This document shows positions 1 through 64,000 of a DNA stretch of 64,000 bases, piece by piece. The notes below the pieces were generated by a model. It had not been told where the DNA came from. It did not search any database and saw nothing but the letters and a program-made list of their open reading frames with translations. Both the position numbers and the translations under genes were made by a program. Positions within the stretch are counted from its first letter, which is position 1; each line of letters starts with the position of its first letter. Origin of the DNA: Frigoribacterium sp. VKM Ac-2836 (GTDB lineage Bacteria; Actinomycetota; Actinomycetes; Actinomycetales; Microbacteriaceae); NCBI RefSeq assembly GCF_013248995.1, contig NZ_JABRPK010000003.1, positions 115,422-179,421 on the forward strand, given 5' to 3'.

Positions 1-2
1 GC

Positions 3-233
3 TCGACCCTCGTCGTCACCAACAACTACCACGTGCTGCGAGCGGCCCTGCTGGCTCGCGACACCGGCAGCAGCGCCGACGTCGTCGGGTCGCCCACCGC
101 CGCGTACTACGTGCCGAGCGCGTTCTTGCGGGAGTGGGTGGCCGTCATGGTCGAACACAAGCTGCTGAACCTGCTGCTGGTCGCCCCGTTCGTCGTGCTG
201 CTCGCCTCCGTGCTGGTGTACGCGCGGTCCTGA
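3..233 (+). CDS. DUF218 (YdcF/SanA-like) protein, C-terminal part
   Basis: This is the last 76 codons of a gene that begins before the window. It reads in frame from base 3 to the TGA at 231-233. The stretch VVTNNYHVLRAALLAR followed by VVGSPTAAYYVPSAFLRE is the usual C-terminal end of the DUF218 domain. A hydrophobic segment (LLNLLLVAPFVVLLASVLVYA) then closes the protein as a membrane anchor. DUF218 proteins are membrane proteins linked to envelope or vancomycin-resistance phenotypes, and their chemistry is uncertain. It converges on the MFS gene downstream, with one copy of the CCGCGCCTCC repeat at 261-270 between them. Confidence 0.75.
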   Translation, partial: STLVVTNNYHVLRAALLARDTGSSADVVGSPTAAYYVPSAFLREWVAVMVEHKLLNLLLVAPFVVLLASVLVYARS

Positions 234-273
234 CCGGGTGGGCGGGGTGGCGGGCCGGCACCGCGCCTCCTCG

Positions 274-1656
274 TCAGGACGGCCGCGAGGCCGTGCCCTC
301 GTCGACGGCGAGCTCGGTCGCGGCCTCGTCGCGTGCGGCGTCCGCCGCCCCGTCGCCGTCGTGCTCCAGGCGGTAGTGGAACCGCCCCGCGCCGAGCACG
401 GGCAGCGCGCCGGTCACGGGGTCGGGTTCGCCCACCCGGACCCGACGGACCCGCAGGTGCTGCCCGCGCACGAGCCAGACGATCGCGACGCCGGCCGCCA
501 CGAATCCCGACGCCGCCGCGACGCCGATCGCCCAGCGCGGCCCCGCCACGTTCGCGACCCAGCCGACCACCGGGGCGCCGAGCGGTGTGCCACCGGTGAA
601 CACGGCCATGTAGAGCGCCATGACACGGCCGCGCATGCGGGGTGCGGTGGTCAGCTGGACGGTGGCGTTCGCCGTCGTCATCAGGGTGATCGACGCCAGA
701 CCCACGGTGACGAGGACGGCGGCGAAGCTCCAGTAGGTCGGCATGAGGGCGGCGACGAGGCAGGTCACGCCGAAGGCCACCGCCGCCGTGACGAGCACCC
801 GCCAGCGGGGTTTCTCGCGCCGGGCCGACAGCAGGGCGCCGACCAGCGACCCCACGGCGATGGCGGAGGACAGCAGGCCGAAGCCGCTGGCGTCCACGCC
901 GAACTCGACGCTGGCCATGGTCGAGGTGAAGATGGCGAAGTTCAGGCCGAAGGTGCCGATGACGAAGACCATGACGAACACGACGACGAGGTCGGGCCGT
1001 TCGCGCACGTACCGGAACCCCTCGCGGATCTGCCCCTTGGCCCGCGACACGGCCGGTTTCAGCTCGAGCTGAGCGATCCGGATGAACCTCAGCGACAGCA
1101 GCACGGCGGCGAACGAGCCCGCGTTGATCAGGAACACCCAGCCGGTGCCGATCGTCGCGATGAGCACGCCGGCGACCGCGGGGCCGATCAGCCGGGCACC
1201 GTTGAAGGACGCCGAGTTGAGGCTCACGGCGTTCGTCAGGTGGCCGGGGGGCACGAGCTCGGAGACGAAGCTCTGCCGCACCGGGGCGTCGATCGCGGCC
1301 ACGACGCCGAGCAGCAGCGCGAAGAGGTAGACCATCCAGAGCTGCACGCTGTCGGTCAGCACGAGCACGCCCAGCCCGAGTCCGAGCAGCCCCATGCCCA
1401 GCTGGGTCACCATCAGCAGTCGTCGCCGATCGAACCGGTCGGCGATGAGCCCCGTGATCGGCACCATCAGGATCGGCGGCGCGAACTGCAGCGCCATGGT
1501 GATGCCGAGCGCCGTGGCGTCGTTGTCGGTCAGGTCGGTGAGGACGAGCCAGTCCTGTGCCGTCCGTTGCATCCAGGTGCCGACGTTCGACACGAGGGCG
1601 CCGGCGAACCAGAGCCGGTAGTTGAACAGCGAGAGGCTGCGGAACATCGCGTTCAC
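274..1656 (-). CDS. MFS exporter (MFS_3 type)
   Basis: A 460-residue major facilitator permease, probably a drug or metabolite exporter in the cytoplasmic membrane. The N-terminus (FNYRLWFAGALVSNVGTWMQ, about residues 11-30) is the typical MFS_3 opening. The loop 2-3 signature GLIADRFDRRRL lies at about residues 69-80. The charged C-terminal tail after the last helix is long. The GTG start at 1656 overlaps the stop of the upstream MarR gene as GTGA, so the two are probably translationally coupled. A MarR regulator in front of an efflux pump usually responds to the pump substrate. The substrate cannot be read from the sequence. Confidence 0.85.
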   Translation of the reverse strand: MNAMFRSLSLFNYRLWFAGALVSNVGTWMQRTAQDWLVLTDLTDNDATALGITMALQFAPPILMVPITGLIADRFDRRRLLMVTQLGMGLLGLGLGVLVLTDSVQLWMVYLFALLLGVVAAIDAPVRQSFVSELVPPGHLTNAVSLNSASFNGARLIGPAVAGVLIATIGTGWVFLINAGSFAAVLLSLRFIRIAQLELKPAVSRAKGQIREGFRYVRERPDLVVVFVMVFVIGTFGLNFAIFTSTMASVEFGVDASGFGLLSSAIAVGSLVGALLSARREKPRWRVLVTAAVAFGVTCLVAALMPTYWSFAAVLVTVGLASITLMTTANATVQLTTAPRMRGRVMALYMAVFTGGTPLGAPVVGWVANVAGPRWAIGVAAASGFVAAGVAIVWLVRGQHLRVRRVRVGEPDPVTGALPVLGAGRFHYRLEHDGDGAADAARDEAATELAVDEGTASRPS

Positions 1657-2114
1657 GAGCGGGTCAGCTTGCGGAGGATCTCGGTGGCCTCGGCCAGGGT
1701 GCGACGTTCGTCGGCGGTCAGCGCCGAGAGGCGGGGCACGAGCCACTCGTCACGACGCCGACGCGTCTCGAAGACGAACGCGGCCCCGGCCTCGGTCGTC
1801 TCGAGCAGCACGCGACGCTTGTCGTCGTCGTCGACCGTGCGACGCAGCAGACCGGCCTCGACGAGTTTGCCGACGGTGCGGTTCATCGACGGGGGAGTGA
1901 CGCCCTCGTGCGCCGTCAGCGCCCCGATCGTGAGCGGCTGGTTCTGCACGACGTAGCCGAGGGCGGCCATCTGGGCGTCGCTCACGTCGGCGTCGGCCTT
2001 CTGCTGCCGCAGTCGTCGGGCGAGCCGCAACACGGCACCGCGCACGTCGGTCGCGAGGTGCGCGTGCGGCACGGCCCGGGGGGCGGGCGGGACGGGAGGC
2101 GCGGAGTCGGTCAT
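1653..2114 (-). CDS. MarR-family transcriptional regulator
   Basis: A 153-residue winged-helix regulator. The recognition region reads LTIGALTAHEGVTPPSMNRTV and the wing region DDDDKRRVLLETTEAG, as in MarR proteins. It is the first gene of a two-gene unit with the MFS exporter, with which it overlaps by 4 nt. The start ATG at 2114 is chosen because the dyad TTAG-N5-CTAA (2135-2147) lies just upstream. That dyad is a good candidate autoregulatory operator. By analogy with the family it represses the pair until a ligand binds; the ligand is unknown. Confidence 0.85.
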   Translation of the reverse strand: MTDSAPPVPPAPRAVPHAHLATDVRGAVLRLARRLRQQKADADVSDAQMAALGYVVQNQPLTIGALTAHEGVTPPSMNRTVGKLVEAGLLRRTVDDDDKRRVLLETTEAGAAFVFETRRRRDEWLVPRLSALTADERRTLAEATEILRKLTRS

Positions 2115-2134
2115 CGCCGAGCCACGATACTCGT

Positions 2135-2147
2135 TTAGTTCGGCTAA
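2135..2147. promoter_or_regulatory. Candidate MarR operator (TTAG-N5-CTAA)
   Basis: A short inverted repeat 20 bp upstream of the MarR start codon. Its position suggests autoregulation of the MarR-MFS unit; binding is inferred. Confidence 0.4.
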
Positions 2148-2166
2148 GTAAATGTCTGGGTGCGGG

Positions 2167-2288
2167 GTGTGCACATCGCGACGGTCGGAGGCCGACACGC
2201 CGCTCGTTCCGGAAAGTGAGCGGCGCGCCGCGCTCGACGTGTCGGGATGTGCACGCCTCCGGCCCTCGGCGTGGTCGCGATTTGCACA
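2167..2288. repeat. Large nested imperfect palindrome
   Basis: The outer arms TGTGCACATCGCGAC and GTCGCGATTTGCACA pair across about 90 bp. Inside them CCGACACG pairs with CGTGTCGG, and CGCTC pairs with GAGCG around a TTCCGGA core. The core resembles the palindromes at 5941-5996 and 9103-9144. The element lies in the 323-bp divergent region between the MarR gene and the Bcr-type exporter. Confidence 0.55.
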
Positions 2289-2303
2289 GGCGGCAGGCAA
2301 CGG

Positions 2304-2340
2304 GCGGCAGGCGGCAGGCGGCAGGCGGCAGGCGGCAGGC
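2304..2340. repeat. Tandem 7-mer repeat (GGCAGGC type)
   Basis: About five head-to-tail copies of a GCGGCAG heptamer, with a related unit just upstream at 2289-2299. Such runs are slippage-prone. It lies about 85 bp upstream of the -10 box of the exporter gene. Confidence 0.7.
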
Positions 2341-2424
2341 AACGGGGCGAGGAGGCGCGGGTGCGGCGGAGAGGAGGCGCGGCGGGCGAGGGTCCCGGCG
2401 CGGCAGCGCGGGGAAGCGTGCGCC

Positions 2425-2430
2425 TAGGCT
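2425..2430 (+). promoter_or_regulatory. -10 box TAGGCT, leaderless start
   Basis: TAGGCT ends 7 nt before the ATG at 2438, so transcription probably starts at or next to the start codon. Confidence 0.5.
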
Positions 2431-2437
2431 CGGCGTG

Positions 2438-3664
2438 ATGAGAGACGACGACGTCCCGGCCGACGCGAGCCGCCCCTCCTGGCTGTCCGGCCGTGGGGCC
2501 GTGCTGACGGTGGCGCTCATCGTGGGCATCTCGCCGTTCGCGACCGACATGTACATCCCGGCGTTGCCGGCCATCGCGCGCGACCTCGGGGCGACGACGG
2601 CCGAGGTGCAGCTGAGCCTGACGGCGTTCCTCGTCGCGTTCGCGGTCGGTCAGATCGTGATCGGCCCGATCAGCGACGGTCGGGGCAGGAGGCGCATCCT
2701 GCTGGGCGGGACCCTCCTGTTCGCCCTCGCATCGATCGCCTGCGCCGGGGCACCCGACGCGGCCACCCTCGTCGTCGCGCGCGTCGCGCAGGGCCTCGGC
2801 GGTGCGGCCGGTTCGGTCGCTGCCCGGGCCATGGTCGGGGACTCGACGACGGGTCTCGTGCGCAGCAGGCTGTTCGCGACGCTCGCCGCGATCAACGCCG
2901 TGGGCCCGGTCGTCGCACCACTCGTCGGCGGCGTGGTGCTCTCGGTGTCCAGCTGGCGGGCGACCTTCGTCGTGCTGGCCGTGCTCGGGGCCGCGTTGAC
3001 CTGGGCGGCCGCGCGCCGCCTGCCCGAGACGCTCGTCGATCCCGAGCCCGGTGCGGGGTCGCTGCTCGCGTCCCTGCGGCGGATGGGCACACTGCTCGCG
3101 ATGCCGCGCTTCCGCTGGTACCTCGTGACGGGCTGTGCCGCGACGATCGGGTTCTTCTCGTACATCGCCACGTCGTCGTTCGTCTTCCAGGAGCAGTACG
3201 GCTTCGGCGAGGGCCTCTACACGCTCGTCTTCGCCTCGAACGCATCGTGCATGATCGCGTCGACCCTGGTGTTCCGTCGCCTGGTCGGGCGCTTCGCCGA
3301 GGACCACCTCTTCACCGTGGGACTCGTCACTTGCACCGTGGGCTCGGCTCTGGTGCTGGTGGGTGCGCTGTCCGGTCTCGGCCCGGCGATGATCTGGCCG
3401 GCGCTGGCGCTCGTCACCGCGGGCTGGGGCTGGGTCATCCCCGGGTCGATCACGCTGACGCAGGCGCTGGGACACCGCGCACCCGGCACGGCGGCCGCAC
3501 TCGCTGGCGGTCTGCAGTTCGGGCTCGGCGGTGCCGCGACGCCGCTCGCCGGTGCGCTCGGCGGCACGGCCGTCGTGATGGGTGCCCTGATGCTGGGGTT
3601 CATCGCGACCGGCCTGGTGGTGCAGCTCGCGGCGTCGTCGCGGGGCGGCACCCCGGCGACCTGA
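2438..3664 (+). CDS. Bcr/CflA-type MFS drug exporter
   Basis: A 408-residue permease of the DHA1 drug:H+ antiporter group. ISPFATDMYIPALPAIARDL (about residues 30-49) is the hallmark first helix of Bcr/CflA proteins. GPISDGRGRRRILLGG gives MFS motif A, and GGAAGSVAARAMV follows in helix 4. The ATG at 2438 is chosen because a TAGGCT -10 box ends 7 nt upstream, giving a leaderless mRNA, and because the protein then begins with a short polar tail before helix 1. The CCGCGCCTCC repeat follows the stop at 3680-3689. Confidence 0.88.
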   Translation: MRDDDVPADASRPSWLSGRGAVLTVALIVGISPFATDMYIPALPAIARDLGATTAEVQLSLTAFLVAFAVGQIVIGPISDGRGRRRILLGGTLLFALASIACAGAPDAATLVVARVAQGLGGAAGSVAARAMVGDSTTGLVRSRLFATLAAINAVGPVVAPLVGGVVLSVSSWRATFVVLAVLGAALTWAAARRLPETLVDPEPGAGSLLASLRRMGTLLAMPRFRWYLVTGCAATIGFFSYIATSSFVFQEQYGFGEGLYTLVFASNASCMIASTLVFRRLVGRFAEDHLFTVGLVTCTVGSALVLVGALSGLGPAMIWPALALVTAGWGWVIPGSITLTQALGHRAPGTAAALAGGLQFGLGGAATPLAGALGGTAVVMGALMLGFIATGLVVQLAASSRGGTPAT

Positions 3665-3776
3665 CCCCCGGGACGCGACCCGCGCCTCCTGCGTTCGATC
3701 CGGGGCTGGTGCGCGGGGCCCGGTGGTGTCACCCTGGGCTCGACGCCGCCCGGCGCCGCGACCCCAGGAGGACACC

Positions 3777-4196
3777 GTGACCGTGCAACTCACCCCGTAC
3801 CTGGCGTTCCGTGACCAGACGCGCGAGGCCTTCGACTTCTACGCCTCGGTGTTCGGCGGCAGCCCCACCTTCAGCACCTTCGGCGAGTTCGGCGTCGGCA
3901 CGCCCGACGAGGCGGAGAAGGTCATGCACGGTCAGCTGCAGACGCCGTCGGGCCTGCTGCTGATGGGCGCCGACCGTCCCGACTCGTACCCGCTCGAGGA
4001 GGCGAGCAGCATCTCGCTGTCCCTGTTCGGCGGCCCCGACGACGCCGACGCCCTGACCGGCTGGTTCGAGGCGCTCGCCGTGGGCGGCACCGTGCACGAG
4101 GCCTTGGCGCAGGCGCCGTGGGGCGACTCGTTCGGCATGCTCGACGACCGGTACGGCCAACACTGGATGGTCAACATCGGCGGCGCGGCGGCCTGA
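3777..4196 (+). CDS. PhnB-like VOC (glyoxalase-fold) protein
   Basis: A 139-residue protein of the vicinal-oxygen-chelate superfamily, PhnB subgroup. LTPYLAFRDQTREAFDFYASVFGG at the start and the C-terminal GDSFGMLDDRYGQHWMVNIG are typical of this group. These proteins are often annotated as glyoxalase or bleomycin-resistance-like, but PhnB-type members have no agreed reaction. The GTG at 3777 has an AGGAGG ribosome site at 3766-3771, 5 nt away. It stands alone, with no operon partner. Confidence 0.85.
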   Translation: MTVQLTPYLAFRDQTREAFDFYASVFGGSPTFSTFGEFGVGTPDEAEKVMHGQLQTPSGLLLMGADRPDSYPLEEASSISLSLFGGPDDADALTGWFEALAVGGTVHEALAQAPWGDSFGMLDDRYGQHWMVNIGGAAA

Positions 4197-4268
4197 CGCC
4201 GGAACGCGCCGCCGACCGATCAGGAGGCGCGGTGGCGGTCGCGAGGACACCACGCCCCGGTGCCCGGC

Positions 4269-4982
4269 TCAGTCGCGCGCGAGCCGACCGATCACGCTCT
4301 CGTCGAGCCGGGCGAGCAGGTCCGCCACGTCGTCGTAGACCTCCTCGGCCCCGGCGTCGACCAGCTCGGCCCGCGAGAACCCACCGCTGAGCACGCCGAC
4401 GCAGGTGACGCCCGCACGGTGTGCCGCTTCGACGTCCCACACGGCGTCGCCGACCATCACCGCGCGCTCGGCCGGCACGTCCGCCTTCGCGAGGGCGATC
4501 TCGACGATGCCCGGGTCGGGTTTGGCGGTCTCGACGTCCTCGCTCGAGGTGACGGCCCAGAGGGCGTCCTCGACGTCGAGCAGCCCGCGCAGCGCCGCCA
4601 GCTCGTCCTCGGGCGCACTCGTGGCGAGCACGACGCCGTGCCCGCGTCGTGCGAGCTCGGCCAGCAGATCGGTGGCCCCCTCGAACACGTGCAGGTCGCC
4701 CTCGTCGCCCAGGTGCTCGGAGTAGTGACGAGAGTGGGCGTCCTTCGCGTCGTCCAGGAGGCGCGCGGCGACGTCCTTCCCGACCAGACCCTCGATCAGC
4801 AGTGACGAGTCCTTGCCGATCGACCGGTGGATGCGCCAGCTGTCGACCGGGTGGCCGAGGTCGGTGAAGGCCCGCGACCAAGCGTCGACGTGGGCGAAGT
4901 TCGAGTCGACCAGGGTGCCGTCGATGTCGAAGAGGACGGCGGTGGCAAGGGAAGAGGGGTCGTCGGAGGCGCGGGAGGTCAT
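4269..4982 (-). CDS. HAD-family hydrolase (phosphatase)
   Basis: A 237-residue haloacid-dehalogenase-fold phosphatase with a helical cap. The nucleophile motif DIDGTLVDSN starts at about residue 19, the threonine/serine motif is LATSAPEDEL, and the lysine is in TAKPDPG. The acidic motif is GDAVWDVEAA. The cap sequence resembles beta-phosphoglucomutase and phosphoglycolate-phosphatase relatives; the substrate is not evident. CAGGCT (plus-strand 4989-4994) lies 6 nt before the ATG, which suggests a leaderless mRNA. A second HAD protein of the same general kind is encoded at 51368. Confidence 0.85.
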   Translation of the reverse strand: MTSRASDDPSSLATAVLFDIDGTLVDSNFAHVDAWSRAFTDLGHPVDSWRIHRSIGKDSSLLIEGLVGKDVAARLLDDAKDAHSRHYSEHLGDEGDLHVFEGATDLLAELARRGHGVVLATSAPEDELAALRGLLDVEDALWAVTSSEDVETAKPDPGIVEIALAKADVPAERAVMVGDAVWDVEAAHRAGVTCVGVLSGGFSRAELVDAGAEEVYDDVADLLARLDESVIGRLARD

Positions 4983-5056
4983 CCCGCCAGCCTGCCCCCG
5001 AAACGGAGAAGCTGCACGGGCTGCACGAATTACCACACAGCAAAGCGACACCTGTT

Positions 5057-5108
5057 GCCCGCTTATCCATGCGGGCGTATGTTCGCACCGGGGCTCGTCG
5101 ACGAGCCC
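5057..5108. promoter_or_regulatory. Two dyads upstream of the SDR gene
   Basis: GCCCGC and GCGGGC face each other at 5057-5076 around an AT-rich centre. GGGCTCGTCGACGAGCCC at 5091-5108 is a perfect 18-bp palindrome. Both lie between the HAD start and the SDR start. They could be an operator plus a leader hairpin; no regulator gene adjoins. Confidence 0.4.
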
Positions 5109-5152
5109 GACCGGCCCCGGCGGTCGGCCCACGATCGAGAAAGGCACGCACC

Positions 5153-5905
5153 ATGGCACGATTCAGCGACAAGACGGCCCTCGTCACCGGCGGAGGCAGC
5201 GGCATCGGCGCCGCGATCTCCCGAACCCTCGCAGCCGAGGGGGCCTCGGTGGTCGTCACCGACATCAAGCTCGAGTCGGCCCAGGGCGTCGTCGACCAGA
5301 TCGTCGCCGCGGGCGGCACGGCCGTGGCGTTCGAGCAGAACACCGCGAAGCCCGAGCAGTCCGAGGCGGCCGTCGAGTTCGCCAAGACCACCTACGGCGC
5401 GCTGCACCTCGCCGTCAACAACGCGGGCATCGGTGCCCCGGCCGCCGACATCGGCGAGTACGACATCGCCGCCTGGGACCGCGTCCGCTCGGTCGACCTC
5501 GACGGCGTCTTCTACGGCCTGCGCTACCAGCTGCCCGCCATGGTCGAGGCAGGCGGCGGCTCGATCGTGAACATGAGCTCGGTGCTCGGTTCGGTCGGCA
5601 TCGCCCAGAACGCGGCCTACGTGGCGAGCAAGCACGCCCTGGTGGGCCTGACCAAGGTCGCCGCCCTCGAGTACTCGAAGCGCGGCGTCCGCACGAACGC
5701 GGTCGGCCCCGGCTTCATCGACACGCCCCTCGTACGCGCCTCGCTGGACGGCGACGCGCTCTCGTACCTCGAGTCGCAGCACGCCACCGGCCGCCTCGGC
5801 ACCGACGCCGAGGTGTCGGCCCTCGTGCTCTTCCTGCTGAGCGACGAGGCGTCGTTCGTCACGGGCAGCTACCACCTCGTCGACGGCGGCTACTCGGCGC
5901 ACTGA
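5153..5905 (+). CDS. Short-chain dehydrogenase/reductase
   Basis: A 250-residue classical SDR oxidoreductase of the cytosol. The NAD(P)-binding TGGGSGIG is at residues 12-19, NNAG at 89-92, the serine at about 142, and the catalytic Y156-x3-K160 in YVASK. The aspartate at the end of beta 2 (VVTDIK) suggests NAD rather than NADP. The substrate is unknown. The ATG at 5153 follows a GAGAAAGG ribosome site. A perfect 18-bp palindrome lies 45 bp upstream. The stop TGA is the first part of a TGACCCGCGCCTCC repeat copy. Confidence 0.88.
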   Translation: MARFSDKTALVTGGGSGIGAAISRTLAAEGASVVVTDIKLESAQGVVDQIVAAGGTAVAFEQNTAKPEQSEAAVEFAKTTYGALHLAVNNAGIGAPAADIGEYDIAAWDRVRSVDLDGVFYGLRYQLPAMVEAGGGSIVNMSSVLGSVGIAQNAAYVASKHALVGLTKVAALEYSKRGVRTNAVGPGFIDTPLVRASLDGDALSYLESQHATGRLGTDAEVSALVLFLLSDEASFVTGSYHLVDGGYSAH

Positions 5906-5940
5906 CCCGCGCCTCCTCGGCCCCGCGCCCTCAGCCCGCC

Positions 5941-5996
5941 GAGATGTCACGACGTGCCGCTCAGTTCCGGACGTGAGCGGCACGTCGTGACATCTC
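5941..5996. repeat. Intergenic palindrome, CCGCTCA/TGAGCGG family
   Basis: Two 23-bp arms (5941-5963 and 5974-5996) are exact inverted copies around a 10-bp centre containing TTCCGGA. The core is nearly identical to the 42-bp palindrome at 9103-9144, and both flank the same two-component locus. It can terminate transcription in either direction. Confidence 0.75.
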
Positions 5997-6012
5997 GCCC
6001 GGGTCGCACCCG

Positions 6013-6029
6013 CTTCAGCCCCGCTTCAG
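6013..6029 (+). promoter_or_regulatory. CTTCAG direct repeats (response-regulator sites)
   Basis: CTTCAG occurs at 6013-6018 and 6024-6029, one helical turn apart. They lie upstream of the response regulator gene. The same hexamer recurs three times before the PepSY-like gene at 8477. Tandem half-sites at 10-11 bp spacing are typical of OmpR-family regulators. Confidence 0.5.
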
Positions 6030-6084
6030 CGCACGCCCGCCATGATGGGCAGGACGCGCAAACGGCGCGACCGAGGGAGGCCCC

Positions 6085-6762
6085 GTGCGCGTGCTCGTCG
6101 TCGAGGACCAGGCGGCGCTGGCCGAGGGCCTGAGGCTCGGGCTCGAGGCCGAGGGCATCGCGGTCGACGTGGCGGCCACCGGAACCGACGGCCTCTGGCG
6201 CACCCGCGAGGGCCGCTACGACGTGGTCGTCCTCGACATCATGCTGCCGGGCCTCAGCGGCTACGCCGTCTGCCGGGCCATGCGCGAGGGCGGCGACTGG
6301 ACGCCCGTCATCATGCTGACCGCCAAGGACGGCGAGTGGGACCAGGTCGAGGCCCTCGACACCGGGGCCGACGACTACCTGACCAAGCCGTTCTCGTTCG
6401 CCGTGCTGCTGGCCCGGCTGCGCGCCCTCGTCCGCCGCGGCGCCCGCGAACGACCCGTCGTGCTCGAGGCAGGCGACCTGCGCGTCGACCCGGCTTCGCG
6501 CAGCGTCCACCGCGGCGACGTCGCGGTCGAACTCACCAGCCGCGAGTTCGCGGTGCTCGAGTTCCTCATGCGGCACGCCGGCAGCGTCGTCACCAAGCGC
6601 GAGGTGCTCGACGGGGTCTGGAACGACGACTTCGAGGGCGACCCCAACATCGTCGAGGTCTACGTGCGACACCTGCGCAACAAGGTGGACCGGCCGTTCG
6701 GCCGCGAGGCCATCGTCACGCTGCGCGGAGCGGGCTACCGTCTGGAGGCGCGGGGTGGCTGA
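6085..6762 (+). CDS. OmpR-family response regulator
   Basis: A 225-residue regulator. The receiver domain spans about residues 1-115, with the acidic pair in VVEDQ, phospho-acceptor Asp51 (VVLDIMLPG) and the lysine in LTKPFSF at about 101. A winged-helix DNA-binding domain follows (about 125-222), ending in IVTLRGAGYRLE. The GTG start has a GGGAGG site 4 nt upstream. It overlaps the kinase gene by 8 nt, so the two are cotranslated. CTTCAG repeats upstream suggest autoregulation. Confidence 0.92.
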   Translation: MRVLVVEDQAALAEGLRLGLEAEGIAVDVAATGTDGLWRTREGRYDVVVLDIMLPGLSGYAVCRAMREGGDWTPVIMLTAKDGEWDQVEALDTGADDYLTKPFSFAVLLARLRALVRRGARERPVVLEAGDLRVDPASRSVHRGDVAVELTSREFAVLEFLMRHAGSVVTKREVLDGVWNDDFEGDPNIVEVYVRHLRNKVDRPFGREAIVTLRGAGYRLEARGG

Positions 6763-8335
6763 GCGCGCCCCTCGCGCCCCTCGCGCCCCGACAACCGGGT
6801 CCGGGTCGGCCAAGGGTGCCGGGTCGGGCCGGCCCCGACGGGCGTCGCTGCGGTCCCGCATCACCGTGGCCGCCGTGCTCGCGGTGGCACTCACGCTGGG
6901 GGTGTTCACGCTCGTCTTCGCGCTCGTGCAGCAGGCCGTGCTGGCCGACGCCCCGCGCCAGGCCGCCTCGGCCGACGTGGACCGGGCGGTGTCGGCCCTG
7001 GCCTTCGGTTCGACTCCCGACGTCGCCGTCGCGGGCGAGGCGGACGGTGCCCTGGTCGTGGTGACCGACGCGTCGGGGAGGGTGCTCGCCTCGGGCGGTG
7101 ACGACGACCTCGTCGGCCTCGCCGCGTCGATCGCCTCGTCCGACTCGGGTGACCGCGTGTCGCTCGACGATGACGAGTTCGTCGTCGAACGGCAGGACGT
7201 CGGGGTCGAGAGCACCGCGACGCCGACGCCGACCGCGTCGGCCTCGATCGCGACCCCCACGCCCGCGGCGTCGGAAGGGGACGACGACGACTCCGACGAC
7301 GACTCGGGAGACGACTTCTCGCCCTCCGAGGAGGCCACGTCCGTGCCCCGCGACGTGGTCTCGACCGAGTACGGCGTCGTCGCCGCGCGCTCCCTCGACG
7401 AGGCGAGCGCCGCCTCCTCCGCCAGTCTCGTCACGCTCGGCATCGCGATCCCGGTCGCGTTGCTGGTGCTGGGGGTGACCACCTGGCTCGTCGTGGGTCG
7501 TGCCCTGCGGCCGGTCGAGTCGATGCGCCGCCAGGTCGACTCGGTCACGGCGCAGAGCCTCTCGCGCCGGCTGCCCGACCCGGGCGGCGGTGACGAGATC
7601 GCCCGCCTCGCCCGCACGCTGAACGGCATGCTCGACCGGCTCGACGCGTCCGCAACGGCCCAGCGGCGCTTCGTCGGCGACGCCTCGCACGAGCTCAAGA
7701 CGCCTCTCGCCACGATCCGGCAGCACGCCGAGGTCGCCCTGCTGCACCCCGGCAGCATCGACGGTGCGGCCCTGGCAGGCACCGTCCTCGGCGAGGAGGC
7801 GCGGCTGACGGCGCTCGTCCAGGGCCTGCTGGTCCTCGCCCGGGCGGACGAGGGGGCCCTCGGGGTGACACGGCGCCCGGTCGACCTCGACGACCTCGTG
7901 GTGGCCGAGACCGCCCGTCTGCGCGGCCTCGCACGCCCCGACGGTCACGCACCGTTGGCCGTCGACGCCACGGCCGTCGGTCCGGCCCGCGTCGACGGCG
8001 ACGAGGGACTGCTCGGCCAGGTCGTCCGCAACCTCGTGGCGAACGCGGCCCGTCACGCCGAGGGCCGCGTCGCCGTCGCCCTCGCCGAGCGCGACGGAGG
8101 CGTCGAGCTCACCGTCGACGACGACGGGGCCGGCGTCGCCGAGGCCGACCGCGAGCGCGTGTTCGACCGGTTCGTGCGACTCGACGAGGCCCGCGCCCGC
8201 GAGGCGGGCGGCAGCGGCCTGGGGCTCGCCATCGTGCGCGAGATCGTCCGCGTCCACGGAGGCGCGGTGTCGGTCGGTGCCTCACCCCTCGGTGGTGCCC
8301 GGTTCGTGGTGACGCTGCCCGCCGGCCGGGCGTGA
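6755..8335 (+). CDS. Two-component sensor histidine kinase with Asp-rich sensor loop
   Basis: A 526-residue membrane kinase. Transmembrane segments lie at about residues 36-60 and 224-248, with a HAMP linker after the second. The dimerisation domain carries His312 in GDASHELKTPLATIRQH. The ATPase domain has VVRNLVANAARHA, DDDGAGVAEADR and GSGLGLAIVREI. The extracellular loop includes a Thr/Pro/Ser stretch and an acidic run of Asp and Ser at about residues 174-190. That run could bind cations and may be the sensed feature. It is coupled to the response regulator and lies upstream of an equally Asp-rich secreted protein. Confidence 0.92.
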   Translation: MAERAPRAPRAPTTGSGSAKGAGSGRPRRASLRSRITVAAVLAVALTLGVFTLVFALVQQAVLADAPRQAASADVDRAVSALAFGSTPDVAVAGEADGALVVVTDASGRVLASGGDDDLVGLAASIASSDSGDRVSLDDDEFVVERQDVGVESTATPTPTASASIATPTPAASEGDDDDSDDDSGDDFSPSEEATSVPRDVVSTEYGVVAARSLDEASAASSASLVTLGIAIPVALLVLGVTTWLVVGRALRPVESMRRQVDSVTAQSLSRRLPDPGGGDEIARLARTLNGMLDRLDASATAQRRFVGDASHELKTPLATIRQHAEVALLHPGSIDGAALAGTVLGEEARLTALVQGLLVLARADEGALGVTRRPVDLDDLVVAETARLRGLARPDGHAPLAVDATAVGPARVDGDEGLLGQVVRNLVANAARHAEGRVAVALAERDGGVELTVDDDGAGVAEADRERVFDRFVRLDEARAREAGGSGLGLAIVREIVRVHGGAVSVGASPLGGARFVVTLPAGRA

Positions 8336-8369
8336 CGTGACCGGGCCGACCCGCGCCTCCTGAACGGAT

Positions 8370-8396
8370 CTTCAGGTCGCTTCAGCACGGCTTCAG
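8370..8396 (+). promoter_or_regulatory. Three CTTCAG repeats upstream of the PepSY-like gene
   Basis: CTTCAG occurs at 8370-8375, 8380-8385 and 8391-8396, each about one helical turn apart. The match to the pair before the response regulator gene makes this the likely target of that regulator. Confidence 0.5.
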
Positions 8397-8476
8397 TGCC
8401 CGCTCGCGAGAGTGGGGTCCATCAGCTCGAGAGAGCGACAGACCCGGCCGACACGGCCCCACGAACGGAGCGGACC

Positions 8477-9070
8477 ATGCTGAAGAACACCCTCACCACG
8501 AAGAAGTCCCTGCTCATCGCCGGCGGCATCGCCGGGGTGCTCGTCCTCGGTGGCGGAGGGGTCGCCCTCGCGTCGGGTCTCGACGACGGCGTGCCCGCGC
8601 AGACCCGCGACCGGGCCCAGGAGGCGGCGCTCGCCGAGACCGGCGGCGGCACCGTCACCGAGGTGGACAGCCTCGACGACGGGCTCGTCGGCTACGAGGT
8701 CGAGGTCGTCCTGCCGGACGGGCGCGAGGCGACGGTGCTGCTCGACGGCGACTACGCCGTGACCTCGAGCCGCGTCGACGACGACTCGCGGGGGTCCGAT
8801 GCCACCCCGACGCCCGTCGCGGGTTCGGGGCGAGACGACTCGGACGACGACTCGAACCGGGACGACGACCTGACCGGCGCCGACTACGACCGGGCCGAGG
8901 CCGCCGCACTCGCCGCCGCCGGTGGGGGCACGGTGACCGACGCCGACCGCAGCGACGACACCGGCGTGGCCTACGAGGTCGACGTGCGCCTCGACGACGG
9001 CACCGAGGTCGACGTCGACCTCGACCAGGCGTTCGGTGTCGTGCGCACCGACGTCGACGCCCGCCGCTGA
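8477..9070 (+). CDS. Secreted or anchored protein with two PepSY-like repeats
   Basis: A 197-residue protein. It has an N-terminal signal or anchor (KKSLLIAGGIAGVLVLGGGGVA). Two internal repeats follow, each with a conserved GGGTVT, a YEV strand and a DDG or DG turn, about residues 42-98 and 135-190. This is the pattern of PepSY domains, which often act outside the cell as inhibitors or calcium-responsive proteins. An Asp/Ser-rich linker joins them. CTTCAG repeats upstream tie it to the two-component system next door. It is likely a sensor partner or output of that system. Confidence 0.75.
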   Translation: MLKNTLTTKKSLLIAGGIAGVLVLGGGGVALASGLDDGVPAQTRDRAQEAALAETGGGTVTEVDSLDDGLVGYEVEVVLPDGREATVLLDGDYAVTSSRVDDDSRGSDATPTPVAGSGRDDSDDDSNRDDDLTGADYDRAEAAALAAAGGGTVTDADRSDDTGVAYEVDVRLDDGTEVDVDLDQAFGVVRTDVDARR

Positions 9071-9102
9071 CACCACTGCCCTGCCCCAGGGCGCCGCGAT
9101 GG

Positions 9103-9144
9103 CACGACGTGCCGCTCACCTCCGGAGGTGAGCGGCACGTCGTG
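9103..9144. repeat. Perfect 42-bp intergenic palindrome
   Basis: Two 21-bp arms meet with no spacer. The sequence CACGACGTGCCGCTCA is shared with the palindrome at 5941-5996. It sits between the PepSY-like gene and the hydrolase gene, where it can act as a terminator. Confidence 0.75.
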
Positions 9145-9186
9145 ACGTCTCGACCCGGGGCGGGCCGGTGATGGGAGACTGGTGCC

Positions 9187-10062
9187 GTGCCCACCTTCTC
9201 CGCCGCCCGAGGCGATTACGAGTTCACCGACGCCTACGGCGTGACCGTGCACTACTACGTCTGGAAGGCCGCGGCGCCCAAAGCCGTGGTGCAGATCGCC
9301 CACGGCCTCGGCGAGTACGCGCTGCGCTACGAAGACCTCGCGCAGGACCTCGTGCGCGCCGGCTACACGGTCTACGCGAACGACCACCTCGGCCACGGCG
9401 AGACCGGACTCGGCCAGTGGGGCGGCGACCACACGAAGCTCGGCCGCCTCGGCCCCTCGGGGCTGCGCGGGGCGATGGAGGCGGTGGTCCGGTTGACGGG
9501 CATCGCGCGCTCCGAGAACCCCGGCTCGCCGCTCGTGCTGCTCGGCCACTCCTGGGGCTCGTTGATGGCGCAGAAGCTCGTCGACGAGGGGTCGGACCGG
9601 TTCGACGCCGTCGTGCTGAGCGGCACGGCCTACCGTATGCCCGGCAGCATGAACGCCGGTGATCTGAACGCCCGGCACGCCCACCTCGGTGACACCGGCT
9701 ACGAGTGGCTCAGCCGTGACCAGGCCGTGGTCGACGCCATGGCCGCCGACCCCCTGTCGGTGCAGGCCACGGCTCGGCAACTGTTCGGCACGGTCGACAC
9801 GTTGCGCTTGATGGGCCGCCCGTCGACGCGGCTCGCGAGCGACCTGCCCGTGCTCGTCCTCGTCGGCGACGACGACCCGCTCGGCGGCGAGGCGAGCGCC
9901 CGGAAGCTCGCCGACGCGTACGTGAACCGCAGCCGGCTCAGCGACGTCGAGCTCGTGGTCTACCGCGGCGCCCGGCACGAGGTGTTCCGCGAGACCAACC
10001 GCGACGAGGTCGTGGCCGACCTGGTGCGCTGGCTCGACGACCGCGTGGGGCACCAGGCATAG
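9187..10062 (+). CDS. Alpha/beta hydrolase, monoacylglycerol-lipase-like
   Basis: A 291-residue hydrolase of the Hydrolase_4 (serine aminopeptidase S33, lysophospholipase) group. The nucleophile is Ser122 in LLGHSWGSLMAQ. The acid is probably the Asp of VLVGDDDPLGG, and the histidine is in YRGARHEVFRET. The oxyanion region is AHGLGEYALRY. No signal peptide is visible, so it probably acts in the cytosol on acylglycerols. The GTG start is chosen because GAGACT lies 6 nt before it. The stop TAG overlaps the -10 box of the next gene. Confidence 0.85.
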   Translation: MPTFSAARGDYEFTDAYGVTVHYYVWKAAAPKAVVQIAHGLGEYALRYEDLAQDLVRAGYTVYANDHLGHGETGLGQWGGDHTKLGRLGPSGLRGAMEAVVRLTGIARSENPGSPLVLLGHSWGSLMAQKLVDEGSDRFDAVVLSGTAYRMPGSMNAGDLNARHAHLGDTGYEWLSRDQAVVDAMAADPLSVQATARQLFGTVDTLRLMGRPSTRLASDLPVLVLVGDDDPLGGEASARKLADAYVNRSRLSDVELVVYRGARHEVFRETNRDEVVADLVRWLDDRVGHQA

Positions 10063-10065
10063 GCT
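10060..10065 (+). promoter_or_regulatory. -10 box TAGGCT, leaderless start of lplA
   Basis: TAGGCT overlaps the stop codon of the hydrolase gene and ends 6 nt before the ATG at 10072. Confidence 0.5.
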
Positions 10066-10071
10066 GCGACC

Positions 10072-11121
10072 ATGCACGGTGAGTACAAGGTCCCAGGCGG
10101 AAAGCTCGTGGTCGTCGACCTCGACGTCAAAGAGGGGCGCATCGCCGGGTTCCGGCTCGCCGGTGACTTCTTCCTCGAGCCCGACACGGCGCTCGACGCC
10201 ATCGACCGGGCGGTGAACGGCCTGCCGGTCGAATCCGACGCGGCGACGATCGCGGCGACGATCAGGCAGGGCCTGCCGGCCGACGCGGTGCTGCTGGGCT
10301 TCTCGCCCGAGGCGATCGCCGTGGCGATCCGTCGCAGCCTCTCGAAGGCGACCGACTGGCGCGACTACGACTGGCAGATCATCCACGACGCTCCGGTGTC
10401 GCCCAACGTTCACCTCGCCCTCGACCAGGTGCTCACCGAAGAGGTGGGGGCGGGTCGCCGGGGGCCCACGCTGCGCTTCTGGGAGTGGGACCAGCCGGCC
10501 GTGGTCATCGGCAGTTTCCAGTCGCTGAAGAACGAGGTCGACCTCGACGCCGCCTCGACCCACGGCTTCGAGGTGGTGCGCCGTATCAGCGGCGGCGGCG
10601 CCATGTTCATGGACGCGCAGTCCATCGTCACCTACTCGCTCTACGCCCCGGGCGAGCTCGTGCAGGGCATGAGCTTCGCCGACTCGTACGCGTACCTCGA
10701 CGAATGGGTCATCACCGCGCTCAAGTCGCTCGGCATCGACGCGTTCTACCAACCGCTCAACGACATCACGAGCGCCAAGGGCAAGATCGGCGGGGCGGCG
10801 CAGAAGCGACTCGGCAACGGGGCGTTGCTGCACCACGCCACCATGTCGTACGACATGGACGGCGACAAGATGGTGCAGGTCCTCCGCATCGGCCGCGAGA
10901 AGATGAGCGACAAGGGCACGACCAGCGCCGCGAAGCGGGTCGACCCGCTGCGCAGCCAGACCGGACTGTCACGGTCCGAGATCATCGAGCGACTCAAGCA
11001 GACCTTCACCGGCCTCTACGGCGCGACCGAGGGCCACGTCACCGAGGCCGAACTCGACAAAGCGGAGCAACTCGTCACCTCGAAGTTCGCGACGCCCGAG
11101 TGGCTGGCGCGGGTGCCCTGA
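10072..11121 (+). CDS. lplA: Lipoate-protein ligase A family protein
   Basis: A 349-residue protein that attaches lipoate, or a similar acid, to 2-oxoacid dehydrogenase or glycine cleavage proteins. The catalytic domain (about residues 105-340) contains the lipoyl-pocket motif VVRRISGGGAMF and the lysine segment SAKGKIGGAAQKR. The first 90 residues (GEYKVPGGKLVVVDLDVKEGRI) resemble the small accessory domain, which is C-terminal in E. coli LplA. Here it is fused at the N-terminus. The gene seems to have its own leaderless promoter. Octanoyl-transfer activity cannot be excluded. Confidence 0.88.
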   Translation: MHGEYKVPGGKLVVVDLDVKEGRIAGFRLAGDFFLEPDTALDAIDRAVNGLPVESDAATIAATIRQGLPADAVLLGFSPEAIAVAIRRSLSKATDWRDYDWQIIHDAPVSPNVHLALDQVLTEEVGAGRRGPTLRFWEWDQPAVVIGSFQSLKNEVDLDAASTHGFEVVRRISGGGAMFMDAQSIVTYSLYAPGELVQGMSFADSYAYLDEWVITALKSLGIDAFYQPLNDITSAKGKIGGAAQKRLGNGALLHHATMSYDMDGDKMVQVLRIGREKMSDKGTTSAAKRVDPLRSQTGLSRSEIIERLKQTFTGLYGATEGHVTEAELDKAEQLVTSKFATPEWLARVP

Positions 11122-11203
11122 GCACGCGACGGGCGCCGACGAGGCGACCCGCGCCTCCTGCACGGCGCCCGCCTCGGCCGGGCCGGGCAGCGCCGCGCCG
11201 GGG

Positions 11204-11488
11204 TCAGCGGTCGAGCAGCTCGCGGTAGTCGACGTGATCCTCGACGAAGTCGACCACGAACGGGCAGAGCGGCACGACGCGGAGGTCGGTGTTCGCCCGC
11301 ACGTCGTCGAGGGCGCCCTGGACGAGTCGAGCCCCGAGGCCGGCGGAGCGTCGACTGGGCTCGATCTCGGTGTGGGTGAAGCGGATCTCGTGGCCGACGA
11401 CGTCGTAGGCCGCGAAGCCGATCGTCTCGCCGTCCTCGACGAGGGCGTACTGGTTCTGGGTGGGGCGGTTCTCTACCTCGGTGGTCAT
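11204..11488 (-). CDS. Small GNAT-like N-acetyltransferase (YjdJ type)
   Basis: A 94-residue single-domain acetyltransferase of the short N-acetyltransferase (YjdJ/GtlA-like) group. The acetyl-CoA loop is RRSAGLGARLVQGAL, preceded by the strand FTHTEIEP. The C-terminal cysteine-proline segment VVPLCPFVVDFV is typical of the family, whose biological substrates are unknown. It is divergent from the DNA methyltransferase gene, with 71 bp between the two start codons. Confidence 0.85.
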   Translation of the reverse strand: MTTEVENRPTQNQYALVEDGETIGFAAYDVVGHEIRFTHTEIEPSRRSAGLGARLVQGALDDVRANTDLRVVPLCPFVVDFVEDHVDYRELLDR

Positions 11489-11547
11489 CCCGACACGCTA
11501 CGCGCCTCGGGCCGGGAGTCGGGCACGTGTCGGCGCCCGGCAGGCAG

Positions 11548-11553
11548 CAGAAT
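11548..11553 (+). promoter_or_regulatory. -10 box CAGAAT, leaderless start of the methyltransferase
   Basis: CAGAAT ends 6 nt before the ATG at 11560. An identical arrangement precedes the YchJ gene at 54836. Confidence 0.45.
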
Positions 11554-11559
11554 GGTCGG

Positions 11560-12420
11560 ATGCCCCTCGACTGGACCACCGCCTCCCCGAGCCTCGTGGT
11601 CCACGGCGACAACCTCGACGTCACGGTGCAGCTGCCCGACGGCGGATTCACCATCGTGTACCTCGACCCCCCGTTCAACACGGGGCGGCAGCAGCGACGC
11701 CGGTCCACGACGTCGGTGCGCAGCGCCGAGGACTCGATCACCTCGGTGACGGGCTTCAAGGGCGTGCAGTACGAGCGCATCCGTGGCGACCTGATGGGCT
11801 ACGACGACCGGTTCGAGGACTACTGGTCGTTCCTCGAGCCACGTCTGGCCGAGGCCTGGCGGTTACTCGCGCCCGACGGCACGCTCTACCTCCACCTCGA
11901 CTACCGCGAGGCGCACTACGCGAAGGTGCTGCTCGACGCCCTGTTCGGGCGGGACTGCTTCTTGAACGAGATCATCTGGGCCTACGACTACGGCGCGAAG
12001 AGCCGCAACCGGTGGCCGACCAAGCACGACACGATCCTGGTCTACGTCAAGGACCCCAAGACCTACCACTTCGACTCGACGAGCGTCGACCGCGAACCGT
12101 ACATGGCGCCGGGCCTCGTCACGCCCGAGAAGGTGGCCCGGGGCAAGCTGCCGACCGACGTGTGGTGGCACACCATCGTGTCGCCCACGGGGCGGGAGAA
12201 GACCGGCTACCCGACGCAGAAGCCCGAGGGTGTGCTGCGGCGCATCGTCCAGGCCTCGAGCCGAGAGGGCGACTGGGTCCTCGACTTCTTCGCCGGCAGC
12301 GGTACGACCGGCGCCGTGGCCGAGGCCCTCGGGCGCAACTACCTGCTCGTCGACAGCAACGAGGAGGCGGTGGCCGTCATGCGCAGACGGCTCCCGACGG
12401 CGCGGGTCGAGTCGGCCTGA
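11560..12420 (+). CDS. Orphan site-specific DNA methyltransferase (beta class)
   Basis: A 286-residue DNA methyltransferase. The catalytic motif IV (YLDPPFNTG, residues 34-42) precedes the AdoMet motif I (LDFFAGSGTTG, near residue 245). This permuted order defines the beta class. DPPF points to N6-adenine or N4-cytosine methylation. No restriction endonuclease or specificity subunit adjoins it. It is therefore probably a solitary housekeeping or epigenetic methylase. The recognition site is unknown. The start is supported by the CAGAAT box 6 nt upstream. Confidence 0.9.
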   Translation: MPLDWTTASPSLVVHGDNLDVTVQLPDGGFTIVYLDPPFNTGRQQRRRSTTSVRSAEDSITSVTGFKGVQYERIRGDLMGYDDRFEDYWSFLEPRLAEAWRLLAPDGTLYLHLDYREAHYAKVLLDALFGRDCFLNEIIWAYDYGAKSRNRWPTKHDTILVYVKDPKTYHFDSTSVDREPYMAPGLVTPEKVARGKLPTDVWWHTIVSPTGREKTGYPTQKPEGVLRRIVQASSREGDWVLDFFAGSGTTGAVAEALGRNYLLVDSNEEAVAVMRRRLPTARVESA

Positions 12421-12450
12421 GCCCCCGCGGGCGGATGCGCGCCTCGAGGG

Positions 12451-13029
12451 TCAGGAGGCGGAGGCGGAGGCAGAGGCGGAGGGGGAGTCGGCCACGGCCG
12501 ACGTCGGTTCGTCGTCGACGTGGTGGTCGTCGATCTCGATGGCCGCCGTCATGCGCTGCAGGAAGCCCACGACCACGGCGGCCTGGTCGGCGTCCAGCGA
12601 CTCCGCCGTCGAGATCATGCGCGCGTGCATGGCGGCCATGGTGTCGCGGACCTCGGAGTTCGACTCGCCCGTGGCGGTCAGCAGGACCCCGCGCTTGTCG
12701 GACGGGTGCGGGTGTCGCAGCATGTGACCGCTGGTGACGAGTCGGTTGATCAGCACCGAGGTCGAGGCCGAGGTGATCTTCAGCTGGGCGGCGAGCTCTT
12801 TCGCACTGACGGGTTCGCCCCGGCGCTGGGCCCGCAACAGGAACCGCAGCGCGGCGAGGTCGGTGTCGTTCATCTTCATCGACTTGCGGGTGCGCGCTCG
12901 CATGGCGACCTCGGCGGCGCGGTAGGCGCGCAAGGTGTTGAGCACGGTCACACCGCGTTCTTCGGTGCTGCTGGTGTACCAGTAGCCGGACGCGTCGAAG
13001 GGTGCGGCGGTGGCGTGCTGATCGGGCAT
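12451..13029 (-). CDS. MarR-family regulator with low-complexity tail
   Basis: A 192-residue winged-helix protein. The DNA-binding core has PVSAKELAAQLKITSASTSVLINRLV followed by the wing HPHPSDKRGVLLTATG. The C-terminus ends in a Ser/Ala run encoded by a GGAGGC-type tandem repeat at 12451-12490. Of the two possible ATGs, 13029 is preferred because TAGACT lies 8 nt upstream (plus-strand 13038-13043). The perfect dyad GCTAG-N5-CTAGC overlaps the -35 region, which suggests autorepression. The DHA2 exporter gene upstream on the same strand is a plausible target. Confidence 0.85.
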   Translation of the reverse strand: MPDQHATAAPFDASGYWYTSSTEERGVTVLNTLRAYRAAEVAMRARTRKSMKMNDTDLAALRFLLRAQRRGEPVSAKELAAQLKITSASTSVLINRLVTSGHMLRHPHPSDKRGVLLTATGESNSEVRDTMAAMHARMISTAESLDADQAAVVVGFLQRMTAAIEIDDHHVDDEPTSAVADSPSASASASAS

Positions 13030-13037
13030 GAGGCGGA

Positions 13038-13043
13038 GTCTAG
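13038..13043 (-). promoter_or_regulatory. -10 box TAGACT of the second MarR gene
   Basis: On the minus strand TAGACT ends 8 nt before the ATG at 13029. Confidence 0.45.
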
Positions 13044-13051
13044 CCCACATC

Positions 13052-13066
13052 GCTAGCCCGTCTAGC
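13052..13066. promoter_or_regulatory. Operator dyad GCTAG-N5-CTAGC (copy 1)
   Basis: A perfect 5-bp inverted repeat with a 5-bp spacer in the MarR promoter. An identical dyad at 50706-50720 lies the same distance (66-69 bp) upstream of a similar -10 box. Both are followed by the same colinear AAAA and TGA-C-GGG blocks. Confidence 0.6.
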
Positions 13067-13146
13067 TAAAAAGTTGCGACTGACCAGGGATTATCGGCTC
13101 GTGTCAACCCCTGTGCCGCCGGGTGTGCCCGTCTTAGGCTGGAGTG

Positions 13147-13266
13147 GTCCGCCTCAAGTGGGCAGAGACGTCCCGCCGCGTCGACCGGAGCTTCACGCAG
13201 GGGATCGATTCGGTGGGCGTCCCGTGGACGGAGAAAGGCCGCACGCCCGATGGGCGTGCGGCCTTC
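13147..13266 (+). ncRNA. Candidate sRNA A, homologous to the locus at 50798
   Basis: There is no coding signal on the plus strand here. A TAGGCT box (13135-13140) with TGTGCC 17 bp upstream could start an RNA near 13147. It would end at the hairpin 13235-13265. The blocks CCGCC, GTGGGC, CCCG and GGAGCTTC recur in the same order at 50798-50916. The segment GAGCTTCACGCAGGG is complementary to the minus-strand RNA encoded opposite. Transcription is inferred. Confidence 0.4.
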
Positions 13267-13346
13267 GATTGTCTCGCCTCCCGCGTGAGCTTCACGGGCA
13301 GGGAACGCCGGACACGAGACGATCCGTTCGGCACCGAAGCACCGTC
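13228..13346 (-). ncRNA. Candidate sRNA 1, homologous to the locus at 55318
   Basis: On the minus strand a TAGCGT box (plus-strand 13353-13358) is followed by a GGTGC-TTCG-GTGCC hairpin. An 18-nt block TCCCTGCCCGTGAAGCTC then follows, exactly as at 55383-55400. A GC-rich hairpin ending in TTTCTCC closes the element. It lies downstream of the DHA2 exporter gene and could instead be that gene's 3' UTR. Conservation between the two loci without any reading frame argues for RNA function. Confidence 0.45.
13235..13265. terminator. Bidirectional terminator between the convergent sRNA candidates
   Basis: The arms AAGGCCGCACGCCC and GGGCGTGCGGCCTT pair perfectly around a 3-nt loop. The minus strand has a TTTCTCC tail, and the plus strand a weaker one. 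Confidence 0.7.
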
Positions 13347-13419
13347 CAGGGAACGCTACCCGACACCTGGTGCGTCGCGACACCAGCTCGCCCGCATCGG
13401 GCTCGACGATCGCGTCGGA

Positions 13420-15249
13420 TCAGGACCGTGGCGTCCCGTCGTCGCGTCGCTCGCCCGAGGCCGCGACGTCGATCGACCCGGTGTCGGGTGCGACGAGCGA
13501 CCCGGTGCGGGCCGCGGCGGCCTGGGCCGAGAGCGCCGCGTCGGCGGCCACGGCGGCCCGGGCGTCGTCGGCCGCCTCGTCGATCGCCGACTTCTGGCGA
13601 AGGGGCGTGGCCTTGAGGAAGAAGCTCAGCGCGAAGGCCACGAGCACGACCGCGAGGGCGACCCAGAACACGGTCACGGCCGCGTTCGCGAAACCGTCGA
13701 GGAAGGGTGCGGCGAGGCGGCGGTCCGCGGTGTTCAAGAACGACGTGTTGCCGTCGAGCGCCCCGCTGACCTGCGAGGTGTCCCCGCTGCCGGCCGCCTG
13801 GTAGAGCTTGAGGATGGCCGCGTTCGCCGGGTCGGTCAGCACCGACTGGTCGGCGAGGGCGGCCTGGGCCCGGCTCTGCAGGCTCGAGTCGGCGAACGCC
13901 GCCGCGATCGTCTGGGGGATGCGGCTGAAGAGCACGGAGAACAGCACGGCCGTGCCGAGCGTCCCGCCGATCTGGCGGAAGAACGTCGACGCCGAGGTCG
14001 CCACGCCGATGTCGCGGGCACCGACCGAGTTCTGCGACGCGATCGTGAGGGTCTGCATCAGCTGCCCGAGACCCAGGCCGACGAGCAGCATGCCGACCAT
14101 CATGAACCAGTACGGCTTGTCGAACGAGAGGTTCGTGAACCAGAAGAACCCGGCGGCCATGAACGCCGTGCCCGTGATCGGGAAGATCTTGTACTTGCCC
14201 GTCCGAGAGATGAGCTGGCCGGCCACGATCGACGAGATCATCAACCCGGCGATCATCGGCAGCATCTGGAAACCGCTCTCGGTCGGTGTCGCGCCGTTCA
14301 CGAGCTGGAGGTAGAGCGGCACCGTCAACAGGGCGCCGAACATGCCGAACCCGACGAGCACGCCGAGCACGGTCGCCATCGAGAAGGTCGGGTTGCGGAA
14401 CAGCTTGAGGGGGATCAGCGCGTCGTCGCCCATCGATCGCTCGATCATGACGAAGGCGACGATGCCGACGGCCCCGATCACGTAGCAGGCGAAGGCCCCG
14501 GGCGAGCTCCAGCCCCAGGTGCGGCCCTGCTCGGCCACCAGCAGCAAGGGCACGGCGGCCACGATGACGGACGCGGCGCCGAACCAGTCGATCCGCACGT
14601 TCTCCCGTCGCTTCTGGCCCGGGATGTGCAGGAACCGCACGACGATGAAGAGGGCGACGATGCCGATGGGCACGTTGATCAGGAACACCCAGCGCCACCC
14701 GGTGACGAACAGGATCTGGTCGGCTCCCGCGAACAGTCCGCCGACGAGCGGGCCGATGACGCTCGAGATGCCGAACACGGCCAGGAAGTAGCCTTGGTAC
14801 TTGGCGCGCTCGCGCGGGGCGAGGATGTCACCCATGATCGTGAGGGGCAGGGCCATGAGGCCACCGGCGCCCATGCCCTGGATCGCCCGGAAGATCGCGA
14901 GCTGGTACATGCTCTCGGAGAAGCCGGCCGCGATCGACCCCAGCAAGAAGATCGTGATGGCGATCAGGAAGAGCGGCCTCCGGCCGAAGATGTCGCTGAG
15001 CTTGCCGTAGATCGGCGTCGAGATGGTCGACACGATCAGGTACGCGGTCGTGACCCAGGCCTGCAGGCTGAGCCCGTCGAGGTCGTCGGCGATCGTCCGC
15101 ATCGAGGTGCCCACGATCGTCTGGTCGAGGGCCGAGAGGAACATGCCGGCCATCAGGCCGAAGATGACGTACAGGATCTGGCGGTGGGTCATCAGGCCCT
15201 GACGCTCGGCGGGGGCCGTGGTCGCGGGGGCGGGGGCAGCGCTCGACAT
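13420..15249 (-). CDS. DHA2-family MFS drug exporter (EmrB/QacA type)
   Basis: A 609-residue permease with about 14 membrane helices. The QacA-type signatures are visible: LSALDQTIVGTSMRTIADDL in helix 1, GKLSDIFGRRP for motif A, and GMGAGGLMALPLTIMGDI. It most likely exports toxic compounds using the proton gradient. A large extracellular loop lies before the last helix, and the C-terminal cytosolic tail is Ala-rich. A TTGCG-N5-CGCAA dyad lies 40 bp before the ATG. The second MarR gene downstream on the same strand is a candidate regulator. Confidence 0.9.
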   Translation of the reverse strand: MSSAAPAPATTAPAERQGLMTHRQILYVIFGLMAGMFLSALDQTIVGTSMRTIADDLDGLSLQAWVTTAYLIVSTISTPIYGKLSDIFGRRPLFLIAITIFLLGSIAAGFSESMYQLAIFRAIQGMGAGGLMALPLTIMGDILAPRERAKYQGYFLAVFGISSVIGPLVGGLFAGADQILFVTGWRWVFLINVPIGIVALFIVVRFLHIPGQKRRENVRIDWFGAASVIVAAVPLLLVAEQGRTWGWSSPGAFACYVIGAVGIVAFVMIERSMGDDALIPLKLFRNPTFSMATVLGVLVGFGMFGALLTVPLYLQLVNGATPTESGFQMLPMIAGLMISSIVAGQLISRTGKYKIFPITGTAFMAAGFFWFTNLSFDKPYWFMMVGMLLVGLGLGQLMQTLTIASQNSVGARDIGVATSASTFFRQIGGTLGTAVLFSVLFSRIPQTIAAAFADSSLQSRAQAALADQSVLTDPANAAILKLYQAAGSGDTSQVSGALDGNTSFLNTADRRLAAPFLDGFANAAVTVFWVALAVVLVAFALSFFLKATPLRQKSAIDEAADDARAAVAADAALSAQAAAARTGSLVAPDTGSIDVAASGERRDDGTPRS

Positions 15250-15288
15250 GGTGTCTCTTCTGTCTGGTGGGGGAGGCGCGACTGGTCA

Positions 15289-15303
15289 TTGCGCGGTACG
15301 CAA
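15289..15303. promoter_or_regulatory. Operator-like dyad TTGCG-N5-CGCAA
   Basis: A perfect inverted repeat 40 bp upstream of the DHA2 exporter start, in the divergent region shared with the VanY gene. It differs from the GCTAG dyad of the nearby MarR gene, so another regulator may act here. Confidence 0.4.
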
Positions 15304-15397
15304 AGTTACTTCACGGGCAAGATTTCGACAAGAAGAGGGATCGTGGCGTCCAGGGCCTTCCCGAGACGTCCGACGATGCCCGCCCGTGGCTCGTGAC

Positions 15398-15403
15398 TAG
15401 GCT
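15398..15403 (+). promoter_or_regulatory. -10 box TAGGCT, leaderless VanY start
   Basis: TAGGCT ends 7 nt before the ATG at 15411. Confidence 0.5.
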
Positions 15404-15410
15404 CGGTGCG

Positions 15411-16226
15411 ATGTCTCGACGCCCCTTCCTGCCGCGCCCCGTGACGACCGTCCTGGCCCTCGTGCTGACGACCGGTCTGCTGGCCGCATGCACGGGGGGC
15501 GCGCCCGAGCCGAGCCCGAGCACGTCGGCCGTGACCGTCTCGCCGACGCTCACACCCACACCCACACCGACCCCGACCGAGGAGGCGCCTCCCACGTCCC
15601 CCACGACACCCGCGTTCGACAAGGCGGCCCGGTCGGTGGACGACCCGGCCAGCCTCTGGGTGGTCAGCGACAAGCTGCGGCCCCTCGACCCGGTCGACTA
15701 CGTCCCCGCCGACCTCGTCACACCCGACGTCACCCACCAGAACCCGCCGACCCTGCGGGCCGAGGCCGCCGCTGCGGTCGTCGCGATGTTCCAGGCGGGC
15801 GAGGCCGAGGGTGCCGGATCGTTCCAGGTGCAGAGCGCGTACCGCTCGTACGACACCCAGGTGAGCGTCTACGCCGGTTGGGTGCAGCGACTCGGGCAGG
15901 CCCAGGCCGACGCCCAGAGCGCCCGCCCCGGGTTCAGCGAGCACCAGACGGGGCTCGCCCTCGACATCAGCCCCGTGCCGCTGAGCTGCGCGCTGCAGGC
16001 CTGCTTCGGCGACACGCCCCAGGGGCAATGGCTGGCGGCCAACGCATGGCGCTTCGGATTCTTGCTGCGCTACCCGGCCGACAAGGTCGCCGTGACCGGC
16101 TTCACGTTCGAGCCGTGGCACTTCCGGTACGTCGGCGTGCCGCTCGCCACCGAGATGCACGACACCGGCGTCACCACCCTCGAGGAGTTCTTCGGCCTGC
16201 CCGCCGCCCCGGACTACGCCGGCTGA
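15411..16226 (+). CDS. VanY-type D-Ala-D-Ala carboxypeptidase lipoprotein
   Basis: A 271-residue M15B peptidase that trims the terminal D-alanine of cell-wall peptides outside the membrane. A lipoprotein signal peptide ends at the lipobox LLAAC. A Pro/Thr-rich linker follows, then the zinc peptidase domain. The zinc ligands are His and Asp in SEHQTGLALDI and His in FEPWHFRYVG. The start at 15411 is preferred because it gives a complete signal peptide and lies 7 nt after TAGGCT. A longer in-frame start at 15267 would place about 48 residues before the signal. Confidence 0.9.
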   Translation: MSRRPFLPRPVTTVLALVLTTGLLAACTGGAPEPSPSTSAVTVSPTLTPTPTPTPTEEAPPTSPTTPAFDKAARSVDDPASLWVVSDKLRPLDPVDYVPADLVTPDVTHQNPPTLRAEAAAAVVAMFQAGEAEGAGSFQVQSAYRSYDTQVSVYAGWVQRLGQAQADAQSARPGFSEHQTGLALDISPVPLSCALQACFGDTPQGQWLAANAWRFGFLLRYPADKVAVTGFTFEPWHFRYVGVPLATEMHDTGVTTLEEFFGLPAAPDYAG

Positions 16227-16230
16227 GCCC

Positions 16231-16491
16231 GTGTTCGTCCGACGCCCGCCCACCGACGAGAAGCCCGCCACGGGCTGGCAGCTCGTGGTCATCGGCTTGG
16301 TCTTCGTCGCCCTCGGCGTGGGGGCGTTCCTGGCGTTCAGCTACTGGGACTGGCAGGGGCGGGTCGAGGGGTTCGCCCTGTTCGGAGTGCCGGTCGGCAT
16401 CGTCGTCATCGTCTGGGGCATCGTCCGAAGCGCACGCGCCGCCGTGCGCCGTCTGCGCGCCCGTCGCGACCGCCGACGAGAGGTCTCGTAG
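16231..16491 (+). CDS. Small two-helix membrane protein
   Basis: An 86-residue protein with two hydrophobic helices (about residues 18-36 and 48-65) joined by a short WDWQGRVEG loop. A highly basic tail of Arg residues probably faces the cytosol. It starts with GTG 2 bp after the VanY stop and is probably cotranscribed with it. No family was recognised and no function is proposed. Confidence 0.7.
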   Translation: MFVRRPPTDEKPATGWQLVVIGLVFVALGVGAFLAFSYWDWQGRVEGFALFGVPVGIVVIVWGIVRSARAAVRRLRARRDRRREVS

Positions 16492-16499
16492 ACAGCCGA

Positions 16500-16559
16500 A
16501 CGGGCGTGTTCGTGGGGAGCGGGCGACCCTGATCGCCCGCTCTGCACGAACACGCCCGT
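16500..16559. terminator. Two-tier palindrome acting as bidirectional terminator
   Basis: The outer arms ACGGGCGTGTTCGTG and CACGAACACGCCCGT and the inner arms AGCGGGCGA and TCGCCCGCT pair with short bulges between them. It lies between the convergent small membrane protein gene and pgm. Confidence 0.7.
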
Positions 16560-16581
16560 CGGGCGATGCGGGAGGCGCGGG

Positions 16582-18201
<1,620 letters not shown>

Positions 18202-18257
18202 GGGGACATCCTGGCACCCGGCGCGGACCTTCGTCGCGGTGCCCGGGCGGCTCTCAG

Positions 18258-18263
18258 TAGGCT
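18258..18263 (+). promoter_or_regulatory. -10 box TAGGCT, leaderless pheA start
   Basis: TAGGCT ends 7 nt before the ATG at 18271, in the 69-bp gap shared with pgm. Confidence 0.5.
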
Positions 18264-18270
18264 CCTCGTC

Positions 18271-19224
18271 ATGCCGACCCGCGCCTCCTCGACGACCTAC
18301 AGCTACCTCGGGCCCGCGGGCACCTTCACCGAGGCGGCGCTCAAGCAGGTGCCCGAGGCCGTCGGCGCCGACTGGAAGAGCGTCAACAACGTCGGCGAGG
18401 CCCTGGCCGACGTCGTCTCGGGCGTCAGCACCGCCGCCATGATCGCCATCGAGAACAGCGTCGAAGGCGGGGTCAGCGCCACGCAGGACGCCCTCGCGAC
18501 CGTGCCCGGTCTGCGCATCGTCGGCGAGTACCTCGTGCGGGTCAACTTCGTGCTCGTCGCCCGGCCGGGAACCCGCATCGAGGAGGTGCGGGTCGTCAAC
18601 GCGCACCCGGTCGCCTACGCGCAGACCCACCGTTGGCTCGAGCGGAACCTGCCCGGCCACGGGCACCTGCCGGCGTCCTCGAACGTTGCCGCCGCCGCGT
18701 CGCTGCTCGAGGCGGGCGGGGCCGGGGGCTCCGCGGACGCCGCCGTCGCGCCTCCCGGGATCACCGACCACCACGATCTCGAGGTGCTGGCCCGCGACAT
18801 CGGCGACAACGACCAGGCCGTCACACGCTTCGTGCTGGTCAGTCGCACGGTGCCCGTGCCGCCCGCGACCGGAGCGGACAAGACGAGCCTGATCGTCGAG
18901 TTGCCGACCGACGGCTCCGGGGCCCTGGTCGACATGCTCGAGCAGTTCGCCACCCGCGGCATCAACCTCAGCCTGATCCAGTCACGGCCGATCGGCGACG
19001 CCCTCGGCCGCTACCGGTTCGTGATCGACCTCGAGGGGCACGTGCTCGACGAACGCGTCGCCGACGCCCTGCTCGGTCTGAAACGGTTCAGCCCGAACGT
19101 GATGTTCCTCGGGTCGTACCCCCGCGCCGACGGAGCCTCGGCCGAGGTCTCGTCGCGCCACGACGACGAGGCGTTCGTCGACGCCCGCGACTGGTTGCGC
19201 GGATTGATCAGCGGCCTCGGCTGA
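18271..19224 (+). CDS. pheA: Prephenate dehydratase
   Basis: A 317-residue enzyme converting prephenate to phenylpyruvate for phenylalanine synthesis. The catalytic domain (about residues 8-195) begins YSYLGPAGTFTEAAL and includes MIAIENSVEGGVSATQDAL and NDQAVTRFVLVSR. The ACT regulatory domain (about 205-285) has GALVDMLEQFATRGINLSLIQSRP, the site of phenylalanine feedback control. There is no chorismate mutase domain, as is usual in actinobacteria. Codons 3-7 are a copy of the CCGCGCCTCC repeat, giving an odd TRASST lead-in. Its stop abuts the stop of the convergent kinase gene. Confidence 0.95.
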   Translation: MPTRASSTTYSYLGPAGTFTEAALKQVPEAVGADWKSVNNVGEALADVVSGVSTAAMIAIENSVEGGVSATQDALATVPGLRIVGEYLVRVNFVLVARPGTRIEEVRVVNAHPVAYAQTHRWLERNLPGHGHLPASSNVAAAASLLEAGGAGGSADAAVAPPGITDHHDLEVLARDIGDNDQAVTRFVLVSRTVPVPPATGADKTSLIVELPTDGSGALVDMLEQFATRGINLSLIQSRPIGDALGRYRFVIDLEGHVLDERVADALLGLKRFSPNVMFLGSYPRADGASAEVSSRHDDEAFVDARDWLRGLISGLG

Positions 19225-20250
19225 TCAGGAGTCGGCGGGCACGCGGACGGTCAGGCCACCCGGGTCGACGACCGCACGCAGGGCGACGGCCTTGCCGACC
19301 GAGTCGCCGTCGATCTCGAAGTCCTGCGGTGAGTCGAGGCGCAGGACGAGCTTCTTGCCCTTGTTGTAGCGCAGGGTGCGCACCTCGCGACTGTTCGCGG
19401 CGAGGATGCGGCGACCGACCTGGGTGCGGCGCAGCACGCCGTTCTCCCACACGATCTTGACCCAGATCTGCAACCAGCCGAAGAAGCCCTCGGGGCGCAA
19501 CGCGACGATGTCGAAGATGCCGTCGTCGATCGCGGCGTCGGGCAGGAGCATGATGTTCGCCGGCAGCAGGCCGCAGTTGCCGACGATGATCGTGTGGGCA
19601 CGCAGCGTCTTGCGGCCCCCGTCGTCGAGCTCGTAGCGGACGTCGATCTTGTTGTCGTCGCGCAGCGCGCGGGCGATGGCGTCCACGTAGGCGAGCCAGC
19701 CGACGCGCTTCTTCAACTCGTCGTTGGTGTTCGCGAGCATCTTCGCGTCGAGACCCACGCCGGCCATGACGACGAACGCCTTGGTCTCGCGCGAACCGTC
19801 CTCACGCTCGATGTCGACCACGCCGAGGTCGATGTCGCGATCGCGACCGCTGAACGCCGTGGCGATCGAGTCGTCGAGGTTGTCGAGCGAGAGCTCGAGG
19901 TTCCGAGCGAGCAGGTTGCCCGTGCCCGAGGGCAACAGGGCGAGTGAGGCGTCGGTGCCCTGGAGGGCCTCGGCGACCGCGCGCACCGTGCCGTCGCCAC
20001 CGGCGGCGATCACCATGTCGGCGCCCGCGGCCAGGGCCTGCTTGGTCACCTCGCCGCCCGGGTCTTCTTTGCTGGTCTCGTAGAACTTCGTGGGGGCCCA
20101 ACCGTTCGAGAACTCGTGGCGCTCGACGGCCGTCTTGATCGCGTCGAGGTCGACCTTGATGGGGTTGTAGACGACCGCGGCGGTCTGGCGAGCGGTCTCG
20201 GGCTCGGACGTCGAGGCGCCCTCGGCAGGGGCGGGGGAGGTGGCGGTCAT
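19225..20250 (-). CDS. Diacylglycerol/lipid kinase family protein
   Basis: A 341-residue lipid kinase of the DagK/YegS family. The nucleotide motif is AAGGDGTVRAVAEAL. LALLPSGTGNLLARNL is the second conserved block, and the metal-site region is PDAAIDDGIFDIVAL. Family members phosphorylate diacylglycerol or related lipids at the inner membrane face. The first 25 residues are disordered. The stop codon abuts the pheA stop, so the two genes converge with no gap. The exact lipid is not predictable. Confidence 0.88.
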   Translation of the reverse strand: MTATSPAPAEGASTSEPETARQTAAVVYNPIKVDLDAIKTAVERHEFSNGWAPTKFYETSKEDPGGEVTKQALAAGADMVIAAGGDGTVRAVAEALQGTDASLALLPSGTGNLLARNLELSLDNLDDSIATAFSGRDRDIDLGVVDIEREDGSRETKAFVVMAGVGLDAKMLANTNDELKKRVGWLAYVDAIARALRDDNKIDVRYELDDGGRKTLRAHTIIVGNCGLLPANIMLLPDAAIDDGIFDIVALRPEGFFGWLQIWVKIVWENGVLRRTQVGRRILAANSREVRTLRYNKGKKLVLRLDSPQDFEIDGDSVGKAVALRAVVDPGGLTVRVPADS

Positions 20251-20336
20251 GGGGCGAGCGTATTGGACGCACCCCGGCGAGGTAACGAGAAGGCGAAGGC
20301 TCTGTGCAGAACGTCGGCCGGGCGGGTGCCGTTGCC

Positions 20337-20342
20337 TAGGAT
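20337..20342 (+). promoter_or_regulatory. -10 box TAGGAT, leaderless serS start
   Basis: TAGGAT ends 6 nt before the GTG at 20349. Confidence 0.5.
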
Positions 20343-20348
20343 GGGCGG

Positions 20349-21614
20349 GTGATCGATCCCCAGTTGCTTCGTGAATCCCCCGACCTCGTCAAGCAGAGCC
20401 AGCGGGCCCGGGGCGACTCCGAGTCGCTGGTCGACGACGCGGTGGCGGCCGACCAGGCCCGCCGCGCCGCGATCGCGGCCTTCGAAGAGCTGCGTGCCGA
20501 ACAGAACGCCTTCGGCAAGACGGTGGCCAAGGCCCCCAAAGACGAGAAGAAGGCGCTCGTCGCGCAGGCGCAGCAGCTCGCCGCCCGCGTGAAGGAGGCG
20601 CAGGTCGCCTCGAACGAGGCCGATGCGGTCTTCGACACGGCCGCGCGCGGCATCGGCAACCTGATCGTCGAGGGCGTGCCCTCGGGTGGCGAAGAGAACT
20701 TCGTGACGCTCCGTGAGCACGGCACCCGCCCCTCCTTCGACTTCGAACCGCTCGACCACGCCGACCTCGGCGAGAGGCTCGGCGCCATCGACATCAAGCG
20801 CGGTACCAAGGTCTCGGGCTCGCGCTTCTACTTCTTGCGGGGCATCGGCGCCCGCCTCGAGCTCGGCTTGATGAACATGGCTCTCGACCTCGCGTTGAAG
20901 AACGACTTCACGCCGCTGATCACCCCGACGCTCGTGCGGCCCGAGGTCATGGCGGGCACGGGATTCCTGGGAGCACACGCCGACGAGGTCTACCACCTGC
21001 CGGCCGACGACCTGTACCTGACCGGCACGAGTGAGGTCGCGCTCGCCGGGTACCACTCCGACGAGATCCTCGACGTCGAGTCCGGCCCGATCCGCTACGC
21101 GGGCTGGTCGACCTGCTACCGCCGCGAGGCCGGGGCCGCCGGTAAAGACAACCGGGGCATCCTGCGCGTCCACCAGTTCAACAAGCTCGAGATGTTCAGC
21201 TACGTGCACCCCGACCAGGCCGAGGCCGAGCACGACGCGCTCGTGGGCTTCCAAGAGAGCATGTTGCAGGCCCTCGACCTGACCTACCGCGTCATCGACG
21301 TCGCGGCCGGCGACCTCGGCTCGAGCGCCGCCCGCAAGTTCGACATCGAGGCCTGGGTGCCGACACAGGGCACCTACCGAGAACTCAGCAGCACGTCGAA
21401 CTGCACCACGTTCCAGGCGCGTCGACTCGACACGCGCTACCGCACCGAGAGCGGCAAGACCGCGCCGGTCGCGACCCTGAACGGCACCCTGGCGACCACG
21501 CGGTGGCTGGTCGCGATCCTCGAGACGCACCAGCAGGCCGACGGCTCGGTGGTCGTGCCCGAGGCGCTGCGCGGCTACCTCGGCGGCCTCGAGGTCATCG
21601 AGCCCGTCGCATGA
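20349..21614 (+). CDS. serS: Seryl-tRNA synthetase
   Basis: A 421-residue class II synthetase that charges tRNA-Ser. The N-terminal helical arm (about residues 1-110) is a long antiparallel coiled coil with many Ala, Lys and Gln. Motif 2 is [23 protein letters not shown] split over the ATP loop. Motif 3 is [16 protein letters not shown]. The serine pocket includes [11 protein letters not shown]. The GTG start lies 6 nt after TAGGAT. Its stop overlaps the following HAD gene as ATGA. Two tRNA-Ser genes lie within 5 kb downstream. Confidence 0.97.
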
Positions 21615-22465
21615 GCCAGGCCGCTGCTGCACCCCGACCCGACGACGAGACGGTGGCCGCTGCCGACCGGTGGCTCGTGGCGCTCGACGTCGACGGCACG
21701 ATCATGCCCGAGGACGGCACGATCTCCGAGGCCGTCCTGGGTGAGATCACCCGCCTCCACGACCAGGGGCACCAGGTCATGATCGCGACCGGTCGCTCGG
21801 TGTCGATGACGCTGCCGGTGATGGAGCGTCTGGGCCTGGTCTCGGACTACGTCGTCTGTGCGAACGGGGCGATCACCCTGGGCCGCGACGAGTCGGCCCC
21901 GACCGGGTACCGGCGCGTGCACGTCGAGGAGTTCGACCCGACCCAGGTGCTGTCGACGATCCGCGAGGCACTGGCCGACGCGGGGGCCGGCTACGCCGTC
22001 GAAGACCAAGAGGGCCTGCTGCGGTACTGCGGCTCGTTCCCGGCCGCGGCCGCCGCCCTGAACGCCGAGAAGGTCGAGTTCGACGACCTCGTCGGGCGAC
22101 CCGCGACCCGCGTGGTCGTCGTGTCGCCCGACCACGACACCGAGGACTTCCTCTCGGCCGTCGAACGCATGGGCCTGCAGCACGTCAACTACAACGTCGG
22201 CTGGACGGCCTGGCTCGACATCGCCCCCGACGGCGTCACGAAGGCGACCGCGCTCGAACGGGTGCGCGGGTGGCTGGACGTGCCGCGCTCTCAGGTGCTG
22301 GCCGCGGGCGACGGGCGCAACGACATCGACATGCTGCGCTGGGCGGCCGGCGAGGGGCGAGGGGTCGCCATGGGCCAGGCACCCGACGACGTCGCCGCGT
22401 CGGCCAACGAGCAGACGTCGAGCGACCTGGACGACGGGCTCGCCGAGGTGCTCGCCACGCTCTGA
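21611..22465 (+). CDS. Cof-type HAD hydrolase
   Basis: A 284-residue phosphatase of the HAD IIB (Cof) class. The nucleophile motif is [17 protein letters not shown] at about residues 23-39. [14 protein letters not shown] provides the second motif, and GVTKATALE the lysine. The acidic motif is [15 protein letters not shown]. The cap between the second and third motifs is the alpha/beta type seen in sugar- and cofactor-phosphate phosphatases. It overlaps serS by 4 nt and is probably translated from the same mRNA. The substrate is unknown. Confidence 0.88.
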
Positions 22466-22487
22466 GCCGACGGCGCTGCCGAGTTGC

Positions 22488-22493
22488 TAGGCT
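22488..22493 (+). promoter_or_regulatory. Possible tRNA promoter -10 (TAGGCT)
   Basis: TAGGCT lies about 107 bp before the tRNA-Ser gene. A closer TAGCTC at 22582-22587 is an alternative. If the distal box is used, the transcript includes the palindrome at 22521-22578. Confidence 0.35.
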
Positions 22494-22520
22494 CGTCCTG
22501 GTTGCCGGGTGCGCGCACCC

Positions 22521-22578
22521 CGCCACGAAATGGACACGACGCCACGACAAAACGTGGCGTTTCGTCCACATCGTGGCG
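22521..22578. repeat. Nested CGCCACG/CGTGGCG palindrome before tRNA-Ser
   Basis: The outer CGCCACG and CGTGGCG, the middle GGAC and GTCC, and the inner ACGCCACG and CGTGGCGT are paired around an A-rich loop. The half-site is used twice, so alternative folds are possible. It probably terminates the serS-HAD transcript. Confidence 0.6.
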
Positions 22579-22599
22579 GCATAGCTCGCCAGGCCACCG

Positions 22600-22687
22600 G
22601 GAGGGCTGTCCGAGCGGCCGATGGAGCTTGTCTTGAAAACAAGTGGGCAGAGATGTCTCGTGGGTTCGAATCCCACGCCCTCCGCCA
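22600..22687 (+). tRNA. tRNA-Ser (anticodon UGA)
   Basis: An 88-nt class II tRNA including an encoded CCA. The acceptor GGAGGGC pairs with GCCCTCC, the anticodon loop is CTTGAAA with anticodon TGA, and the T arm is GTGGGTTCGAATCCCAC. A long variable arm typical of serine tRNAs is present. Confidence 0.95.
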
Positions 22688-22690
22688 GGT

Positions 22691-22721
22691 GAGGCGGGGC
22701 ACGTGACGTGGCCCCCGCCTC
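22691..22721 (+). terminator. Hairpin after tRNA-Ser
   Basis: GAGGCGGGGC pairs with GCCCCCGCCTC across a 10-nt loop, 3 nt after the tRNA. No U-tract follows. The right arm resembles the genome repeat. Confidence 0.5.
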
Positions 22722-22736
22722 CTCGGGTGGACCGGC

Positions 22737-23036
22737 CTAGTGCTTGGCGGCGGCGTAGGTCGCGAAGGCCTCGCCGATCAAGGTGCTGAGCTCGCGCCAG
22801 GTGGTGTCGTCCACCGAGACGGCGGAGTCGCCGTCGACGAATCCGGCGTGCTTGTGCAGCACGTCCGAGCCGACCGCGGGCAGCACGAAGAAGTCTCGGG
22901 TCCAGTCGTCGGTGTCGGTCATCACGGGGGCGCGGTACCAGTCGAGGTACCCGTCGAAGACGTCGTTGCGCTCGTCGCCCTTGAGCCAGGTCTCGACCGA
23001 GTCCCGCCATGCGTCTCGGTTGGTCTCGCCGTTCAT
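22737..23036 (-). CDS. Small hypothetical protein
   Basis: A 99-residue acidic soluble protein rich in Asp and Trp (WLKGDERNDVFDGYLDWYR, DTDDWTRDFFVLPAVGSD). No family was recognised. It is believed real because an aligned GGAGGA ribosome site lies just upstream of the ATG at 23036 and the composition is that of a folded protein. It is divergent from the GH6 glucanase gene with a 249-bp gap, in which no clear regulatory site was seen apart from poly-C runs. Confidence 0.65.
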   Translation of the reverse strand: MNGETNRDAWRDSVETWLKGDERNDVFDGYLDWYRAPVMTDTDDWTRDFFVLPAVGSDVLHKHAGFVDGDSAVSVDDTTWRELSTLIGEAFATYAAAKH

Positions 23037-23285
23037 GTGGTCCTCCGGGGCCTGCTGCGTGCGGGAGCATCCGCGACCGCCGCTCCAGTGTCCCAGGTCG
23101 GTCGTCGCGAGGGCCGCCACGACGGCTGCCCCCCGAAGGGGAACGCCCCGTCCCCCCGAACAGGGACTGAACGCGGCCGTGCCTCCGTGTTGCACTGTTC
23201 GAGCCTCCGTTGCGGCCCCGCACCGGCCGGCACCCGGGCGGGCCGAACACCGCCCGGGCCTCCGACCCCTCCCCAGGACCGACAC

Positions 23286-24488
23286 ATGACCCACCTGACC
23301 CCGACGACCCGCGCCGCCGTCGTCATCGGCGTCGCCGTCGCCCTGGCGGCAGGCCTCGCGGGCGCGCCTGCTCGGGCGGACGCCGCCCCCGTCGAGCCGC
23401 GCTCCGCCTCGGCCACGCCACCACCCGCGACCTCGGCCACGACCACGACCGACCCGACCGTCCGGCCGACGAAGTCGGCCGAGCGCGCCATCGCCGCCTT
23501 CACCTCGCGCGGCGGGCGCGGGGCGACCGCGTCGCCCGACCCTGCCTCGTCGACGGTCCCGACGGTGACGACGCCGGCCGTCGCCCCCCAGACCATCCGC
23601 ACCGCCCCCAGCACGACCCTCTACCGGGGCGGCCTCTACGTCGACCCCAGTGGCGAGGCGGCTCGCGCCGCGACCGCTTTGTCGTCCCAGGGGCGGACGG
23701 CCGAGGCGTCGGCCGCCCGAACCATCGCCCAGCAGCCCGTCGCGACCTGGCTCGGGGGCTGGTTCACCGACGCCCAGCTCGTGAAGAAGATCGACGGCAC
23801 GGTCGCCGCCGCCGAGAAGGTCGGCGCGACGCCCGTCTTCGTCACCTACAACATCCCCAATCGCGACTGCGGCAGCCACTCGGCCGGTGGTTCCGCCGAC
23901 AACGCGGCCTACCTCCGCTGGAACCAGCTCGTCGCCTCACGCCTGGCCGGCCACCGCGCGTCCGTGATCGTCGAACCCGACGCCCTGGCCCTCATCAGCA
24001 CCTGCCCCACCCAGACGAACGGACGGGAGGCGACCATCGCCGCGGCCGTGGCCGCACTCGCCGCCGCCGGGGTGCCGGCGTACATCGACGCCGGCAACTC
24101 GAACTGGGTGCCGCCGAAGATCATGGCTGCCCGCCTCGAGGCCGCAGGTGTCGATCGGGCCCGTGGCTTCGCGACCAACGTCTCGAACTACTACCCGGTC
24201 GAGAACGAACGGGCCTACGCCGAGCAGGTCTCGGAGGCGGTAGGAGGCGCGCGCTACGTGATCGACACCTCGCGCAACGGTCGCGGCTGGAAGGGCACGT
24301 GGTGCAACGCCCCCGGCGCCGGTCTGGGGTCGGTGCCCTCGGTGCAGACCGGCACGACGAAGCTCGACGCCCTGCTCTGGATCAAGACGCCCGGGGCCAG
24401 TGACGGGCAGTGCAACGGGGGACCGGCGGCCGGCCAGTGGCATGCGTCGTACGCCGTGCAGCTCGTCGCGAACCGCGCGGTCGGCTGA
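23286..24488 (+). CDS. Secreted glycoside hydrolase family 6 protein (endoglucanase/cellobiohydrolase)
   Basis: A 400-residue exported beta-1,4-glucanase. A signal peptide covers about residues 1-35 (VVIGVAVALAAGLAGAPARA). A Thr/Pro/Ala linker to about residue 110 follows, then the GH6 catalytic domain. The motifs are VFVTYNIPNRDCG, with a catalytic aspartate, and SVIVEPDALALIS, with the proton donor. AYIDAGNSNW and ALLWIKTPGASDGQC are further family blocks. No carbohydrate-binding module is seen. It suggests contact with plant matter; endo or exo action cannot be decided. Confidence 0.92.
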   Translation: MTHLTPTTRAAVVIGVAVALAAGLAGAPARADAAPVEPRSASATPPPATSATTTTDPTVRPTKSAERAIAAFTSRGGRGATASPDPASSTVPTVTTPAVAPQTIRTAPSTTLYRGGLYVDPSGEAARAATALSSQGRTAEASAARTIAQQPVATWLGGWFTDAQLVKKIDGTVAAAEKVGATPVFVTYNIPNRDCGSHSAGGSADNAAYLRWNQLVASRLAGHRASVIVEPDALALISTCPTQTNGREATIAAAVAALAAAGVPAYIDAGNSNWVPPKIMAARLEAAGVDRARGFATNVSNYYPVENERAYAEQVSEAVGGARYVIDTSRNGRGWKGTWCNAPGAGLGSVPSVQTGTTKLDALLWIKTPGASDGQCNGGPAAGQWHASYAVQLVANRAVG

Positions 24489-24517
24489 GTCCCGGCGGCG
24501 GCTCAGGGCCGTCTGTT

Positions 24518-24523
24518 TAGAAT
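24518..24523 (+). promoter_or_regulatory. -10 box TAGAAT of the LCP gene
   Basis: TAGAAT in a GTTTAGAATC context implies a 5' leader of about 100 nt before the GTG at 24630. Confidence 0.4.
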
Positions 24524-24629
24524 CTTCATCTGCCCCTACACCGAACGGCGCCCGTCCGCCCGCTCGATCCGCGAGATCTCTCGAGGCCGAGTGGCCGACG
24601 ACCGTCGTCGATGACCGAGAGGACACCGC

Positions 24630-25976
24630 GTGAGCGACCTTCGCGACCGATCCGGCCGTGGCCGCCGAGCCGCCCGACCCGAGACGACCGGTTTCGGCCG
24701 TCGTTCCACCCCGGCGTCGACGGGAGTCGCCCGTCACGGCCGACTTACGAGCGGAGGCGCGGTTCGGACCGTGACGAAGGTGGTAGCCGCCTCGGTGGCC
24801 GTGCTGCTCGTGAGCGGCGCCTCGGTCGGCGCGATCGCGGCGTATCAGGTACGCAGCGACCTCGGCACGGGGGTCGAGCTGCAGGCGGCCCAGGGCGAGA
24901 CCACCAGACCCGCGCCTCCGTCGATCAGCGAGTACGAGGGCGGCTTCAACATCCTGGTCGTCGGGACCGATAACGACGCCAGTCAAGACCAGGGGGCCTT
25001 CGGCGAACGCGACGCGACCCTGAACGACGTCAACATCCTGCTGCACGTCTCGGCCGACCACAGCAACGCGACGGCCGTCAGCATCCCGCGCGACATGGTC
25101 GTGCCCATCCCGTCGTGCGCGAAAGAGGACGGCTCCGGGTACTACTCGGCGATGTCGGCGCGACCCATCAACGAGGCCTACTCGTACGGCGGGCTGAGCT
25201 GCGTCGCTTCGACCGTCTCGAGCCTGACCGGTCTCGACATCCCCTTCGCCGGCACGATCTCGTTCAACGGCGTCATCGAGATGTCCAACGCCATCGGCGG
25301 GGTGCCGGTCTGCGCCGCCACTCCCATCAAGGATCGCTACACGGGCCTCGACATCCCGGCCGGCGAGACCGTGCTCTCCGGGGCCGATGCCCTGGCCTTC
25401 CTGCGCACCCGCCACGGCGTGGGCGACGGTTCGGACCTCGGCCGCATCAGCAGCCAGCAGGTCTATCTCTCGTCGCTGCTGCGGACGGTGAAGAGCGCCG
25501 ACACCCTCAGCAACCCCACGAAGCTCTACTCGCTGGCCCGGGCCGCGGCCAGCAACATGACCCTCTCCGACCAGCTGACGAAGATCGACACCATGGTGCA
25601 GATCGGTCTCGCGCTGCGTGACCTGCCACTCGACGACGTCAACTTCGTCCAGTACCCCGGCACGACCGGCGGCTCGGGAGTGTACGAGGGCAAGGTGCAG
25701 CCGAACAAGGCCGTGGCGACCCAGCTCTTCGACGCGATCGCCGCCGACGTGCCGTTCTCGATTCCCGAGGGCAGCACCGGCATCGGTTCGCAGAGCACGG
25801 CCACGGGCGACGGCTCCGCGGCGAGTCCGGCGCCGACCACTCCGGCCGACACGGCGACACCCGCCGACCCGAGCACGGGGGAGGCGACCGCGGCACCGAC
25901 GACCGAGGTCATCGAGGGCCTCACCGGTCAGACGGCGGCCGACCAGACCTGCTCGGTGGCGTTCGGCTCGAACTAG
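24630..25976 (+). CDS. LytR-CpsA-Psr family cell-wall glycopolymer ligase
   Basis: A 448-residue membrane protein. The basic cytosolic N-terminus is followed by a helix at about residues 50-72 and the LCP domain (about 105-345). Key motifs are FNILVVGTDND, TAVSIPRDMVVPIP, and ALAFLRTRHGVGDGSDLGRISSQQ with its Arg and Asp lipid-phosphate contacts. Such enzymes attach teichoic-acid-like or other polymers to peptidoglycan. A Ser/Pro/Thr-rich C-terminal tail contains one cysteine. The GTG start follows GAGAGGACACC. A clean terminator follows at 26001. Confidence 0.92.
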   Translation: MSDLRDRSGRGRRAARPETTGFGRRSTPASTGVARHGRLTSGGAVRTVTKVVAASVAVLLVSGASVGAIAAYQVRSDLGTGVELQAAQGETTRPAPPSISEYEGGFNILVVGTDNDASQDQGAFGERDATLNDVNILLHVSADHSNATAVSIPRDMVVPIPSCAKEDGSGYYSAMSARPINEAYSYGGLSCVASTVSSLTGLDIPFAGTISFNGVIEMSNAIGGVPVCAATPIKDRYTGLDIPAGETVLSGADALAFLRTRHGVGDGSDLGRISSQQVYLSSLLRTVKSADTLSNPTKLYSLARAAASNMTLSDQLTKIDTMVQIGLALRDLPLDDVNFVQYPGTTGGSGVYEGKVQPNKAVATQLFDAIAADVPFSIPEGSTGIGSQSTATGDGSAASPAPTTPADTATPADPSTGEATAAPTTEVIEGLTGQTAADQTCSVAFGSN

Positions 25977-26000
25977 GGATGGCCGGACGACCGAGGAGTC

Positions 26001-26029
26001 GTCCCGGCGAGTAACCAGCTCGCCGGGAC
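26001..26029 (+). terminator. Terminator of the LCP gene
   Basis: GTCCCGGCGAG pairs perfectly with CTCGCCGGGAC around a 7-nt loop, 25 bp after the stop. Confidence 0.7.
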
Positions 26030-26032
26030 GAC

Positions 26033-26461
26033 CGGTGACCTCAAGCGGCGGCCCGAACCGGCACGCATGAGAACCCCGCGGTGCCGGGATCAGGGGTGCG
26101 GCACCGTAGGGGGTGTGGGAGCCGGCGTCGGTGCCGGCGGCGAACCCCTCGGGCGCTGCCGTTCGGGTGCGGCGCTCGATGATGGGGCACGTGACGGCGA
26201 GACTGTCGGAGGGCGTGTTCGGCAAGGGTGAACGGGCCCGTGCTGTCGGGCCTCGGCCCCTCGGCGGTCGTCGTCGTCAGGGGTACTCTATGTGTCCGCA
26301 CAAATGCCGACAAGCCGATCGCGCCCCCCAAAGCGGGTGGCGCACGGGTGGTTCTGTCCCTGCCCCTCGGGGCTCGACGTCCGGCCGGCTCCGGCACGCG
26401 TTTCGGCATCTGGCCTCCGGGCCGCTATGCTTGTCCCTGCGCGTTCGCTCGCGAGCCGCAT
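26033..26461. other. Non-coding stretch before tRNA-Ser(GCU)
   Basis: About 430 bp with no convincing gene. Several frames are open, but none has a ribosome site or protein-like composition. The only signals seen are a TACTCT box near 26284 and the tRNA promoter at 26426-26431. Confidence 0.5.
26426..26431 (+). promoter_or_regulatory. -10 box TATGCT of tRNA-Ser(GCU)
   Basis: TATGCT with TTCGGC 18 bp upstream lies 30 bp before the tRNA. This is a good strong-promoter layout. Confidence 0.5.
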
Positions 26462-26551
26462 GGAGCCGTCGCATAGTTCGGCCTAGTGCACCACCCTGCT
26501 AAGGTGGAGTTCCCTTTGTGGGAACCGTGGGTTCAAATCCCACCGGCTCCG
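26462..26551 (+). tRNA. tRNA-Ser (anticodon GCU), integration target
   Basis: A 90-nt class II tRNA with no encoded CCA. The acceptor GGAGCCG pairs with CGGCTCC, the anticodon stem CCACC/GGTGG frames anticodon GCT, and the variable arm is long. Its last 17 bases plus the next C are repeated exactly at 29473-29490, which marks this gene as the insertion site of the following island. Confidence 0.95.
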
Positions 26552-26552
26552 C
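26535..26552 (+). repeat. att-like direct repeat, left copy
   Basis: The 18 bp AAATCCCACCGGCTCCGC end the tRNA and recur at 29473. After about 20 divergent bases a second block CTCTCTCTCGCCAGAG is also shared, so the duplication extends to about 26605. Confidence 0.75.
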
Positions 26553-26665
26553 TGGATTGGCCATGTCGTAACTCTCTCTCGCCAGAGGTGTTCGGGGTGG
26601 CCTTTCCTTATGTTTACGGGCCTCTACCGCTCTTGACCTCGGTCGCCGTCTTATGAGGTGGTCCG

Positions 26666-27736
26666 TCAAGCCTCGCTACGCAGCAGAAGGGAGGACCCGT
26701 CGGCGACACGAAGTATGTCGCCTGCGAGCAGGTAGGTCCAGACAATGCAGGTCTCGGCTTCTGCAAGCGATACGTCGTCGTGAACTCCCTTGCTCGCGAG
26801 CGAGTCCAGAGCCGTCAGGCGAGCTCCAAGGGATTGGATCGTGGCCTTGATGACGTCGTGTTGGCCGTGCTTGCCAAGTTCGGCCCGAACAAATTGCAGA
26901 AGTCTGTTGCGGTAGGCGTCGTTGGTCATCACTCGAACCACGCTGTCGTCCCCGGTGATTTCTTCATTCGTCGCGGGATACAAGGCATCTGCGAGCGACT
27001 TGATCACGCGTCGGCAGGACGTCAGGGCGTGCGACAGTTCTTCTCGTCCACCCGCTTGCAGGCGATCTTGAGCAGCAATGAACGAAGTAGCCGCGTCGGG
27101 TGCCCTCTGGGCGAGGGCAGCGTTGATGTAGCTCTGCGCGCGATCGAAGATCGATGCCGCGGTCTGCCCTTCTTGGAGCTGTAATTCCGTGTCGACTAAA
27201 AAGGCCCACACGGCGTCCTTCACCCGTTCGAGAACATGACGCTGGTCGAGCATGGCCGGGCTGATCTTGGCCCGACCGGTATCCGCCTCTCGGACAGCGT
27301 GGTAGGTGTCGATCGGTGTGAGATTTGGGTTGGGTGTGAGGTCGGAGTAAATACGTTCCATCTCGGCCAGGGACTGCTCGATCTCGCCGAGCGAACCCGC
27401 GGCGATGGTGCCGACTTGGTCGCCGTAAGATATGGCTCGAAGCCTGGCGTGCATGCGCGTTTGCCGTGCATGCTCGGCCATGATCTCATCGGCGCTGAGA
27501 GCGCCGCTCATTGTCTTAGTTAGGCGCGCGGCAACGGTGTCGTCAGGCCCGGCCTTTTGTCCACGTGGAATGAGGCTCGTCGACTGAAGGGTCAGCCAAA
27601 TCAGGTTCGAGTAATCATGTCGAGCCGTGGCTATGCGGACTGCTGAGCGAACGAGCGCGCTAGTTGGTTTTCCCGAATCAAACTCGCGCATGGCCGTTTC
27701 GACCATCGCGTTGATTGACTCACGTTCTGGCTGCAT
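26666..27736 (-). CDS. Uncharacterised helical island protein, possibly defence-related
   Basis: A 356-residue soluble, mostly helical protein with no signal peptide. The N-terminal 70 residues (AMVETAMREF, ALVRSAVRIATARHDY) precede a middle part (about 150-220) and a C-terminal helical domain (about 235-350). In that domain ALTSCRRVIKSLADALYP and LASKGVHDDVSLAEAETCIVWTYLLAGDIL resemble conserved blocks I have seen in unnamed proteins. The shape recalls HEPN-like or Abi-type helical domains, but no catalytic R-x4-6-H is seen. A TAGGCT box (plus-strand 27758-27763) and an AGGGGG site support the start. The defence role is conjecture from context. Confidence 0.6.
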   Translation of the reverse strand: MQPERESINAMVETAMREFDSGKPTSALVRSAVRIATARHDYSNLIWLTLQSTSLIPRGQKAGPDDTVAARLTKTMSGALSADEIMAEHARQTRMHARLRAISYGDQVGTIAAGSLGEIEQSLAEMERIYSDLTPNPNLTPIDTYHAVREADTGRAKISPAMLDQRHVLERVKDAVWAFLVDTELQLQEGQTAASIFDRAQSYINAALAQRAPDAATSFIAAQDRLQAGGREELSHALTSCRRVIKSLADALYPATNEEITGDDSVVRVMTNDAYRNRLLQFVRAELGKHGQHDVIKATIQSLGARLTALDSLASKGVHDDVSLAEAETCIVWTYLLAGDILRVADGSSLLLRSEA

Positions 27737-27850
27737 CAGGACCCCCTTGGTGGAGTGAGCCTAGCCAGAACAAGTCGGCCAGCGCGCCGCAGTGCGGTTC
27801 GAATGGACAACTTGCGACAGCGTCCACAGGGCAGACCACTGGGCTAATTC

Positions 27851-28288
27851 CTACCCCTCGAAGTTCGAGTCGACAAGTGTCACATTCACACCGTTATCCG
27901 GGTGGTATGACCAGGTCGCGTCGATACCGTCCCAGGAGCCGGTCTGTCGCCCGTCGAGCGCCCGCGTGGTCTCTATCAGGTTCATGGTCGCATCGGGCAC
28001 GTCTAGGTCCTCCAAGACGCACTCGACTGAGTAATAGGTCAGCCCGTCCAAGTCCTCCTCGCCTTGACTGTCGAGGGTCAGGCTCTGACCGCCGTCGCCC
28101 AGTTGCGCGCCATCGTCGTAGCGGATGCCGCATGTGTCGAGAGTGGCGCTAAGGCGGGCCTCGACCTGCGTTGCCGTCGGCGTCGGGTCCGTTGAGCCAC
28201 CGGAGGACGAGCATCCGGTGAGAACCCCTAGGGCGAGCGTGCCCGCCAGGCCAGCCCCGAGTTGCGTGAGCATCATTCGGTTATTCAC
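27851..28288 (-). CDS. Small secreted lipoprotein on the island
   Basis: A 145-residue lipoprotein. The signal (LTQLGAGLAGTLALGVLTGC) ends at a cysteine lipobox, followed by a Ser/Gly/Thr/Pro linker and a small acidic domain with two cysteines (DTCGIRYD and YYSVECVLEDLD), which may form a disulfide. The GTG at 28288 is preferred over the ATG at 28276 because it supplies an arginine to the signal. No family is recognised. Similar short lipoproteins are common cargo in actinobacterial chromosomes. Confidence 0.65.
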   Translation of the reverse strand: MNNRMMLTQLGAGLAGTLALGVLTGCSSSGGSTDPTPTATQVEARLSATLDTCGIRYDDGAQLGDGGQSLTLDSQGEEDLDGLTYYSVECVLEDLDVPDATMNLIETTRALDGRQTGSWDGIDATWSYHPDNGVNVTLVDSNFEG

Positions 28289-28555
28289 GTCGCTGACTCT
28301 AAGACGTATCCATGTGCTGTGGCGGCCCGCGAGTAGGGGGTGCCTTGCATGCTCCTGGGACCCCCACCCCACCCTCCCCGCGGGTGTCTGAGCATGACTG
28401 CTACGTTCTGCCTGACGCTGTCCGCGCGGGTCTGGGAGATTTGACGAGCTCCTGAGCATGTCTATTTGAGCGCGGATGTCGTCGGTGTCCCCTAGGCTGG
28501 CGATAGACCAGTGATAAGAAGTCCAGGGGACGTCTTCCTACGGGATAGCTGGTCG

Positions 28556-29224
28556 CTAACTTTCGAGGCGGCCCCAAGGCGTGAAGCTAGATGCCGTCAG
28601 TGGTTCCACATAGTCGGTGAACCAAGTCCCGGTACGCCCCTCGAGGTCGCGTTGACCCGCCCAGAGACCATAGTCCGCAACTTGAATGCCCCACGAAGTG
28701 CTCGCGTCCCAAATGCACAGGACGAATTTTCGTCCCATCTGCTCGCAGACGTCCTTAAGAGCCAGCTCTGCCTCGCGTTGACGAGCTTTTGTCCCGAGCG
28801 TGGCGACCACGACGATGAGCGTGTCTCCCTTGACCGAGACCTGGGTGGCGAGGTACTTAAAGTGGAGAAACCAGGCCATCTTGTACAGGCGCATCTCCCC
28901 TGCGGCTCTGACGTAGTCACGGGCGTTCCGCTTCAAGAGATACGTGAAGTCGAATCGCGGCGCCTGGTCGACTATCTCGGCGAACATTGCCGCACGGGTT
29001 GCTGGGGTGTCGTTGACGGCGTGGAACCCTTTTGGAAGCCCTACCCCGGGTCGTTCGCCTTCACCTCCGGCAAGGCGCGCTCTGAGTGACATCCCTGCCC
29101 ACAGGGCCGCCGGGTGATCGTCACGAAACACCGCGGTACCGAACCCGAAGTATTCGGAAGCCCCTGCCTTAGATCCGTAATCAAGATTTCCCGTTTCGTC
29201 CGCATAGACGTAGACCGTGGCCAC
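28556..29224 (-). CDS. DUF3800 protein
   Basis: A 222-residue protein with the hallmark N-terminal acidic strand VYVYADETGNLDY and the C-terminal block WGIQVADYGLWAGQRDLEG of DUF3800. The fold is thought to be RNase H/integrase-like, with conserved acidic residues that could form a metal site, but no activity has been assigned to this family to my knowledge. DUF3800 genes often occur on mobile or accessory DNA, which fits its place on this island. A plus-strand frame of 192 codons overlaps it and is rejected. Confidence 0.75.
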   Translation of the reverse strand: MATVYVYADETGNLDYGSKAGASEYFGFGTAVFRDDHPAALWAGMSLRARLAGGEGERPGVGLPKGFHAVNDTPATRAAMFAEIVDQAPRFDFTYLLKRNARDYVRAAGEMRLYKMAWFLHFKYLATQVSVKGDTLIVVVATLGTKARQREAELALKDVCEQMGRKFVLCIWDASTSWGIQVADYGLWAGQRDLEGRTGTWFTDYVEPLTASSFTPWGRLES

Positions 29225-29310
29225 TACTTTCCTTCCCCCGGTACAGCTCTAGAAAAACTCATCTTTACAGACCTGGCACCAGCATTGCGGTACCCCCGGC
29301 CACAAAGGGT

Positions 29311-29460
29311 TCACGGTTCGAACTCGTCAGGTCCGCCAGCCGCGAGCCCATAATTCGCCCTCAACCGAATGGCTATCTCGATGCCGGAGACGTCTTCAAG
29401 AAACTGTCGAGCCCGGTAGCCCGTGACTATTAGAACGGTGACCTGACTGTCCTGCGACGA
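29311..29460 (-). pseudogene. Possible C-terminal remnant of a foreign gene
   Basis: The minus-strand frame encodes a protein-like stretch (VTVLIVTGYRARQFLEDVSG, then IEIAIRLRANYGLAAGG) ending in a TGA at 29311. It runs into the att-like repeat with no start codon or ribosome site. Codons such as CTA, ATA and TTG differ from the host. It may be the tail of a gene cut by recombination at the island end. The family is unknown. Confidence 0.25.
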
Positions 29461-29472
29461 ACGCGAGAGTTT

Positions 29473-29490
29473 AAATCCCACCGGCTCCGC
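29473..29490 (+). repeat. att-like direct repeat, right copy
   Basis: An exact 18-bp copy of the tRNA-Ser(GCU) 3' end, followed by the shared CTCTCTCTCGCCAGAG block (29508-29523). Confidence 0.75.
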
Positions 29491-29492
29491 GG

Positions 29493-29541
29493 AAAGCCAC
29501 GTCGGTTCTCTCTCTCGCCAGAGATGTTCCGGGGTGGCTTT
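29493..29541 (+). terminator. Displaced tRNA terminator
   Basis: AAAGCCAC pairs with GTGGCTTT and is followed by TCTTC. The equivalent hairpin after the tRNA itself is degenerate (GGCCA/TGGCC). The intact terminator of the ancestral tRNA therefore now lies at the far end of the island. Confidence 0.55.
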
Positions 29542-29655
29542 TCTTCTGCCCGCTTCCGGCACGCGGACGTCCCCCGGCGAGGCGGCCTCCCAGATGCCTG
29601 CGGCGTAGCGTGACCGGCGACGACGAGCCGTCGCAACGACAGGGAGAACCCACCG

Positions 29656-29988
29656 GTGAAACGCATCCACTACGCCGACGAATACATCGTCACCGGTGAC
29701 GCGATCGCGGCGGCGATCGTCGAGTACGCGCGGTCGCTGGCACTGAAGAACAAGTCCGACATGGTCGACCTGCCCGGCATGGATCGCGGCGGCGTCCACC
29801 AGAGGTTCCAGATCCTGCTCGGTCCGGCGAGCCAGATGCTCGTCTCCGAGGAGCAGACCGGCGAGACCGAGATCGAGGACGCGGGGCTGGTCGACGAGAT
29901 CGAGGTGCGCATCGGTCGGCTGAGTGGCGTCGAGCCGCAGTCCGCCGAACCGGCCGAGGGCATCCCGCTCGACTCCGACGAGTTCTGA
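29656..29988 (+). CDS. Hypothetical protein, 110 residues
   Basis: A small acidic soluble protein (MKRIHYADEYIVTGDAIAAA at the start, then an ARSLALKNKSDMVDLPGMD block). The GTG has an AGGGAG ribosome site 9 nt upstream and a TAGCGT -10 box at 29606-29611. Composition and codon use match the host, so it lies just outside the island. It resembles short proteins of unknown role seen in Microbacteriaceae. No function is proposed. Confidence 0.65.
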   Translation: MKRIHYADEYIVTGDAIAAAIVEYARSLALKNKSDMVDLPGMDRGGVHQRFQILLGPASQMLVSEEQTGETEIEDAGLVDEIEVRIGRLSGVEPQSAEPAEGIPLDSDEF

Positions 29989-30059
29989 CGCACGGTCGAA
30001 TCGACGACACCTGTCGGTGGGCTCCATGTCAAGGCCCTCCGACGTGACGGCTGACCGAC

Positions 30060-30065
30060 TAGCGT
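30060..30065 (+). promoter_or_regulatory. -10 box TAGCGT, leaderless start
   Basis: TAGCGT ends 7 nt before the ATG of the acyl-CoA-dehydrogenase-like gene. Confidence 0.5.
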
Positions 30066-30072
30066 CGGCACG

Positions 30073-31257
30073 ATGACCTCCAGCGCACCTCCGCATCCGG
30101 CCGGGGCCGTGGCCCCGGTCACCTTGGGAGGCGCGGGTCCGGCCGTCGGCACGGCCACCGCCCTCGTCGTGCGCCGGCTGCGATCCCGCCCGACGCCGCC
30201 GGTCGGCGAGGCCCTCGACCTCGCGGTCGAGCTCGGCCGACACGGTGCCCTGCCCGGACTCGGCTCGACGGCGGACCTCTGGCAGGCCCTGGCCACGCTC
30301 GCGGCGCACGACCTCGGCGCGGCCCGGGCCGTCGAGCCGCACCTCGACGCCCTCGCGATCCTCGACCAACACGCCGAGGACCTCGCCGCGACCTCGTCCG
30401 AGACCCTGCCGGACGCGGACGCCGCGGACCGCTCCACGCTCCCCGTCCGCGCCCGGGCCGACGAGTCCTTCACCTGGGGCGTGTTCGCCGCCGAAGGCCC
30501 GGGGGTCCGCCTGACGGGCACCCGTCGTCCCGGGACGCCGAACGCCTGGTCGCTCACCGGGACGAAGCCCTGGTGCTCGCTCGCGGGCACCGTCGACGGT
30601 GCCCTGGTCACCGCCTGGGTCGGCACCGAGCGGCGGTTGTTCTCGGTCGACCTCCGCCAGCCCGGCGTGACCGTCACCGCCGACGCCTGGCACCCCCGGG
30701 GACTCGTCGAGATCCCGTCGGGGCCGGTCGACTTCGACGCGGTCGAGGCGCACGAGGTCGGTGCGCCCGGCTGGTACCTCGAGCGTCCCGGGTTCTCGTG
30801 GGGCGGCATCGGCGTGGCGGCGTGCTGGTACGGCGGCGCGGTCGGGGTGGCCCGCACGCTGCTGGGCGCCGCGGTGACCGCCTCGTCGCGCACGCCGGAA
30901 CGCCCGGCCGACCCGCACCTCCTGCAGGCCCTCGGCCTCGTCGACACGCGGCTGGCCGACGCCCGCCGCGCGCTGGTCGAGGCCGCCGACCTCGTCGACG
31001 CCGGTGAGGCGACGGGCGAGGCGGGGCGGCTGCTGGCCAAGCGCGTCCGCGGCACGGTGGCACACGCCTGCGACGAGGTGCTCTCGCGGGCGTCCCGTGC
31101 GCTCGGCCCCGCCCCGCTCGCGACCGACGCGCAGCACGCCAAGCGTGTCGCAGACCTCGGGCTCTACCTACGCCAGCACCACGGAGAGCGCGACGACGCC
31201 TCGCTCGGCCAGACGATCCTCCGCGACGCCGTGGCGGACGGGCCCTCCGCGTGGTGA
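30073..31257 (+). CDS. Acyl-CoA-dehydrogenase-like protein
   Basis: A 394-residue protein of the acyl-CoA dehydrogenase fold. The middle beta domain has LTGTKPWCSLAGTVDGALVTA, and the C-terminal helical domain RALVEAADLVDAGEATGEAG and ASRALGPAPLATDAQHAKRV. The usual catalytic glutamate and FAD signatures are not obvious, so it may be a divergent member. It overlaps the deacetylase-methyltransferase-glycosyltransferase gene by 7 nt, which implies one pathway. Its role is probably oxidation or binding of an acyl group used by the next protein. Confidence 0.8.
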   Translation: MTSSAPPHPAGAVAPVTLGGAGPAVGTATALVVRRLRSRPTPPVGEALDLAVELGRHGALPGLGSTADLWQALATLAAHDLGAARAVEPHLDALAILDQHAEDLAATSSETLPDADAADRSTLPVRARADESFTWGVFAAEGPGVRLTGTRRPGTPNAWSLTGTKPWCSLAGTVDGALVTAWVGTERRLFSVDLRQPGVTVTADAWHPRGLVEIPSGPVDFDAVEAHEVGAPGWYLERPGFSWGGIGVAACWYGGAVGVARTLLGAAVTASSRTPERPADPHLLQALGLVDTRLADARRALVEAADLVDAGEATGEAGRLLAKRVRGTVAHACDEVLSRASRALGPAPLATDAQHAKRVADLGLYLRQHHGERDDASLGQTILRDAVADGPSAW

Positions 31258-33380
31258 GATTCGACGGTCGCGCGCCGGGGACTCCGGTCGAGACCTGGGA
31301 GGCCGACCCGCGCCTCCTCGCCCTGCCGCCGCTGACCGACGCCGTCGACCCGATCGCGGTGACGCGGCTGGTCGTGCTGGCCGCGCACCCGGACGACGAG
31401 ACCCTCGGCGCCGGTGGCCTGATCGCCGCCGCAGCGGCCCGGGGCGTGCCGGTCACGGTCGTCGTCGTCACCGACGGAGCCGCCTCGCACCCCGGCTCGG
31501 CCACGAGCGCCGAGAGCCTCGTCGCGACGAGGGCCGAGGAGGCGCGGGTCGCGGTCGAGCTGCTGGGTCACGACGTCGAGTTGCTGCGGTGGAGCATCGC
31601 CGACGGGGCGGTGCGGGAGGCGCGGGCCGAGATCACCGAGCGGCTGCGGCCCCTGCTGCCCGGACCGGGTGGCCTGGTCGTCGCACCCTGGCGCGGGGAC
31701 GGGCACCGCGACCACCGCGTACTCGGCGAGATCGCCGCCCAGCTGGTCGGCGAGGCGGGCCGGGCCGGTGCGACGTTGCTCGAGTACCCGATCTGGTTGT
31801 GGCACTGGGGCTCGCCCGACCACCCCGACGTCCCCTGGCCGTCGCTGCGGCTGTCGCCCCTGGACGCCGACGCCGACGCGGCCAAGCGCTCCGCCCTCGC
31901 GGCCTACGTCTCGCAGCGTCGACCCCTCTCGGCCGCACCCGAGGACGCGCCCGTGCTGCACCCGGTGTTCGAGCGGCACTTCGCCCGCGGTCGCGAGGTG
32001 TTCGTGGTCGGCGACGAGGCAGCGGGTGTCGCGACCGAGGCGACCTTCGACCGGACGCACGCCCGCCGGGCGGACCCCTGGCGGGTCACGACGCGCTGGT
32101 ACGAGCGGCGCAAACGGGCCCTCACGGTCGCGTCACTGCCGCGAGAGCACTACGGGAGCGTGCTCGAGGTGGGCTGCTCGATCGGCGTGCTGACCGGCGA
32201 CCTGGCCCCCGCGGCCGACCGCCTGCTGGCCCTCGACGTGTCGTCGGTGGCCGTGGAGGCGGCCCGCGAACGGCTGGCCGACCTGCCGCACGTCACGGTC
32301 GAGCAGGCCGACGCCGCCGCCGACTACCCCTCGGGCCCGTTCGACCTCGTCGTCCTCAGCGAGGTCGGCTACTACCTGGCCCCCGACGCGTTCGGGCGGC
32401 TCGTGGACTCGATCGTCGACGGGCTCGCCGAGGACGGCGACGTGGTCGCGTGCCACTGGGCCCGGCCCGAGGGCGACTTCCGGCAGGGTGCGCAGGATGT
32501 CCACGCCCGGCTGGGGGCCGACCCGCGCCTCCACCGGGTCTCGCACCACGTCGAGGCCGACTTCGTGCTCGACGTGTTCTCGCGTGACCCGCGGTCCGTG
32601 GCCCAGCGGACGGGGCTGCGGGTGACCCCCGCCCCCGAGAACTCGGTCGCTGCGCTCCCCGTCCGGGCCGTCGCGGTCGTCGTGCCCGCGCACGACGAGG
32701 AGGAACTCGTCTCGCGGGCCCTCGACGGGATCGACCTGGCCCGGCGGCACACGGCCCGGACCCACCCGGAGGTGCGGGTCGTCGTCGTCCTGGTGGCCGA
32801 CGCCTGCACCGACCACACGGTCGCGGCCGCGCGTGCGCACGCTCGCGTCACCGTCGTCGAGATCGACGCCCGAGGCGTCGGCGCCGCGCGGGCCGTGGGC
32901 GTCGACGTCGCCCTGGGCGAGCTCGCCGCCCCCTCGGGTGACCTGTCGCGCGGCGACCTGCCGCTCGAGGCCGTGTGGATCGCCTGCACCGATGCCGACT
33001 CGGTAGTGCCCCCGGGCTGGATCGACGACCAGCTCGACCGCGCGGCCGCGGGTGCCGACGTCGTGATCGGTACCGTCCGCCCGGACTTCGCCGACCTCTC
33101 GCCTCGCCAGATCGCGGCCTGGACCGCCCGGCACACGCCCGGACGGCCGAACGGCCACGTGCACGGCGCCAACCTGGGCGTGCGGGCCTCGTCGTATCGT
33201 GCGGTCGGCGGGTTCGCCCCGATCGACCTCCACGAGGACAACGTGCTCGTCGACCGGCTGCGGGACGCGGGCGCGACGCTCGTCGCGTCGGACGTCGGTG
33301 AGGTGTTGACCTCGGGGCGCCGCGACGGGCGCACCTCGGGCGGCTACGCGGGCTATCTCGCCGTCGACCTGCTCGCTTGA
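31251..33380 (+). CDS. Trifunctional PIG-L deacetylase / SAM methyltransferase / GT2 glycosyltransferase
   Basis: A 709-residue cytosolic fusion. Domain 1 (about residues 35-245) is a LmbE/PIG-L zinc deacetylase with LAAHPDDETLGAGG at 44-57 and DGHRDHR near 145. Domain 2 (about 280-445) is a class I NodS-like methyltransferase with VLEVGCSIGVLTGDLA near 304. Domain 3 (about 470-705) is a GT-A family 2 glycosyltransferase with VVVPAHDEEELVSRAL near 475 and CTDADS near 580. In other bacteria these parts are often separate or bifunctional genes next to an acyl-CoA dehydrogenase. The product is unknown. The GTG at 31254 is an alternative start. Confidence 0.88.
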   Translation: MVRFDGRAPGTPVETWEADPRLLALPPLTDAVDPIAVTRLVVLAAHPDDETLGAGGLIAAAAARGVPVTVVVVTDGAASHPGSATSAESLVATRAEEARVAVELLGHDVELLRWSIADGAVREARAEITERLRPLLPGPGGLVVAPWRGDGHRDHRVLGEIAAQLVGEAGRAGATLLEYPIWLWHWGSPDHPDVPWPSLRLSPLDADADAAKRSALAAYVSQRRPLSAAPEDAPVLHPVFERHFARGREVFVVGDEAAGVATEATFDRTHARRADPWRVTTRWYERRKRALTVASLPREHYGSVLEVGCSIGVLTGDLAPAADRLLALDVSSVAVEAARERLADLPHVTVEQADAAADYPSGPFDLVVLSEVGYYLAPDAFGRLVDSIVDGLAEDGDVVACHWARPEGDFRQGAQDVHARLGADPRLHRVSHHVEADFVLDVFSRDPRSVAQRTGLRVTPAPENSVAALPVRAVAVVVPAHDEEELVSRALDGIDLARRHTARTHPEVRVVVVLVADACTDHTVAAARAHARVTVVEIDARGVGAARAVGVDVALGELAAPSGDLSRGDLPLEAVWIACTDADSVVPPGWIDDQLDRAAAGADVVIGTVRPDFADLSPRQIAAWTARHTPGRPNGHVHGANLGVRASSYRAVGGFAPIDLHEDNVLVDRLRDAGATLVASDVGEVLTSGRRDGRTSGGYAGYLAVDLLA

Positions 33381-33468
33381 CGCACCGGAGCAGCGCCTCC
33401 TGACCCCGGCGCTCTGTCCGTGCGTCCGGCGCCTGCCGCGGTGGTCGAGCGCAGGAGGCGCGTGCGGG

Positions 33469-34233
33469 TCAGTCGCGCAGGGTCGCCAGGTACGCGGCCT
33501 CGCGCTCGTACCCGTCCGCGTCGTCGGCGAGACGGGGGTTGCCCAGCTCGACCGCCTTGTCGCGGCTCATCTCGGCGAGGTCGTGCAACCGGATGATCGC
33601 GACCCGCAGCACGTCGGCCCAGGTCGCCTCGCTGCCGTAGGCGTCGAGGAGCAGCCGCACCCGCCGCTCGGCGTCGGCCATGTCGGGGGCGTTCGGCGGC
33701 GTGCGGTCGGTGAGGGGGACCGCCCGGGTCGCGTAGTAGGCGAGGTCCCACAGACGCGGTCCGGGCGAGGCGAAGTCGAAGTCGATCGCGCCGACGATGT
33801 GCCCGGCGGCGTCGTAGGCCAGGTTGTGCGGTGAGAAGTCGTTATGGCAGATCACCTCGGACGGCACCTTCGCCGGGGCTTGCCAGACGGCACCGTCGAG
33901 GCCGAAGCCGATGCTCGCGTCGTGGAGGCGACGCAGCAGGCGGGCTCCCTCGACGAGCGCGTCATCGGTGAAGACGTGGTCGGGCAGCGGGTAGACCGGC
34001 ACGTCCGCGTCGACGAAGCTCAGGCGTTCTCGGTCGCCCTCGATGCCCAGGGGCCGGGGGATGCCGTGGACGCCCGCGCGGGCCAGGTAGTCGAGATAGC
34101 GGTGGACGGTCGGCGTCCATCGTCCGGCCACGCGCAGCACGCTGTCACCCTGGCGGACGACGGTGTTCATGTTTCCCCCGGCCAGCACGGTGCCCTCGTC
34201 GGCGGGGAGGACGGCGGAGACGTCGCCGTCCAC
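33469..34233 (-). CDS. Aminoglycoside-phosphotransferase-family kinase
   Basis: A 254-residue protein-kinase-like-fold phosphotransferase. The nucleotide loop region is VLAGGNMNTVVRQGDSVLRV, the catalytic loop VICHNDFSPHNLAYD with the aspartate, and the metal motif GAIDFDFASPGPRLWDLAYYA. This family phosphorylates small molecules such as choline, homoserine or antibiotics. The substrate cannot be named. It starts 3 nt after the stop of the TetR gene, so the pair forms an operon and TetR likely controls both. Confidence 0.87.
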   Translation of the reverse strand: MDGDVSAVLPADEGTVLAGGNMNTVVRQGDSVLRVAGRWTPTVHRYLDYLARAGVHGIPRPLGIEGDRERLSFVDADVPVYPLPDHVFTDDALVEGARLLRRLHDASIGFGLDGAVWQAPAKVPSEVICHNDFSPHNLAYDAAGHIVGAIDFDFASPGPRLWDLAYYATRAVPLTDRTPPNAPDMADAERRVRLLLDAYGSEATWADVLRVAIIRLHDLAEMSRDKAVELGNPRLADDADGYEREAAYLATLRD

Positions 34234-34236
34234 GCG

Positions 34237-34902
34237 TCAGGCCACCGGGCCGAAGCCGGTGCGGAATCGGTCGAAGGTCGTCACCCAGTAGGCGCGCAGG
34301 GCGTCGACGCGTTCGTCGTCCGTCGCCGCGTCCACCCACGGATCGTAGACGCCGCGCAGGACGGCGATGACGGCACCCCAGGTCGAGTGGATCAGCAGGG
34401 ACGTGGTCAGGGCGTCGCGTGAGGGACCGACCGCGAGGGCGATGACGTCGCCGACGCGTTCGGTCATGGGGACTCCGACCGCGAGCACGTACGGCAGCAG
34501 GGGCTCGTGCGTGCGCAGCAGGTGACGGAGGCTGATCATGTAGTCGACGAGCTGGATGTCGACCGCCGAGAGCAGCAGCAGCTCGAGCAGGTCGATGTCG
34601 GTGCCCTCGAACGAGGCCAGCACCGATAGGGATGAGGCGTCGACCGCCGCGCCCGCCTTGTTCAGCAACACCGAGGCCACGGCGTCTTCCTTGCAGGAAT
34701 AGTGGTTGGCGAAGGTGCGCCGCGAGTAACCGGCCAGCGCGGTGACGTCCTCGACGACGAAGCCGTCGAAGCCCCTCTCGGTCGCCAGTCGGAAGGCCGC
34801 GTCCGCGAGCCCACGGCTCGTGGCCCGACGCTTCTCGTCGCGTCCACCCACGACGTCGGTGAGGAATCGAGACTGTCCGCCGGCTGCCGAGGTCAGGTGC
34901 AT
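34237..34902 (-). CDS. TetR-family transcriptional regulator
   Basis: A 221-residue regulator. The N-terminal HTH (about residues 25-70) reads ATERGFDGFVVEDVTALAGYSRRTFANHYSCKEDAVASV, split across helices 1-4 of the TetR type. The C-terminal ligand-binding domain ends FDRFRTGFGPVA. It leads an operon with the phosphotransferase. The ATG at 34902 is chosen as the start that leaves a short N-terminal arm; a longer frame upstream has no ribosome site. The ligand is unknown. Confidence 0.85.
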   Translation of the reverse strand: MHLTSAAGGQSRFLTDVVGGRDEKRRATSRGLADAAFRLATERGFDGFVVEDVTALAGYSRRTFANHYSCKEDAVASVLLNKAGAAVDASSLSVLASFEGTDIDLLELLLLSAVDIQLVDYMISLRHLLRTHEPLLPYVLAVGVPMTERVGDVIALAVGPSRDALTTSLLIHSTWGAVIAVLRGVYDPWVDAATDDERVDALRAYWVTTFDRFRTGFGPVA

Positions 34903-35401
34903 CCCGCCATGGTGCCGAAACTTCCTGAGAATTTGCATGCCCATTAGGCAATGGGCCGCCGACATCGCGTATCCTGCAAGAGTCCGATTCGGGTCGGACG
35001 GCCTCGAGAGACACCAGGCACACAACCCCCTGCGAGATCGCGCAGGGTCGCGTCGGGTGCGACCCTCCAGCTGAACCGTGGTGGGGGCCAGGTCCTCTCG
35101 AGACATACGCCTCGTGGCCCCCGCGGTCACGGGGCGTTCCCGCGTGCCCCGACGGTCGCCCGGCATCCGCGTCATTCCTCGACCGCGTGACCCCGACCGC
35201 GTGACCCCGGCTCGGCACGAGCACGAGCACTGCTCGTCCGGTCGGCGTGAGGAATCCGTGAGCATGCGGCCCCCCGCCGTAGGGAGTCCGTGAGGACGCC
35301 CGGCCGGGACGTGCGACAGGTGTCTACTGACTCGCTGTGCCGCACCCGGCACGGCGACCGGCGCGACCGGCCGCACCGCACCTCCTGAACCTGGAGTCAC
35401 C
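34903..35401. other. Long non-coding region upstream of the kdp operon
   Basis: About 500 bp with no supported gene. It contains a tandem 14-mer GACCGCGTGACCCC (35181-35208) and a pair of CCGTGAG blocks near 35256-35296. GACCGGC repeats follow near 35357-35374. A TCTACTGACT stretch near 35323 could be a kdp promoter. No potassium or c-di-AMP riboswitch could be recognised. Confidence 0.5.
35181..35208. repeat. Tandem 14-mer upstream of kdp
   Basis: GACCGCGTGACCCC occurs twice head to tail. Direct repeats at this position could be regulator sites. Confidence 0.6.
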
Positions 35402-35485
35402 GTGCTCGACATCCTCTACGTCGCCCTCGTGGCAGCCGCCTTCGCGGTCGTCGCCCTGATCGCCCGGGGGGTCGAGAAGCTGTGA
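35402..35485 (+). CDS. 27-residue membrane peptide upstream of kdpF
   Basis: A GTG-started ORF of 27 residues ([20 protein letters not shown], then ARGVEKL): one membrane helix with a basic end. Its stop overlaps an in-frame GTG of kdpF. Similar short peptides seem to precede kdpF in other actinobacteria, which supports it being real. It may assist the KdpFABC complex, but that is a guess. The CACCTCCTG repeat-like sequence lies just upstream. Confidence 0.6.
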
Positions 35486-35487
35486 TC

Positions 35488-35571
35488 GTGTTCGACGTGA
35501 TCGCCGCGGCGCTCGCCGTGGCCGCCCTGGTCTACCTCGTGGTGGCCCTCGTGAAACCCGAGCGGTTCTGA
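35488..35571 (+). CDS. kdpF: K+-transporting ATPase small subunit KdpF
   Basis: A 27-residue peptide ([20 protein letters not shown], then LVKPERF) with one membrane helix and the typical C-terminal KPERF. It stabilises the KdpABC complex in the membrane. The upstream GTG at 35482 is an alternative start overlapping the previous stop. Its stop overlaps the kdpA ATG as TGATG. Confidence 0.85.
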
Positions 35572-37247
35572 TGGGCGACACCGCGGCCGGTCTGCTGCAG
35601 ATCGGCACCGTCGTCGTCGTGCTCGTGCTGCTCTACCGCCCGCTCGGCGACCACATGGCCCGTGTCTTCACCAGCTCCCGGCACCTGGCCGTCGAACGCG
35701 GCCTCTACCGTGTGATCGGTGTCGACGGCTCGGCCGAGCAGACCTGGCGGGCCTACCTGCGCGGGGTGCTGGCCTTCTCCCTGGTCGGCTTGGCGTTCGT
35801 CTACCTGCTGCAGCGGACGCAGGCGCTGCTGCCCGCCAGCCTCGGATTCCCCGCCGTGCCGCCCGGACTGGCCTTCAACACGGCCGCCAGCTTCGTGACC
35901 AACACGAACTGGCAGTCCTACTCGCCCGACGTCACGCTCGGCTACGCCGTGCAGCTGGGCGGCCTCGTCGTGCAGAACTTCGTCTCGGCCGCCGTCGGCA
36001 TCGCCGTCGCGATCGCCCTGGTGCGGGGTCTCTCCCGCAGCCGGTCGACGACCCTGGGCAACTTCTGGGTCGACCTGACCCGCTCGCTGACCCGCATCCT
36101 GCTGCCCGGCGCCGTCGTCGCCGCCGTCGTGCTGCTGCTCGGCGGGGTGGTCCAGGACTTCGCCGGATTCACCGACGTCACCACCCTCACCGGCGGCAGC
36201 GCCACGATCCCCGGCGGGCCGGTCGCCTCGCAGGAGGCCATCAAGCTGCTCGGCACCAACGGTGGTGGCTTCTTCAACGCGAACTCGGCGCACCCGTTCG
36301 AGAACCCGACGGCGTGGACGAGCCTCGTCCAGGTCGTGCTGATGCTCGCGATCCCGTTCTCGCTGCCGCGCACCTTCGGGCGGATGGTCGGTTCGACGAA
36401 GCAGGGGCTCGCGATCGCGTCGGTCATGTCGATCTTCTTCGCCGTCTCGCTGACGGCGATGACCTGGTTCGAGCTGCGCGGCGCCGGCACGGCGACGCAG
36501 CTCGCCGGCGGCGCGATGGAGGGCAAGGAGGTGCGGTTCGGCATCTGGGGGTCCACCCTGTTCGGGACGACCTCGACCCTGACCTCGACGGGTGCCGTCA
36601 ACTCGATGCACGATTCGTACACCGCGCTCGGCGGCATGATGGCGATGATCAACATGATGCTCGGCGAGATCGCCCCCGGTGGGGTCGGCTCGGGGCTCTA
36701 CGGCATGCTCGTGCTGGCCGTCATCACCGTGTTCGTCGCCGGGCTGCTGGTGGGGCGCACGCCCGAGTACCTGGGCAAGAAGGTCGGGCCGCGCGAGATC
36801 AAGCTCGCCAGCCTCTACATCCTCGTCACGCCGACCATCGTGCTCGCCGGCACGGCGCTGAGCTTCGCGATCCCGGCCGTGCGCGCCGACGTCGAGGGGA
36901 CGTCGATCTGGAACGCGGGGCTGCACGGTTTCAGCGAGGTGCTCTACGCGTTCACCTCGGCCGCCAACAACAACGGCTCGGCCTTCGCCGGCCTGACCGC
37001 GAACACGCCGTGGTTCAACACGGCGCTGGGTCTCGCGATGCTGTTCGGCCGGTTCGTGCCGATCGTGATCGTGCTCGCCCTCGCCGGTTCGTTCGCCGCC
37101 CAGGGGCACACCCCCTCGACCTCGGGCACCCTGCCCACCCACCGGCCGCAGTTCGTGGGCCTGCTCACGAGCGTGGCCTTCGTCATCTCGGCACTGACCT
37201 ACTTCCCGGTGCTTGCACTGGGCCCGCTCGCTGAAGGGCTGAACTGA
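35571..37247 (+). CDS. kdpA: K+-transporting ATPase subunit A
   Basis: A 558-residue membrane protein forming the K+-selective channel of the high-affinity Kdp pump. The conserved selectivity segments are visible: [47 protein letters not shown] and [12 protein letters not shown]. Its length is normal. It overlaps kdpF by 1 nt and is followed by kdpB after 2 nt, so translation is coupled. It works at the cytoplasmic membrane under potassium limitation. Confidence 0.97.
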
Positions 37248-37249
37248 CC

Positions 37250-39430
37250 ATGTCCACACCGACCATCGCTCCCACCACCCCGTCCGAGCCTCCCGCGGCG
37301 ACGACCGGCCCGTCGTCCGACGCGTCGAGCCGTGCCGGTGCCTTCGGGCCGGCCCAGCTGGTCGCGGCCCTCCCCGGTGCCCTGCGCAAGCTCGACCCTC
37401 GCCAGATGTGGCGCAACCCCGTCATGTTCATCGTCGAGGTCGGCGCGGCCTACACGACCGTACTCGCCGTGGCCGGTGCCTTCACCGGCCCACAGACCTC
37501 CGGGGGCTCGGTCGTCCCCGGGTCGTTCACCTGGGCCATCGCGATCTGGCTCTGGCTGACGGTCGTCTTCGCGAACCTGGCCGAGTCCGTCGCCGAGGGG
37601 CGCGGCAAGGCACAGGCCGAGACGCTCCGCGCGACCCGCACGAGCACGACGGCCCGACGCGTGGTGTCGTACGACGCGACGGGCGACGCCTCGGCCGAGC
37701 GCGCCTCCGTCGAGGACGTGTCGTCCGCCGACCTGGCGCTCGGCGACACGGTGGTCGTGGTCGCCGGCGAGCTGGTCCCGGGCGACGGCGACATCGTCCA
37801 CGGCATCGCCTCGGTCGACGAGTCGGCCATCACCGGCGAGTCGGCCCCGGTGATCCGCGAGTCGGGCGGGGACCGCAGCGCGGTGACCGGCGGGACGCGC
37901 GTGCTGTCGGACCGCATCGTCGTCCGCATCACGAGCAAGCCGGGCGAGACCTTCGTCGACCGGATGATCGCGCTCGTCGAGGGCGCCTCGCGGCAGAAGA
38001 CCCCGAACGAGATCGCGCTGAACATCTTGCTCGCCAGCCTGTCGATCGTCTTCGTCGTCGTCACCCTGACCCTGAACCCGATCGCGGGCTACAGCGACGC
38101 CGCGGTCAGCGTCCCCGTGTTGATCGCCTTGTTGGTCTGCCTCATCCCGACCACCATCGGCGCCCTGCTGAGCGCCATCGGCATCGCCGGCATGGACCGA
38201 CTGGTGCAGCGCAACGTGCTCGCCATGTCGGGCCGAGCGGTCGAGGCCGCCGGCGACGTGACGACGCTGCTGCTCGACAAGACCGGCACGATCACCTACG
38301 GAAACCGTCAGGCCGCCCGGTTCACCCAGCTCGACGGGGTGGCCGAGGCCGAGTTGGTCGACGCCGCCGCGACGTCCTCGCTCAGCGACCCCACCCCCGA
38401 GGGCAAGTCGATCGTCGACCTCGCCCTCGTCACGGGCTGGCACCAGGCCGCCGACCTGCGCGGCGAGATCGTCCCGTTCACCGCCCAGACGCGCATGAGC
38501 GGGCTCGACCTGCCCGACGGCACACGCATCCGCAAGGGCGCCGGCGGCTCGGTGATCGCCTGGATCGAGGAGGACCGCCGCCTCGCGTCGACCGAGCACG
38601 ACGAACTGCGGACCCGCATCGACGAGATCTCCGAGGCCGGCGGCACGCCGCTCGTCGTCGCGGTGAAGACGGGTGGCCCGTCCGGCGCGGCTCGCGTGCT
38701 CGGCGTCGTGTACCTCAAGGACGTGGTGAAGACCGGCCTGCGCGAGCGTTTCGCCGAGCTGCGCAGCATGGGCATCCGCACGGTGATGGTGACGGGTGAC
38801 AACCCGCTCACCGCCGCGGCGATCGCGGGCGAGGCGGGCGTCGACGACTTCCTGGCCGAGGCGACCCCCGAGGACAAGCTCGCGCTCATCCGTCGCGAAC
38901 AAGAAGGAGGCGCGCTCGTCGCGATGACCGGCGACGGCACGAACGACGCCCCGGCCCTCGCCCAGGCCGACGTGGGCATGGCCATGAACACGGGCACCTC
39001 GGCCGCCAAGGAGGCCGGCAACATGGTCGACCTCGACAGTGATCCGACCAAGCTGATCGACGTGGTGCGCATCGGCAAGCAGCTGCTGATCACCCGCGGT
39101 GCCCTGACGACGTTCTCGATCGCCAACGACGTCGCGAAGTACTTCGCGATCATCCCCGCCATGTTCGCCGGGGTGTTCCCCGGGCTGGGGCTGCTCAACG
39201 TCATGCAGCTGCATTCGCCGGCCTCGGCGATCCTGTCGGCGATCGTCTTCAACGCTCTCGTCATCGTCGTGCTGATCCCGCTGGCCCTTCGCGGGGTGCG
39301 GTACCGCCCCGCGTCGGCCTCGCAGATCCTGTCGCGCAACCTGCTGGTCTACGGCCTCGGCGGCGTCGTCGCGCCCTTCGTCGGCATCAAGCTGATCGAC
39401 CTCGTCGTCAGTCTGCTGCCCGGCTTCTGA
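37250..39430 (+). CDS. kdpB: K+-transporting P-type ATPase subunit B
   Basis: A 726-residue P-type ATPase that hydrolyses ATP for KdpA. The N-terminal tail is Pro/Ser-rich. [15 protein letters not shown] is the actuator motif. Asp343 in [13 protein letters not shown] is phosphorylated. [14 protein letters not shown] and [19 protein letters not shown] complete the P domain. [17 protein letters not shown] and the last helices are membrane segments. All key residues are present. Confidence 0.97.
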
Positions 39431-39503
39431 CCCGTCCCCGCCGACTCGACGGGCACGGCGCCTCCTTCGCTTCTCGCACCACCGTTCCGAAAGAAGAACC
39501 GAC

Positions 39504-40109
39504 ATGAACCTCCGCTCCACGCTCCGCCAGTACGGCGTCGCCCTTCGCGCGATGGTGGTCGCCACCGTCGTGCTCGGCCTCGCCTACACGGCCCTCGTCA
39601 CCGGCATCGGGCAGCTCGTCGTGCCGGGCCGGGCGAACGGCTCGCTCGTGACCGTCAACGGCGAGACCGTCGGCTCGTCGCTGATCGGGCAGTCCTTCAC
39701 CGACGCCGACGGCGCCGCCCTGCCCGAGTGGTTCCGGTCCCGCCCGTCGGCCGCCGGTGACGGCTACGACGCGTCCGCCTCGAGCGGCAGCAACCTCGGG
39801 CCCGAGAACGACGACCTGGTCGCCGCGATCGAGCAGCGCCGCGCCGACGTGGCGACCCTCGACGGGGTGGATCCGGCCTCGGTGCCGGTCGACGCCCTGA
39901 CCGCCTCGGGATCGGGCCTCGACCCGCACGTGTCGCCCGAGTACGCGTTCGAGCAGGTCGCCCGGGTGGCAGAGGCCCGCTCGCTGCCCGAGGCCACGGT
40001 GCGCACGCTCGTCGAGCAGCACGTCCAGGGACGCGACCTCGGCTACCTCGGCGAACCGACCGTCAACGTGCTCGAGCTCAACGTGGCACTGGCCGGCCTC
40101 GGTCGGTGA
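39504..40109 (+). CDS. kdpC: K+-transporting ATPase subunit C
   Basis: A 201-residue single-helix membrane protein. The N-terminal helix is about residues 13-33, then the periplasmic-type domain with GSSLIGQSFTD, WFRSRPSAAG, ASGSGLDPHVSPEYAFEQV and LNVALAGL near the end. KdpC raises ATP affinity of the complex. A 73-bp gap with a CGCCTCC copy separates it from kdpB. AAAGAAGAAC precedes the ATG. Confidence 0.95.
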   Translation: MNLRSTLRQYGVALRAMVVATVVLGLAYTALVTGIGQLVVPGRANGSLVTVNGETVGSSLIGQSFTDADGAALPEWFRSRPSAAGDGYDASASSGSNLGPENDDLVAAIEQRRADVATLDGVDPASVPVDALTASGSGLDPHVSPEYAFEQVARVAEARSLPEATVRTLVEQHVQGRDLGYLGEPTVNVLELNVALAGLGR

Positions 40110-40115
40110 CAGGCT
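40110..40115 (+). promoter_or_regulatory. -10 box CAGGCT before kdpD
   Basis: CAGGCT ends 6 nt before the kdpD ATG. It suggests that the sensor genes have their own leaderless transcript. Confidence 0.4.
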
Positions 40116-40121
40116 GAGCGC

Positions 40122-42653
40122 ATGAAGCGAGGGCGGTTGCGGGTGCTCCTGGGGGCGGCACCGGGCGTGGGCAAGACGTACACGATGCTCGAAGAGGGAA
40201 CGCGGTTGCGGTCCGAAGGGGTGGACGTCGTCGTGGCCGTCGTCGAGACGCACGGGCGACGAGCGACCTCAGCACTGGTCGGCGACCTCGAGGTGGTGCC
40301 CCGTCGGACGGTCGGCCACCGCGGCGTCGCGCTCGACGAACTCGACCTGGAGGCGGTGCTCGCGCGGGCACCCCAGCTCGCGCTCGTCGACGAACTCGCC
40401 CACACGAACGCCCCCGGCTCCGCCCACGAGAAACGCTGGCAGGACGTCGAGACCCTGCTCGACGCCGGCATCGACGTCGTCTCGACCGTCAACGTGCAGC
40501 ACGTCGACTCGCTCACCGACGTGGTCGAGCGCATCACCGGGGCGACCCAGCGCGAGACCGTGCCCGACGCCGTGCTGCGCAGCGCCGACCAGGTGGAGCT
40601 CGTCGACCTCGCCCCGCAGGCCCTGCGCGACCGGCTGGCCGAGGGCGTCGTCTACCCGGCCGACCGGGTCGACGCGGCGCTCTCGAACTACTTCCGTCTG
40701 GGCAACCTGACGGCCCTCCGCGAGCTCGCCCTGCTCTGGTTGGCCGACGAGGTGGACAGCGCGCTCAAGGCGTACCGCGACGAACACGGCATCGACAGCA
40801 CGTGGGATGCCCGCGAGCGCGTGGTCGTCGCGCTGACCGGCGGGCCCGAGGGCGAGACGCTGATCCGCCGGGGCGCGCGCATCGCCGCCCGCTCGTCCGG
40901 CGGGGAGCTCGTCGCCGTGCACGTCAGCGCCCAGGACGGCCTGCGGCAGGGAGCGCCCGGAGCCCTCGCCGCTCAGCGCGCCCTGGTCGAGAAGCTCGGC
41001 GGCACCTACCACCAGGTCGTCGGCTCGGACGTGCCCCGCGCGCTCGTCGACTTCGCCCGCGGCGTGAACGCCTCGCAGCTCGTCATCGGCGTCAGCCGGC
41101 GCGGGCGCCTGGCCGCGGCGCTGACCGGCCCCGGCATCGGCTCGACGGTGATCCGCGAGTCGGGCCGCATCGACGTGCACATCGTCACCCACGCCTCGGC
41201 CGGGCGCGACCGGGTGCTGCCCCGACTCGGCGGGGCCCTCTCGCGGCGCCGAGTGGTCGCCGGGTTCGTGCTCGCCCTCGTGGCGGGGCCCCTGCTCACC
41301 GCGCTGCTGGCCGGTCACCGCTCCGAGGACGGCATCGCGGGTACGGTGCTGGTCTTCCAGCTGCTGGTCGTGGTGGTGGCCGTCACAGGGGGCGTCTGGC
41401 CGGCCCTACTGGCGGCACTCCTCTCGGGGGTGACCCTCGACCTCTTCTTCATCGCGCCGATCTACCAGCTGACCATCGCCGAGCCGCTGCACCTGGCGGC
41501 GCTCGTGCTCTACGTGCTCAACGCCGCCATCGTCAGCTACGTCGTCGACCAGGCCGCTCGCCGCAGTCGCGCCGCCGCCCGGGCGCTCGCCGAGACCGAG
41601 CTGCTCGCCACGGTCGCCGGCAGCGTGCTGCGCGGCCAGGACGCCCTGCAGGCCCTGATCGGCCGCACCCGCGAGGCCTTGGGCATGACCCGGGTGCGCG
41701 TCGTCCAGGGCGGGGTCGAGCTGGGGGAGGCGCGGCTCGTCGAGGACGGACGCCCGGCCGGGTCCCCCGAGCAGACCACCACGTCCATCGCCGCGGGAAC
41801 CGACGCGACCCTCGAGCTGACCGGACCCGAGCTCCAGGCAGCCGACCGGCGCCTCCTGGACGTCGTCGCCGCCCAGGTCGAGGCGGCCCTCGAGCACTCC
41901 GAGCTCAGCCGGGCCGCGGGCCAGGTCGCGCCGCTCGCCGAGGTCGACCGCATGCGCAGCGCCCTGCTGGCCGCCGTCGGCCACGACCTGCGTCGCCCGC
42001 TCGCCGCCGCGACGGCCGCCGTGAGCGGACTGCGGCAGACCGACGTCACCTGGAGCGACGCCGACCGCGACGAACTGCTGTCCACCGCCCACGAGAGCCT
42101 CGACTCGCTCTCGACCCTCGTCACCGACCTGCTCGACGTCAGCCGGGTGCAGGCCGGGGCGCTCGCGGTGACGACCACGGACGTCGACCTCGACGAGGTC
42201 GTGCTCGGTGCCCTCGACGAGCTGGGCCTCGGGCCGGCCGACGTCGAACTGGCGCTGCGGGCAACCGTGCCGCCGGTGCGGGCCGACGCGGTCCTGCTGC
42301 AGCGCGTGGTCGTCAACCTGCTCGACAACGCCCTGCGTCACTCGCCGCCGGACGCGAGCGTCCGCATCTCGACGAGCGCCTTCGGCGACCGGGTCGAGTT
42401 GCGTGTCGTGGACCGGGGGCCGGGGGTGCCGGTCGAGCGGCGCGACGAGATCATGGTGGCCTTCCAGCGATTGGGCGACACCGACAACGGCACGGGGCTC
42501 GGGCTGGGCCTGGCGCTGAGCAAGGGGTTCGTCGAGGCGATGGGGGGCACCCTCGCGCTCGACGACACCCCCGGCGGCGGGCTGACCATGGTGGTCGGGC
42601 TGCCGGTGGTGCCCGGGCCGTGCGATGCCGATCGGGTACGGTCGGCCACGTGA
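40122..42653 (+). CDS. kdpD: Potassium sensor histidine kinase KdpD
   Basis: An 843-residue sensor. The N-terminal KdpD domain has Walker A GAAPGVGKTYTMLEEG and VDELAHTNAPGSAHEKRWQD. A USP-like domain follows (about residues 225-360), then four helices (about 370-480), a GAF-like region and the kinase core. The phospho-His is in AAVGHDLRRPLAAATA. The ATPase boxes are VVVNLLDNALRHS and GTGLGLGLALSKGF. It controls kdp expression with KdpE. It overlaps kdpE as GTGA. Confidence 0.96.
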   Translation: MKRGRLRVLLGAAPGVGKTYTMLEEGTRLRSEGVDVVVAVVETHGRRATSALVGDLEVVPRRTVGHRGVALDELDLEAVLARAPQLALVDELAHTNAPGSAHEKRWQDVETLLDAGIDVVSTVNVQHVDSLTDVVERITGATQRETVPDAVLRSADQVELVDLAPQALRDRLAEGVVYPADRVDAALSNYFRLGNLTALRELALLWLADEVDSALKAYRDEHGIDSTWDARERVVVALTGGPEGETLIRRGARIAARSSGGELVAVHVSAQDGLRQGAPGALAAQRALVEKLGGTYHQVVGSDVPRALVDFARGVNASQLVIGVSRRGRLAAALTGPGIGSTVIRESGRIDVHIVTHASAGRDRVLPRLGGALSRRRVVAGFVLALVAGPLLTALLAGHRSEDGIAGTVLVFQLLVVVVAVTGGVWPALLAALLSGVTLDLFFIAPIYQLTIAEPLHLAALVLYVLNAAIVSYVVDQAARRSRAAARALAETELLATVAGSVLRGQDALQALIGRTREALGMTRVRVVQGGVELGEARLVEDGRPAGSPEQTTTSIAAGTDATLELTGPELQAADRRLLDVVAAQVEAALEHSELSRAAGQVAPLAEVDRMRSALLAAVGHDLRRPLAAATAAVSGLRQTDVTWSDADRDELLSTAHESLDSLSTLVTDLLDVSRVQAGALAVTTTDVDLDEVVLGALDELGLGPADVELALRATVPPVRADAVLLQRVVVNLLDNALRHSPPDASVRISTSAFGDRVELRVVDRGPGVPVERRDEIMVAFQRLGDTDNGTGLGLGLALSKGFVEAMGGTLALDDTPGGGLTMVVGLPVVPGPCDADRVRSAT
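42637..42642 (+). promoter_or_regulatory. -10 box TACGGT before kdpE
   Basis: TACGGT ends 7 nt before the kdpE GTG and lies inside the kdpD coding sequence. It is a possible extra promoter for the response regulator alone. Confidence 0.35.
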
Positions 42654-43372
42654 GCGCCGTGAAGATCCTGATCGCCGACGACGACCCGCAGATCCTGCGG
42701 GCGCTCAAGGTGACCCTCGGGGCGCGGGGCTACGACGTCGTCACGGCGGCCGACGGGCGCGAGGCCCTCGACCTCGCGGCGACCCGGCACCCCGACCTCG
42801 TGATGCTCGACCTCGGCATGCCGCACCTCGACGGGGTCGAGGTGATCACCGGCCTGCGCGGCTGGTCGACCGTGCCGATCCTCGTCGTGTCGGGCCGCAC
42901 CGACGCCGCCGACAAGGTCGAGGCGCTGGACGCGGGCGCCGACGACTACGTCACGAAGCCCTTCTCGATGGACGAGTTGCTCGCCCGCATCCGCGCGCAG
43001 ACCCGCCGGCTGCCGTCGGGCACCGACGACGAGCAGCCCGTGGTGACGTTCGGAGACGTGCAGGTCGACCTCGCGGCGAAGACCGTGGTCCGTCGGCCGG
43101 CGGGCGAGTCGGTCCGGCTGACGCCGACCGAGTGGAAGATCCTCGAGCTGCTGCTGCACAGCCCCGACAAGCTGATCTCGCGCGAGACGATCCTGACCGA
43201 GGTCTGGGGGCCGTTCCACGCGAAGGACACCGGGTACCTCCGGCTCTACTTCGCCCAGTTACGGAAGAAGCTCGAACCGGTGCCGGCCGCGCCCCGGCAC
43301 CTCGTCACGGTGCTCGGCATGGGCTACCGCTTCGTGCCCGACGGCGACGCGGAGGTCGCCTCGAGCCCGTGA
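42650..43372 (+). CDS. kdpE: KDP operon response regulator
   Basis: A 240-residue OmpR-type regulator. The receiver starts KILIADDDPQILRALKVTL. The phospho-aspartate is in VMLDLGMPHLDG and the lysine in VTKPFSMDELLARIR. The wHTH domain (about residues 135-235) includes LTPTEWKILELLLHSPDKLI and LVTVLGMGYRFVPDG. The GTG overlaps the kdpD stop. GTG at 42659 is an alternative start. Confidence 0.95.
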   Translation: MSAVKILIADDDPQILRALKVTLGARGYDVVTAADGREALDLAATRHPDLVMLDLGMPHLDGVEVITGLRGWSTVPILVVSGRTDAADKVEALDAGADDYVTKPFSMDELLARIRAQTRRLPSGTDDEQPVVTFGDVQVDLAAKTVVRRPAGESVRLTPTEWKILELLLHSPDKLISRETILTEVWGPFHAKDTGYLRLYFAQLRKKLEPVPAAPRHLVTVLGMGYRFVPDGDAEVASSP

Positions 43373-43502
43373 CCCCGGCACCCCCGACATCCTCACGGTT
43401 CCCTAACGCCGGGCGTCACCACGAGGAGGCGCGCGAGGCCTAACGTGAGAGCGCGCGTGCCTGCACCCCGGCCCGTGCGCCCCGCACGTCCGAGGAGGAC
43501 CC

Positions 43503-45482
43503 GTGTCCGCGCAACCCGAGTCACCCGCCAGGGTCGAACCGTCGACCCGTCCCGAGAACGGCCGGCGGATGCGCAGCTGGTTGCTGCACGGGCTCACCGA
43601 GACCGCGGGCACGCACCAGGGCCCGCACGCCGAGGTGCCCGAGAAGACCCACTCGTGGTGGCGGGTGATGTGCCTGACCGGCGTCGACTACTTCTCGACC
43701 CTGGGCTACCAGCCGGCCATCGCCGCCGTCGCGGCCGGACTGCTCTCTCCTCTCGCGACCATCGTGCTCGTGCTCCTGACCCTGTTCGGCGCGCTGCCGG
43801 TGTACCGCCGGGTCGCCCGCGAGAGCCCCCGCGGCGAGGGGTCGATCGCCATGCTCGAGCGGCTGCTGCCCTGGTGGGGCGGCAAGCTCTTCGTCCTCGT
43901 GCTGCTCGGCTTCGCCGCCACCGACTTCATGATCACCATCACCCTGTCGGCGGCCGACGCCACCGCGCACGCGGTCGAGAACCCGTTCGCCCCGGCCTGG
44001 TTCCACGGGGCCGAGGTGCCGCTGACCCTCGTGCTCGTCGCGTTGCTCGCCGCGGTCTTCCTCCGGGGCTTCCGCGAGGCGATCGGCATCGCCGTCGTGC
44101 TCGTCGCGGTCTTCTTGACGCTCAACCTCGTGGTGATCGCGGTCTCGCTGTTCCACATCGGCGAGAACCCGGTCGTCATCGGCAACTGGTGGGACGCCCT
44201 GACGGCCCAGCACGGCAACCCGTTCGTCATGGTCGGCATCGCGCTGATCGTGTTCCCGAAACTGGCCCTCGGTCTGTCGGGCTTCGAGACCGGCGTGGCC
44301 GTCATGCCGCAGATCACCGGCGACGCCACCGACACCCCGGCCAAGCCCGTCGGTCGCATCCGAGGGGCCCGTCGTCTGCTCGCCACGGCGGCCATCATCA
44401 TGAGTTCGTTCCTGATCCTGTCGAGCTTCGTGACGACCCTGTTGATCCCACAGGCCGAGTTCCAGGCCGGCGGGTCGGCCAACGGCCGCGCCCTGGCGTT
44501 CCTCGCGCACCAGTACCTCGGGGACGGTTTCGGCACGCTGTACGACGTCAGCACGATCTGCATCCTCTGGTTCGCCGGGGCGTCGGCCATGGCCGGACTG
44601 CTGAACCTCGTGCCGCGCTACCTGCCGCGCTACGGCATGGCGCCGCAGTGGGCCCGGGCGGTCCGACCGCTCGTGATCGTCCTCACGGTCATCGCCTTCG
44701 TCATCACCATCGTGTTCGAGGCCGACGTGGACGCCCAGGGCGGGGCCTACGCGACGGGGGTGCTCGTGTTGATCACCAGCGCCTCCGTGGCGGTGACGCT
44801 GTCGGCGCGCCGGGCGCGCCAGCGCAAGCGCACCATCGGCTTCGGTGTCGTCGCCCTGGTGTTCGTCTACACGACGATCACCAACGTCGTCGAGCGGCCC
44901 GACGGCGTGCGCATCGCCGCGATCTTCATCATCGGCATCATCGCCGTGTCACTCGTCTCTCGTGTGCAGCGGTCGTTCCAGCTGCGGGCGACCTCGGTCA
45001 CCCTCGACGACACCGCTCTCGCGTACGTTCGCGAGGACGCCGACGAGTACGGCACGATCCGCGTCATCGCTCACGAACCCGGGCGCGAGGTCGCCGAGAT
45101 CTACAAGAAGAAGTTGATGGCCGAACGCAAGTACAGCGGCATCCCGCAACGGTCACCCGTGATCTTCCTCGAAGTGCACAAGGGGGACTCCTCGAACTTC
45201 GAGGAGGACCTCGTGGTGACCGGCCACGCCCTGCACGGTTACCGGGTGCTGCGCACCACGAGCGGTGCCGTGCCGAACGCCATCGCCAGCGTGCTGCTGG
45301 CGATCCGTGACGAGACCGGCGTCGTGCCCGACATCTACTTCGAGTGGACCGAGGGCAACCCGCTGTCGAACATGGGGCGGTTCTTCTTGACCGGGGTGGG
45401 CGAGGTCGCACCCGTGACGCGCGAGGTGCTGCGCCGGGCCGAGCCGTCTCGCGGACGCCGCCCCGACGTGCACGTCAGCTAG
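43503..45482 (+). CDS. KimA-like APC-family permease, probable K+ importer
   Basis: A 659-residue permease with 12 predicted helices and a C-terminal cytosolic domain of about 200 residues. The stretch [20 protein letters not shown] and [20 protein letters not shown] match the KimA branch of the APC superfamily. In B. subtilis KimA is a K+/H+ symporter controlled by c-di-AMP. Its place right after kdpDE supports potassium transport here. The GTG start has a GGAGGA site 5 nt upstream. A KdpE link is possible but unproven. Confidence 0.85.
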
Positions 45483-45516
45483 CCCCCTGCCCCCGCCCCC
45501 CTGCCCCCCGCCCCAC

Positions 45517-45582
45517 GATGAACCACTTCGGGGACGAAAACCCGCGCCCCGCGCACGTCTTTCGTCCCCGATGTGGTTCATC
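45517..45582. repeat. Palindrome with GAACCAC/GTGGTTC arms, left of the AbiEi-like gene
   Basis: The arms at 45517-45539 and 45560-45582 are inverted with one mismatch (GATGAACCACTTCGGGGACG against its partner). The right arm supplies the stop codon of the AbiEi-like gene. A related element lies at 46725-46786, on the other side of that gene, and a third at 54070-54129. Confidence 0.75.
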
Positions 45583-46627
45583 CGCGTGCACCGTCGAAAC
45601 GTCGAGCGGCAATGCGTGTCGCCTCCGCACGCCGTCGCGGGTTCAGCGCCACGTCGGCGTCGTCGAGGAGCGCTGCCAGGAGTCGTGGCTTGACGAGTTC
45701 GATGTAGTAGCAGTGGACGACATGCCTCACCTCCGGGAGGGCGAGGAGTCGTTTGTCGCGCCGTACTCTGTCGCGCAGTGCCTCCTCAGGCGTTTTCCCG
45801 GCGAGCATCGTGGGGTCGGTCAACTTGACGAAGCCGTCGAACTCGACCACCGTGCCGGACTCGGCGAGGTAGGCGTCACACCGCGCGACGAACCTCCCGT
45901 TCCGGGTGAAGATCCTCTGCAGTTCGGGGGTGGGGGCACCCAGCTCGTGCAAGACGACCCTGAGAAGCGACTCACCGCCGTTCTCCGCGTGAGGCGACGC
46001 GAAGTCGATGACCCGTCGTGCGGCCCGTCCCCCCGGGTGGTGTGACGGGCCGACCCTGTCGAGGAGGGCAGCGCGGTGTCGCGCGAGGAGGGTGTCGACC
46101 GCGGGCCCGGTCCGATGACCGAGGGGGAGGACGAGCCGACGGAGCACGGCGTCGACGCAGAGCACGGCGTCTGCGAAGTTCGCCGTCCGCGCCGTGTCGA
46201 CGGCGGTTCGTGCGATCGAGGTCACGGGCACGCCGTTCACGAAGGTCACGTCGTCTGCTCCGAGCAGTCCCGGGCGTCGACGAAGCAGCCTGGACCGTCG
46301 CACCGCACGTCGTCGCTCGTCGATTATCTCTACGAGCGGTTCGTACTGCCGACTCACCTGGGGTAGTCCGTGGAGCGCGACGGCCGAGCGGTGCGACACG
46401 ACACTCGGTGCCGTGAGGCCGGCCAGGACGGCTCGGGTCAGGACGACGTGACGCCCTCGCCCGTCGAGCGACAGCCACGTCGAAGTGGGCGTGTAGGCAC
46501 CCGGGCTGACCCTGGTCATGTGCCCGCCCTCCACAGCACGTCGCAAGGCTCTGGCCTCGCGTGAGTCGTTGCCGTGCGTCGCGACGAAGTGCAGAGGGCA
46601 GGAGAACGGATCGAAGGGTTCGGCCAT
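45578..46627 (-). CDS. AbiEi-like antitoxin-domain protein with endonuclease-like C-terminus
   Basis: A 349-residue protein. The N-terminal part (REARALRRAVEGGHMTRVSPGAYTPTSTW) is the winged-helix AbiEi antitoxin-type domain. The C-terminal part (about residues 225-345) resembles a DUF559/very-short-patch nuclease fold, with the acidic pattern CDAYLAESGTVVEFDGFVKL. No AbiEii nucleotidyltransferase toxin adjoins it. Such solitary genes are common in Microbacteriaceae and their role is unknown. Palindromes of one family bracket it, and its TGA is made by one of them. That suggests it moves as a unit. Confidence 0.75.
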   Translation of the reverse strand: MAEPFDPFSCPLHFVATHGNDSREARALRRAVEGGHMTRVSPGAYTPTSTWLSLDGRGRHVVLTRAVLAGLTAPSVVSHRSAVALHGLPQVSRQYEPLVEIIDERRRAVRRSRLLRRRPGLLGADDVTFVNGVPVTSIARTAVDTARTANFADAVLCVDAVLRRLVLPLGHRTGPAVDTLLARHRAALLDRVGPSHHPGGRAARRVIDFASPHAENGGESLLRVVLHELGAPTPELQRIFTRNGRFVARCDAYLAESGTVVEFDGFVKLTDPTMLAGKTPEEALRDRVRRDKRLLALPEVRHVVHCYYIELVKPRLLAALLDDADVALNPRRRAEATRIAARRFDGARG

Positions 46628-46724
46628 GGACCGACCGTGGCGGAGGATGCCGGGCGGCGTACATGCCGTTCGGGCCCGGTGGAGAGTCCTCCTATGAACG
46701 CCGGGTGGGGAGGAGGACTGCGGC

Positions 46725-46786
46725 GAACCACTTCGGGGACCGATGACCGTGGCGGCCGCGGATGTTTCGTCCCCATAGTGGTTTTC
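46725..46786. repeat. Palindrome with GAACCAC/GTGGTTC arms, right of the AbiEi-like gene
   Basis: GAACCACTTCGGGGAC faces GTCCCCATAGTGGTTTTC across a GC-rich centre. The left arm is identical to that of 45517-45582. Confidence 0.7.
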
Positions 46787-46855
46787 GGGAGGCGCGCGGC
46801 GGGGTACGGCGCTCAGCTTGGCCGCCCGAACCGCTCCTCCTGTACTGCTGGGAGG

Positions 46856-48913
46856 ATGACCGACTCCCGTTCCCTGCCCTACCCCCTCGGCGTGACCCCC
46901 CTGCCCGGCGGCGGCGCCCACGTCGCGGTGTACTCCGAGACCGCCGACCGCGTCTGGTTCTGCCTGTTCGACGACGGGGCCGACGGCGGCACCGAGCGCC
47001 GCTTCGAGCTGACGAACCGTACCGGCCACGTCTTCCACACCGTGGTCGAGGAGGCGCGGGTCGGCTCCCGCTACGGCCTGCGGGTCGCGGGCCCCTGGGA
47101 CCCGGCGAACGGCCTCCGCCACAACGAGCACAAGCTGCTGCTCGACCCCTACGCCACGGCCCTCGACGGCCGGTTCGACTGGGGCCAGGCCGTCTTCGGC
47201 CACGACATGGACGAGCCCGACCAGCGCGACGACACCGACTCGGCCGCGGCCATGCCCCGCAACGTCGTCGCCGACCGCGACTTCGACTGGGGTGACGACC
47301 AGCGCCCGCTGACGCCGCTGGAGGACACCGTCGTCTACGAGGTGCACGTCAAGGGCTTCACGCAGACCCACCCCGACGTGCCGGAGGACATCCGCGGCAC
47401 CTACGCGGGCATGGGTCACCCCGCCGCGATCAAGCACTTCACCGACCTGGGCGTCACCGCCGTCGAGCTGCTGCCGACGCACCAGTTCGTGCAGGACAGC
47501 CACCTCGAGGAGAAGGGCCTTCGCAACTACTGGGGCTACAACTCCATCGGCTTCTTCGCCCCCCACGACGAGTACGCGTCGAAGGCGGCGGGCACGAAGG
47601 GCGGTCAGGTCGCCGAGTTCAAGCAGATGGTCAAGGACCTCCATGCCGCCGGCCTCGAGGTGTGGATGGACGTCGTCTACAACCACACGGCCGAGGGCAA
47701 CCACATGGGCCCGACCATCTCGTTCAAGGGCATCGACAACGCCGCCTACTACCGTCTGGTCGAGGGTGACGAGGGCAACTACTTCGACACCACCGGCACG
47801 GGCAACAGCCTGAACGTCAGCCACCCCGCGGCCCTCGGGCTGATCATGGACAGCCTGCGTTACTGGGTCACCGAGATGCACGTCGACGGCTTCCGCTTCG
47901 ACCTCGCCACGACGCTCACGCGCCAGGGCGGCGAGGCGAGCGAGCACAGTGCGTTCCTCACGCTGATCCACCAGGACCCCGTGCTGCAGAGCGTCAAGAT
48001 GATCGCCGAGCCGTGGGACACCGCCGGGTACCAGGTCGGGGGCTTCCCGGCCGACTGGTCCGAGTGGAACGGCAAGTTCCGCGACGACGTCCGTGAGTTC
48101 TGGAACGGCGAGCCCGGCGTGCTCTCGACCTTCTCCGACCGCGTGCTCGGCAGCCCGGACGTCTACGAGGCCGACCGTCGCTCGCCCCTGTCGAGCGTCA
48201 ACTTCGTCACCGCACACGACGGCTTCACCCTCGCGGACCTGACCAGCTACGCCGAGAAGCACAACGAGGAGAACGGCGAGGACAGCCAGGACGGCGAGAG
48301 CGACAACAAGTCCTTCAACGGTGGTGCCGAGGGGCCGACCGACGACCCCGCGGTCAACGAGTACCGCGACCGTCAGCGCCGCAACTTCCTCGGTACGTTG
48401 CTGATCAGCGCCGGGGTGCCGATGATCCTCGGCGGCGACGAGATCGCCCGCAGCCAGGGAGGCAACAACAACGCCTACTGCCAGGACAGCGAGATCTCGT
48501 GGTTCGACTGGGAGCGAGCCGACCGCGACCTCCTCGCCTTCACGACCGAGCTGATCACGCTGCGTCGCGAGAACCCGGCCCTGCGCCCCGACTGGTTCCG
48601 CTACGCTCCCGAGGTCGAGAGCGACGACCACGTGCAGGTGCGCCGTGCCGACGACCACTCGTTCTCGACCGGCGACTGGCAGCAGGGCGAGAACAAGGCG
48701 ATCACCTTCGTCCTGACGCACAAGGACGCCGACGCGTTCGCCTACCTCGTCAACGGCTCGACCGCGGTCGTCGAGTTCAACGTGCCCGACGCGCCCCACG
48801 GCGAGTGGGAGCTCGCCGCGTCCAGCGACCCCGGCCAGCAGGTCGAGGGGGCCGTCACGACGCTGCTCGTGCGCGACGCGAGCTTCACGCTGCTGCGGAG
48901 CCGCGCCTCCTAG
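46856..48913 (+). CDS. glgX: Glycogen debranching enzyme
   Basis: A 685-residue GH13 debranching enzyme that removes alpha-1,6 branches from glycogen after phosphorylase action. The N-terminal CBM48-like domain is about residues 1-140. The barrel has DVVYNHTAEGNHMGP, VDGFRFDLATTLTR with the nucleophile aspartate, KMIAEPWDTAGYQVGGFP with the proton-donor glutamate, and NFVTAHDGFTLADL with the third acid. The ATG is preceded by GGGAGG, and TACTGC lies 7 nt before it. The last codons RAS and the TAG stop are a copy of the CCGCGCCTCC repeat. Together with pgm it serves glycogen turnover. Confidence 0.95.
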   Translation: MTDSRSLPYPLGVTPLPGGGAHVAVYSETADRVWFCLFDDGADGGTERRFELTNRTGHVFHTVVEEARVGSRYGLRVAGPWDPANGLRHNEHKLLLDPYATALDGRFDWGQAVFGHDMDEPDQRDDTDSAAAMPRNVVADRDFDWGDDQRPLTPLEDTVVYEVHVKGFTQTHPDVPEDIRGTYAGMGHPAAIKHFTDLGVTAVELLPTHQFVQDSHLEEKGLRNYWGYNSIGFFAPHDEYASKAAGTKGGQVAEFKQMVKDLHAAGLEVWMDVVYNHTAEGNHMGPTISFKGIDNAAYYRLVEGDEGNYFDTTGTGNSLNVSHPAALGLIMDSLRYWVTEMHVDGFRFDLATTLTRQGGEASEHSAFLTLIHQDPVLQSVKMIAEPWDTAGYQVGGFPADWSEWNGKFRDDVREFWNGEPGVLSTFSDRVLGSPDVYEADRRSPLSSVNFVTAHDGFTLADLTSYAEKHNEENGEDSQDGESDNKSFNGGAEGPTDDPAVNEYRDRQRRNFLGTLLISAGVPMILGGDEIARSQGGNNNAYCQDSEISWFDWERADRDLLAFTTELITLRRENPALRPDWFRYAPEVESDDHVQVRRADDHSFSTGDWQQGENKAITFVLTHKDADAFAYLVNGSTAVVEFNVPDAPHGEWELAASSDPGQQVEGAVTTLLVRDASFTLLRSRAS

Positions 48914-48930
48914 TCGGCGACGCGAGCGCA

Positions 48931-48971
48931 GGAGGCGCGGTGCCCGTCCCCGAGGACGGCACCGCGCCTCC
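48931..48971 (+). terminator. Terminator built from two inverted copies of the genome repeat
   Basis: GGAGGCGCGGTGCCCGTCC pairs with GGACGGCACCGCGCCTCC around a CCGA loop, with one bulge. It begins 18 bp after the glgX stop. Confidence 0.75.
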
Positions 48972-48993
48972 CGCATCGGGCGGCGACGCAGAA

Positions 48994-49020
48994 GACCGCC
49001 GCCCCGAAGGGACGGCGGTC
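48994..49020. terminator. Second hairpin between glgX and the opposing operon
   Basis: GACCGCCG pairs with CGGCGGTC with partly paired CC/GG inside and a CGAA loop. It faces the convergent minus-strand genes at 49052. Confidence 0.65.
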
Positions 49021-49051
49021 GTCGTGTGTGTCGGCCGAAGCCGAGCCGGGA

Positions 49052-49321
49052 TCAGGCGGTCGCGAGCTGCTGCGCCGCGGGGGCGAAGAAGTCTTCGTAC
49101 CGGGGGCCCGGCGTGATGTCGAGGACGGTGCCGCAGACGACGGGCTCGCGCTCGTGCTGCGAGCGTCGTGCCCGGTCGGTGGATCGACGCTTGGCGTAGA
49201 CCTCGATGCGGGCGGCGGGCACCCGCTGGTCGGCCACGTAGTGGCCGGTCACGTCGACGGAGCGACGGACGTGCGCCACGAGCTGGTCGTGGCTGAGTCG
49301 GGCGAGGTCGGCGGCGTTCAT
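49052..49321 (-). CDS. Small hypothetical protein
   Basis: An 89-residue basic protein (MNAADLARLSHDQLVAHVRR, then SVDVTGHYVADQRVPAARIE). The ATG overlaps the stop of the upstream 38-residue ORF as ATGA, which implies coupled translation. No family is recognised. The pair runs convergent to glgX and has an unusual upstream region with two dyads. Confidence 0.55.
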   Translation of the reverse strand: MNAADLARLSHDQLVAHVRRSVDVTGHYVADQRVPAARIEVYAKRRSTDRARRSQHEREPVVCGTVLDITPGPRYEDFFAPAAQQLATA

Positions 49322-49434
49322 GCCGATGCCTCGGCCAGGAGGAGTGCACTGATGTCGATCGGCTCGGTGGGAGCCAGGTCGTGCACGAGGGGGTGGTGCC
49401 CGGAGGCGTGGACGCTGTTCATTGTTCTGCTCAT
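49318..49434 (-). CDS. 38-residue ORF coupled to the 89-residue gene
   Basis: A short ORF (MSRTMNSVHASGHHPLVHDL and ending LLLAEASA). Its TGA overlaps the next ATG. A GGGCCGCAGAG stretch precedes the start. It could be a leader peptide or a true small protein. The coupled overlap is the main support. Confidence 0.45.
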   Translation of the reverse strand: MSRTMNSVHASGHHPLVHDLAPTEPIDISALLLAEASA

Positions 49435-49519
49435 CTCTGCGGCCCTGCGACCGCGTGCGGAACGGGGTGATGCGGGTCGCGTCGCCGTGAATCGACGCGT
49501 GCCCGACTCTCGCAGGTCG

Positions 49520-49580
49520 CCGACCGATCGCCACCATCGGTCGGTGCATCGTTCGCAACGTGGACATTCGTTCGAACGAG
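49520..49580. promoter_or_regulatory. Dyads upstream of the tiny-ORF pair
   Basis: CCGACCGAT and ATCGGTCGG face each other at 49520-49544. A GTTCG-rich block follows (GTTCGCAACGTGGACATTCG and TTCGAACGAG). The latter loosely resembles an actinobacterial SOS box (TCGAAC-N4-GTTCGA) with mismatches, so LexA control is only a possibility. Confidence 0.35.
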
Positions 49581-49625
49581 GGTGGCCGCCTCGTGGGGTC
49601 CGCCGCCCCGAGCCGTGAGCAGAGC

Positions 49626-50558
49626 TCAGTCGCGGCGGGCCCAGAGGGCCTGCACGAGGGACGTCGTCAACTCGTGGTCGATAGCGAACGGCCGACCGTC
49701 GAGGTCTGACACGGGGGCGATCTGGCGGCCGCTCGAGAACAGCCACAGGGCGTCCGCCTCGTGCACCTGCTCGATCGTCACGAGCTCGTACGCCGTCTCG
49801 TGTCCGAGGTCGGCCAAGGCGTCGAACACGGCCGCCTGCGTGGTGCCCTCGAGGATGCCCTGATCGGTGCGGGGGGTCACGAAGCGGTCGCCGAAGCGGG
49901 CGACGAGCGAGGCCGACGGCCCCTCGAGGGCGAACCCGTCGCTGCTGACGAAGAGGACGTCGTCGGCACCCCGGCGGGCTGCCTCGCGCAGCACGCTCTT
50001 GTTCACGGCGTACGAGAGGGTCTTCGCACCCTGCAGCAGCCACGGCGAGGTCTGCGCGACGTCGTGTCGGTAGCCGCGGTCGAGCGACACCACGCGGATG
50101 CCGTCGCGTCGCTCGGCGGCGTGGTCCTCGTAGACCTCGGTGCGCGCCCACGCGGTCGGCTCGCTGTCGGGCACGCCCTCGAGGCCGCGCGTCACGATCA
50201 GCTTGGTCAACGCGAACGGGACGGGTTCGTGGGCGGCGGCCGAGGCGAGCACGGCCTCGCGGATCAGGTCGAGGTCGAGGTCGGGCAGATCGAGCAGGGC
50301 CGCGGACCGGGCCAGTCGGCGCAGGTGCGGTTCGAGCGCCTGCACCGCTCCGTCCACGACGCCGAACGCCTCGAAGATGCCGTCGCCGCGCGTCACGCCC
50401 AGGTCGACGACGTGCACGGTCGGCCCGGTCGCGTCGACGACGTGCCACCCGGGGCCGTCGCCCCGGGCGCCGGCCCGGGCCCGGTCGATGACCACGAGCA
50501 CGGGGGCAGGAGGCGCGGTGTCGGTCGTGGGGGAGGCGTCGGCAGCGAGGTCGGTCAC
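49626..50558 (-). CDS. Class IV aminotransferase / 4-amino-4-deoxychorismate lyase-like
   Basis: A 310-residue PLP enzyme of fold type IV. The Arg-rich VTRGDGIFEAFGVVDG start, the lysine in LLQGAKTLSYAVNKSVLREA and the phosphate-binding VFDALADLGHE and EGTTQAAVF regions are seen. Such proteins act as PabC, completing 4-aminobenzoate for folate, or as branched-chain or D-amino-acid aminotransferases. The start EAFG pattern favours PabC-like. The GTG at 50558 lies 7 nt after TACGGT (plus-strand 50566-50571). Confidence 0.82.
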   Translation of the reverse strand: MTDLAADASPTTDTAPPAPVLVVIDRARAGARGDGPGWHVVDATGPTVHVVDLGVTRGDGIFEAFGVVDGAVQALEPHLRRLARSAALLDLPDLDLDLIREAVLASAAAHEPVPFALTKLIVTRGLEGVPDSEPTAWARTEVYEDHAAERRDGIRVVSLDRGYRHDVAQTSPWLLQGAKTLSYAVNKSVLREAARRGADDVLFVSSDGFALEGPSASLVARFGDRFVTPRTDQGILEGTTQAAVFDALADLGHETAYELVTIEQVHEADALWLFSSGRQIAPVSDLDGRPFAIDHELTTSLVQALWARRD

Positions 50559-50565
50559 GCCTCCG

Positions 50566-50571
50566 ACCGTA
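50566..50571 (-). promoter_or_regulatory. -10 box TACGGT of the aminotransferase
   Basis: On the minus strand TACGGT ends 7 nt before the GTG start at 50558, so the mRNA is probably leaderless. Confidence 0.45.
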
Positions 50572-50705
50572 CCTCGGGCCCACGTTTTCGCTTTGTGGAC
50601 AGGCTGTGGAGAATTGCTCGGTGTCGAGAGGTTAGAGCGTCACGCCATCATCTGCGCCGAGATGGTCGGCATCGGGGCAGGAGGCGCCACCCCCCGTGGC
50701 AGGTC

Positions 50706-50720
50706 GCTAGTCAGTCTAGC
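50706..50720. promoter_or_regulatory. Operator dyad GCTAG-N5-CTAGC (copy 2)
   Basis: Identical half-sites and spacing to the dyad in the MarR promoter at 13052-13066. It lies 66 bp before the TAGCGT box of candidate sRNA B and far from any coding start. Confidence 0.6.
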
Positions 50721-50763
50721 CAAAATAAGGGGTTGATCGGGGTTTTCTCGGGCCGCCCACCCC

Positions 50764-50791
50764 TTGCGCGCTCAGACTGCGCAGGTAGCGT
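50764..50791 (+). promoter_or_regulatory. Promoter of candidate sRNA B
   Basis: TTGCGC (50764-50769) and TAGCGT (50786-50791) are 16 bp apart. Confidence 0.45.
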
Positions 50792-50797
50792 GAACGA

Positions 50798-50918
50798 GCC
50801 CGCCCACGGTGGGCGCATGGTGCCCGGTGGGCCGGGAGCTTCTTCACGGGGCGGCCCGCCCGGCACCACTCCACACGCGCCGAAGGGCCGCACCGTCGAC
50901 ACGGTGCGGCCCTTCGTG
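50798..50918 (+). ncRNA. Candidate sRNA B, homologous to the locus at 13147
   Basis: No coding frame is evident. After the promoter, a GCCCAC/GTGGGC hairpin, a GGGCGC-ATG-GTGCCC hairpin and the segment GGAGCTTCTTCACGGGG precede a strong terminator. The order of blocks and the operator upstream match candidate sRNA A. GAGCTTC and TTCACGGG can pair with GTGAAGCTC and CCCGTGAA of the minus-strand RNA elements. Expression is inferred. Confidence 0.4.
50881..50916. terminator. Perfect hairpin shared by sRNA B and the convergent gene
   Basis: CGAAGGGCCGCACCGT pairs perfectly with ACGGTGCGGCCCTTCG around CGAC. It lies 19 bp after the stop of the minus-strand gene at 50935. Confidence 0.75.
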
Positions 50919-50934
50919 GTCGGTGCGAGAAGCC

Positions 50935-51309
50935 TCAGCCTCGGGGCTTCGGCGGTCCGGGCTTCGGGTGCGACGGTGCGGCGTCGTGCGTGCCGACGTC
51001 GGCGGGGTCGGGCTCTCCGGGCTTGGGGTGCCCGGGGATCGAGTCGCCCGAGAGGTTGAGGTCGTCCGGGTCGACCTCGATGTCGCCACCGTCGTCGGGT
51101 CCGCCTTCGCCCGGCAGGGCCTGGACGGCGTCGAGGTCGGTGTCGGCGTCGACGGCGGGGGAGTCCTCGGTGGCCGACCGCTGCATCTCGGCCGTTGTCG
51201 CCTCGCTCCGCGGGAAGTCCGCCGTCGGGTCGTCGGCGTCGCGACGGTCCGGTGCGGTGTCGGCGGTGCCTGCGGTGCCGGTCTGGGTGTCGTGCTCGTC
51301 TTCGTGCAT
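50935..51309 (-). CDS. Acidic disordered hypothetical protein
   Basis: A 124-residue protein very rich in Asp, Glu, Pro, Gly and Thr, with no hydrophobic core (DTDLDAVQALPGEGGPDDGG, then GHPKPGEPDPADVG and SHPKPGPPKPRG). It is predicted to be disordered. Two HPKPG units form a short repeat. TACCGT (plus-strand 51316-51321) lies 6 nt before the ATG, which supports the start. A similar acidic protein is encoded at 61658. The function is unknown. Confidence 0.65.
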   Translation of the reverse strand: MHEDEHDTQTGTAGTADTAPDRRDADDPTADFPRSEATTAEMQRSATEDSPAVDADTDLDAVQALPGEGGPDDGGDIEVDPDDLNLSGDSIPGHPKPGEPDPADVGTHDAAPSHPKPGPPKPRG

Positions 51310-51315
51310 GGGCGC

Positions 51316-51321
51316 ACGGTA
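51316..51321 (-). promoter_or_regulatory. -10 box TACCGT, leaderless start
   Basis: TACCGT on the minus strand ends 6 nt before the ATG at 51309. Confidence 0.45.
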
Positions 51322-51355
51322 CGCCGCGGGGGTGCGTGCCGCATGTGCGCCGGGG

Positions 51356-51361
51356 CAGACT
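51356..51361 (+). promoter_or_regulatory. -10 box CAGACT, leaderless start
   Basis: CAGACT ends 6 nt before the ATG at 51368. Confidence 0.4.
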
Positions 51362-51367
51362 GACGAC

Positions 51368-52021
51368 ATGACGACCCTCACCTGCCGCGCGATCGTTTTC
51401 GACATGGACGGCACGCTCGTCGACTCGACGGCCGTGGTCGAACGCATCTGGGGCGACTTCGCCGCCGAACACGAGCTCGACGTCGACGACCTGTTGGCGT
51501 TCGCGCACGGACGGCAGACCCACGACACCGTCACGCGGTTCCTGCCCGGGTTGCCCGAGGTCGAGGCCCGGGCGCTCACCGACGGCCTGCAGGCCGTCGA
51601 GGCCGGCACGGGCGGGGGCACCGTCGAGATCCCGGGCGCGGCCGCGTTCCTCGAGGGTCTCCCGACGGATCGTGTGGCCCTCGTGACGAGTGCGAACCAC
51701 GACCTGGCGCGGTCACGCATGGCCGAGGCGGGCGTGACCTGGCCGGCCGTCGTGCTGGCGTCCGAGCAGGTGGCCGTGGGCAAGCCCGCCCCGGACGGCT
51801 ATCTGTTGGCTGCCCGGCTGCTGGGCGTCGCCCCCGACGAGGTCGTGGTCTTCGAGGACGCGGCGGCGGGGCTCGAGGCGGCCCGCGCCTCCGGAGCCTC
51901 GGTCGTCGTCGTGGGCGACCACGACGGACCGGCGGCCGACGGCCTTCCGCGCATCACCGGCTACGAGGGCGTGTCGGTGACCGTCCGCGACGACGGGACC
52001 CTCGAGCTCACGCTGCCGTAG
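51368..52021 (+). CDS. HAD-family phosphatase (phosphosugar type)
   Basis: A 217-residue HAD hydrolase with a small helical cap. The nucleophile motif is IVFDMDGTLVDSTAVV at about residues 9-24. VALVTSANHDLARSRM, VAVGKPAPDGYLLAARLL and VVFEDAAAGLEAARASG provide motifs II to IV. The sequence is nearest to the DOG-type 2-deoxyglucose-6-phosphate or glycerol-3-phosphate phosphatases. The substrate cannot be named. It is divergent from the acidic protein gene with only 58 bp between starts. Confidence 0.87.
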   Translation: MTTLTCRAIVFDMDGTLVDSTAVVERIWGDFAAEHELDVDDLLAFAHGRQTHDTVTRFLPGLPEVEARALTDGLQAVEAGTGGGTVEIPGAAAFLEGLPTDRVALVTSANHDLARSRMAEAGVTWPAVVLASEQVAVGKPAPDGYLLAARLLGVAPDEVVVFEDAAAGLEAARASGASVVVVGDHDGPAADGLPRITGYEGVSVTVRDDGTLELTLP

Positions 52022-52042
52022 GGTCTCGAGGCCCGCACCGGA

Positions 52043-53059
52043 TCACCCGTGCAGCGGGTGCGACCCCTCGTGGTTCGTGCGATGGGCGAGGGCTCGCGCG
52101 AACTCGCGCAAGGTCTCGTCCGAGGTGTGGCGGGGCGACCAGCCCAGCACGTCACGGGCCTTCTGGGTCGACATGACGGGGATCTTCGCCGCGATGTCGA
52201 GCCAGCCCGGCTCGGTCGGCTGCAGACGGGCCAGCCAGGTGAGCTGCACGACGGCGCGCAGCAGACGGTAGGGCACCGGCAGCAGACGGGAGCCGAAGGC
52301 CCGGGCGATGCGGTCGGGGTCGACCACGGGCTCGGCGGCGAGGTTGAACGCGCCGCCGGCCCGCCGGTCGATCGCCCGCCAGAAGGCGTCGGCGACGTCG
52401 CTCGCGTGCACGACCTGCGACACGAAGCGCGGGGCGAGCGGGACGAACAGGGGGCGCACGCGTTGCATCCAGCGGGTGGGCACCCAACGGCCGGCGAAGA
52501 GTCCGACGATCTCGCTCGCCGCGGCGGCCTGGAAGACCAGGCCGGGCCGCATGCGGGTCAGCGTGACCTCGGGGTGCTGCTCGGCGAAGGCGTCCATGAC
52601 GCGTTCGTTGATCGCCTTGTGCTTCGAGTAGCTCGACCGGCGGACGCCCTTGGTCTTGTAGGTCTCGTCCACCCGCCGCCCCTTGGGGCCGCGCGAGTAG
52701 GCACCGACGGACGACGCCACGAGCACGTGGGGCACGCCGGCACGGGCGGCGGCGTCGAGCACGTGCGAGGTGCCCGACACGTTCGTGCGGTACATGACGG
52801 CCTTGTGATGGCTCGGCTGCAGGGCCCAGCCGAGGTGCACGACCGCGTCGGCCCCGGCGAAGGCGCGTTCGAGCGAGGCGGGTGCGTCGTCGGCCCCGAC
52901 GTCGATCGAGAACCAGGTGACCTCGCCGTAGGGTGGCGTCGCCATGCGGGGGCCGCGGCGGGCGACGCCCACGATCGACGTGACCTCGGGCTCGGCCTGC
53001 AGGCGGGTGAGCAAGGCGGTGCCCAGGTTGCCCGTGGCTCCGACGACGACCACGCGCAT
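52043..53059 (-). CDS. NAD-dependent epimerase/dehydratase-like SDR
   Basis: A 338-residue extended SDR. The nucleotide motif GATGNLG is at residues 7-13, and the Y-x3-K is in VRRSSYSKHKAINERV. VVHLGWALQPSHHKAVMYRT and VVHASDVADAFWRAID are typical extended-SDR blocks. The N-terminal MRVVVVGATGNLGTALLTRL gives a clean start. It may act on a sugar nucleotide or small carbonyl. It is followed after a 72-bp gap by the metallophosphoesterase on the same strand. Confidence 0.85.
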   Translation of the reverse strand: MRVVVVGATGNLGTALLTRLQAEPEVTSIVGVARRGPRMATPPYGEVTWFSIDVGADDAPASLERAFAGADAVVHLGWALQPSHHKAVMYRTNVSGTSHVLDAAARAGVPHVLVASSVGAYSRGPKGRRVDETYKTKGVRRSSYSKHKAINERVMDAFAEQHPEVTLTRMRPGLVFQAAAASEIVGLFAGRWVPTRWMQRVRPLFVPLAPRFVSQVVHASDVADAFWRAIDRRAGGAFNLAAEPVVDPDRIARAFGSRLLPVPYRLLRAVVQLTWLARLQPTEPGWLDIAAKIPVMSTQKARDVLGWSPRHTSDETLREFARALAHRTNHEGSHPLHG

Positions 53060-53131
53060 GGGGGTCTCACTTTCACGACTCGACGAACGGCCTCGTGCCG
53101 ACCCCGGGTGGGCGGCAGGCCTGCATCGAGC

Positions 53132-54004
53132 CTACGCGCGGCCCCTGGGCGCGGGTCCGGCCGCGGCGGCGATGCGGGCGACGGCGGCCTCGTCCAGCAC
53201 GAACACCTCGTCGCCGTCCCGCCGGTCGGGCACGCGCACCGGAGTCGAGCGCACCGACCCCGTGGCCGACACCTCGACGACGGCGAAGCCCGAGCCGCGC
53301 ACGGCTCGCTCGGTGCCGACGGCCGCCAGCACGTCCGTGTCGTTCGCCACCCCGGGCGCGACCACCACGGGCACGCCCGCCAGGTGCCCGACCATGTGGT
53401 GGTGGTAGTGCCCGCCGAGGACGACGCGGACGTCCGACGCCTCGACGGCCGCGGCCAGCGCCTCCGGGTCCTGCAGGGCGAGCGACTCGTGCAGGGTCGT
53501 CGGCGCGGTGATCGGCGGGTGGTGGAGCACGAGCACGGAGCCCCGTTCGGCGGGCGTCGCCAGCTCGTCGCGCAGCCAGGCGAGCTGTTCGGGCCGCAGC
53601 AGACCGTAACCGGCCCCGGGCACCGACGTGTCGAGCCCGATCACCCGCCACCCGTCCACGTCGCGCACGAGGTCGAGGGGGCGGTCGGGGTCGCCGCCGA
53701 GCACCTCGGCGAAGCCCGCCCGCACGTCGTGGTTGCCCGGCACGAGGACGACCTCGGCGCCGGCCGCTCGCGCCCACGCGTCGGTGCGGTCGCGGAGGTG
53801 GCGGTAGGAGGCGCGGCTCCCGTCGTCCGACAGGTCACCCGACCCCACCAGCAGGCGCACCCCCTCGACGCGAGCGGCCTCGGCCAGGACGAGGTCGAGG
53901 GCCTCGCTCGTGTCGACGACTCCCTGGTGCAGGGCCCCGTCGGCGAGCAGGTGCGCGTCGCTGAGATGGACGATGCGGAGGGCTCCGGGGGGCAGGGCGT
54001 GCAT
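53132..54004 (-). CDS. Metallophosphoesterase (cyclic-nucleotide phosphodiesterase-like)
   Basis: A 290-residue calcineurin-like phosphoesterase. The metal ligands are spread over VHLSDAHLL, VGSGDLSDDGS, VPGNHDVRAGF, VLVLHHPPI and VLGGHYHHHMVGHL. This pattern matches CpdA/Icc-type phosphodiesterases. The substrate could be cAMP, a nucleotide or a phospholipid part. TAGCGT (plus-strand 54011-54016) lies 6 nt before the ATG. A repeat copy falls inside it at 53807-53816. Confidence 0.88.
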   Translation of the reverse strand: MHALPPGALRIVHLSDAHLLADGALHQGVVDTSEALDLVLAEAARVEGVRLLVGSGDLSDDGSRASYRHLRDRTDAWARAAGAEVVLVPGNHDVRAGFAEVLGGDPDRPLDLVRDVDGWRVIGLDTSVPGAGYGLLRPEQLAWLRDELATPAERGSVLVLHHPPITAPTTLHESLALQDPEALAAAVEASDVRVVLGGHYHHHMVGHLAGVPVVVAPGVANDTDVLAAVGTERAVRGSGFAVVEVSATGSVRSTPVRVPDRRDGDEVFVLDEAAVARIAAAAGPAPRGRA

Positions 54005-54010
54005 GCTGCG

Positions 54011-54016
54011 ACGCTA
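54011..54016 (-). promoter_or_regulatory. -10 box TAGCGT, leaderless start
   Basis: On the minus strand TAGCGT ends 6 nt before the ATG at 54004. Confidence 0.45.
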
Positions 54017-54020
54017 CCTC

Positions 54021-54065
54021 GTGCGGCGCGTGCCGCTCGTGCGGCTCGTGCGGCTCGTGCCGTCG
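54021..54065. repeat. Tandem 9-mer (GTGCGGCTC type), about five units
   Basis: Five near-copies of GTGCGGCTC with one or two changes, upstream of the metallophosphoesterase promoter. Confidence 0.65.
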
Positions 54066-54069
54066 TGTT

Positions 54070-54129
54070 GCACCACCGATGTGGCGTCGAACCACGCATT
54101 CGGGTGGTTCGACACCACATCGATGGTGC
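54070..54129. repeat. Three-tier palindrome with GAACCAC/GTGGTTC
   Basis: GCACCA/TGGTGC, ATGTGG/CCACAT and GTCGAACCAC/GTGGTTCGAC are nested with symmetrical bulges around an 8-nt loop. The innermost arm shares GAACCAC with the palindromes at 45517 and 46725. Confidence 0.7.
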
Positions 54130-54153
54130 GATCTCGGACGCGGCCGGGGAGGC

Positions 54154-54549
54154 TCAGCCTCGGAACTGGTCGGCGGGCGCGAGGCGGCCGTGCACGCGGC
54201 GGCCGAGCTCGGCGAACATGTCGGTGATCGTCGTCCAGTCCTCGTGCGTCGGCGAGGTCGGTTCGACGAACAGGCCGTAGAAGCGTCGGCCCCTGGTGAG
54301 CGACTCGACCAGGACGGTCTCGGAGCGGTCGAAGAACTGCGTCCCGTCCTGCTTCAGGGACGACGCCCGGACGGGTTCGCCGGTCAGGTTGCAGAAGCCT
54401 GCCGACGCCAGGGCGCGGGCGGTCTTGCGACGGGACAGCCGGGGCGGCACGGGACCGGCCTCGGCCGCGCCCAGGACCGCACGCACGTGGGCGAACACGA
54501 GCTCTTGCTCGTGGACGGGGTGCGAGGCGGAGGTCGGTGAGATCGTCAC
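54154..54549 (-). CDS. Hypothetical protein, 131 residues
   Basis: A soluble protein with a basic middle (LSRRKTARALASAGFCNLTG) and a folded-looking C-terminus (RGRRFYGLFVEPTSPTHEDW, then ITDMFAELGRRVHGRL). The start at GTG 54549 is tentative. No family is recognised. It lies between the palindrome and a GC-rich tandem repeat and has no clear operon partner. Confidence 0.5.
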   Translation of the reverse strand: MTISPTSASHPVHEQELVFAHVRAVLGAAEAGPVPPRLSRRKTARALASAGFCNLTGEPVRASSLKQDGTQFFDRSETVLVESLTRGRRFYGLFVEPTSPTHEDWTTITDMFAELGRRVHGRLAPADQFRG

Positions 54550-54681
54550 CGCATCACCGTGACAGGTCCGGGCACCGAGGGCGACGCCCAGTGCGGGGGC
54601 GGCCTGTTGGGGTGCGACCCGGACTGGGGAGCGGCGTCGGCGTGCCACCGGCCCCGCGGCGGAGTAGCCCGCGGCACCGCG

Positions 54682-54717
54682 GGCGCGGCAGGCGCGGCAG
54701 GCGCGGCAGGCGCGGCG
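54682..54717. repeat. Tandem 9-mer GGCGCGGCA, four units
   Basis: Three exact copies and one variant, in the 286-bp region between the hypothetical gene and the YchJ gene. Confidence 0.7.
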
Positions 54718-54823
54718 CGGGTGGTCGATGTCGGCAACTCCGGGCTGGTGCCGCGTCGGGGTGCCGGAGCAGGCGTGGCGCGGGCGGTCGGCAGCAGGAG
54801 CCAGGAGTTGCCGGTGCGTGCCG

Positions 54824-54829
54824 CAGAAT
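54824..54829 (+). promoter_or_regulatory. -10 box CAGAAT, leaderless YchJ start
   Basis: CAGAAT ends 6 nt before the ATG at 54836. Confidence 0.45.
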
Positions 54830-54835
54830 GGCCTG

Positions 54836-55267
54836 ATGTCTCCTGTTGCATCCGGCCCCGGCCCCGGCCCCGGCCGCGACCTCGACGACTCGGCGCGGTG
54901 CCCCTGCCTCAGCGGCGAGACCTACGGGTCGTGCTGCGGACCGGCGCATCGGGGCACGACGCCCGCCCCGACGGCGGAACGGCTGATGCGCTCGCGGTAC
55001 TCCGCGTTCGCGCTCGCGCGCGCCTCCTACCTGCTCGAGACCTGGCACCCCTCGACCCGACCGACGACCCTCGAGGTCGACCCGGCCACACGATGGTTCC
55101 GCCTCGACATCGTGCGGGCCCTCGGTGGTGGGCCCTTCGACGACGCGGGCACGGTCGAGTTCGAGGCGCATTTCCGGGACGGCGACGGGGTGGGCGTCCA
55201 GCACGAGGTCAGCCGCTTCGCCCGGGTCGACGGGCGCTGGCTCTACGTCGACGGCGTCGCGGGCTAG
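54836..55267 (+). CDS. YchJ family protein with SEC-C-like motif
   Basis: A 143-residue protein of the UPF0225/YchJ family. The N-terminal cysteine motif CPCLSGETYGSCCGP is a SEC-C-like zinc site. The rest matches the family: AERLMRSRYSAFALARASYL, LETWHPSTRP and VEFEAHFRDG, ending HEVSRFARVDGRWLYVDG. The protein is probably cytosolic and metal-binding. The biochemical role is not known. The Gly/Pro-rich first 15 residues are disordered. Confidence 0.88.
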   Translation: MSPVASGPGPGPGRDLDDSARCPCLSGETYGSCCGPAHRGTTPAPTAERLMRSRYSAFALARASYLLETWHPSTRPTTLEVDPATRWFRLDIVRALGGGPFDDAGTVEFEAHFRDGDGVGVQHEVSRFARVDGRWLYVDGVAG

Positions 55268-55317
55268 CTCCGGGGGCGGCACGACGGGAGCGGCACCGGC
55301 ATGGCGGGGTCGGGCGA

Positions 55318-55445
55318 CACGAAGAGGACGTCGGGTCCGTCGGGCCCGACGTCCTCTCCGTGACGCCGCCGGGCCACAGGGAGAGCTTCACGGGCAGGGA
55401 CCCGCGGTCCGGACGACACCGATGCAAGGCTTGCACCCTTCATCC
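55318..55445 (-). ncRNA. Candidate sRNA 2, homologous to the locus at 13228
   Basis: On the minus strand, a TAGCGT box (plus-strand 55452-55457) is followed by CCTGGA, a GGTGCAAG/CTTGCATC hairpin, then TCCCTGCCCGTGAAGCTC and a terminator with TCTTCG tail. The 18-nt block is identical to the one at 13287-13304. The hairpin has a different sequence but the same place, which looks like structural conservation. It could also be the 3' UTR of the gene at 55571. Confidence 0.45.
55324..55356. terminator. Terminator between the YchJ gene and sRNA 2
   Basis: GAGGACGTCGGG pairs with CCCGACGTCCTC around a short loop. It can serve both strands. Confidence 0.7.
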
Positions 55446-55570
55446 AGGCGAACGCTAGGCCGCAGGGGATGGTGCGGTTCAGACGTGGACGCTCCTCACA
55501 GGGTCGGGCGACGGACCCCGCGTTTCGGGGGACAGGCCGAGCCCGGTCGCGGACAGGCTGCGTCCCGTCG

Positions 55571-55930
55571 TCACGGCTCTCGGGGTCGGAGGGCGACAAC
55601 CTCGAGCGCCCGTACGATCTCGCCGACGGCCCGCTGCGCCCGGATGACGCCGACCGGGCCGCCGAGCACCGACAGGGCGGGTTCGTGCACGACGCGTGCC
55701 ACGAGCCGTGCGCGATCGTCGACGAACCACTGCACGGAGAGGGTCAGCATCTGCGCCCGCCCGGCGAACGCCCGCAGCGCCAGGGTGGACACCAGGTCGC
55801 CCCGGGTGGCCCGGGTGCTGCCGTCCGGTGCCGCCGACAGGGTGAAGCCGTGATCGACCAGGGTCCGTTCGACGAGATGTCGCGACTCGGCGTGGGGACC
55901 CTCGAGGAAGACGTCGTGCGTGCTGGCCAC
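55571..55930 (-). CDS. Hypothetical protein coupled to a GNAT gene
   Basis: A 119-residue soluble protein with a GTG start at 55930, 8 nt after the stop of the upstream acetyltransferase. It begins STHDVFLEGPHAESRHLVER and contains RATRGDLVSTLALRAFAG and VGVIRAQRAVGEIVRALEV. The composition is that of a folded alpha/beta protein. No family is recognised. It is likely cotranscribed with the GNAT gene. Confidence 0.6.
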   Translation of the reverse strand: MASTHDVFLEGPHAESRHLVERTLVDHGFTLSAAPDGSTRATRGDLVSTLALRAFAGRAQMLTLSVQWFVDDRARLVARVVHEPALSVLGGPVGVIRAQRAVGEIVRALEVVALRPREP

Positions 55931-55938
55931 CGCCGCGC

Positions 55939-56451
55939 TCAGCGCAGCGGCGCGAGCATCTCGAGCTCGCGTGCCGTCGGATCGAGGGCGTAGGCGTTCG
56001 TGTGGCCGGTCGGCTCGTAGCCGCGTCGACGGTAGAACGCGACGGCCCGCTCGTTCTGCTCGTGGACGTGCAGTCGCAGGACGTCGCCCTCGGTCGCGGC
56101 CCAGGCCTCGACGCCGTCGAGCAGCAGGTCGGCGACCCCGGCCGACCGCCCACGGTGCGACGGTGCGACGTAGACGCCGACCAGCATCGGCTGGCCCGGC
56201 GCCTGCAGGAATCCGCCCATCGAGCCGACCCACTCGCCCGTGCCGTCGTCGATCGCGACCAGCGAGGTGCCGTGCTCGGCTTGGCCGCGGGCGGCACGCA
56301 TCCGCCACTCGGGCTCGGCGTGGCGCCGTGCGACGGCGAGGGTCTCGCCGTAGGCGATCGGGGTGTCGGCGAGCATCGCGAGGCGCAGGTCGCGGACGCG
56401 CTGCCAGTCGTCGGCGGTCGTGCGGCGGACGGTCACGGGTCGTGCGGGCAT
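55939..56451 (-). CDS. GNAT-family N-acetyltransferase
   Basis: A 170-residue acetyltransferase. The acetyl-CoA site is VGVYVAPSHRGRSAGVADLLL, followed by LHVHEQNERAVAFYRRRGY, which is a classic motif B of the fold. The N-terminal VTVRRTTADDWQRVRDLRLA matches GNAT helix 1. The substrate is unknown. The ATG at 56451 is chosen over 56469 since no ribosome site precedes the longer form. It is the first gene of a pair with the hypothetical gene. Confidence 0.87.
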   Translation of the reverse strand: MPARPVTVRRTTADDWQRVRDLRLAMLADTPIAYGETLAVARRHAEPEWRMRAARGQAEHGTSLVAIDDGTGEWVGSMGGFLQAPGQPMLVGVYVAPSHRGRSAGVADLLLDGVEAWAATEGDVLRLHVHEQNERAVAFYRRRGYEPTGHTNAYALDPTARELEMLAPLR

Positions 56452-56534
56452 GCCGTCACCCTGCCACACGGCGGCACGAGCCGAGGGCAGGAGGCGCGGG
56501 TCGCGTCACGACATCGCGTCCCGCCCCGGGGGCG

Positions 56535-57413
56535 TCACGTGCGGAGGGCACGGGGCGCATCCGCGTCGGCCCGCGCCACGGGTGCGGGGCCGAGCCGCTG
56601 CTCGGGGCGGGCCGGCGAGATCAGTGTCGCGCGCCTCCCGCGAGCGTCGGGTCCGGTGTCGGCGCCGAGCACCTGCAGGCGTCCCGGTGTGCGGTCGCGC
56701 AGCGCCGCCGTCCAGGCGCAGACCAGGGCGTCGAGCAGGTCCTCGCGGTGCTTGTAGGCCCGGTCGACGAGCGGCGACGGTTCGTCGACGAGCATCGCCG
56801 ACACGGGGTGCGAGCCGAGCCGCAGCGGCACCTCGGCCCCGGCCAGGCCGGCCAACCGGCGGAGCAGCTCGTCGCAGGCCGCCGCCCGCGCCTCGCGCCG
56901 CGCCTCCTTCGGCAGGGTGAGGTCGGGTCGCTTGTAGCGCGGACGCTTGTCGTCGTAGCCGAGTTCGGCCATGCCGACGAGTGTCGTGTACGGGTAGCAC
57001 TCGAAATGTCCGACCGCCTCGGCGGGCAGCGGCACGACACCGTCGTCGTAGATGCCGCCGGCACGCTCGAGCCGCTCGCCGAGGGTGCGTCCGCCGAGCC
57101 AGGGCAGGGAGGCGCTGCTGGCGTTGGCCGACACGTGCCAGCGACCGTAGGCGCGCGCCACGAGCCGCTCGCTCGCCCGCATCCCCGTCGCGTTCGGCAC
57201 GAGCACGGGGGCGTCCACCGCCACGACCGAGCCGGGCGTCGACCAGCGCAGGACCCAGGCCTCGACCTCGTCGACCCCGCGTGCCCAGCCGGCGTCGAGC
57301 ACCGTGCCGTCGGCGTCGATCACGGCGAGGCCGGTCTCGTTCGCCGGGCGGGCGGGCGTGGAGTCGCGCCAGGCGAGGTCGACGCCGAGATAGCGGGGTC
57401 GGGGTGTGCTCAC
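56535..57413 (-). CDS. DUF429 protein (RNase H-like fold)
   Basis: A 292-residue DUF429 protein. The first strand YLGVDLAWRD and the second acidic segment VVAVDAPVLVPN lie in positions typical of RNase H-like folds. Further conserved blocks are ECYPYTTLVGM, RYKRPDLTLPKEARREAR and YKHREDLLDALVCAWTA. The function is unknown. TACGGT lies 6 nt before the GTG. It is divergent from the VIT1 fusion with only 33 bp between start codons. Confidence 0.83.
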   Translation of the reverse strand: MSTPRPRYLGVDLAWRDSTPARPANETGLAVIDADGTVLDAGWARGVDEVEAWVLRWSTPGSVVAVDAPVLVPNATGMRASERLVARAYGRWHVSANASSASLPWLGGRTLGERLERAGGIYDDGVVPLPAEAVGHFECYPYTTLVGMAELGYDDKRPRYKRPDLTLPKEARREARAAACDELLRRLAGLAGAEVPLRLGSHPVSAMLVDEPSPLVDRAYKHREDLLDALVCAWTAALRDRTPGRLQVLGADTGPDARGRRATLISPARPEQRLGPAPVARADADAPRALRT

Positions 57414-57419
57414 CGCTCG

Positions 57420-57440
57420 ACCGTACTCGCGCCCGATACT
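57420..57440. promoter_or_regulatory. Back-to-back -10 boxes for two leaderless genes
   Basis: TACGGT (minus, 57420-57425) and GATACT (plus, 57435-57440) each lie 6 nt before their start codons. The -35 regions must overlap the opposing genes. Confidence 0.5.
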
Positions 57441-57446
57441 GTCCCC

Positions 57447-58610
57447 ATGCCCACCAGCACGCGCACGAGCACCCGGACCCCGGCCGACCTGCGCCGATGG
57501 CGTCGCTACCTCGCCGACGAACGGGCCGAGGAGTCGACCTACCGTGACCTCGCCCGCCGCCGCGACGGCGAGGAGCGCGCGATCCTGCTCGCCCTGGCCG
57601 ACGCCGAGGGCCGCCACGCGCAGCACTGGGTCGACCTGCTCGGCGCCGACGTCGGGCGTCCGGCCCGCACCGACCTGCGCACCCGCGTGCTCGGCGTGCT
57701 GGCCCGGCGGTTCGGCTCGATCTTCGTGCTCGCGCTCGTGCAGAGCGCCGAGGCGCGGTCGCCCTACGCGACCGACGTCGACGCCACCGACGCGATGGCC
57801 GCCGACGAACGCATCCATGGCGAGGTGGTGCGCGGCCTGGCCGAACGGGGTCGCAACCGGCTGTCGGGGTCGTTCCGGGCCGCCGTGTTCGGGGCGAACG
57901 ACGGGCTCGTCAGCAACCTCGCGCTCGTGCTCGGCATCAGCGCCTCCGGTGTGGCGAACCACGTGGTGCTGCTGACCGGGCTCTCGGGTCTGCTCGCCGG
58001 GGCCCTGTCGATGGGCGCGGGCGAGTACGTCTCGGTGCGGTCGCAGCGCGAGCTGCTCGACGCCTCGACACCCGACCCGACGGCGAGGCAGGTGCTGCCC
58101 GACCTCGACGTCGACGCGAACGAGCTGGCCCTCGTGTACCGGGCACGGGGCATGTCGCCGGACGAGGCCGAGGCCCATGCGCGGCAGGTGCTCGCGGGTG
58201 CGGGGCGAGGTGCCTCGTCGCCGAGCGCGCCTCCTGCCGGTGCGGCGCCGGGCGCCGCCACGGGCGGCTGGGCGGACGCCCCGGGCGAGGAGGCGCGCTC
58301 GGCCGACGAACCCGCCACCCACGAGACGCTCGGCACGGCGTTCGGCGCTGCCGCTTCGAGCTTCTGCTTCTTCGCGTCCGGGGCCGTGATCGCCGTGCTG
58401 CCCTACCTGTTCGGTCTGTCCGGGCTCGCGGCCGTGGTCGTGGCCTCGGCCCTGGTCGGCGTCGCGCTGCTCGGCACGGGTGCCGTGGTCGGTCTGCTGT
58501 CGGGGGCGAGCCCGGTCAAGCGGGCCCTGCGGCAGCTGGGCATCGGGTTCGGGGCGGCCGCCGTGACGTACCTGCTCGGGCTGCTGTTCGGGACGGGCGC
58601 CGCGGGTTGA
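57447..58610 (+). CDS. Ferritin-like/VIT1 (CCC1) fusion transporter
   Basis: A 387-residue membrane protein. The N-terminal 150 residues (RRYLADERAEESTYRDLARR, and EGRHAQHWVDLLG) form a ferritin-like di-iron domain. The C-terminal part is a VIT1/CCC1 iron or manganese transporter with FGANDGLVSNLALVLGISAS, SMGAGEYVSVRSQREL and five helices. Such fusions export Fe(II) or Mn(II). An Ala/Pro/Gly insert of about 45 residues lies between helices 2 and 3. The promoter is divergent with DUF429. Confidence 0.88.
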   Translation: MPTSTRTSTRTPADLRRWRRYLADERAEESTYRDLARRRDGEERAILLALADAEGRHAQHWVDLLGADVGRPARTDLRTRVLGVLARRFGSIFVLALVQSAEARSPYATDVDATDAMAADERIHGEVVRGLAERGRNRLSGSFRAAVFGANDGLVSNLALVLGISASGVANHVVLLTGLSGLLAGALSMGAGEYVSVRSQRELLDASTPDPTARQVLPDLDVDANELALVYRARGMSPDEAEAHARQVLAGAGRGASSPSAPPAGAAPGAATGGWADAPGEEARSADEPATHETLGTAFGAAASSFCFFASGAVIAVLPYLFGLSGLAAVVVASALVGVALLGTGAVVGLLSGASPVKRALRQLGIGFGAAAVTYLLGLLFGTGAAG

Positions 58611-58627
58611 GCCGGTCGGTGGAGGGC

Positions 58628-59488
58628 TCAGGCCTTGCGGTCGAGTTTCCAGGCGATCCAGCACGTGACGAGGACGACGCCGGCCGCGGCCAGCCGCGCT
58701 CCCATCAGTACCCCTTGCCCGGTCGACGTCGTGAGGCTCATGTCGGCACCGATGCCGATGCTCCAGATCGCGCCGGACAAGGTGAGGCAGACGACCAGGG
58801 CGAGGCCGAGCACCACCGAGGTCGCACCGTGGGATCGCGGCCCGACGTCGTCACGACCGCGGGGGTCGCGCGAGAGGCGCGCGGCGGCGATGCGCACGAG
58901 TCCGAGCCAGAGGAGTGCCACGGCGCAGGCCCCGACGACGTCGCTGCAGCGGTGCCAGCCGAAGGCCACGGTCTGTTCGGCGACGACGGCCGCGAAGGCA
59001 GCGCCGACCATGTAGAAGAGCGGTCGGGCGTGCCGGCCGAAGGTGGTCATGATGGCCAGGACGGCGGCGACGGCGACCGTGACGTGCCCGCTGGGGAAGC
59101 TGTTGCCGTAGATCTCGCCGGTGAGCTCGGGGCGCGGAGCGAGTTGCTTGAGCAGCTGCGTCGTGATCGTGGCCCCCACGATCAGGACGCCCGCCTGCAC
59201 GGCCGAGCCGGGCCGGCGGCGCAGGAACGCGACGACCATCGTGAGGGCGACGACCAGCAGCACGGCCGGCGGCGAGATGGCGTCCAGCGCGACACCCGAC
59301 TGCAGCAAGGTCGTGCCGTCGACCGACCGGAGGATGCTGTCCTCGATCGACTGGCCGGTCTCGGTCAGGACGGCGATCGTGTAGACCCCCGCCAGCACCA
59401 CGACCGAGGCCGACGAGGCGACGACCCAGCGACCCGTGACCCGTCGGCGGACGGCCGGGGTCGTCGAGAGGGCGGGGTGAGGGGTCAC
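58628..59488 (-). CDS. PAP2-family phosphatase
   Basis: A 286-residue membrane phosphatase with six helices. The three catalytic motifs are in order: KQLAPRP, GNSFPSGHVTVAVAAV and VAFGWHRCSDVVGA. PAP2 enzymes dephosphorylate lipid phosphates such as undecaprenyl pyrophosphate or phosphatidate. The GTG start at 59488 is supported by TTAGCT 6 nt upstream. It converges on the VIT1 gene with 17 bp between stops. Confidence 0.88.
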   Translation of the reverse strand: MTPHPALSTTPAVRRRVTGRWVVASSASVVVLAGVYTIAVLTETGQSIEDSILRSVDGTTLLQSGVALDAISPPAVLLVVALTMVVAFLRRRPGSAVQAGVLIVGATITTQLLKQLAPRPELTGEIYGNSFPSGHVTVAVAAVLAIMTTFGRHARPLFYMVGAAFAAVVAEQTVAFGWHRCSDVVGACAVALLWLGLVRIAAARLSRDPRGRDDVGPRSHGATSVVLGLALVVCLTLSGAIWSIGIGADMSLTTSTGQGVLMGARLAAAGVVLVTCWIAWKLDRKA

Positions 59489-59560
59489 CGGACGAGCTAA
59501 CTACACGGCGCCTGGAAACCGGCTCGGTCCGACCTGCCGATGCGCCGGGGTGGTCCGGAC

Positions 59561-60886
59561 TCACAGCGCGGGTGCAGGTGGCCGGTCGACCGAGGGGGTC
59601 GTGCGCTCCATCTGACGCCAGGCCCCGCCGGTGAGCGGGGCGAGCGTGACGGTCGTGTAGACCGCGGCGACGATGCCGAACGCGAGGGCCAGTCCGATCG
59701 TGTCGGCGGCGACGCCGCCGAGCAGGGCACCGAACGGGATGCCGGCCCAGGCTCCGGCGTTGACCAGCCCGAAGACCCGCCCGCGGAGGTGCTCGGGGGT
59801 GCGTTCGAGTTGCACGGTGCCGAGGATGGGGTTGAGGGCTCCGGCGGCCAGTCCCGAGAGCGCGGTCGCGGCGACCAGCGCCGGCAGCGGTGCCCCGAGG
59901 GCGAAGGCGAGGCTCGACGGGCCGCCGGCGAGCGTGAAGCAGATGACGAAGGTGACCCGCCGCGGCACTCGGTGGGCGACGAAGCCGAAGACCACGTTGC
60001 CGGCCAGGGCGCAGCCGCCCATGGTGGCGACGAGCAGTCCCAAGGCGGCCGCGCCTCCCAGTCGATCGTTCGCGTAGAGGGGCAGCAGCGTGGACCCGCG
60101 AGCGGCGTCGAGCAGGTTCGTGACCAGCACGAGCGCGACGATCAGCCGCATCAGCGGGTCGCGCAGGACGAACCGGGCGCCCTCGGCCAGGTCGGCCCGG
60201 TAGGAGGCGCGGGCGGGCTCGGCATCGTCGCTCGGCTCTGTCGGGTGGTCGTCTCTCGAATTCTGTGATCCGGTACGTACCGGATCGGGCGCGGGGACGA
60301 AGGCCCGGGTGAGGCTCGCCGAGACGGCGAAGGTGGCCGCGTTGACGAACAGCGAGGCGATCGGGCCGACGGCGGCGACGAGCAGCCCGGCGATCGAGGC
60401 TCCGATCATCTTGGCGAAGCGTTCGGACCCGTCGAGCAGGCCGACGCTGCGTTCGATCCGCACCCCGGCGCGCTCGGTCAGCCCGGGCAGCATCACCCGG
60501 CGGGCCGTCTGCCCCGGGGTGTCGAGCAGCCCGCCGACGAAGACGAGCGAGAGCAGGGCCCAGAACGGCAGTCCGACGGTCAGGGCGAGCACGGGCATCG
60601 CGAGGACGGAGGCGCCGCTCACCAGGTCGGCCACGATCGCGGCCCGGCGGTGCCCGACCCGGTCGACGACGACGCCGCCGAGCGGTCCGCCGATGATCAC
60701 CGGTGCCGTCGCGAACGCGGCCGCGAGGCCGACCTCCGCTCCTGATCCGCCGAGGCCCAGGACGTAGAAGGGCACGGCGAAGGCCGTCACGACGTTGCCG
60801 GTCTGCGAGATCGCGTGGGCGGCGACCAGCGCGGACAGGGCGACCCGCGCCTCCTCGGGTCGTCTGATCTCGCCCATGGTCCGCAC
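59561..60886 (-). CDS. MFS transporter in an operon with an ArsR regulator
   Basis: A 441-residue MFS permease. The loop motif GGVVVDRVGHRRAAIVADLV is visible, and TERAGVRIERSVGLLDGSERFAK is the MFS_3-like amphipathic segment. A long charged loop (about residues 208-238) separates the two halves. It begins immediately after the stop of the ArsR gene (TGAGTG). It is most likely an efflux pump under that regulator. The cargo is unknown. Confidence 0.85.
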   Translation of the reverse strand: MRTMGEIRRPEEARVALSALVAAHAISQTGNVVTAFAVPFYVLGLGGSGAEVGLAAAFATAPVIIGGPLGGVVVDRVGHRRAAIVADLVSGASVLAMPVLALTVGLPFWALLSLVFVGGLLDTPGQTARRVMLPGLTERAGVRIERSVGLLDGSERFAKMIGASIAGLLVAAVGPIASLFVNAATFAVSASLTRAFVPAPDPVRTGSQNSRDDHPTEPSDDAEPARASYRADLAEGARFVLRDPLMRLIVALVLVTNLLDAARGSTLLPLYANDRLGGAAALGLLVATMGGCALAGNVVFGFVAHRVPRRVTFVICFTLAGGPSSLAFALGAPLPALVAATALSGLAAGALNPILGTVQLERTPEHLRGRVFGLVNAGAWAGIPFGALLGGVAADTIGLALAFGIVAAVYTTVTLAPLTGGAWRQMERTTPSVDRPPAPAL

Positions 60887-61474
60887 TCAGGGCCGGCGGT
60901 AGGCCTGGTAGACGAGCACGACGGGCTCGGCCCCGTCGTCGAGCGTCGGGTCGTGGGCGTCGCTGACGCCGAGCCAGCGCTCGACGACGCCCTCGAGGTC
61001 GCGGCGCAGGTCGGCGAGCTCGGTCGCGGTGAGGCGCAGGCTGCGGTCGCCGCTCGCGCCGGCCTCCACCCACTCGCGGGGCAGCGTGGGCGTCGCGTCG
61101 ACGTACTCGCCGAAGCGGGCGGCGTAGGCCTGGCCGATCGACTTCTGCAGGGCGGACGACGCGGCGAGGCGGTCGGGATCGTCGAGCAGTTCGGCGGGCT
61201 CCCAGCTGGTGAGCTGCGCGGTGGCCTGCCACCAGCGTTCACGCCGATCGGTGGTCCGGGGCTCGGCCGGGCCGATCAGGTCGATCGAGGCGAGCTTCGA
61301 CAGGTGGTAGCTGATCGTGCCCGGGGCCTCGTCGACGGCGTCGCCGAGCTGGGCGGCCGTCTGCGGCCCGCGCTCGCGCATCAGCCCGAGGAGGCGCAAC
61401 CGGGTCGGGTGGGCCAGCACGCGCATCGAGGCGGCGTCGGTGAGCGTACTGCGGGAGGTCTCGCGCGGGGTCAT
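60887..61474 (-). CDS. ArsR-type HTH transcriptional regulator
   Basis: A 195-residue regulator. The winged helix is AHPTRLRLLGLMRERGPQTAAQLG followed by VDEAPGTISYHLSKL. The C-terminal domain (RERWWQATAQLTSW, PREWVEAGASGDRSL) is of the kind seen in HTH_20 regulators of MFS genes. TAGGGT (plus-strand 61482-61487) lies 7 nt before the ATG. Two CAA-N6-TTG dyads just upstream are likely operators. It leads an operon with the MFS gene. Confidence 0.87.
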   Translation of the reverse strand: MTPRETSRSTLTDAASMRVLAHPTRLRLLGLMRERGPQTAAQLGDAVDEAPGTISYHLSKLASIDLIGPAEPRTTDRRERWWQATAQLTSWEPAELLDDPDRLAASSALQKSIGQAYAARFGEYVDATPTLPREWVEAGASGDRSLRLTATELADLRRDLEGVVERWLGVSDAHDPTLDDGAEPVVLVYQAYRRP

Positions 61475-61481
61475 GCGGTCG

Positions 61482-61487
61482 ACCCTA
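61482..61487 (-). promoter_or_regulatory. -10 box TAGGGT, leaderless ArsR start
   Basis: On the minus strand TAGGGT ends 7 nt before the ATG at 61474. Confidence 0.45.
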
Positions 61488-61493
61488 GATGCA

Positions 61494-61519
61494 CAAGAGA
61501 TGTTGCGCAAGGGATGTTG
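61494..61519. promoter_or_regulatory. Twin CAA-N6-TTG operators
   Basis: CAAGAGATGTTG (61494-61505) and CAAGGGATGTTG (61508-61519) each form a CAA/TTG dyad and together a 14-bp direct repeat. They overlap the -35 region of the ArsR promoter. Confidence 0.55.
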
Positions 61520-61657
61520 TGGGCTTGGCTGGGGCACGGGAGCGTGAGGGTCGACCGGTCGAGCCGTGAGTGTGGTGGGTGTCGTGGACGCCGGAGCGGC
61601 CCGCGGCGCAAGCTCGATCCACGACGACCGGACGGCCCGGCTCGCAGGAGGAACCCG

Positions 61658-61948
61658 ATGACGAAGACCCCGGACGACCCGCACGGCACTGACGAGACCG
61701 AACTCGAGCGCAGCGGTAACAGCAGCGGCGAAGGTCACGGCGACCACACCGTCGGTGAGCGGGACGATCGCCCCGTCGAGATCACCAGCGAGAACCACCC
61801 CGACGGTGGCACCGGGTCGCGCACGCTCGATGACGGACCGGCCGAGGACGCCGTCCCGACCCGCCGGCCCGGGCAGGCCGACGCCGGCGAGGTTGACGAG
61901 CTGATCGGCGACTACAAGGGTGACGGCGAAGGCAAGCACGCCTACTGA
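61658..61948 (+). CDS. Acidic disordered hypothetical protein
   Basis: A 96-residue protein rich in Asp, Glu, Gly, Thr and His with no hydrophobic core (TKTPDDPHGTDETELERSGN and ending GDYKGDGEGKHAY). The ATG at 61658 has a clear AGGAGG site. It resembles in composition the protein at 50935. Such small acidic proteins are often stress-related in actinobacteria, which is only an analogy. A repeat-pair terminator follows. Confidence 0.65.
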   Translation: MTKTPDDPHGTDETELERSGNSSGEGHGDHTVGERDDRPVEITSENHPDGGTGSRTLDDGPAEDAVPTRRPGQADAGEVDELIGDYKGDGEGKHAY

Positions 61949-61958
61949 CGTGACCCGA

Positions 61959-61998
61959 GGAGGCGCGGGTCGGCCTCGATTCGCGCCCCGCGCCTCCC
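61959..61998 (+). terminator. Terminator made of two inverted repeat copies
   Basis: GGAGGCGCGGG pairs with CCCGCGCCTCC across an 18-nt spacer, 11 bp after the stop of the acidic protein gene and upstream of tRNA-Arg. Confidence 0.7.
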
Positions 61999-62036
61999 TC
62001 GTGTAGTGTTTCCTCTGGCCAATCGGCCCGAGAAAC

Positions 62037-62109
62037 GCGCCTGTAGCTCAACGGATAGAGCATCTGACTACGGATCAGAAGGTTGGGGGTTCGAGTCCCT
62101 CCAGGCGCA
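62037..62109 (+). tRNA. tRNA-Arg (anticodon ACG)
   Basis: A 73-nt class I tRNA without encoded CCA. GCGCCTG pairs with CAGGCGC. The anticodon stem CTGAC/ (G)ATCAG frames CTACGGA, with anticodon ACG, and the T arm is GGGGGTTCGAGTCCCTC. Confidence 0.95.
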
Positions 62110-62120
62110 CGCAACTCAGC

Positions 62121-62150
62121 ATGGCCCCTGCCCTACACGGCAGGGGCCAT
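62121..62150 (+). terminator. tRNA-Arg terminator
   Basis: ATGGCCCCTGCC pairs perfectly with GGCAGGGGCCAT around a 6-nt loop, followed by TCTTCG. Confidence 0.8.
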
Positions 62151-62200
62151 TCTTCGTCTCGGTGCTCTCGACCGGCGACGACCCCGGCACGGGCTCCCGG

Positions 62201-63052
62201 TCAGGGTGACGAGGCGAGGGCGGCGAGTTCGGTGCGGCTGCGGGCCCCGAGCTTGCGCAGCAGGTTCGAGACGTGGAACTTCACGGTGTTGTCGCTGATG
62301 CCCAGTGCCGAGGCGATGTCGCGGTTCCGATCGCCGGATGCCACGCGGTGCAGCACCTCACGCTCTCTCTCACTGAGGGCCGCGACCAGCTCCCACGGCT
62401 CGTTCGAGGGGGGCGGGTCGAGCGGAAGCCGCACCGTCAGCTCCGAACCCCACCCGGCCGTGGACGCGACCGTCAGGTCGCCGCCGACGCCCGAGACCTG
62501 CTCGGTGATCGGCCGCAGGGCGTCGTCGTGTGCCGTGAGCTCACCGGCTCCGTCGTCACGGATCGCGATCAGCAGGTTCAGGCCGTCGCAGTCCCACTGG
62601 ATGCGCACCCGACGAGCGTCGCCCGCATCGACGAAGGTGAGCACGGCGTTCCGCACCACGGCCCGCGCCACGTGCGCCACGTCACCCGGCAAAGCCCGGC
62701 CCGTGGCCGGCGGTTCGACGAACTGCACGTCCAGGTCGCCGAAGCGGACGAGCGGTCGCAGGTCGGACCGGAGGCGCGCGAAGGCCCCCACGACCGGCTC
62801 GAGCGTCGTGCCGCGCTCCCGGTCCGAACCGGTCCTCAGCGCGACCAACGCGCCCGCTGCGACGTCGATGGCCTCTGCCCGTGCCGCCCGATCGTCGAGG
62901 CGTCGAGAACGCAGGGCGGCCAGCACGGACTCGAGCGTCATCGCGTGACGGTCCACCAGCTCGGCGGTCGCCCGCGCGTGCTCGGACGCCACGGTCCGCG
63001 CGAGGGCGTCGGAACCGGCTCGGCCGGGGCCGTCGTGCAGGGTGCGACTCAT
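62201..63052 (-). CDS. HATPase-LuxR fusion regulator
   Basis: A 283-residue protein. The first about 85 residues are helical. A histidine-kinase-like ATPase domain follows (about 105-215) with VARAVVRNAVLTFVDAG as a degraded N box and IAIRDDGAG as the G1 box. The C-terminal LuxR HTH (about 222-280) reads LSEREREVLHRVASGDRNRD then IASALGISDNTVKFHVSNLL. This places a sensor-like ATPase on the DNA-binding polypeptide. No receiver domain is present. TAGGCT lies 7 nt before the ATG. It is divergent from hxlA. Confidence 0.82.
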   Translation of the reverse strand: MSRTLHDGPGRAGSDALARTVASEHARATAELVDRHAMTLESVLAALRSRRLDDRAARAEAIDVAAGALVALRTGSDRERGTTLEPVVGAFARLRSDLRPLVRFGDLDVQFVEPPATGRALPGDVAHVARAVVRNAVLTFVDAGDARRVRIQWDCDGLNLLIAIRDDGAGELTAHDDALRPITEQVSGVGGDLTVASTAGWGSELTVRLPLDPPPSNEPWELVAALSEREREVLHRVASGDRNRDIASALGISDNTVKFHVSNLLRKLGARSRTELAALASSP

Positions 63053-63059
63053 GCCCCTC

Positions 63060-63065
63060 AGCCTA
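63060..63065 (-). promoter_or_regulatory. -10 box TAGGCT, leaderless LuxR start
   Basis: On the minus strand TAGGCT ends 7 nt before the ATG at 63052. Confidence 0.45.
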
Positions 63066-63073
63066 GGTGTGTG

Positions 63074-63107
63074 CCTACCCGTCATCATCGTCCCTACCCG
63101 AACGGGT
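63074..63107. promoter_or_regulatory. CCTACCCG repeats and ACCCG-AA-CGGGT dyad
   Basis: CCTACCCG occurs at 63074-63081 and 63093-63100. The second copy is part of the dyad at 63096-63107. They lie between the divergent LuxR-type gene and hxlA and are candidate sites for that regulator. Confidence 0.45.
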
Positions 63108-63230
63108 GGGTGGGACGCCTCCGTCGAGGAGCTGCCCTCTCAGCATCGGCGGACCATGATCGAGGGCAACGGGATCGACGACGTATCCAGAGGCCCGATC
63201 GGGCCCCGTCGCCCCCACGAGGAGCACCAC

Positions 63231-63854
63231 ATGAAGCTGCAGTTCGCCATGGACACCCTGACCATCGACGCCGCCCTCGAGCTGGCCGCCGCCGCCGCGC
63301 CGAGCGTCGACATCATCGAGCTCGGCACGCCGCTGATCAAGGCCGAGGGTTTCCGCGCCATCACCGCCGTCAAAGAGGCGCACCCCGACAAGATCGTCTT
63401 CGCCGACCTCAAGACGATGGACGCCGGTGAGCTCGAGGCGGGCGAGGCGTTCAAGGCCGGCGCCGACCTGGTGACGGTCCTCGGCGTCGCCGGCGACAGC
63501 ACCATCGCCGGGGCGGTCAAGGCCGCCAAGGCGCACGGCAAGGGAATCGTCGTCGACCTGATCGGCGTCGGCGACAAGGCCGCCCGTGCCAAGGAGGTCG
63601 TCGCCCTCGGCGCCGAGTTCGTCGAGATGCACGCCGGTCTCGACGAGCAGGCCGAAGAGGGCTTCACGTTCGAGACGCTGCTCGAGGCCGGCAAGGCCAG
63701 CGGCGTGCCGTTCTCCGTCGCAGGCGGCGTCAAGGCCGCCACCGTCGGCTCGGTGCAGGACGCCGGAGCAGACGTCGCCGTCGCCGGTGCCGCGATCTAC
63801 TCGGCCGACGACGTCGCCGCTGCCGCCGCCGAGATCCGCGCCGCCATCAAGTAG
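63231..63854 (+). CDS. hxlA: 3-hexulose-6-phosphate synthase
   Basis: A 207-residue TIM-barrel enzyme of the orotidine decarboxylase suprafamily. It condenses formaldehyde with ribulose 5-phosphate, or runs in reverse to supply pentoses. The N-terminal LQFAMDTLTIDAALELAA and IIELGTPLIKAEG are typical. The catalytic Asp and Lys are in IVFADLKTMDAGELEA, and GVGDKAARAKEV and FSVAGGVKAATV follow. The partner isomerase hxlB is not in the window. A GAGGAG site lies before the ATG. A repeat-pair terminator follows. Confidence 0.92.
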   Translation: MKLQFAMDTLTIDAALELAAAAAPSVDIIELGTPLIKAEGFRAITAVKEAHPDKIVFADLKTMDAGELEAGEAFKAGADLVTVLGVAGDSTIAGAVKAAKAHGKGIVVDLIGVGDKAARAKEVVALGAEFVEMHAGLDEQAEEGFTFETLLEAGKASGVPFSVAGGVKAATVGSVQDAGADVAVAGAAIYSADDVAAAAAEIRAAIK

Positions 63855-63901
63855 CACCGACGTCGAACCGCGCTCCGGCCGAGGCTGGAGCGCTGACGCG
63901 C

Positions 63902-63940
63902 AGGAGGCGCGGTGTCGGTCGGACCGGCACCGCGCCTCCT
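63902..63940. terminator. Terminator made of two inverted repeat copies after hxlA
   Basis: AGGAGGCGCGGTG pairs with CACCGCGCCTCCT, and CGGTC with GACCG inside. It lies between hxlA and the convergent partial gene. Confidence 0.75.
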
Positions 63941-63946
63941 CGTTCG

Positions 63947-64000
63947 TCAGCGGGGTGTTTCGACCAGGCGGGCCGAGACCGCCACCACGACGTCGTCGCC
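63947..64000 (-). CDS. C-terminal end of a convergent gene (partial)
   Basis: The minus-strand frame reads GDDVVVAVSARLVETPR to a TGA at 63947. Eighteen codons are too few to identify it. Its position just beyond a bidirectional terminator supports a real gene end running off the window. Confidence 0.35.
   Translation of the reverse strand, partial: GDDVVVAVSARLVETPR

Follow-up and report, generated by a model that had tools for sequence, protein, structure and literature searches.

The window, a 64-kb stretch of the genome of Frigoribacterium sp. VKM Ac-2836, harbors among others pgm, glgX, a tRNA-Arg gene and genes encoding a histidine kinase, a KdpD-like kinase, an MFS-type protein and a member of the LytR-CpsA-Psr family. 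Gene positions were obtained with a home-made codon-usage gene caller. Dispersed over this window, 39 exact copies of the 10-base word GGAGGCGCGG were found, 22 on the plus and 17 on the minus strand; a preliminary description had counted about 33. Relative to the called genes, 18 of the 39 copies are intergenic and 21 are located inside genes (Table 1). Furthermore, the window contains 11 copies of GACCCGCGCCTCCT, summed over both strands.

Table 1. Copies of the word in the 64-kb window, with neighboring features.
Feature	Position	Strand	Context
Motif copy, intergenic	261..270	-	adjoins end of MFS-type gene 274-1656 (-)
Motif copy, intergenic	2095..2104	+	
Motif copy, intergenic	2351..2360	+	
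Motif copy, intergenic	2373..2382	+	direct pair with 2351
Motif copy, intergenic	3680..3689	-	16 b past stop
Motif copy, convergent intergenic gap	4223..4232	+	
Motif copy	4965..4974	+	within gene 4269-4982
Motif copy at stop codon	5907..5916	-	TGA 5903-5905 belongs to extended copy
Motif copy	6744..6753	+	within gene 6085-6762
Motif copy	7795..7804	+	within histidine kinase gene 6866-8335
Motif copy	8258..8267	+	within histidine kinase gene 6866-8335
Motif copy, intergenic	8351..8360	-	16 b past stop
Motif copy, convergent intergenic gap	11149..11158	-	
Motif copy at pgm stop	16571..16580	+	pgm 16582-18201 (-); stop belongs to extended copy
Motif copy	18279..18288	-	within gene 18271-19224
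Motif copy, intergenic	24753..24762	+	
Motif copy	24910..24919	-	within LytR-CpsA-Psr family gene 24771-25976
Motif copy	30127..30136	+	within gene 30109-31257
Motif copy	31308..31317	-	within gene 31254-33380
Motif copy	31538..31547	+	within gene 31254-33380
Motif copy	31616..31625	+	within gene 31254-33380
Motif copy	32523..32532	-	within gene 31254-33380
Motif copy	41726..41735	+	within KdpD-like kinase gene 40143-42653
Motif copy	47050..47059	+	within glgX 46856-48913
Motif copy	48901..48910	-	final codons of glgX
Inverted motif pair past glgX	48931..48971	48931-48940 +, 48962-48971 -	48925-48985: fold energy -43.7 kcal/mol, z -4.67
Motif copy	50509..50518	+	within gene 49626-50558
Motif copy	51883..51892	-	within gene 51368-52021
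Motif copy	53807..53816	+	within gene 53132-54004
Motif copy, intergenic	56490..56499	+	
Motif copy	56898..56907	-	within gene 56535-57413
Motif copy	60049..60058	-	within gene 59561-60877
Motif copy	60203..60212	+	within gene 59561-60877
Motif copy	60845..60854	-	within gene 59561-60877
Inverted motif pair	61959..61997	61959-61968 +, 61988-61997 -	past stop, ahead of tRNA-Arg; 61952-62012: fold energy -32.1 kcal/mol, z -3.21
tRNA-Arg gene	62037-62110		follows inverted pair 61959..61997
Inverted motif pair	63903..63939	63903-63912 +, 63930-63939 -	63896-63956: fold energy -42.7 kcal/mol, z -5.34

Abundance of the word and its placement relative to genes

In 100 dinucleotide shuffles of the window, GGAGGCGCGG occurred 1.74 times on average and at most five times. 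An order-3 Markov model predicted 0.73 copies, and the word ranked first among the 10-mers of the window; in a 464 kb sample, the top rank was held jointly by GGAGGCGCGG and AGGAGGCGCG. The whole genome (3.27 Mb) contains 1,354 copies, 684 and 670 by strand, corresponding to one per 2.4 kb, as compared to 52 copies (22 and 30) of the reversed word, which served as a crude control. Hence, the over-representation claimed in the preliminary description is real and extends far beyond the window. For AGGAGGCGCGG, 191 copies were seen in 599 kb with 1.07 expected under the order-3 Markov model.

Analysis of the 9-base core in the 464 kb sample revealed 101 of 301 copies in intergenic DNA, which makes up 12.2% of the sequence, and 200 copies inside called genes; word density is 3.6 times higher between genes than within. 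Convergent gaps carry 3.5 copies per kb, tandem gaps 1.9 and divergent gaps 0.8. At 0 to 9 bases past a stop codon, 16 CCTCC-sense versus four GGAGG-sense copies were counted. The clustering after stop codons described earlier thus holds in part, more than half of the window copies lying inside genes. The overlap of a stop TGA with an extended copy, at 5903-5916 and at the end of pgm, was confirmed. Inward inverted pairs spaced 12-50 bp apart numbered 26 among 409 copies with 2.6 expected; those noted near 48931, 61959 and 63902 were all recovered and form strong hairpins (Table 1).

In coding DNA, the word exceeded its codon-usage expectation in all six frames, by 3.9 to 66 times, one frame resting on two copies. 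Enrichment was strongest (66-fold) in the frame that forces the rare codon CCT and reached 16-fold with GGA. The reversed word was depleted overall in coding frames, with eight copies seen versus about 37 expected.

Conservation and tolerance to change

The copies were compared with those of one close relative, G006 (90% identical), over one 199 kb region. There, 106 of 126 aligned copies were unchanged; of 9-mers of like composition, 39% were unchanged in coding and 31% in intergenic DNA. The nine core columns were 93-98% identical, and the 25 columns flanking them at either end 80-93%. In a comparison with four species of greater distance, conservation exceeded the background modestly and the intergenic numbers were tiny, which speaks against a role of the word in DNA uptake. 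Segments of at least 1.5 kb unaligned to G006 contain 0.38 copies per kb versus 0.95 per kb elsewhere (P = 5e-5); these are raw densities, the islands being of lower GC content. When all unaligned bases were counted, the depletion was smaller (0.62 versus 0.88 per kb), again to the disadvantage of an uptake role.

Tolerance of the word to change is graded across positions. The 15 single changes within GGAGG gave 11 copies in total versus about 23 expected, and single changes at the next five bases gave 129 versus about 13 expected. Decayed copies within GGAGG are thus few, and a balance of mutation and drive, as assumed for an uptake word, might leave more of them.

Distribution in the Microbacteriaceae and pilus and com gene content

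All 16 Frigoribacterium genomes analyzed contained between 842 and 1,725 copies of the word, the reversed control giving 41-148. Among 150 genomes of the family, only the genus g32 was rich in the word besides Frigoribacterium. The word occurs in two to three of 85 genera. In g32 it takes the form of a dialect, CTGGAGGCGCG, of which the two genomes drawn contained 531 and 574 copies as compared to 32 and 30 for the controls; three Frigoribacterium genomes contained 18-38 copies of this form. BLAST of g32 stretches against named loci yielded no useful assignment. Since eight copies of CTGGAGGCGCG, versus 0.3 expected, were found in five Curtobacterium loci, two of them from C. pusillum, g32 is probably Curtobacterium; a sixth locus, from C. 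ammoniigenes, contained no CTGGAGGCGCG. No GGAGGCGC was present in L059 (11 kb), a metagenome-assembled genome that bears the name Frigoribacterium; its pgm is 80% identical, and it probably belongs outside this genus.

GGATGCSG, a second word of dispersed occurrence, is over-represented across much of the family, including genomes negative for PilM; in one of these, G120, 5,236 copies were counted versus 272 of the reversed word. GGATGCCG exceeded expectation in six of six frames in pooled Microbacterium loci; its Markov excess there, 261 versus 40.8, illustrates how crude the reversed-word control is. The second word is low in Frigoribacterium, though low elsewhere too. An association of GGATGC words with the pilus was suggested by 18 of 23 sets and failed on PilM-negative genomes: a clear Markov excess of GGATGC was present in two of seven sampled (G063 and G091) and a slight one in others, and G120, G074 and G057 are GGATGC-rich by the reversed control.

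The search for com and pilus genes proposed in the preliminary description was successful: the genome contains a type IV pilus operon (PilB-PilT-PilM) and comEA-comEC. ComEC was present in 16 of 16 Frigoribacterium genomes, ComEA was seen in the own genome of the strain only, and PilM was found in all three Frigoribacterium genomes drawn and in the four drawn genomes of g32 and g55. All word-bearing genomes drawn were PilM positive, a result that could also arise by chance. PilM occurs in 77 of the 150 family genomes (76 over the cut-off) and in 49 of 85 genera, most of them devoid of the word; the machinery therefore appears to be no predictor of the word. A link between word and pilus, sought across the 150 genomes, was not established because pilus genes are widespread. 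Additionally, minor pilins were surveyed in 13 operons. A long type was found in seven (g1, g32, g5 and g48) and a shorter one in G069, G138, G085 and G098; those of G077 and G021 escaped the gene caller. The long type appeared to mark word-bearing genera in these operons, an idea that failed on the 150 genomes: the Frigoribacterium type occurs in about 36 of them, in many genera without the word, and hence singles out no receptor.

A putative DNA uptake sequence

The preliminary description had suggested an uptake signal. Density, presence on both strands, inverted pairs, conservation, dialect and pil/com genes agree with this reading, whereas many relatives with pilus markers lack the word. 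Traits of uptake words found here comprise a genome-wide excess in both orientations, enrichment in intergenic DNA and in inverted pairs, sites kept between species and rarer in unshared DNA, dialects, and a pilus together with ComEA/ComEC. With moderate confidence, we interpret the word as a DNA uptake sequence of Frigoribacterium, similar in kind to DUS and USS and independent of those of Neisseria and Haemophilus. A surface-exposed component of the uptake apparatus, possibly a minor pilin or ComEA, would bind AGGAGGCGCGG on double-stranded DNA outside the cell; the type IV pilus would then retract by means of PilT, and ComEA/ComEC would pass a single strand into the cell, where it could recombine. 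Because word-carrying DNA would be taken up preferentially, copies born by point mutation would spread and decayed copies would be restored. The word would therefore accumulate where genes tolerate it, namely in intergenic DNA, in tolerant codons and in hairpin stems at gene ends, and would be thinner in newly acquired DNA.

Other explanations account for parts of these data. That the word is an artefact of composition or codon usage in a genome of 72% GC is suggested by its own GC-richness; the reversed control, the Markov expectation for AGGAGGCGCGG and the frame counts, strongest where a rare codon is required, reduce this probability to practically nothing. A Chi-like recombination signal or a KOPS-like strand-polarity motif for FtsK, which had been listed as an alternative, would likewise be short, non-palindromic and very frequent. 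Signals of this type generally run oriented along the replichore. In our tests, sampling about one fifth of the genome, the strands were about equal in every 50 kb of 400 kb, and a set of 27 stretches, each some 20 kb long, was balanced as well (chi2 19.7, 27 df; one stretch 0/9). An enzyme acting on either orientation would be needed, which makes this explanation highly improbable. Mobile palindromes of the REP/MITE type, spreading by transposition, could produce many copies and inverted pairs. They are hardly credible here, given that two thirds of the copies lie within genes in all frames, that the shared signal fades within some eight bases of the core and that losses relative to G006 are mostly substitutions, with gaps in three of the 126 aligned copies. 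A transcription terminator or 3' UTR element, with CCUCCU or GGAGG acting in RNA, would fit the strong hairpins downstream of genes and the preference for convergent gaps. This role, including the anti-Shine-Dalgarno variant proposed earlier, is contradicted by copies inside genes, which occupy either strand and every one of the six frames; furthermore, a single copy forms no hairpin and most copies are unpaired. We therefore regard it as mostly ruled out and quite improbable.

The word might also be recognized by a cytoplasmic DNA-binding protein with a role in organizing or marking the chromosome and no connection with uptake; such a protein would need a site, in whichever orientation, once per few kb, and selection would keep these sites. 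A non-polar, dispersed word conserved on both strands is consistent with this, as is the abundance of a comparable word, GGATGCSG, in much of the family, PilM-negative genomes included. On the other hand, inward inverted pairs, copies at convergent gene ends and the lower density in unshared segments are traits of uptake words for which a nucleoid protein has no need, and strict 9-base sites numbering more than 1,000 are not known for any nucleoid protein. Because pilus genes are common without the word and GGATGCSG is abundant without PilM, we consider such a role possible, albeit rather unlikely.

The uptake sequence proposed here resembles the DUS of Neisseriaceae as outlined in PMC3630211: a word of 10-12 bases with more than 1,000 copies per genome, intergenic preference, inverted pairs at terminators, dialects that set related genera apart by single bases, a type IV pilus and ComEC. 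In contrast, the Frigoribacterium word is unrelated in sequence, belongs to a host of the Actinomycetota and has a putative uptake role; no counterpart of the Neisseriaceae ComP was identified among the minor pilins. The USS of Pasteurellaceae, according to the excerpts of PMC12616744, combines a short strict core with a flank preference, occurs as two dialects in the family and has a minor pilin as proposed receptor. Strict core and dialects are shared with the Frigoribacterium word, which differs in sequence and phylum and shows a weak flank signal. For Micrococcus luteus, an actinobacterium, transformation depends on comEA/comEC and Flp/Tad pili, and an uptake word is not mentioned in the excerpts of PMC6370729; Frigoribacterium shares comEA/comEC and pili but possesses a PilB-PilT-PilM type IV pilus operon instead. 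Among the papers listed in literature searches, titles and beginnings of abstracts gave no report of an uptake word in Actinobacteria, and among the matches listed in a search by the letters of the words, all appear unrelated. The HIP1 octamer of cyanobacteria is palindromic, dispersed and over-represented, its function being debated. The Frigoribacterium word is equally dispersed and over-represented but differs from its own reverse complement and prefers intergenic gaps and inverted pairs; hence, a HIP1-type palindromic octamer was rejected.

A broader and more doubtful proposal is that the Microbacteriaceae as a family tag self DNA by means of uptake words that differ between lineages and derive from one ancestor of GGA-GC type. 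Equally tentatively, Frigoribacterium would use AGGAGGCGCGG, another genus CTGGAGGCGCG and most others GGATGCSG. If GGATGCSG and the Frigoribacterium word have one function, this function cannot need the PilM-type pilus. The family might, speculatively, have a monoderm uptake language parallel to that of Neisseriaceae and possibly independent of such a pilus.

Actinomycetota have no outer membrane. If the word of Frigoribacterium is an uptake sequence, the role of the pilus would be separable from that of the outer membrane. In PMC3630211, PMC12616744 and PMC1939737, the self-recognition uptake words reported come from two families of Gram-negative bacteria, the Neisseriaceae and the Pasteurellaceae. 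Frigoribacterium would add an independent third example, from a phylum that lacks an outer membrane, indicating that such words evolve repeatedly, and would provide a genus with nearby natural dialects in which selection for the recognition of kin may be tested against a by-product of a biased receptor.

Abundance and form of the word

The ten-base word GGAGGCGCGG occurs 39 times in exact form in the window (22 on the plus and 17 on the minus strand), where 1.74 are expected from shuffles and 0.73 from an order-3 Markov model. The over-representation claimed in the preliminary description extends to the whole genome (3,273,901 bases in 10 contigs), which contains 684 + 670 copies as compared to 22 + 30 for the word in reversed letter order (reversed control). 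The pgm protein of the window shares 93% identity with its counterpart in Frigoribacterium sp. CFBP 13712, inside the range of 90-99% among 16 genomes of the window's genus, and the CFBP 13712 locus carries 22 core copies in 21.6 kb; judged by these sequences, the source genome is a Frigoribacterium (Microbacteriaceae, Actinomycetota). A MAG named Frigoribacterium (locus L059) is probably misnamed; its pgm is 80% identical, and its 11 kb hold no GGAGGCGC and eight copies of GGATGCCG.

The nine-base core GGAGGCGCG was present 301 times in a 464 kb sample (the window and 400 kb of contig C1), preferentially with A before (61%) and G after it (71%), followed by a weak tail of about seven further bases; flank preferences were alike for intergenic and coding copies. 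AGGAGGCGCGG was observed 191 times in 599 kb, with 1.07 expected. The 15 single-base variants inside GGAGG totaled 11 copies as compared to about 23 expected, those at the five bases after GGAGG 129 as compared to about 13. Such a pattern would be expected of a recognition core that is strict, with edges that are graded.

Placement and conservation of the copies

Sequence between genes, 12.2% of the 464 kb sample, harbored 101 of the 301 core copies, with 3.5 per kb in convergent, 1.9 in tandem, and 0.8 in divergent gaps. The other 200 lie inside called genes, where all six frame/strand positions are occupied at 3.9 to 66 times the codon-usage prediction (one position comprises only two copies). 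This excess was strongest where the rare codon CCT is required; the reversed word was depleted overall in genes relative to the same prediction. Coding copies in all frames speak against RNA elements, including the 3' UTR element offered as an alternative in the preliminary description, and against mobile palindromes. Both strands carried about even numbers per 50 kb, and 27 stretches of about 20 kb gave chi2 = 19.7 (27 df; one stretch 0/9); thus, the sampled fifth of the genome lacks replication polarity. This local equality argues against oriented signals and likewise disfavors the Chi-like or strand-polarity motif considered earlier, and a compositional artefact is opposed by the reversed-word and expectation controls. 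With these readings opposed, a DNA-level word kept by recognition remains.

Among 409 copies, 26 inward inverted pairs 12-50 bp apart were detected, with 2.6 expected under uniform placement. Since outward (11 vs. 2.7 expected) and direct pairs (16 vs. 5.4) were also in excess, copies cluster generally, inward pairs most. Inverted pairs had been described as terminators; the three in the window do fold into predicted hairpins (-43.7, -32.1, and -42.7 kcal/mol). They were absent from the output of a terminator scan for short loops and T tails.

The close relative G006 (90% identical, 199 kb compared) shares 126 aligned core copies, 106 of them identical, 12 with one change, five with two or three, and three gapped. 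Column identity was 93-98% in the nine core columns and 80-93% in 25 columns per side. In the window, 25 of the 29 copies inside genes and 11 of the 15 between genes were kept, as compared to 39% and 31%, respectively, of control 9-mers of like composition. In four species at about 82% identity, 22-42% of coding copies were kept as compared to 18-20% of control 9-mers, and 0/3 to 2/7 of intergenic copies; the conservation gap narrows at this distance.

Raw copy density, with no GC adjustment, was 0.38 per kb in segments of at least 1.5 kb unaligned to G006 as compared to 0.95 elsewhere (p = 5e-5), and 0.62 in all unaligned as compared to 0.88 in aligned bases. The segments of at least 1.5 kb contain 19 copies, 10 of them in the first 14 kb, which perhaps reflect a synteny break only. 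A 15.5 kb region with polysaccharide-cluster-like gene products, judged by eye, held one copy. The low-GC segment is likely an acquired island; a Pfam search with two of its ORFs gave no match. Two palindromes were also observed, one dispersed in near-identical copies of more than 50 bases and possibly a REP-like or terminator element.

Coordinates of features in the window and on contigs C1 and C3 of its genome
Feature	Position	Remark
Low-GC (0.60) segment, 2.9 kb	window ~26607-29458	unaligned to G006, 0 motif copies
tRNA-Ser gene	window 26462-26552	just before low-GC segment
Palindrome ending TGAGCGGCACGTCGTGACATCTCG	window ~5940-5997, 9096-9152; C1 near 40.8, 165.6, 224.0 kb	
Palindrome GATCCGGTACGTACCGGATC	C1 ~29811-29984	four times, in 52-base tandem array
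Palindrome GATCCGGTACGTACCGGATC	window 60268-60285	once
Type IV pilus operon	C3 ~483-497 kb	L174 and L175

Distribution, pilus and competence genes

All 16 Frigoribacterium genomes examined contained 842 to 1,725 copies of GGAGGCGCGG (reversed control 41 to 148). In a family survey of 150 genomes from 85 genera, a clear excess over control was seen in three Frigoribacterium genomes and in two genomes of the genus g32 (688 and 673 copies; controls 107 and 118); of two g55 genomes, one was weakly (399 vs. 142) and one barely over it (133 vs. 98), and no other exceeded 208 copies. None of 248 genomes drawn at order level except the window's own exceeded 126; a few were slightly over control, e.g. 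68 vs. 41. The g32 word has a different front, CTGGAGGCGCG (531 and 574 copies; controls 32 and 30), found 25, 38, and 18 times in three Frigoribacterium genomes and 73 and 19 times in g55. In 180 kb of g32 sequence, the form TGGAGGCGCG occurred 27 times between genes and six times inside them, numbers too small for a frame comparison. Because five of six named Curtobacterium loci share the CTGGAGGCGCG dialect (the sixth is without it), g32 is probably Curtobacterium. The words GGCGCAGGA and GCAGGATCC, over-represented in loci L225-L229 (genus g5) and L259-L261 (genus g47), are possibly further dialects.

A search for com and pilus genes, proposed in the preliminary description, revealed a type IV pilus operon in this actinobacterium and comEA (SLBB and helix-hairpin-helix) adjoining comEC on C1. 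The operon encodes pilB, a pilT-like ATPase, pilC, a type IV pilin, two minor pilins, a prepilin peptidase (pilD), pilM, and a large PilX-like protein, whose counterpart in genome G010 gave no match in a Pfam search; small genes in the place of pilN/pilO and the neighbors rpoC and rpsL were identified by eye. ComEC occurs in 16/16 Frigoribacterium genomes. Of the 150 family genomes, 77 have PilM, among them the three Frigoribacterium and four g32/g55 genomes drawn; hence, the machinery is present, yet its occurrence is no guide to that of the word. Frigoribacterium has a long minor pilin type, which was matched over most of its length in about 36 of the 150 genomes, a number far above that of the word's carriers.

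The word GGATGCSG and the uptake reading

A second word, GGATGCSG, shows a large excess over its reversed control across much of the family, including genomes without PilM; genome G120 contains 5,236 vs. 272 reversed. Excess of up to about 20-fold was observed in Microbacteriaceae, e.g. in L265-L267 and the Microbacterium loci L071-L100. Among PilM-positive genomes >2.5 Mb, Frigoribacterium and g5 had the smallest excess (1.3 to 1.7 times control), followed by g47 (2.2) and g32 (2.5); some PilM-negative genera (g51, g45) were also low. GGATGCSG showed no local strand bias (chi2 = 43.8, 48 df). In pooled Microbacterium loci, whose gene content overlaps, GGATGCCG exceeded expectation in all six frames, and genome G077 showed this for five of the six; for GGATGCCG, neither intergenic enrichment (40 of 260 copies in 12.6% of sequence) nor an excess of inward pairs (two among 261 copies) was found. 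GGATGCSG may be either another kind of signal or the family's older dialect.

As far as the available portions of PMC3630211 and PMC12616744 describe them, the DNA uptake sequence (DUS) of Neisseriaceae and the uptake signal sequence (USS) of Pasteurellaceae resemble GGAGGCGCGG in density, hairpin pairs, dialect, thinness in unshared segments, and the presence of pilus and com genes, taken together. Among the papers listed in literature searches, titles and abstract openings showed no uptake-word report for Actinobacteria. A chromosome-binding role appears rather unlikely. GGATGCSG is the main reason for caution about the uptake reading; by analogy with DUS and USS, GGAGGCGCGG is regarded, with moderate confidence, as a putative DNA uptake word.
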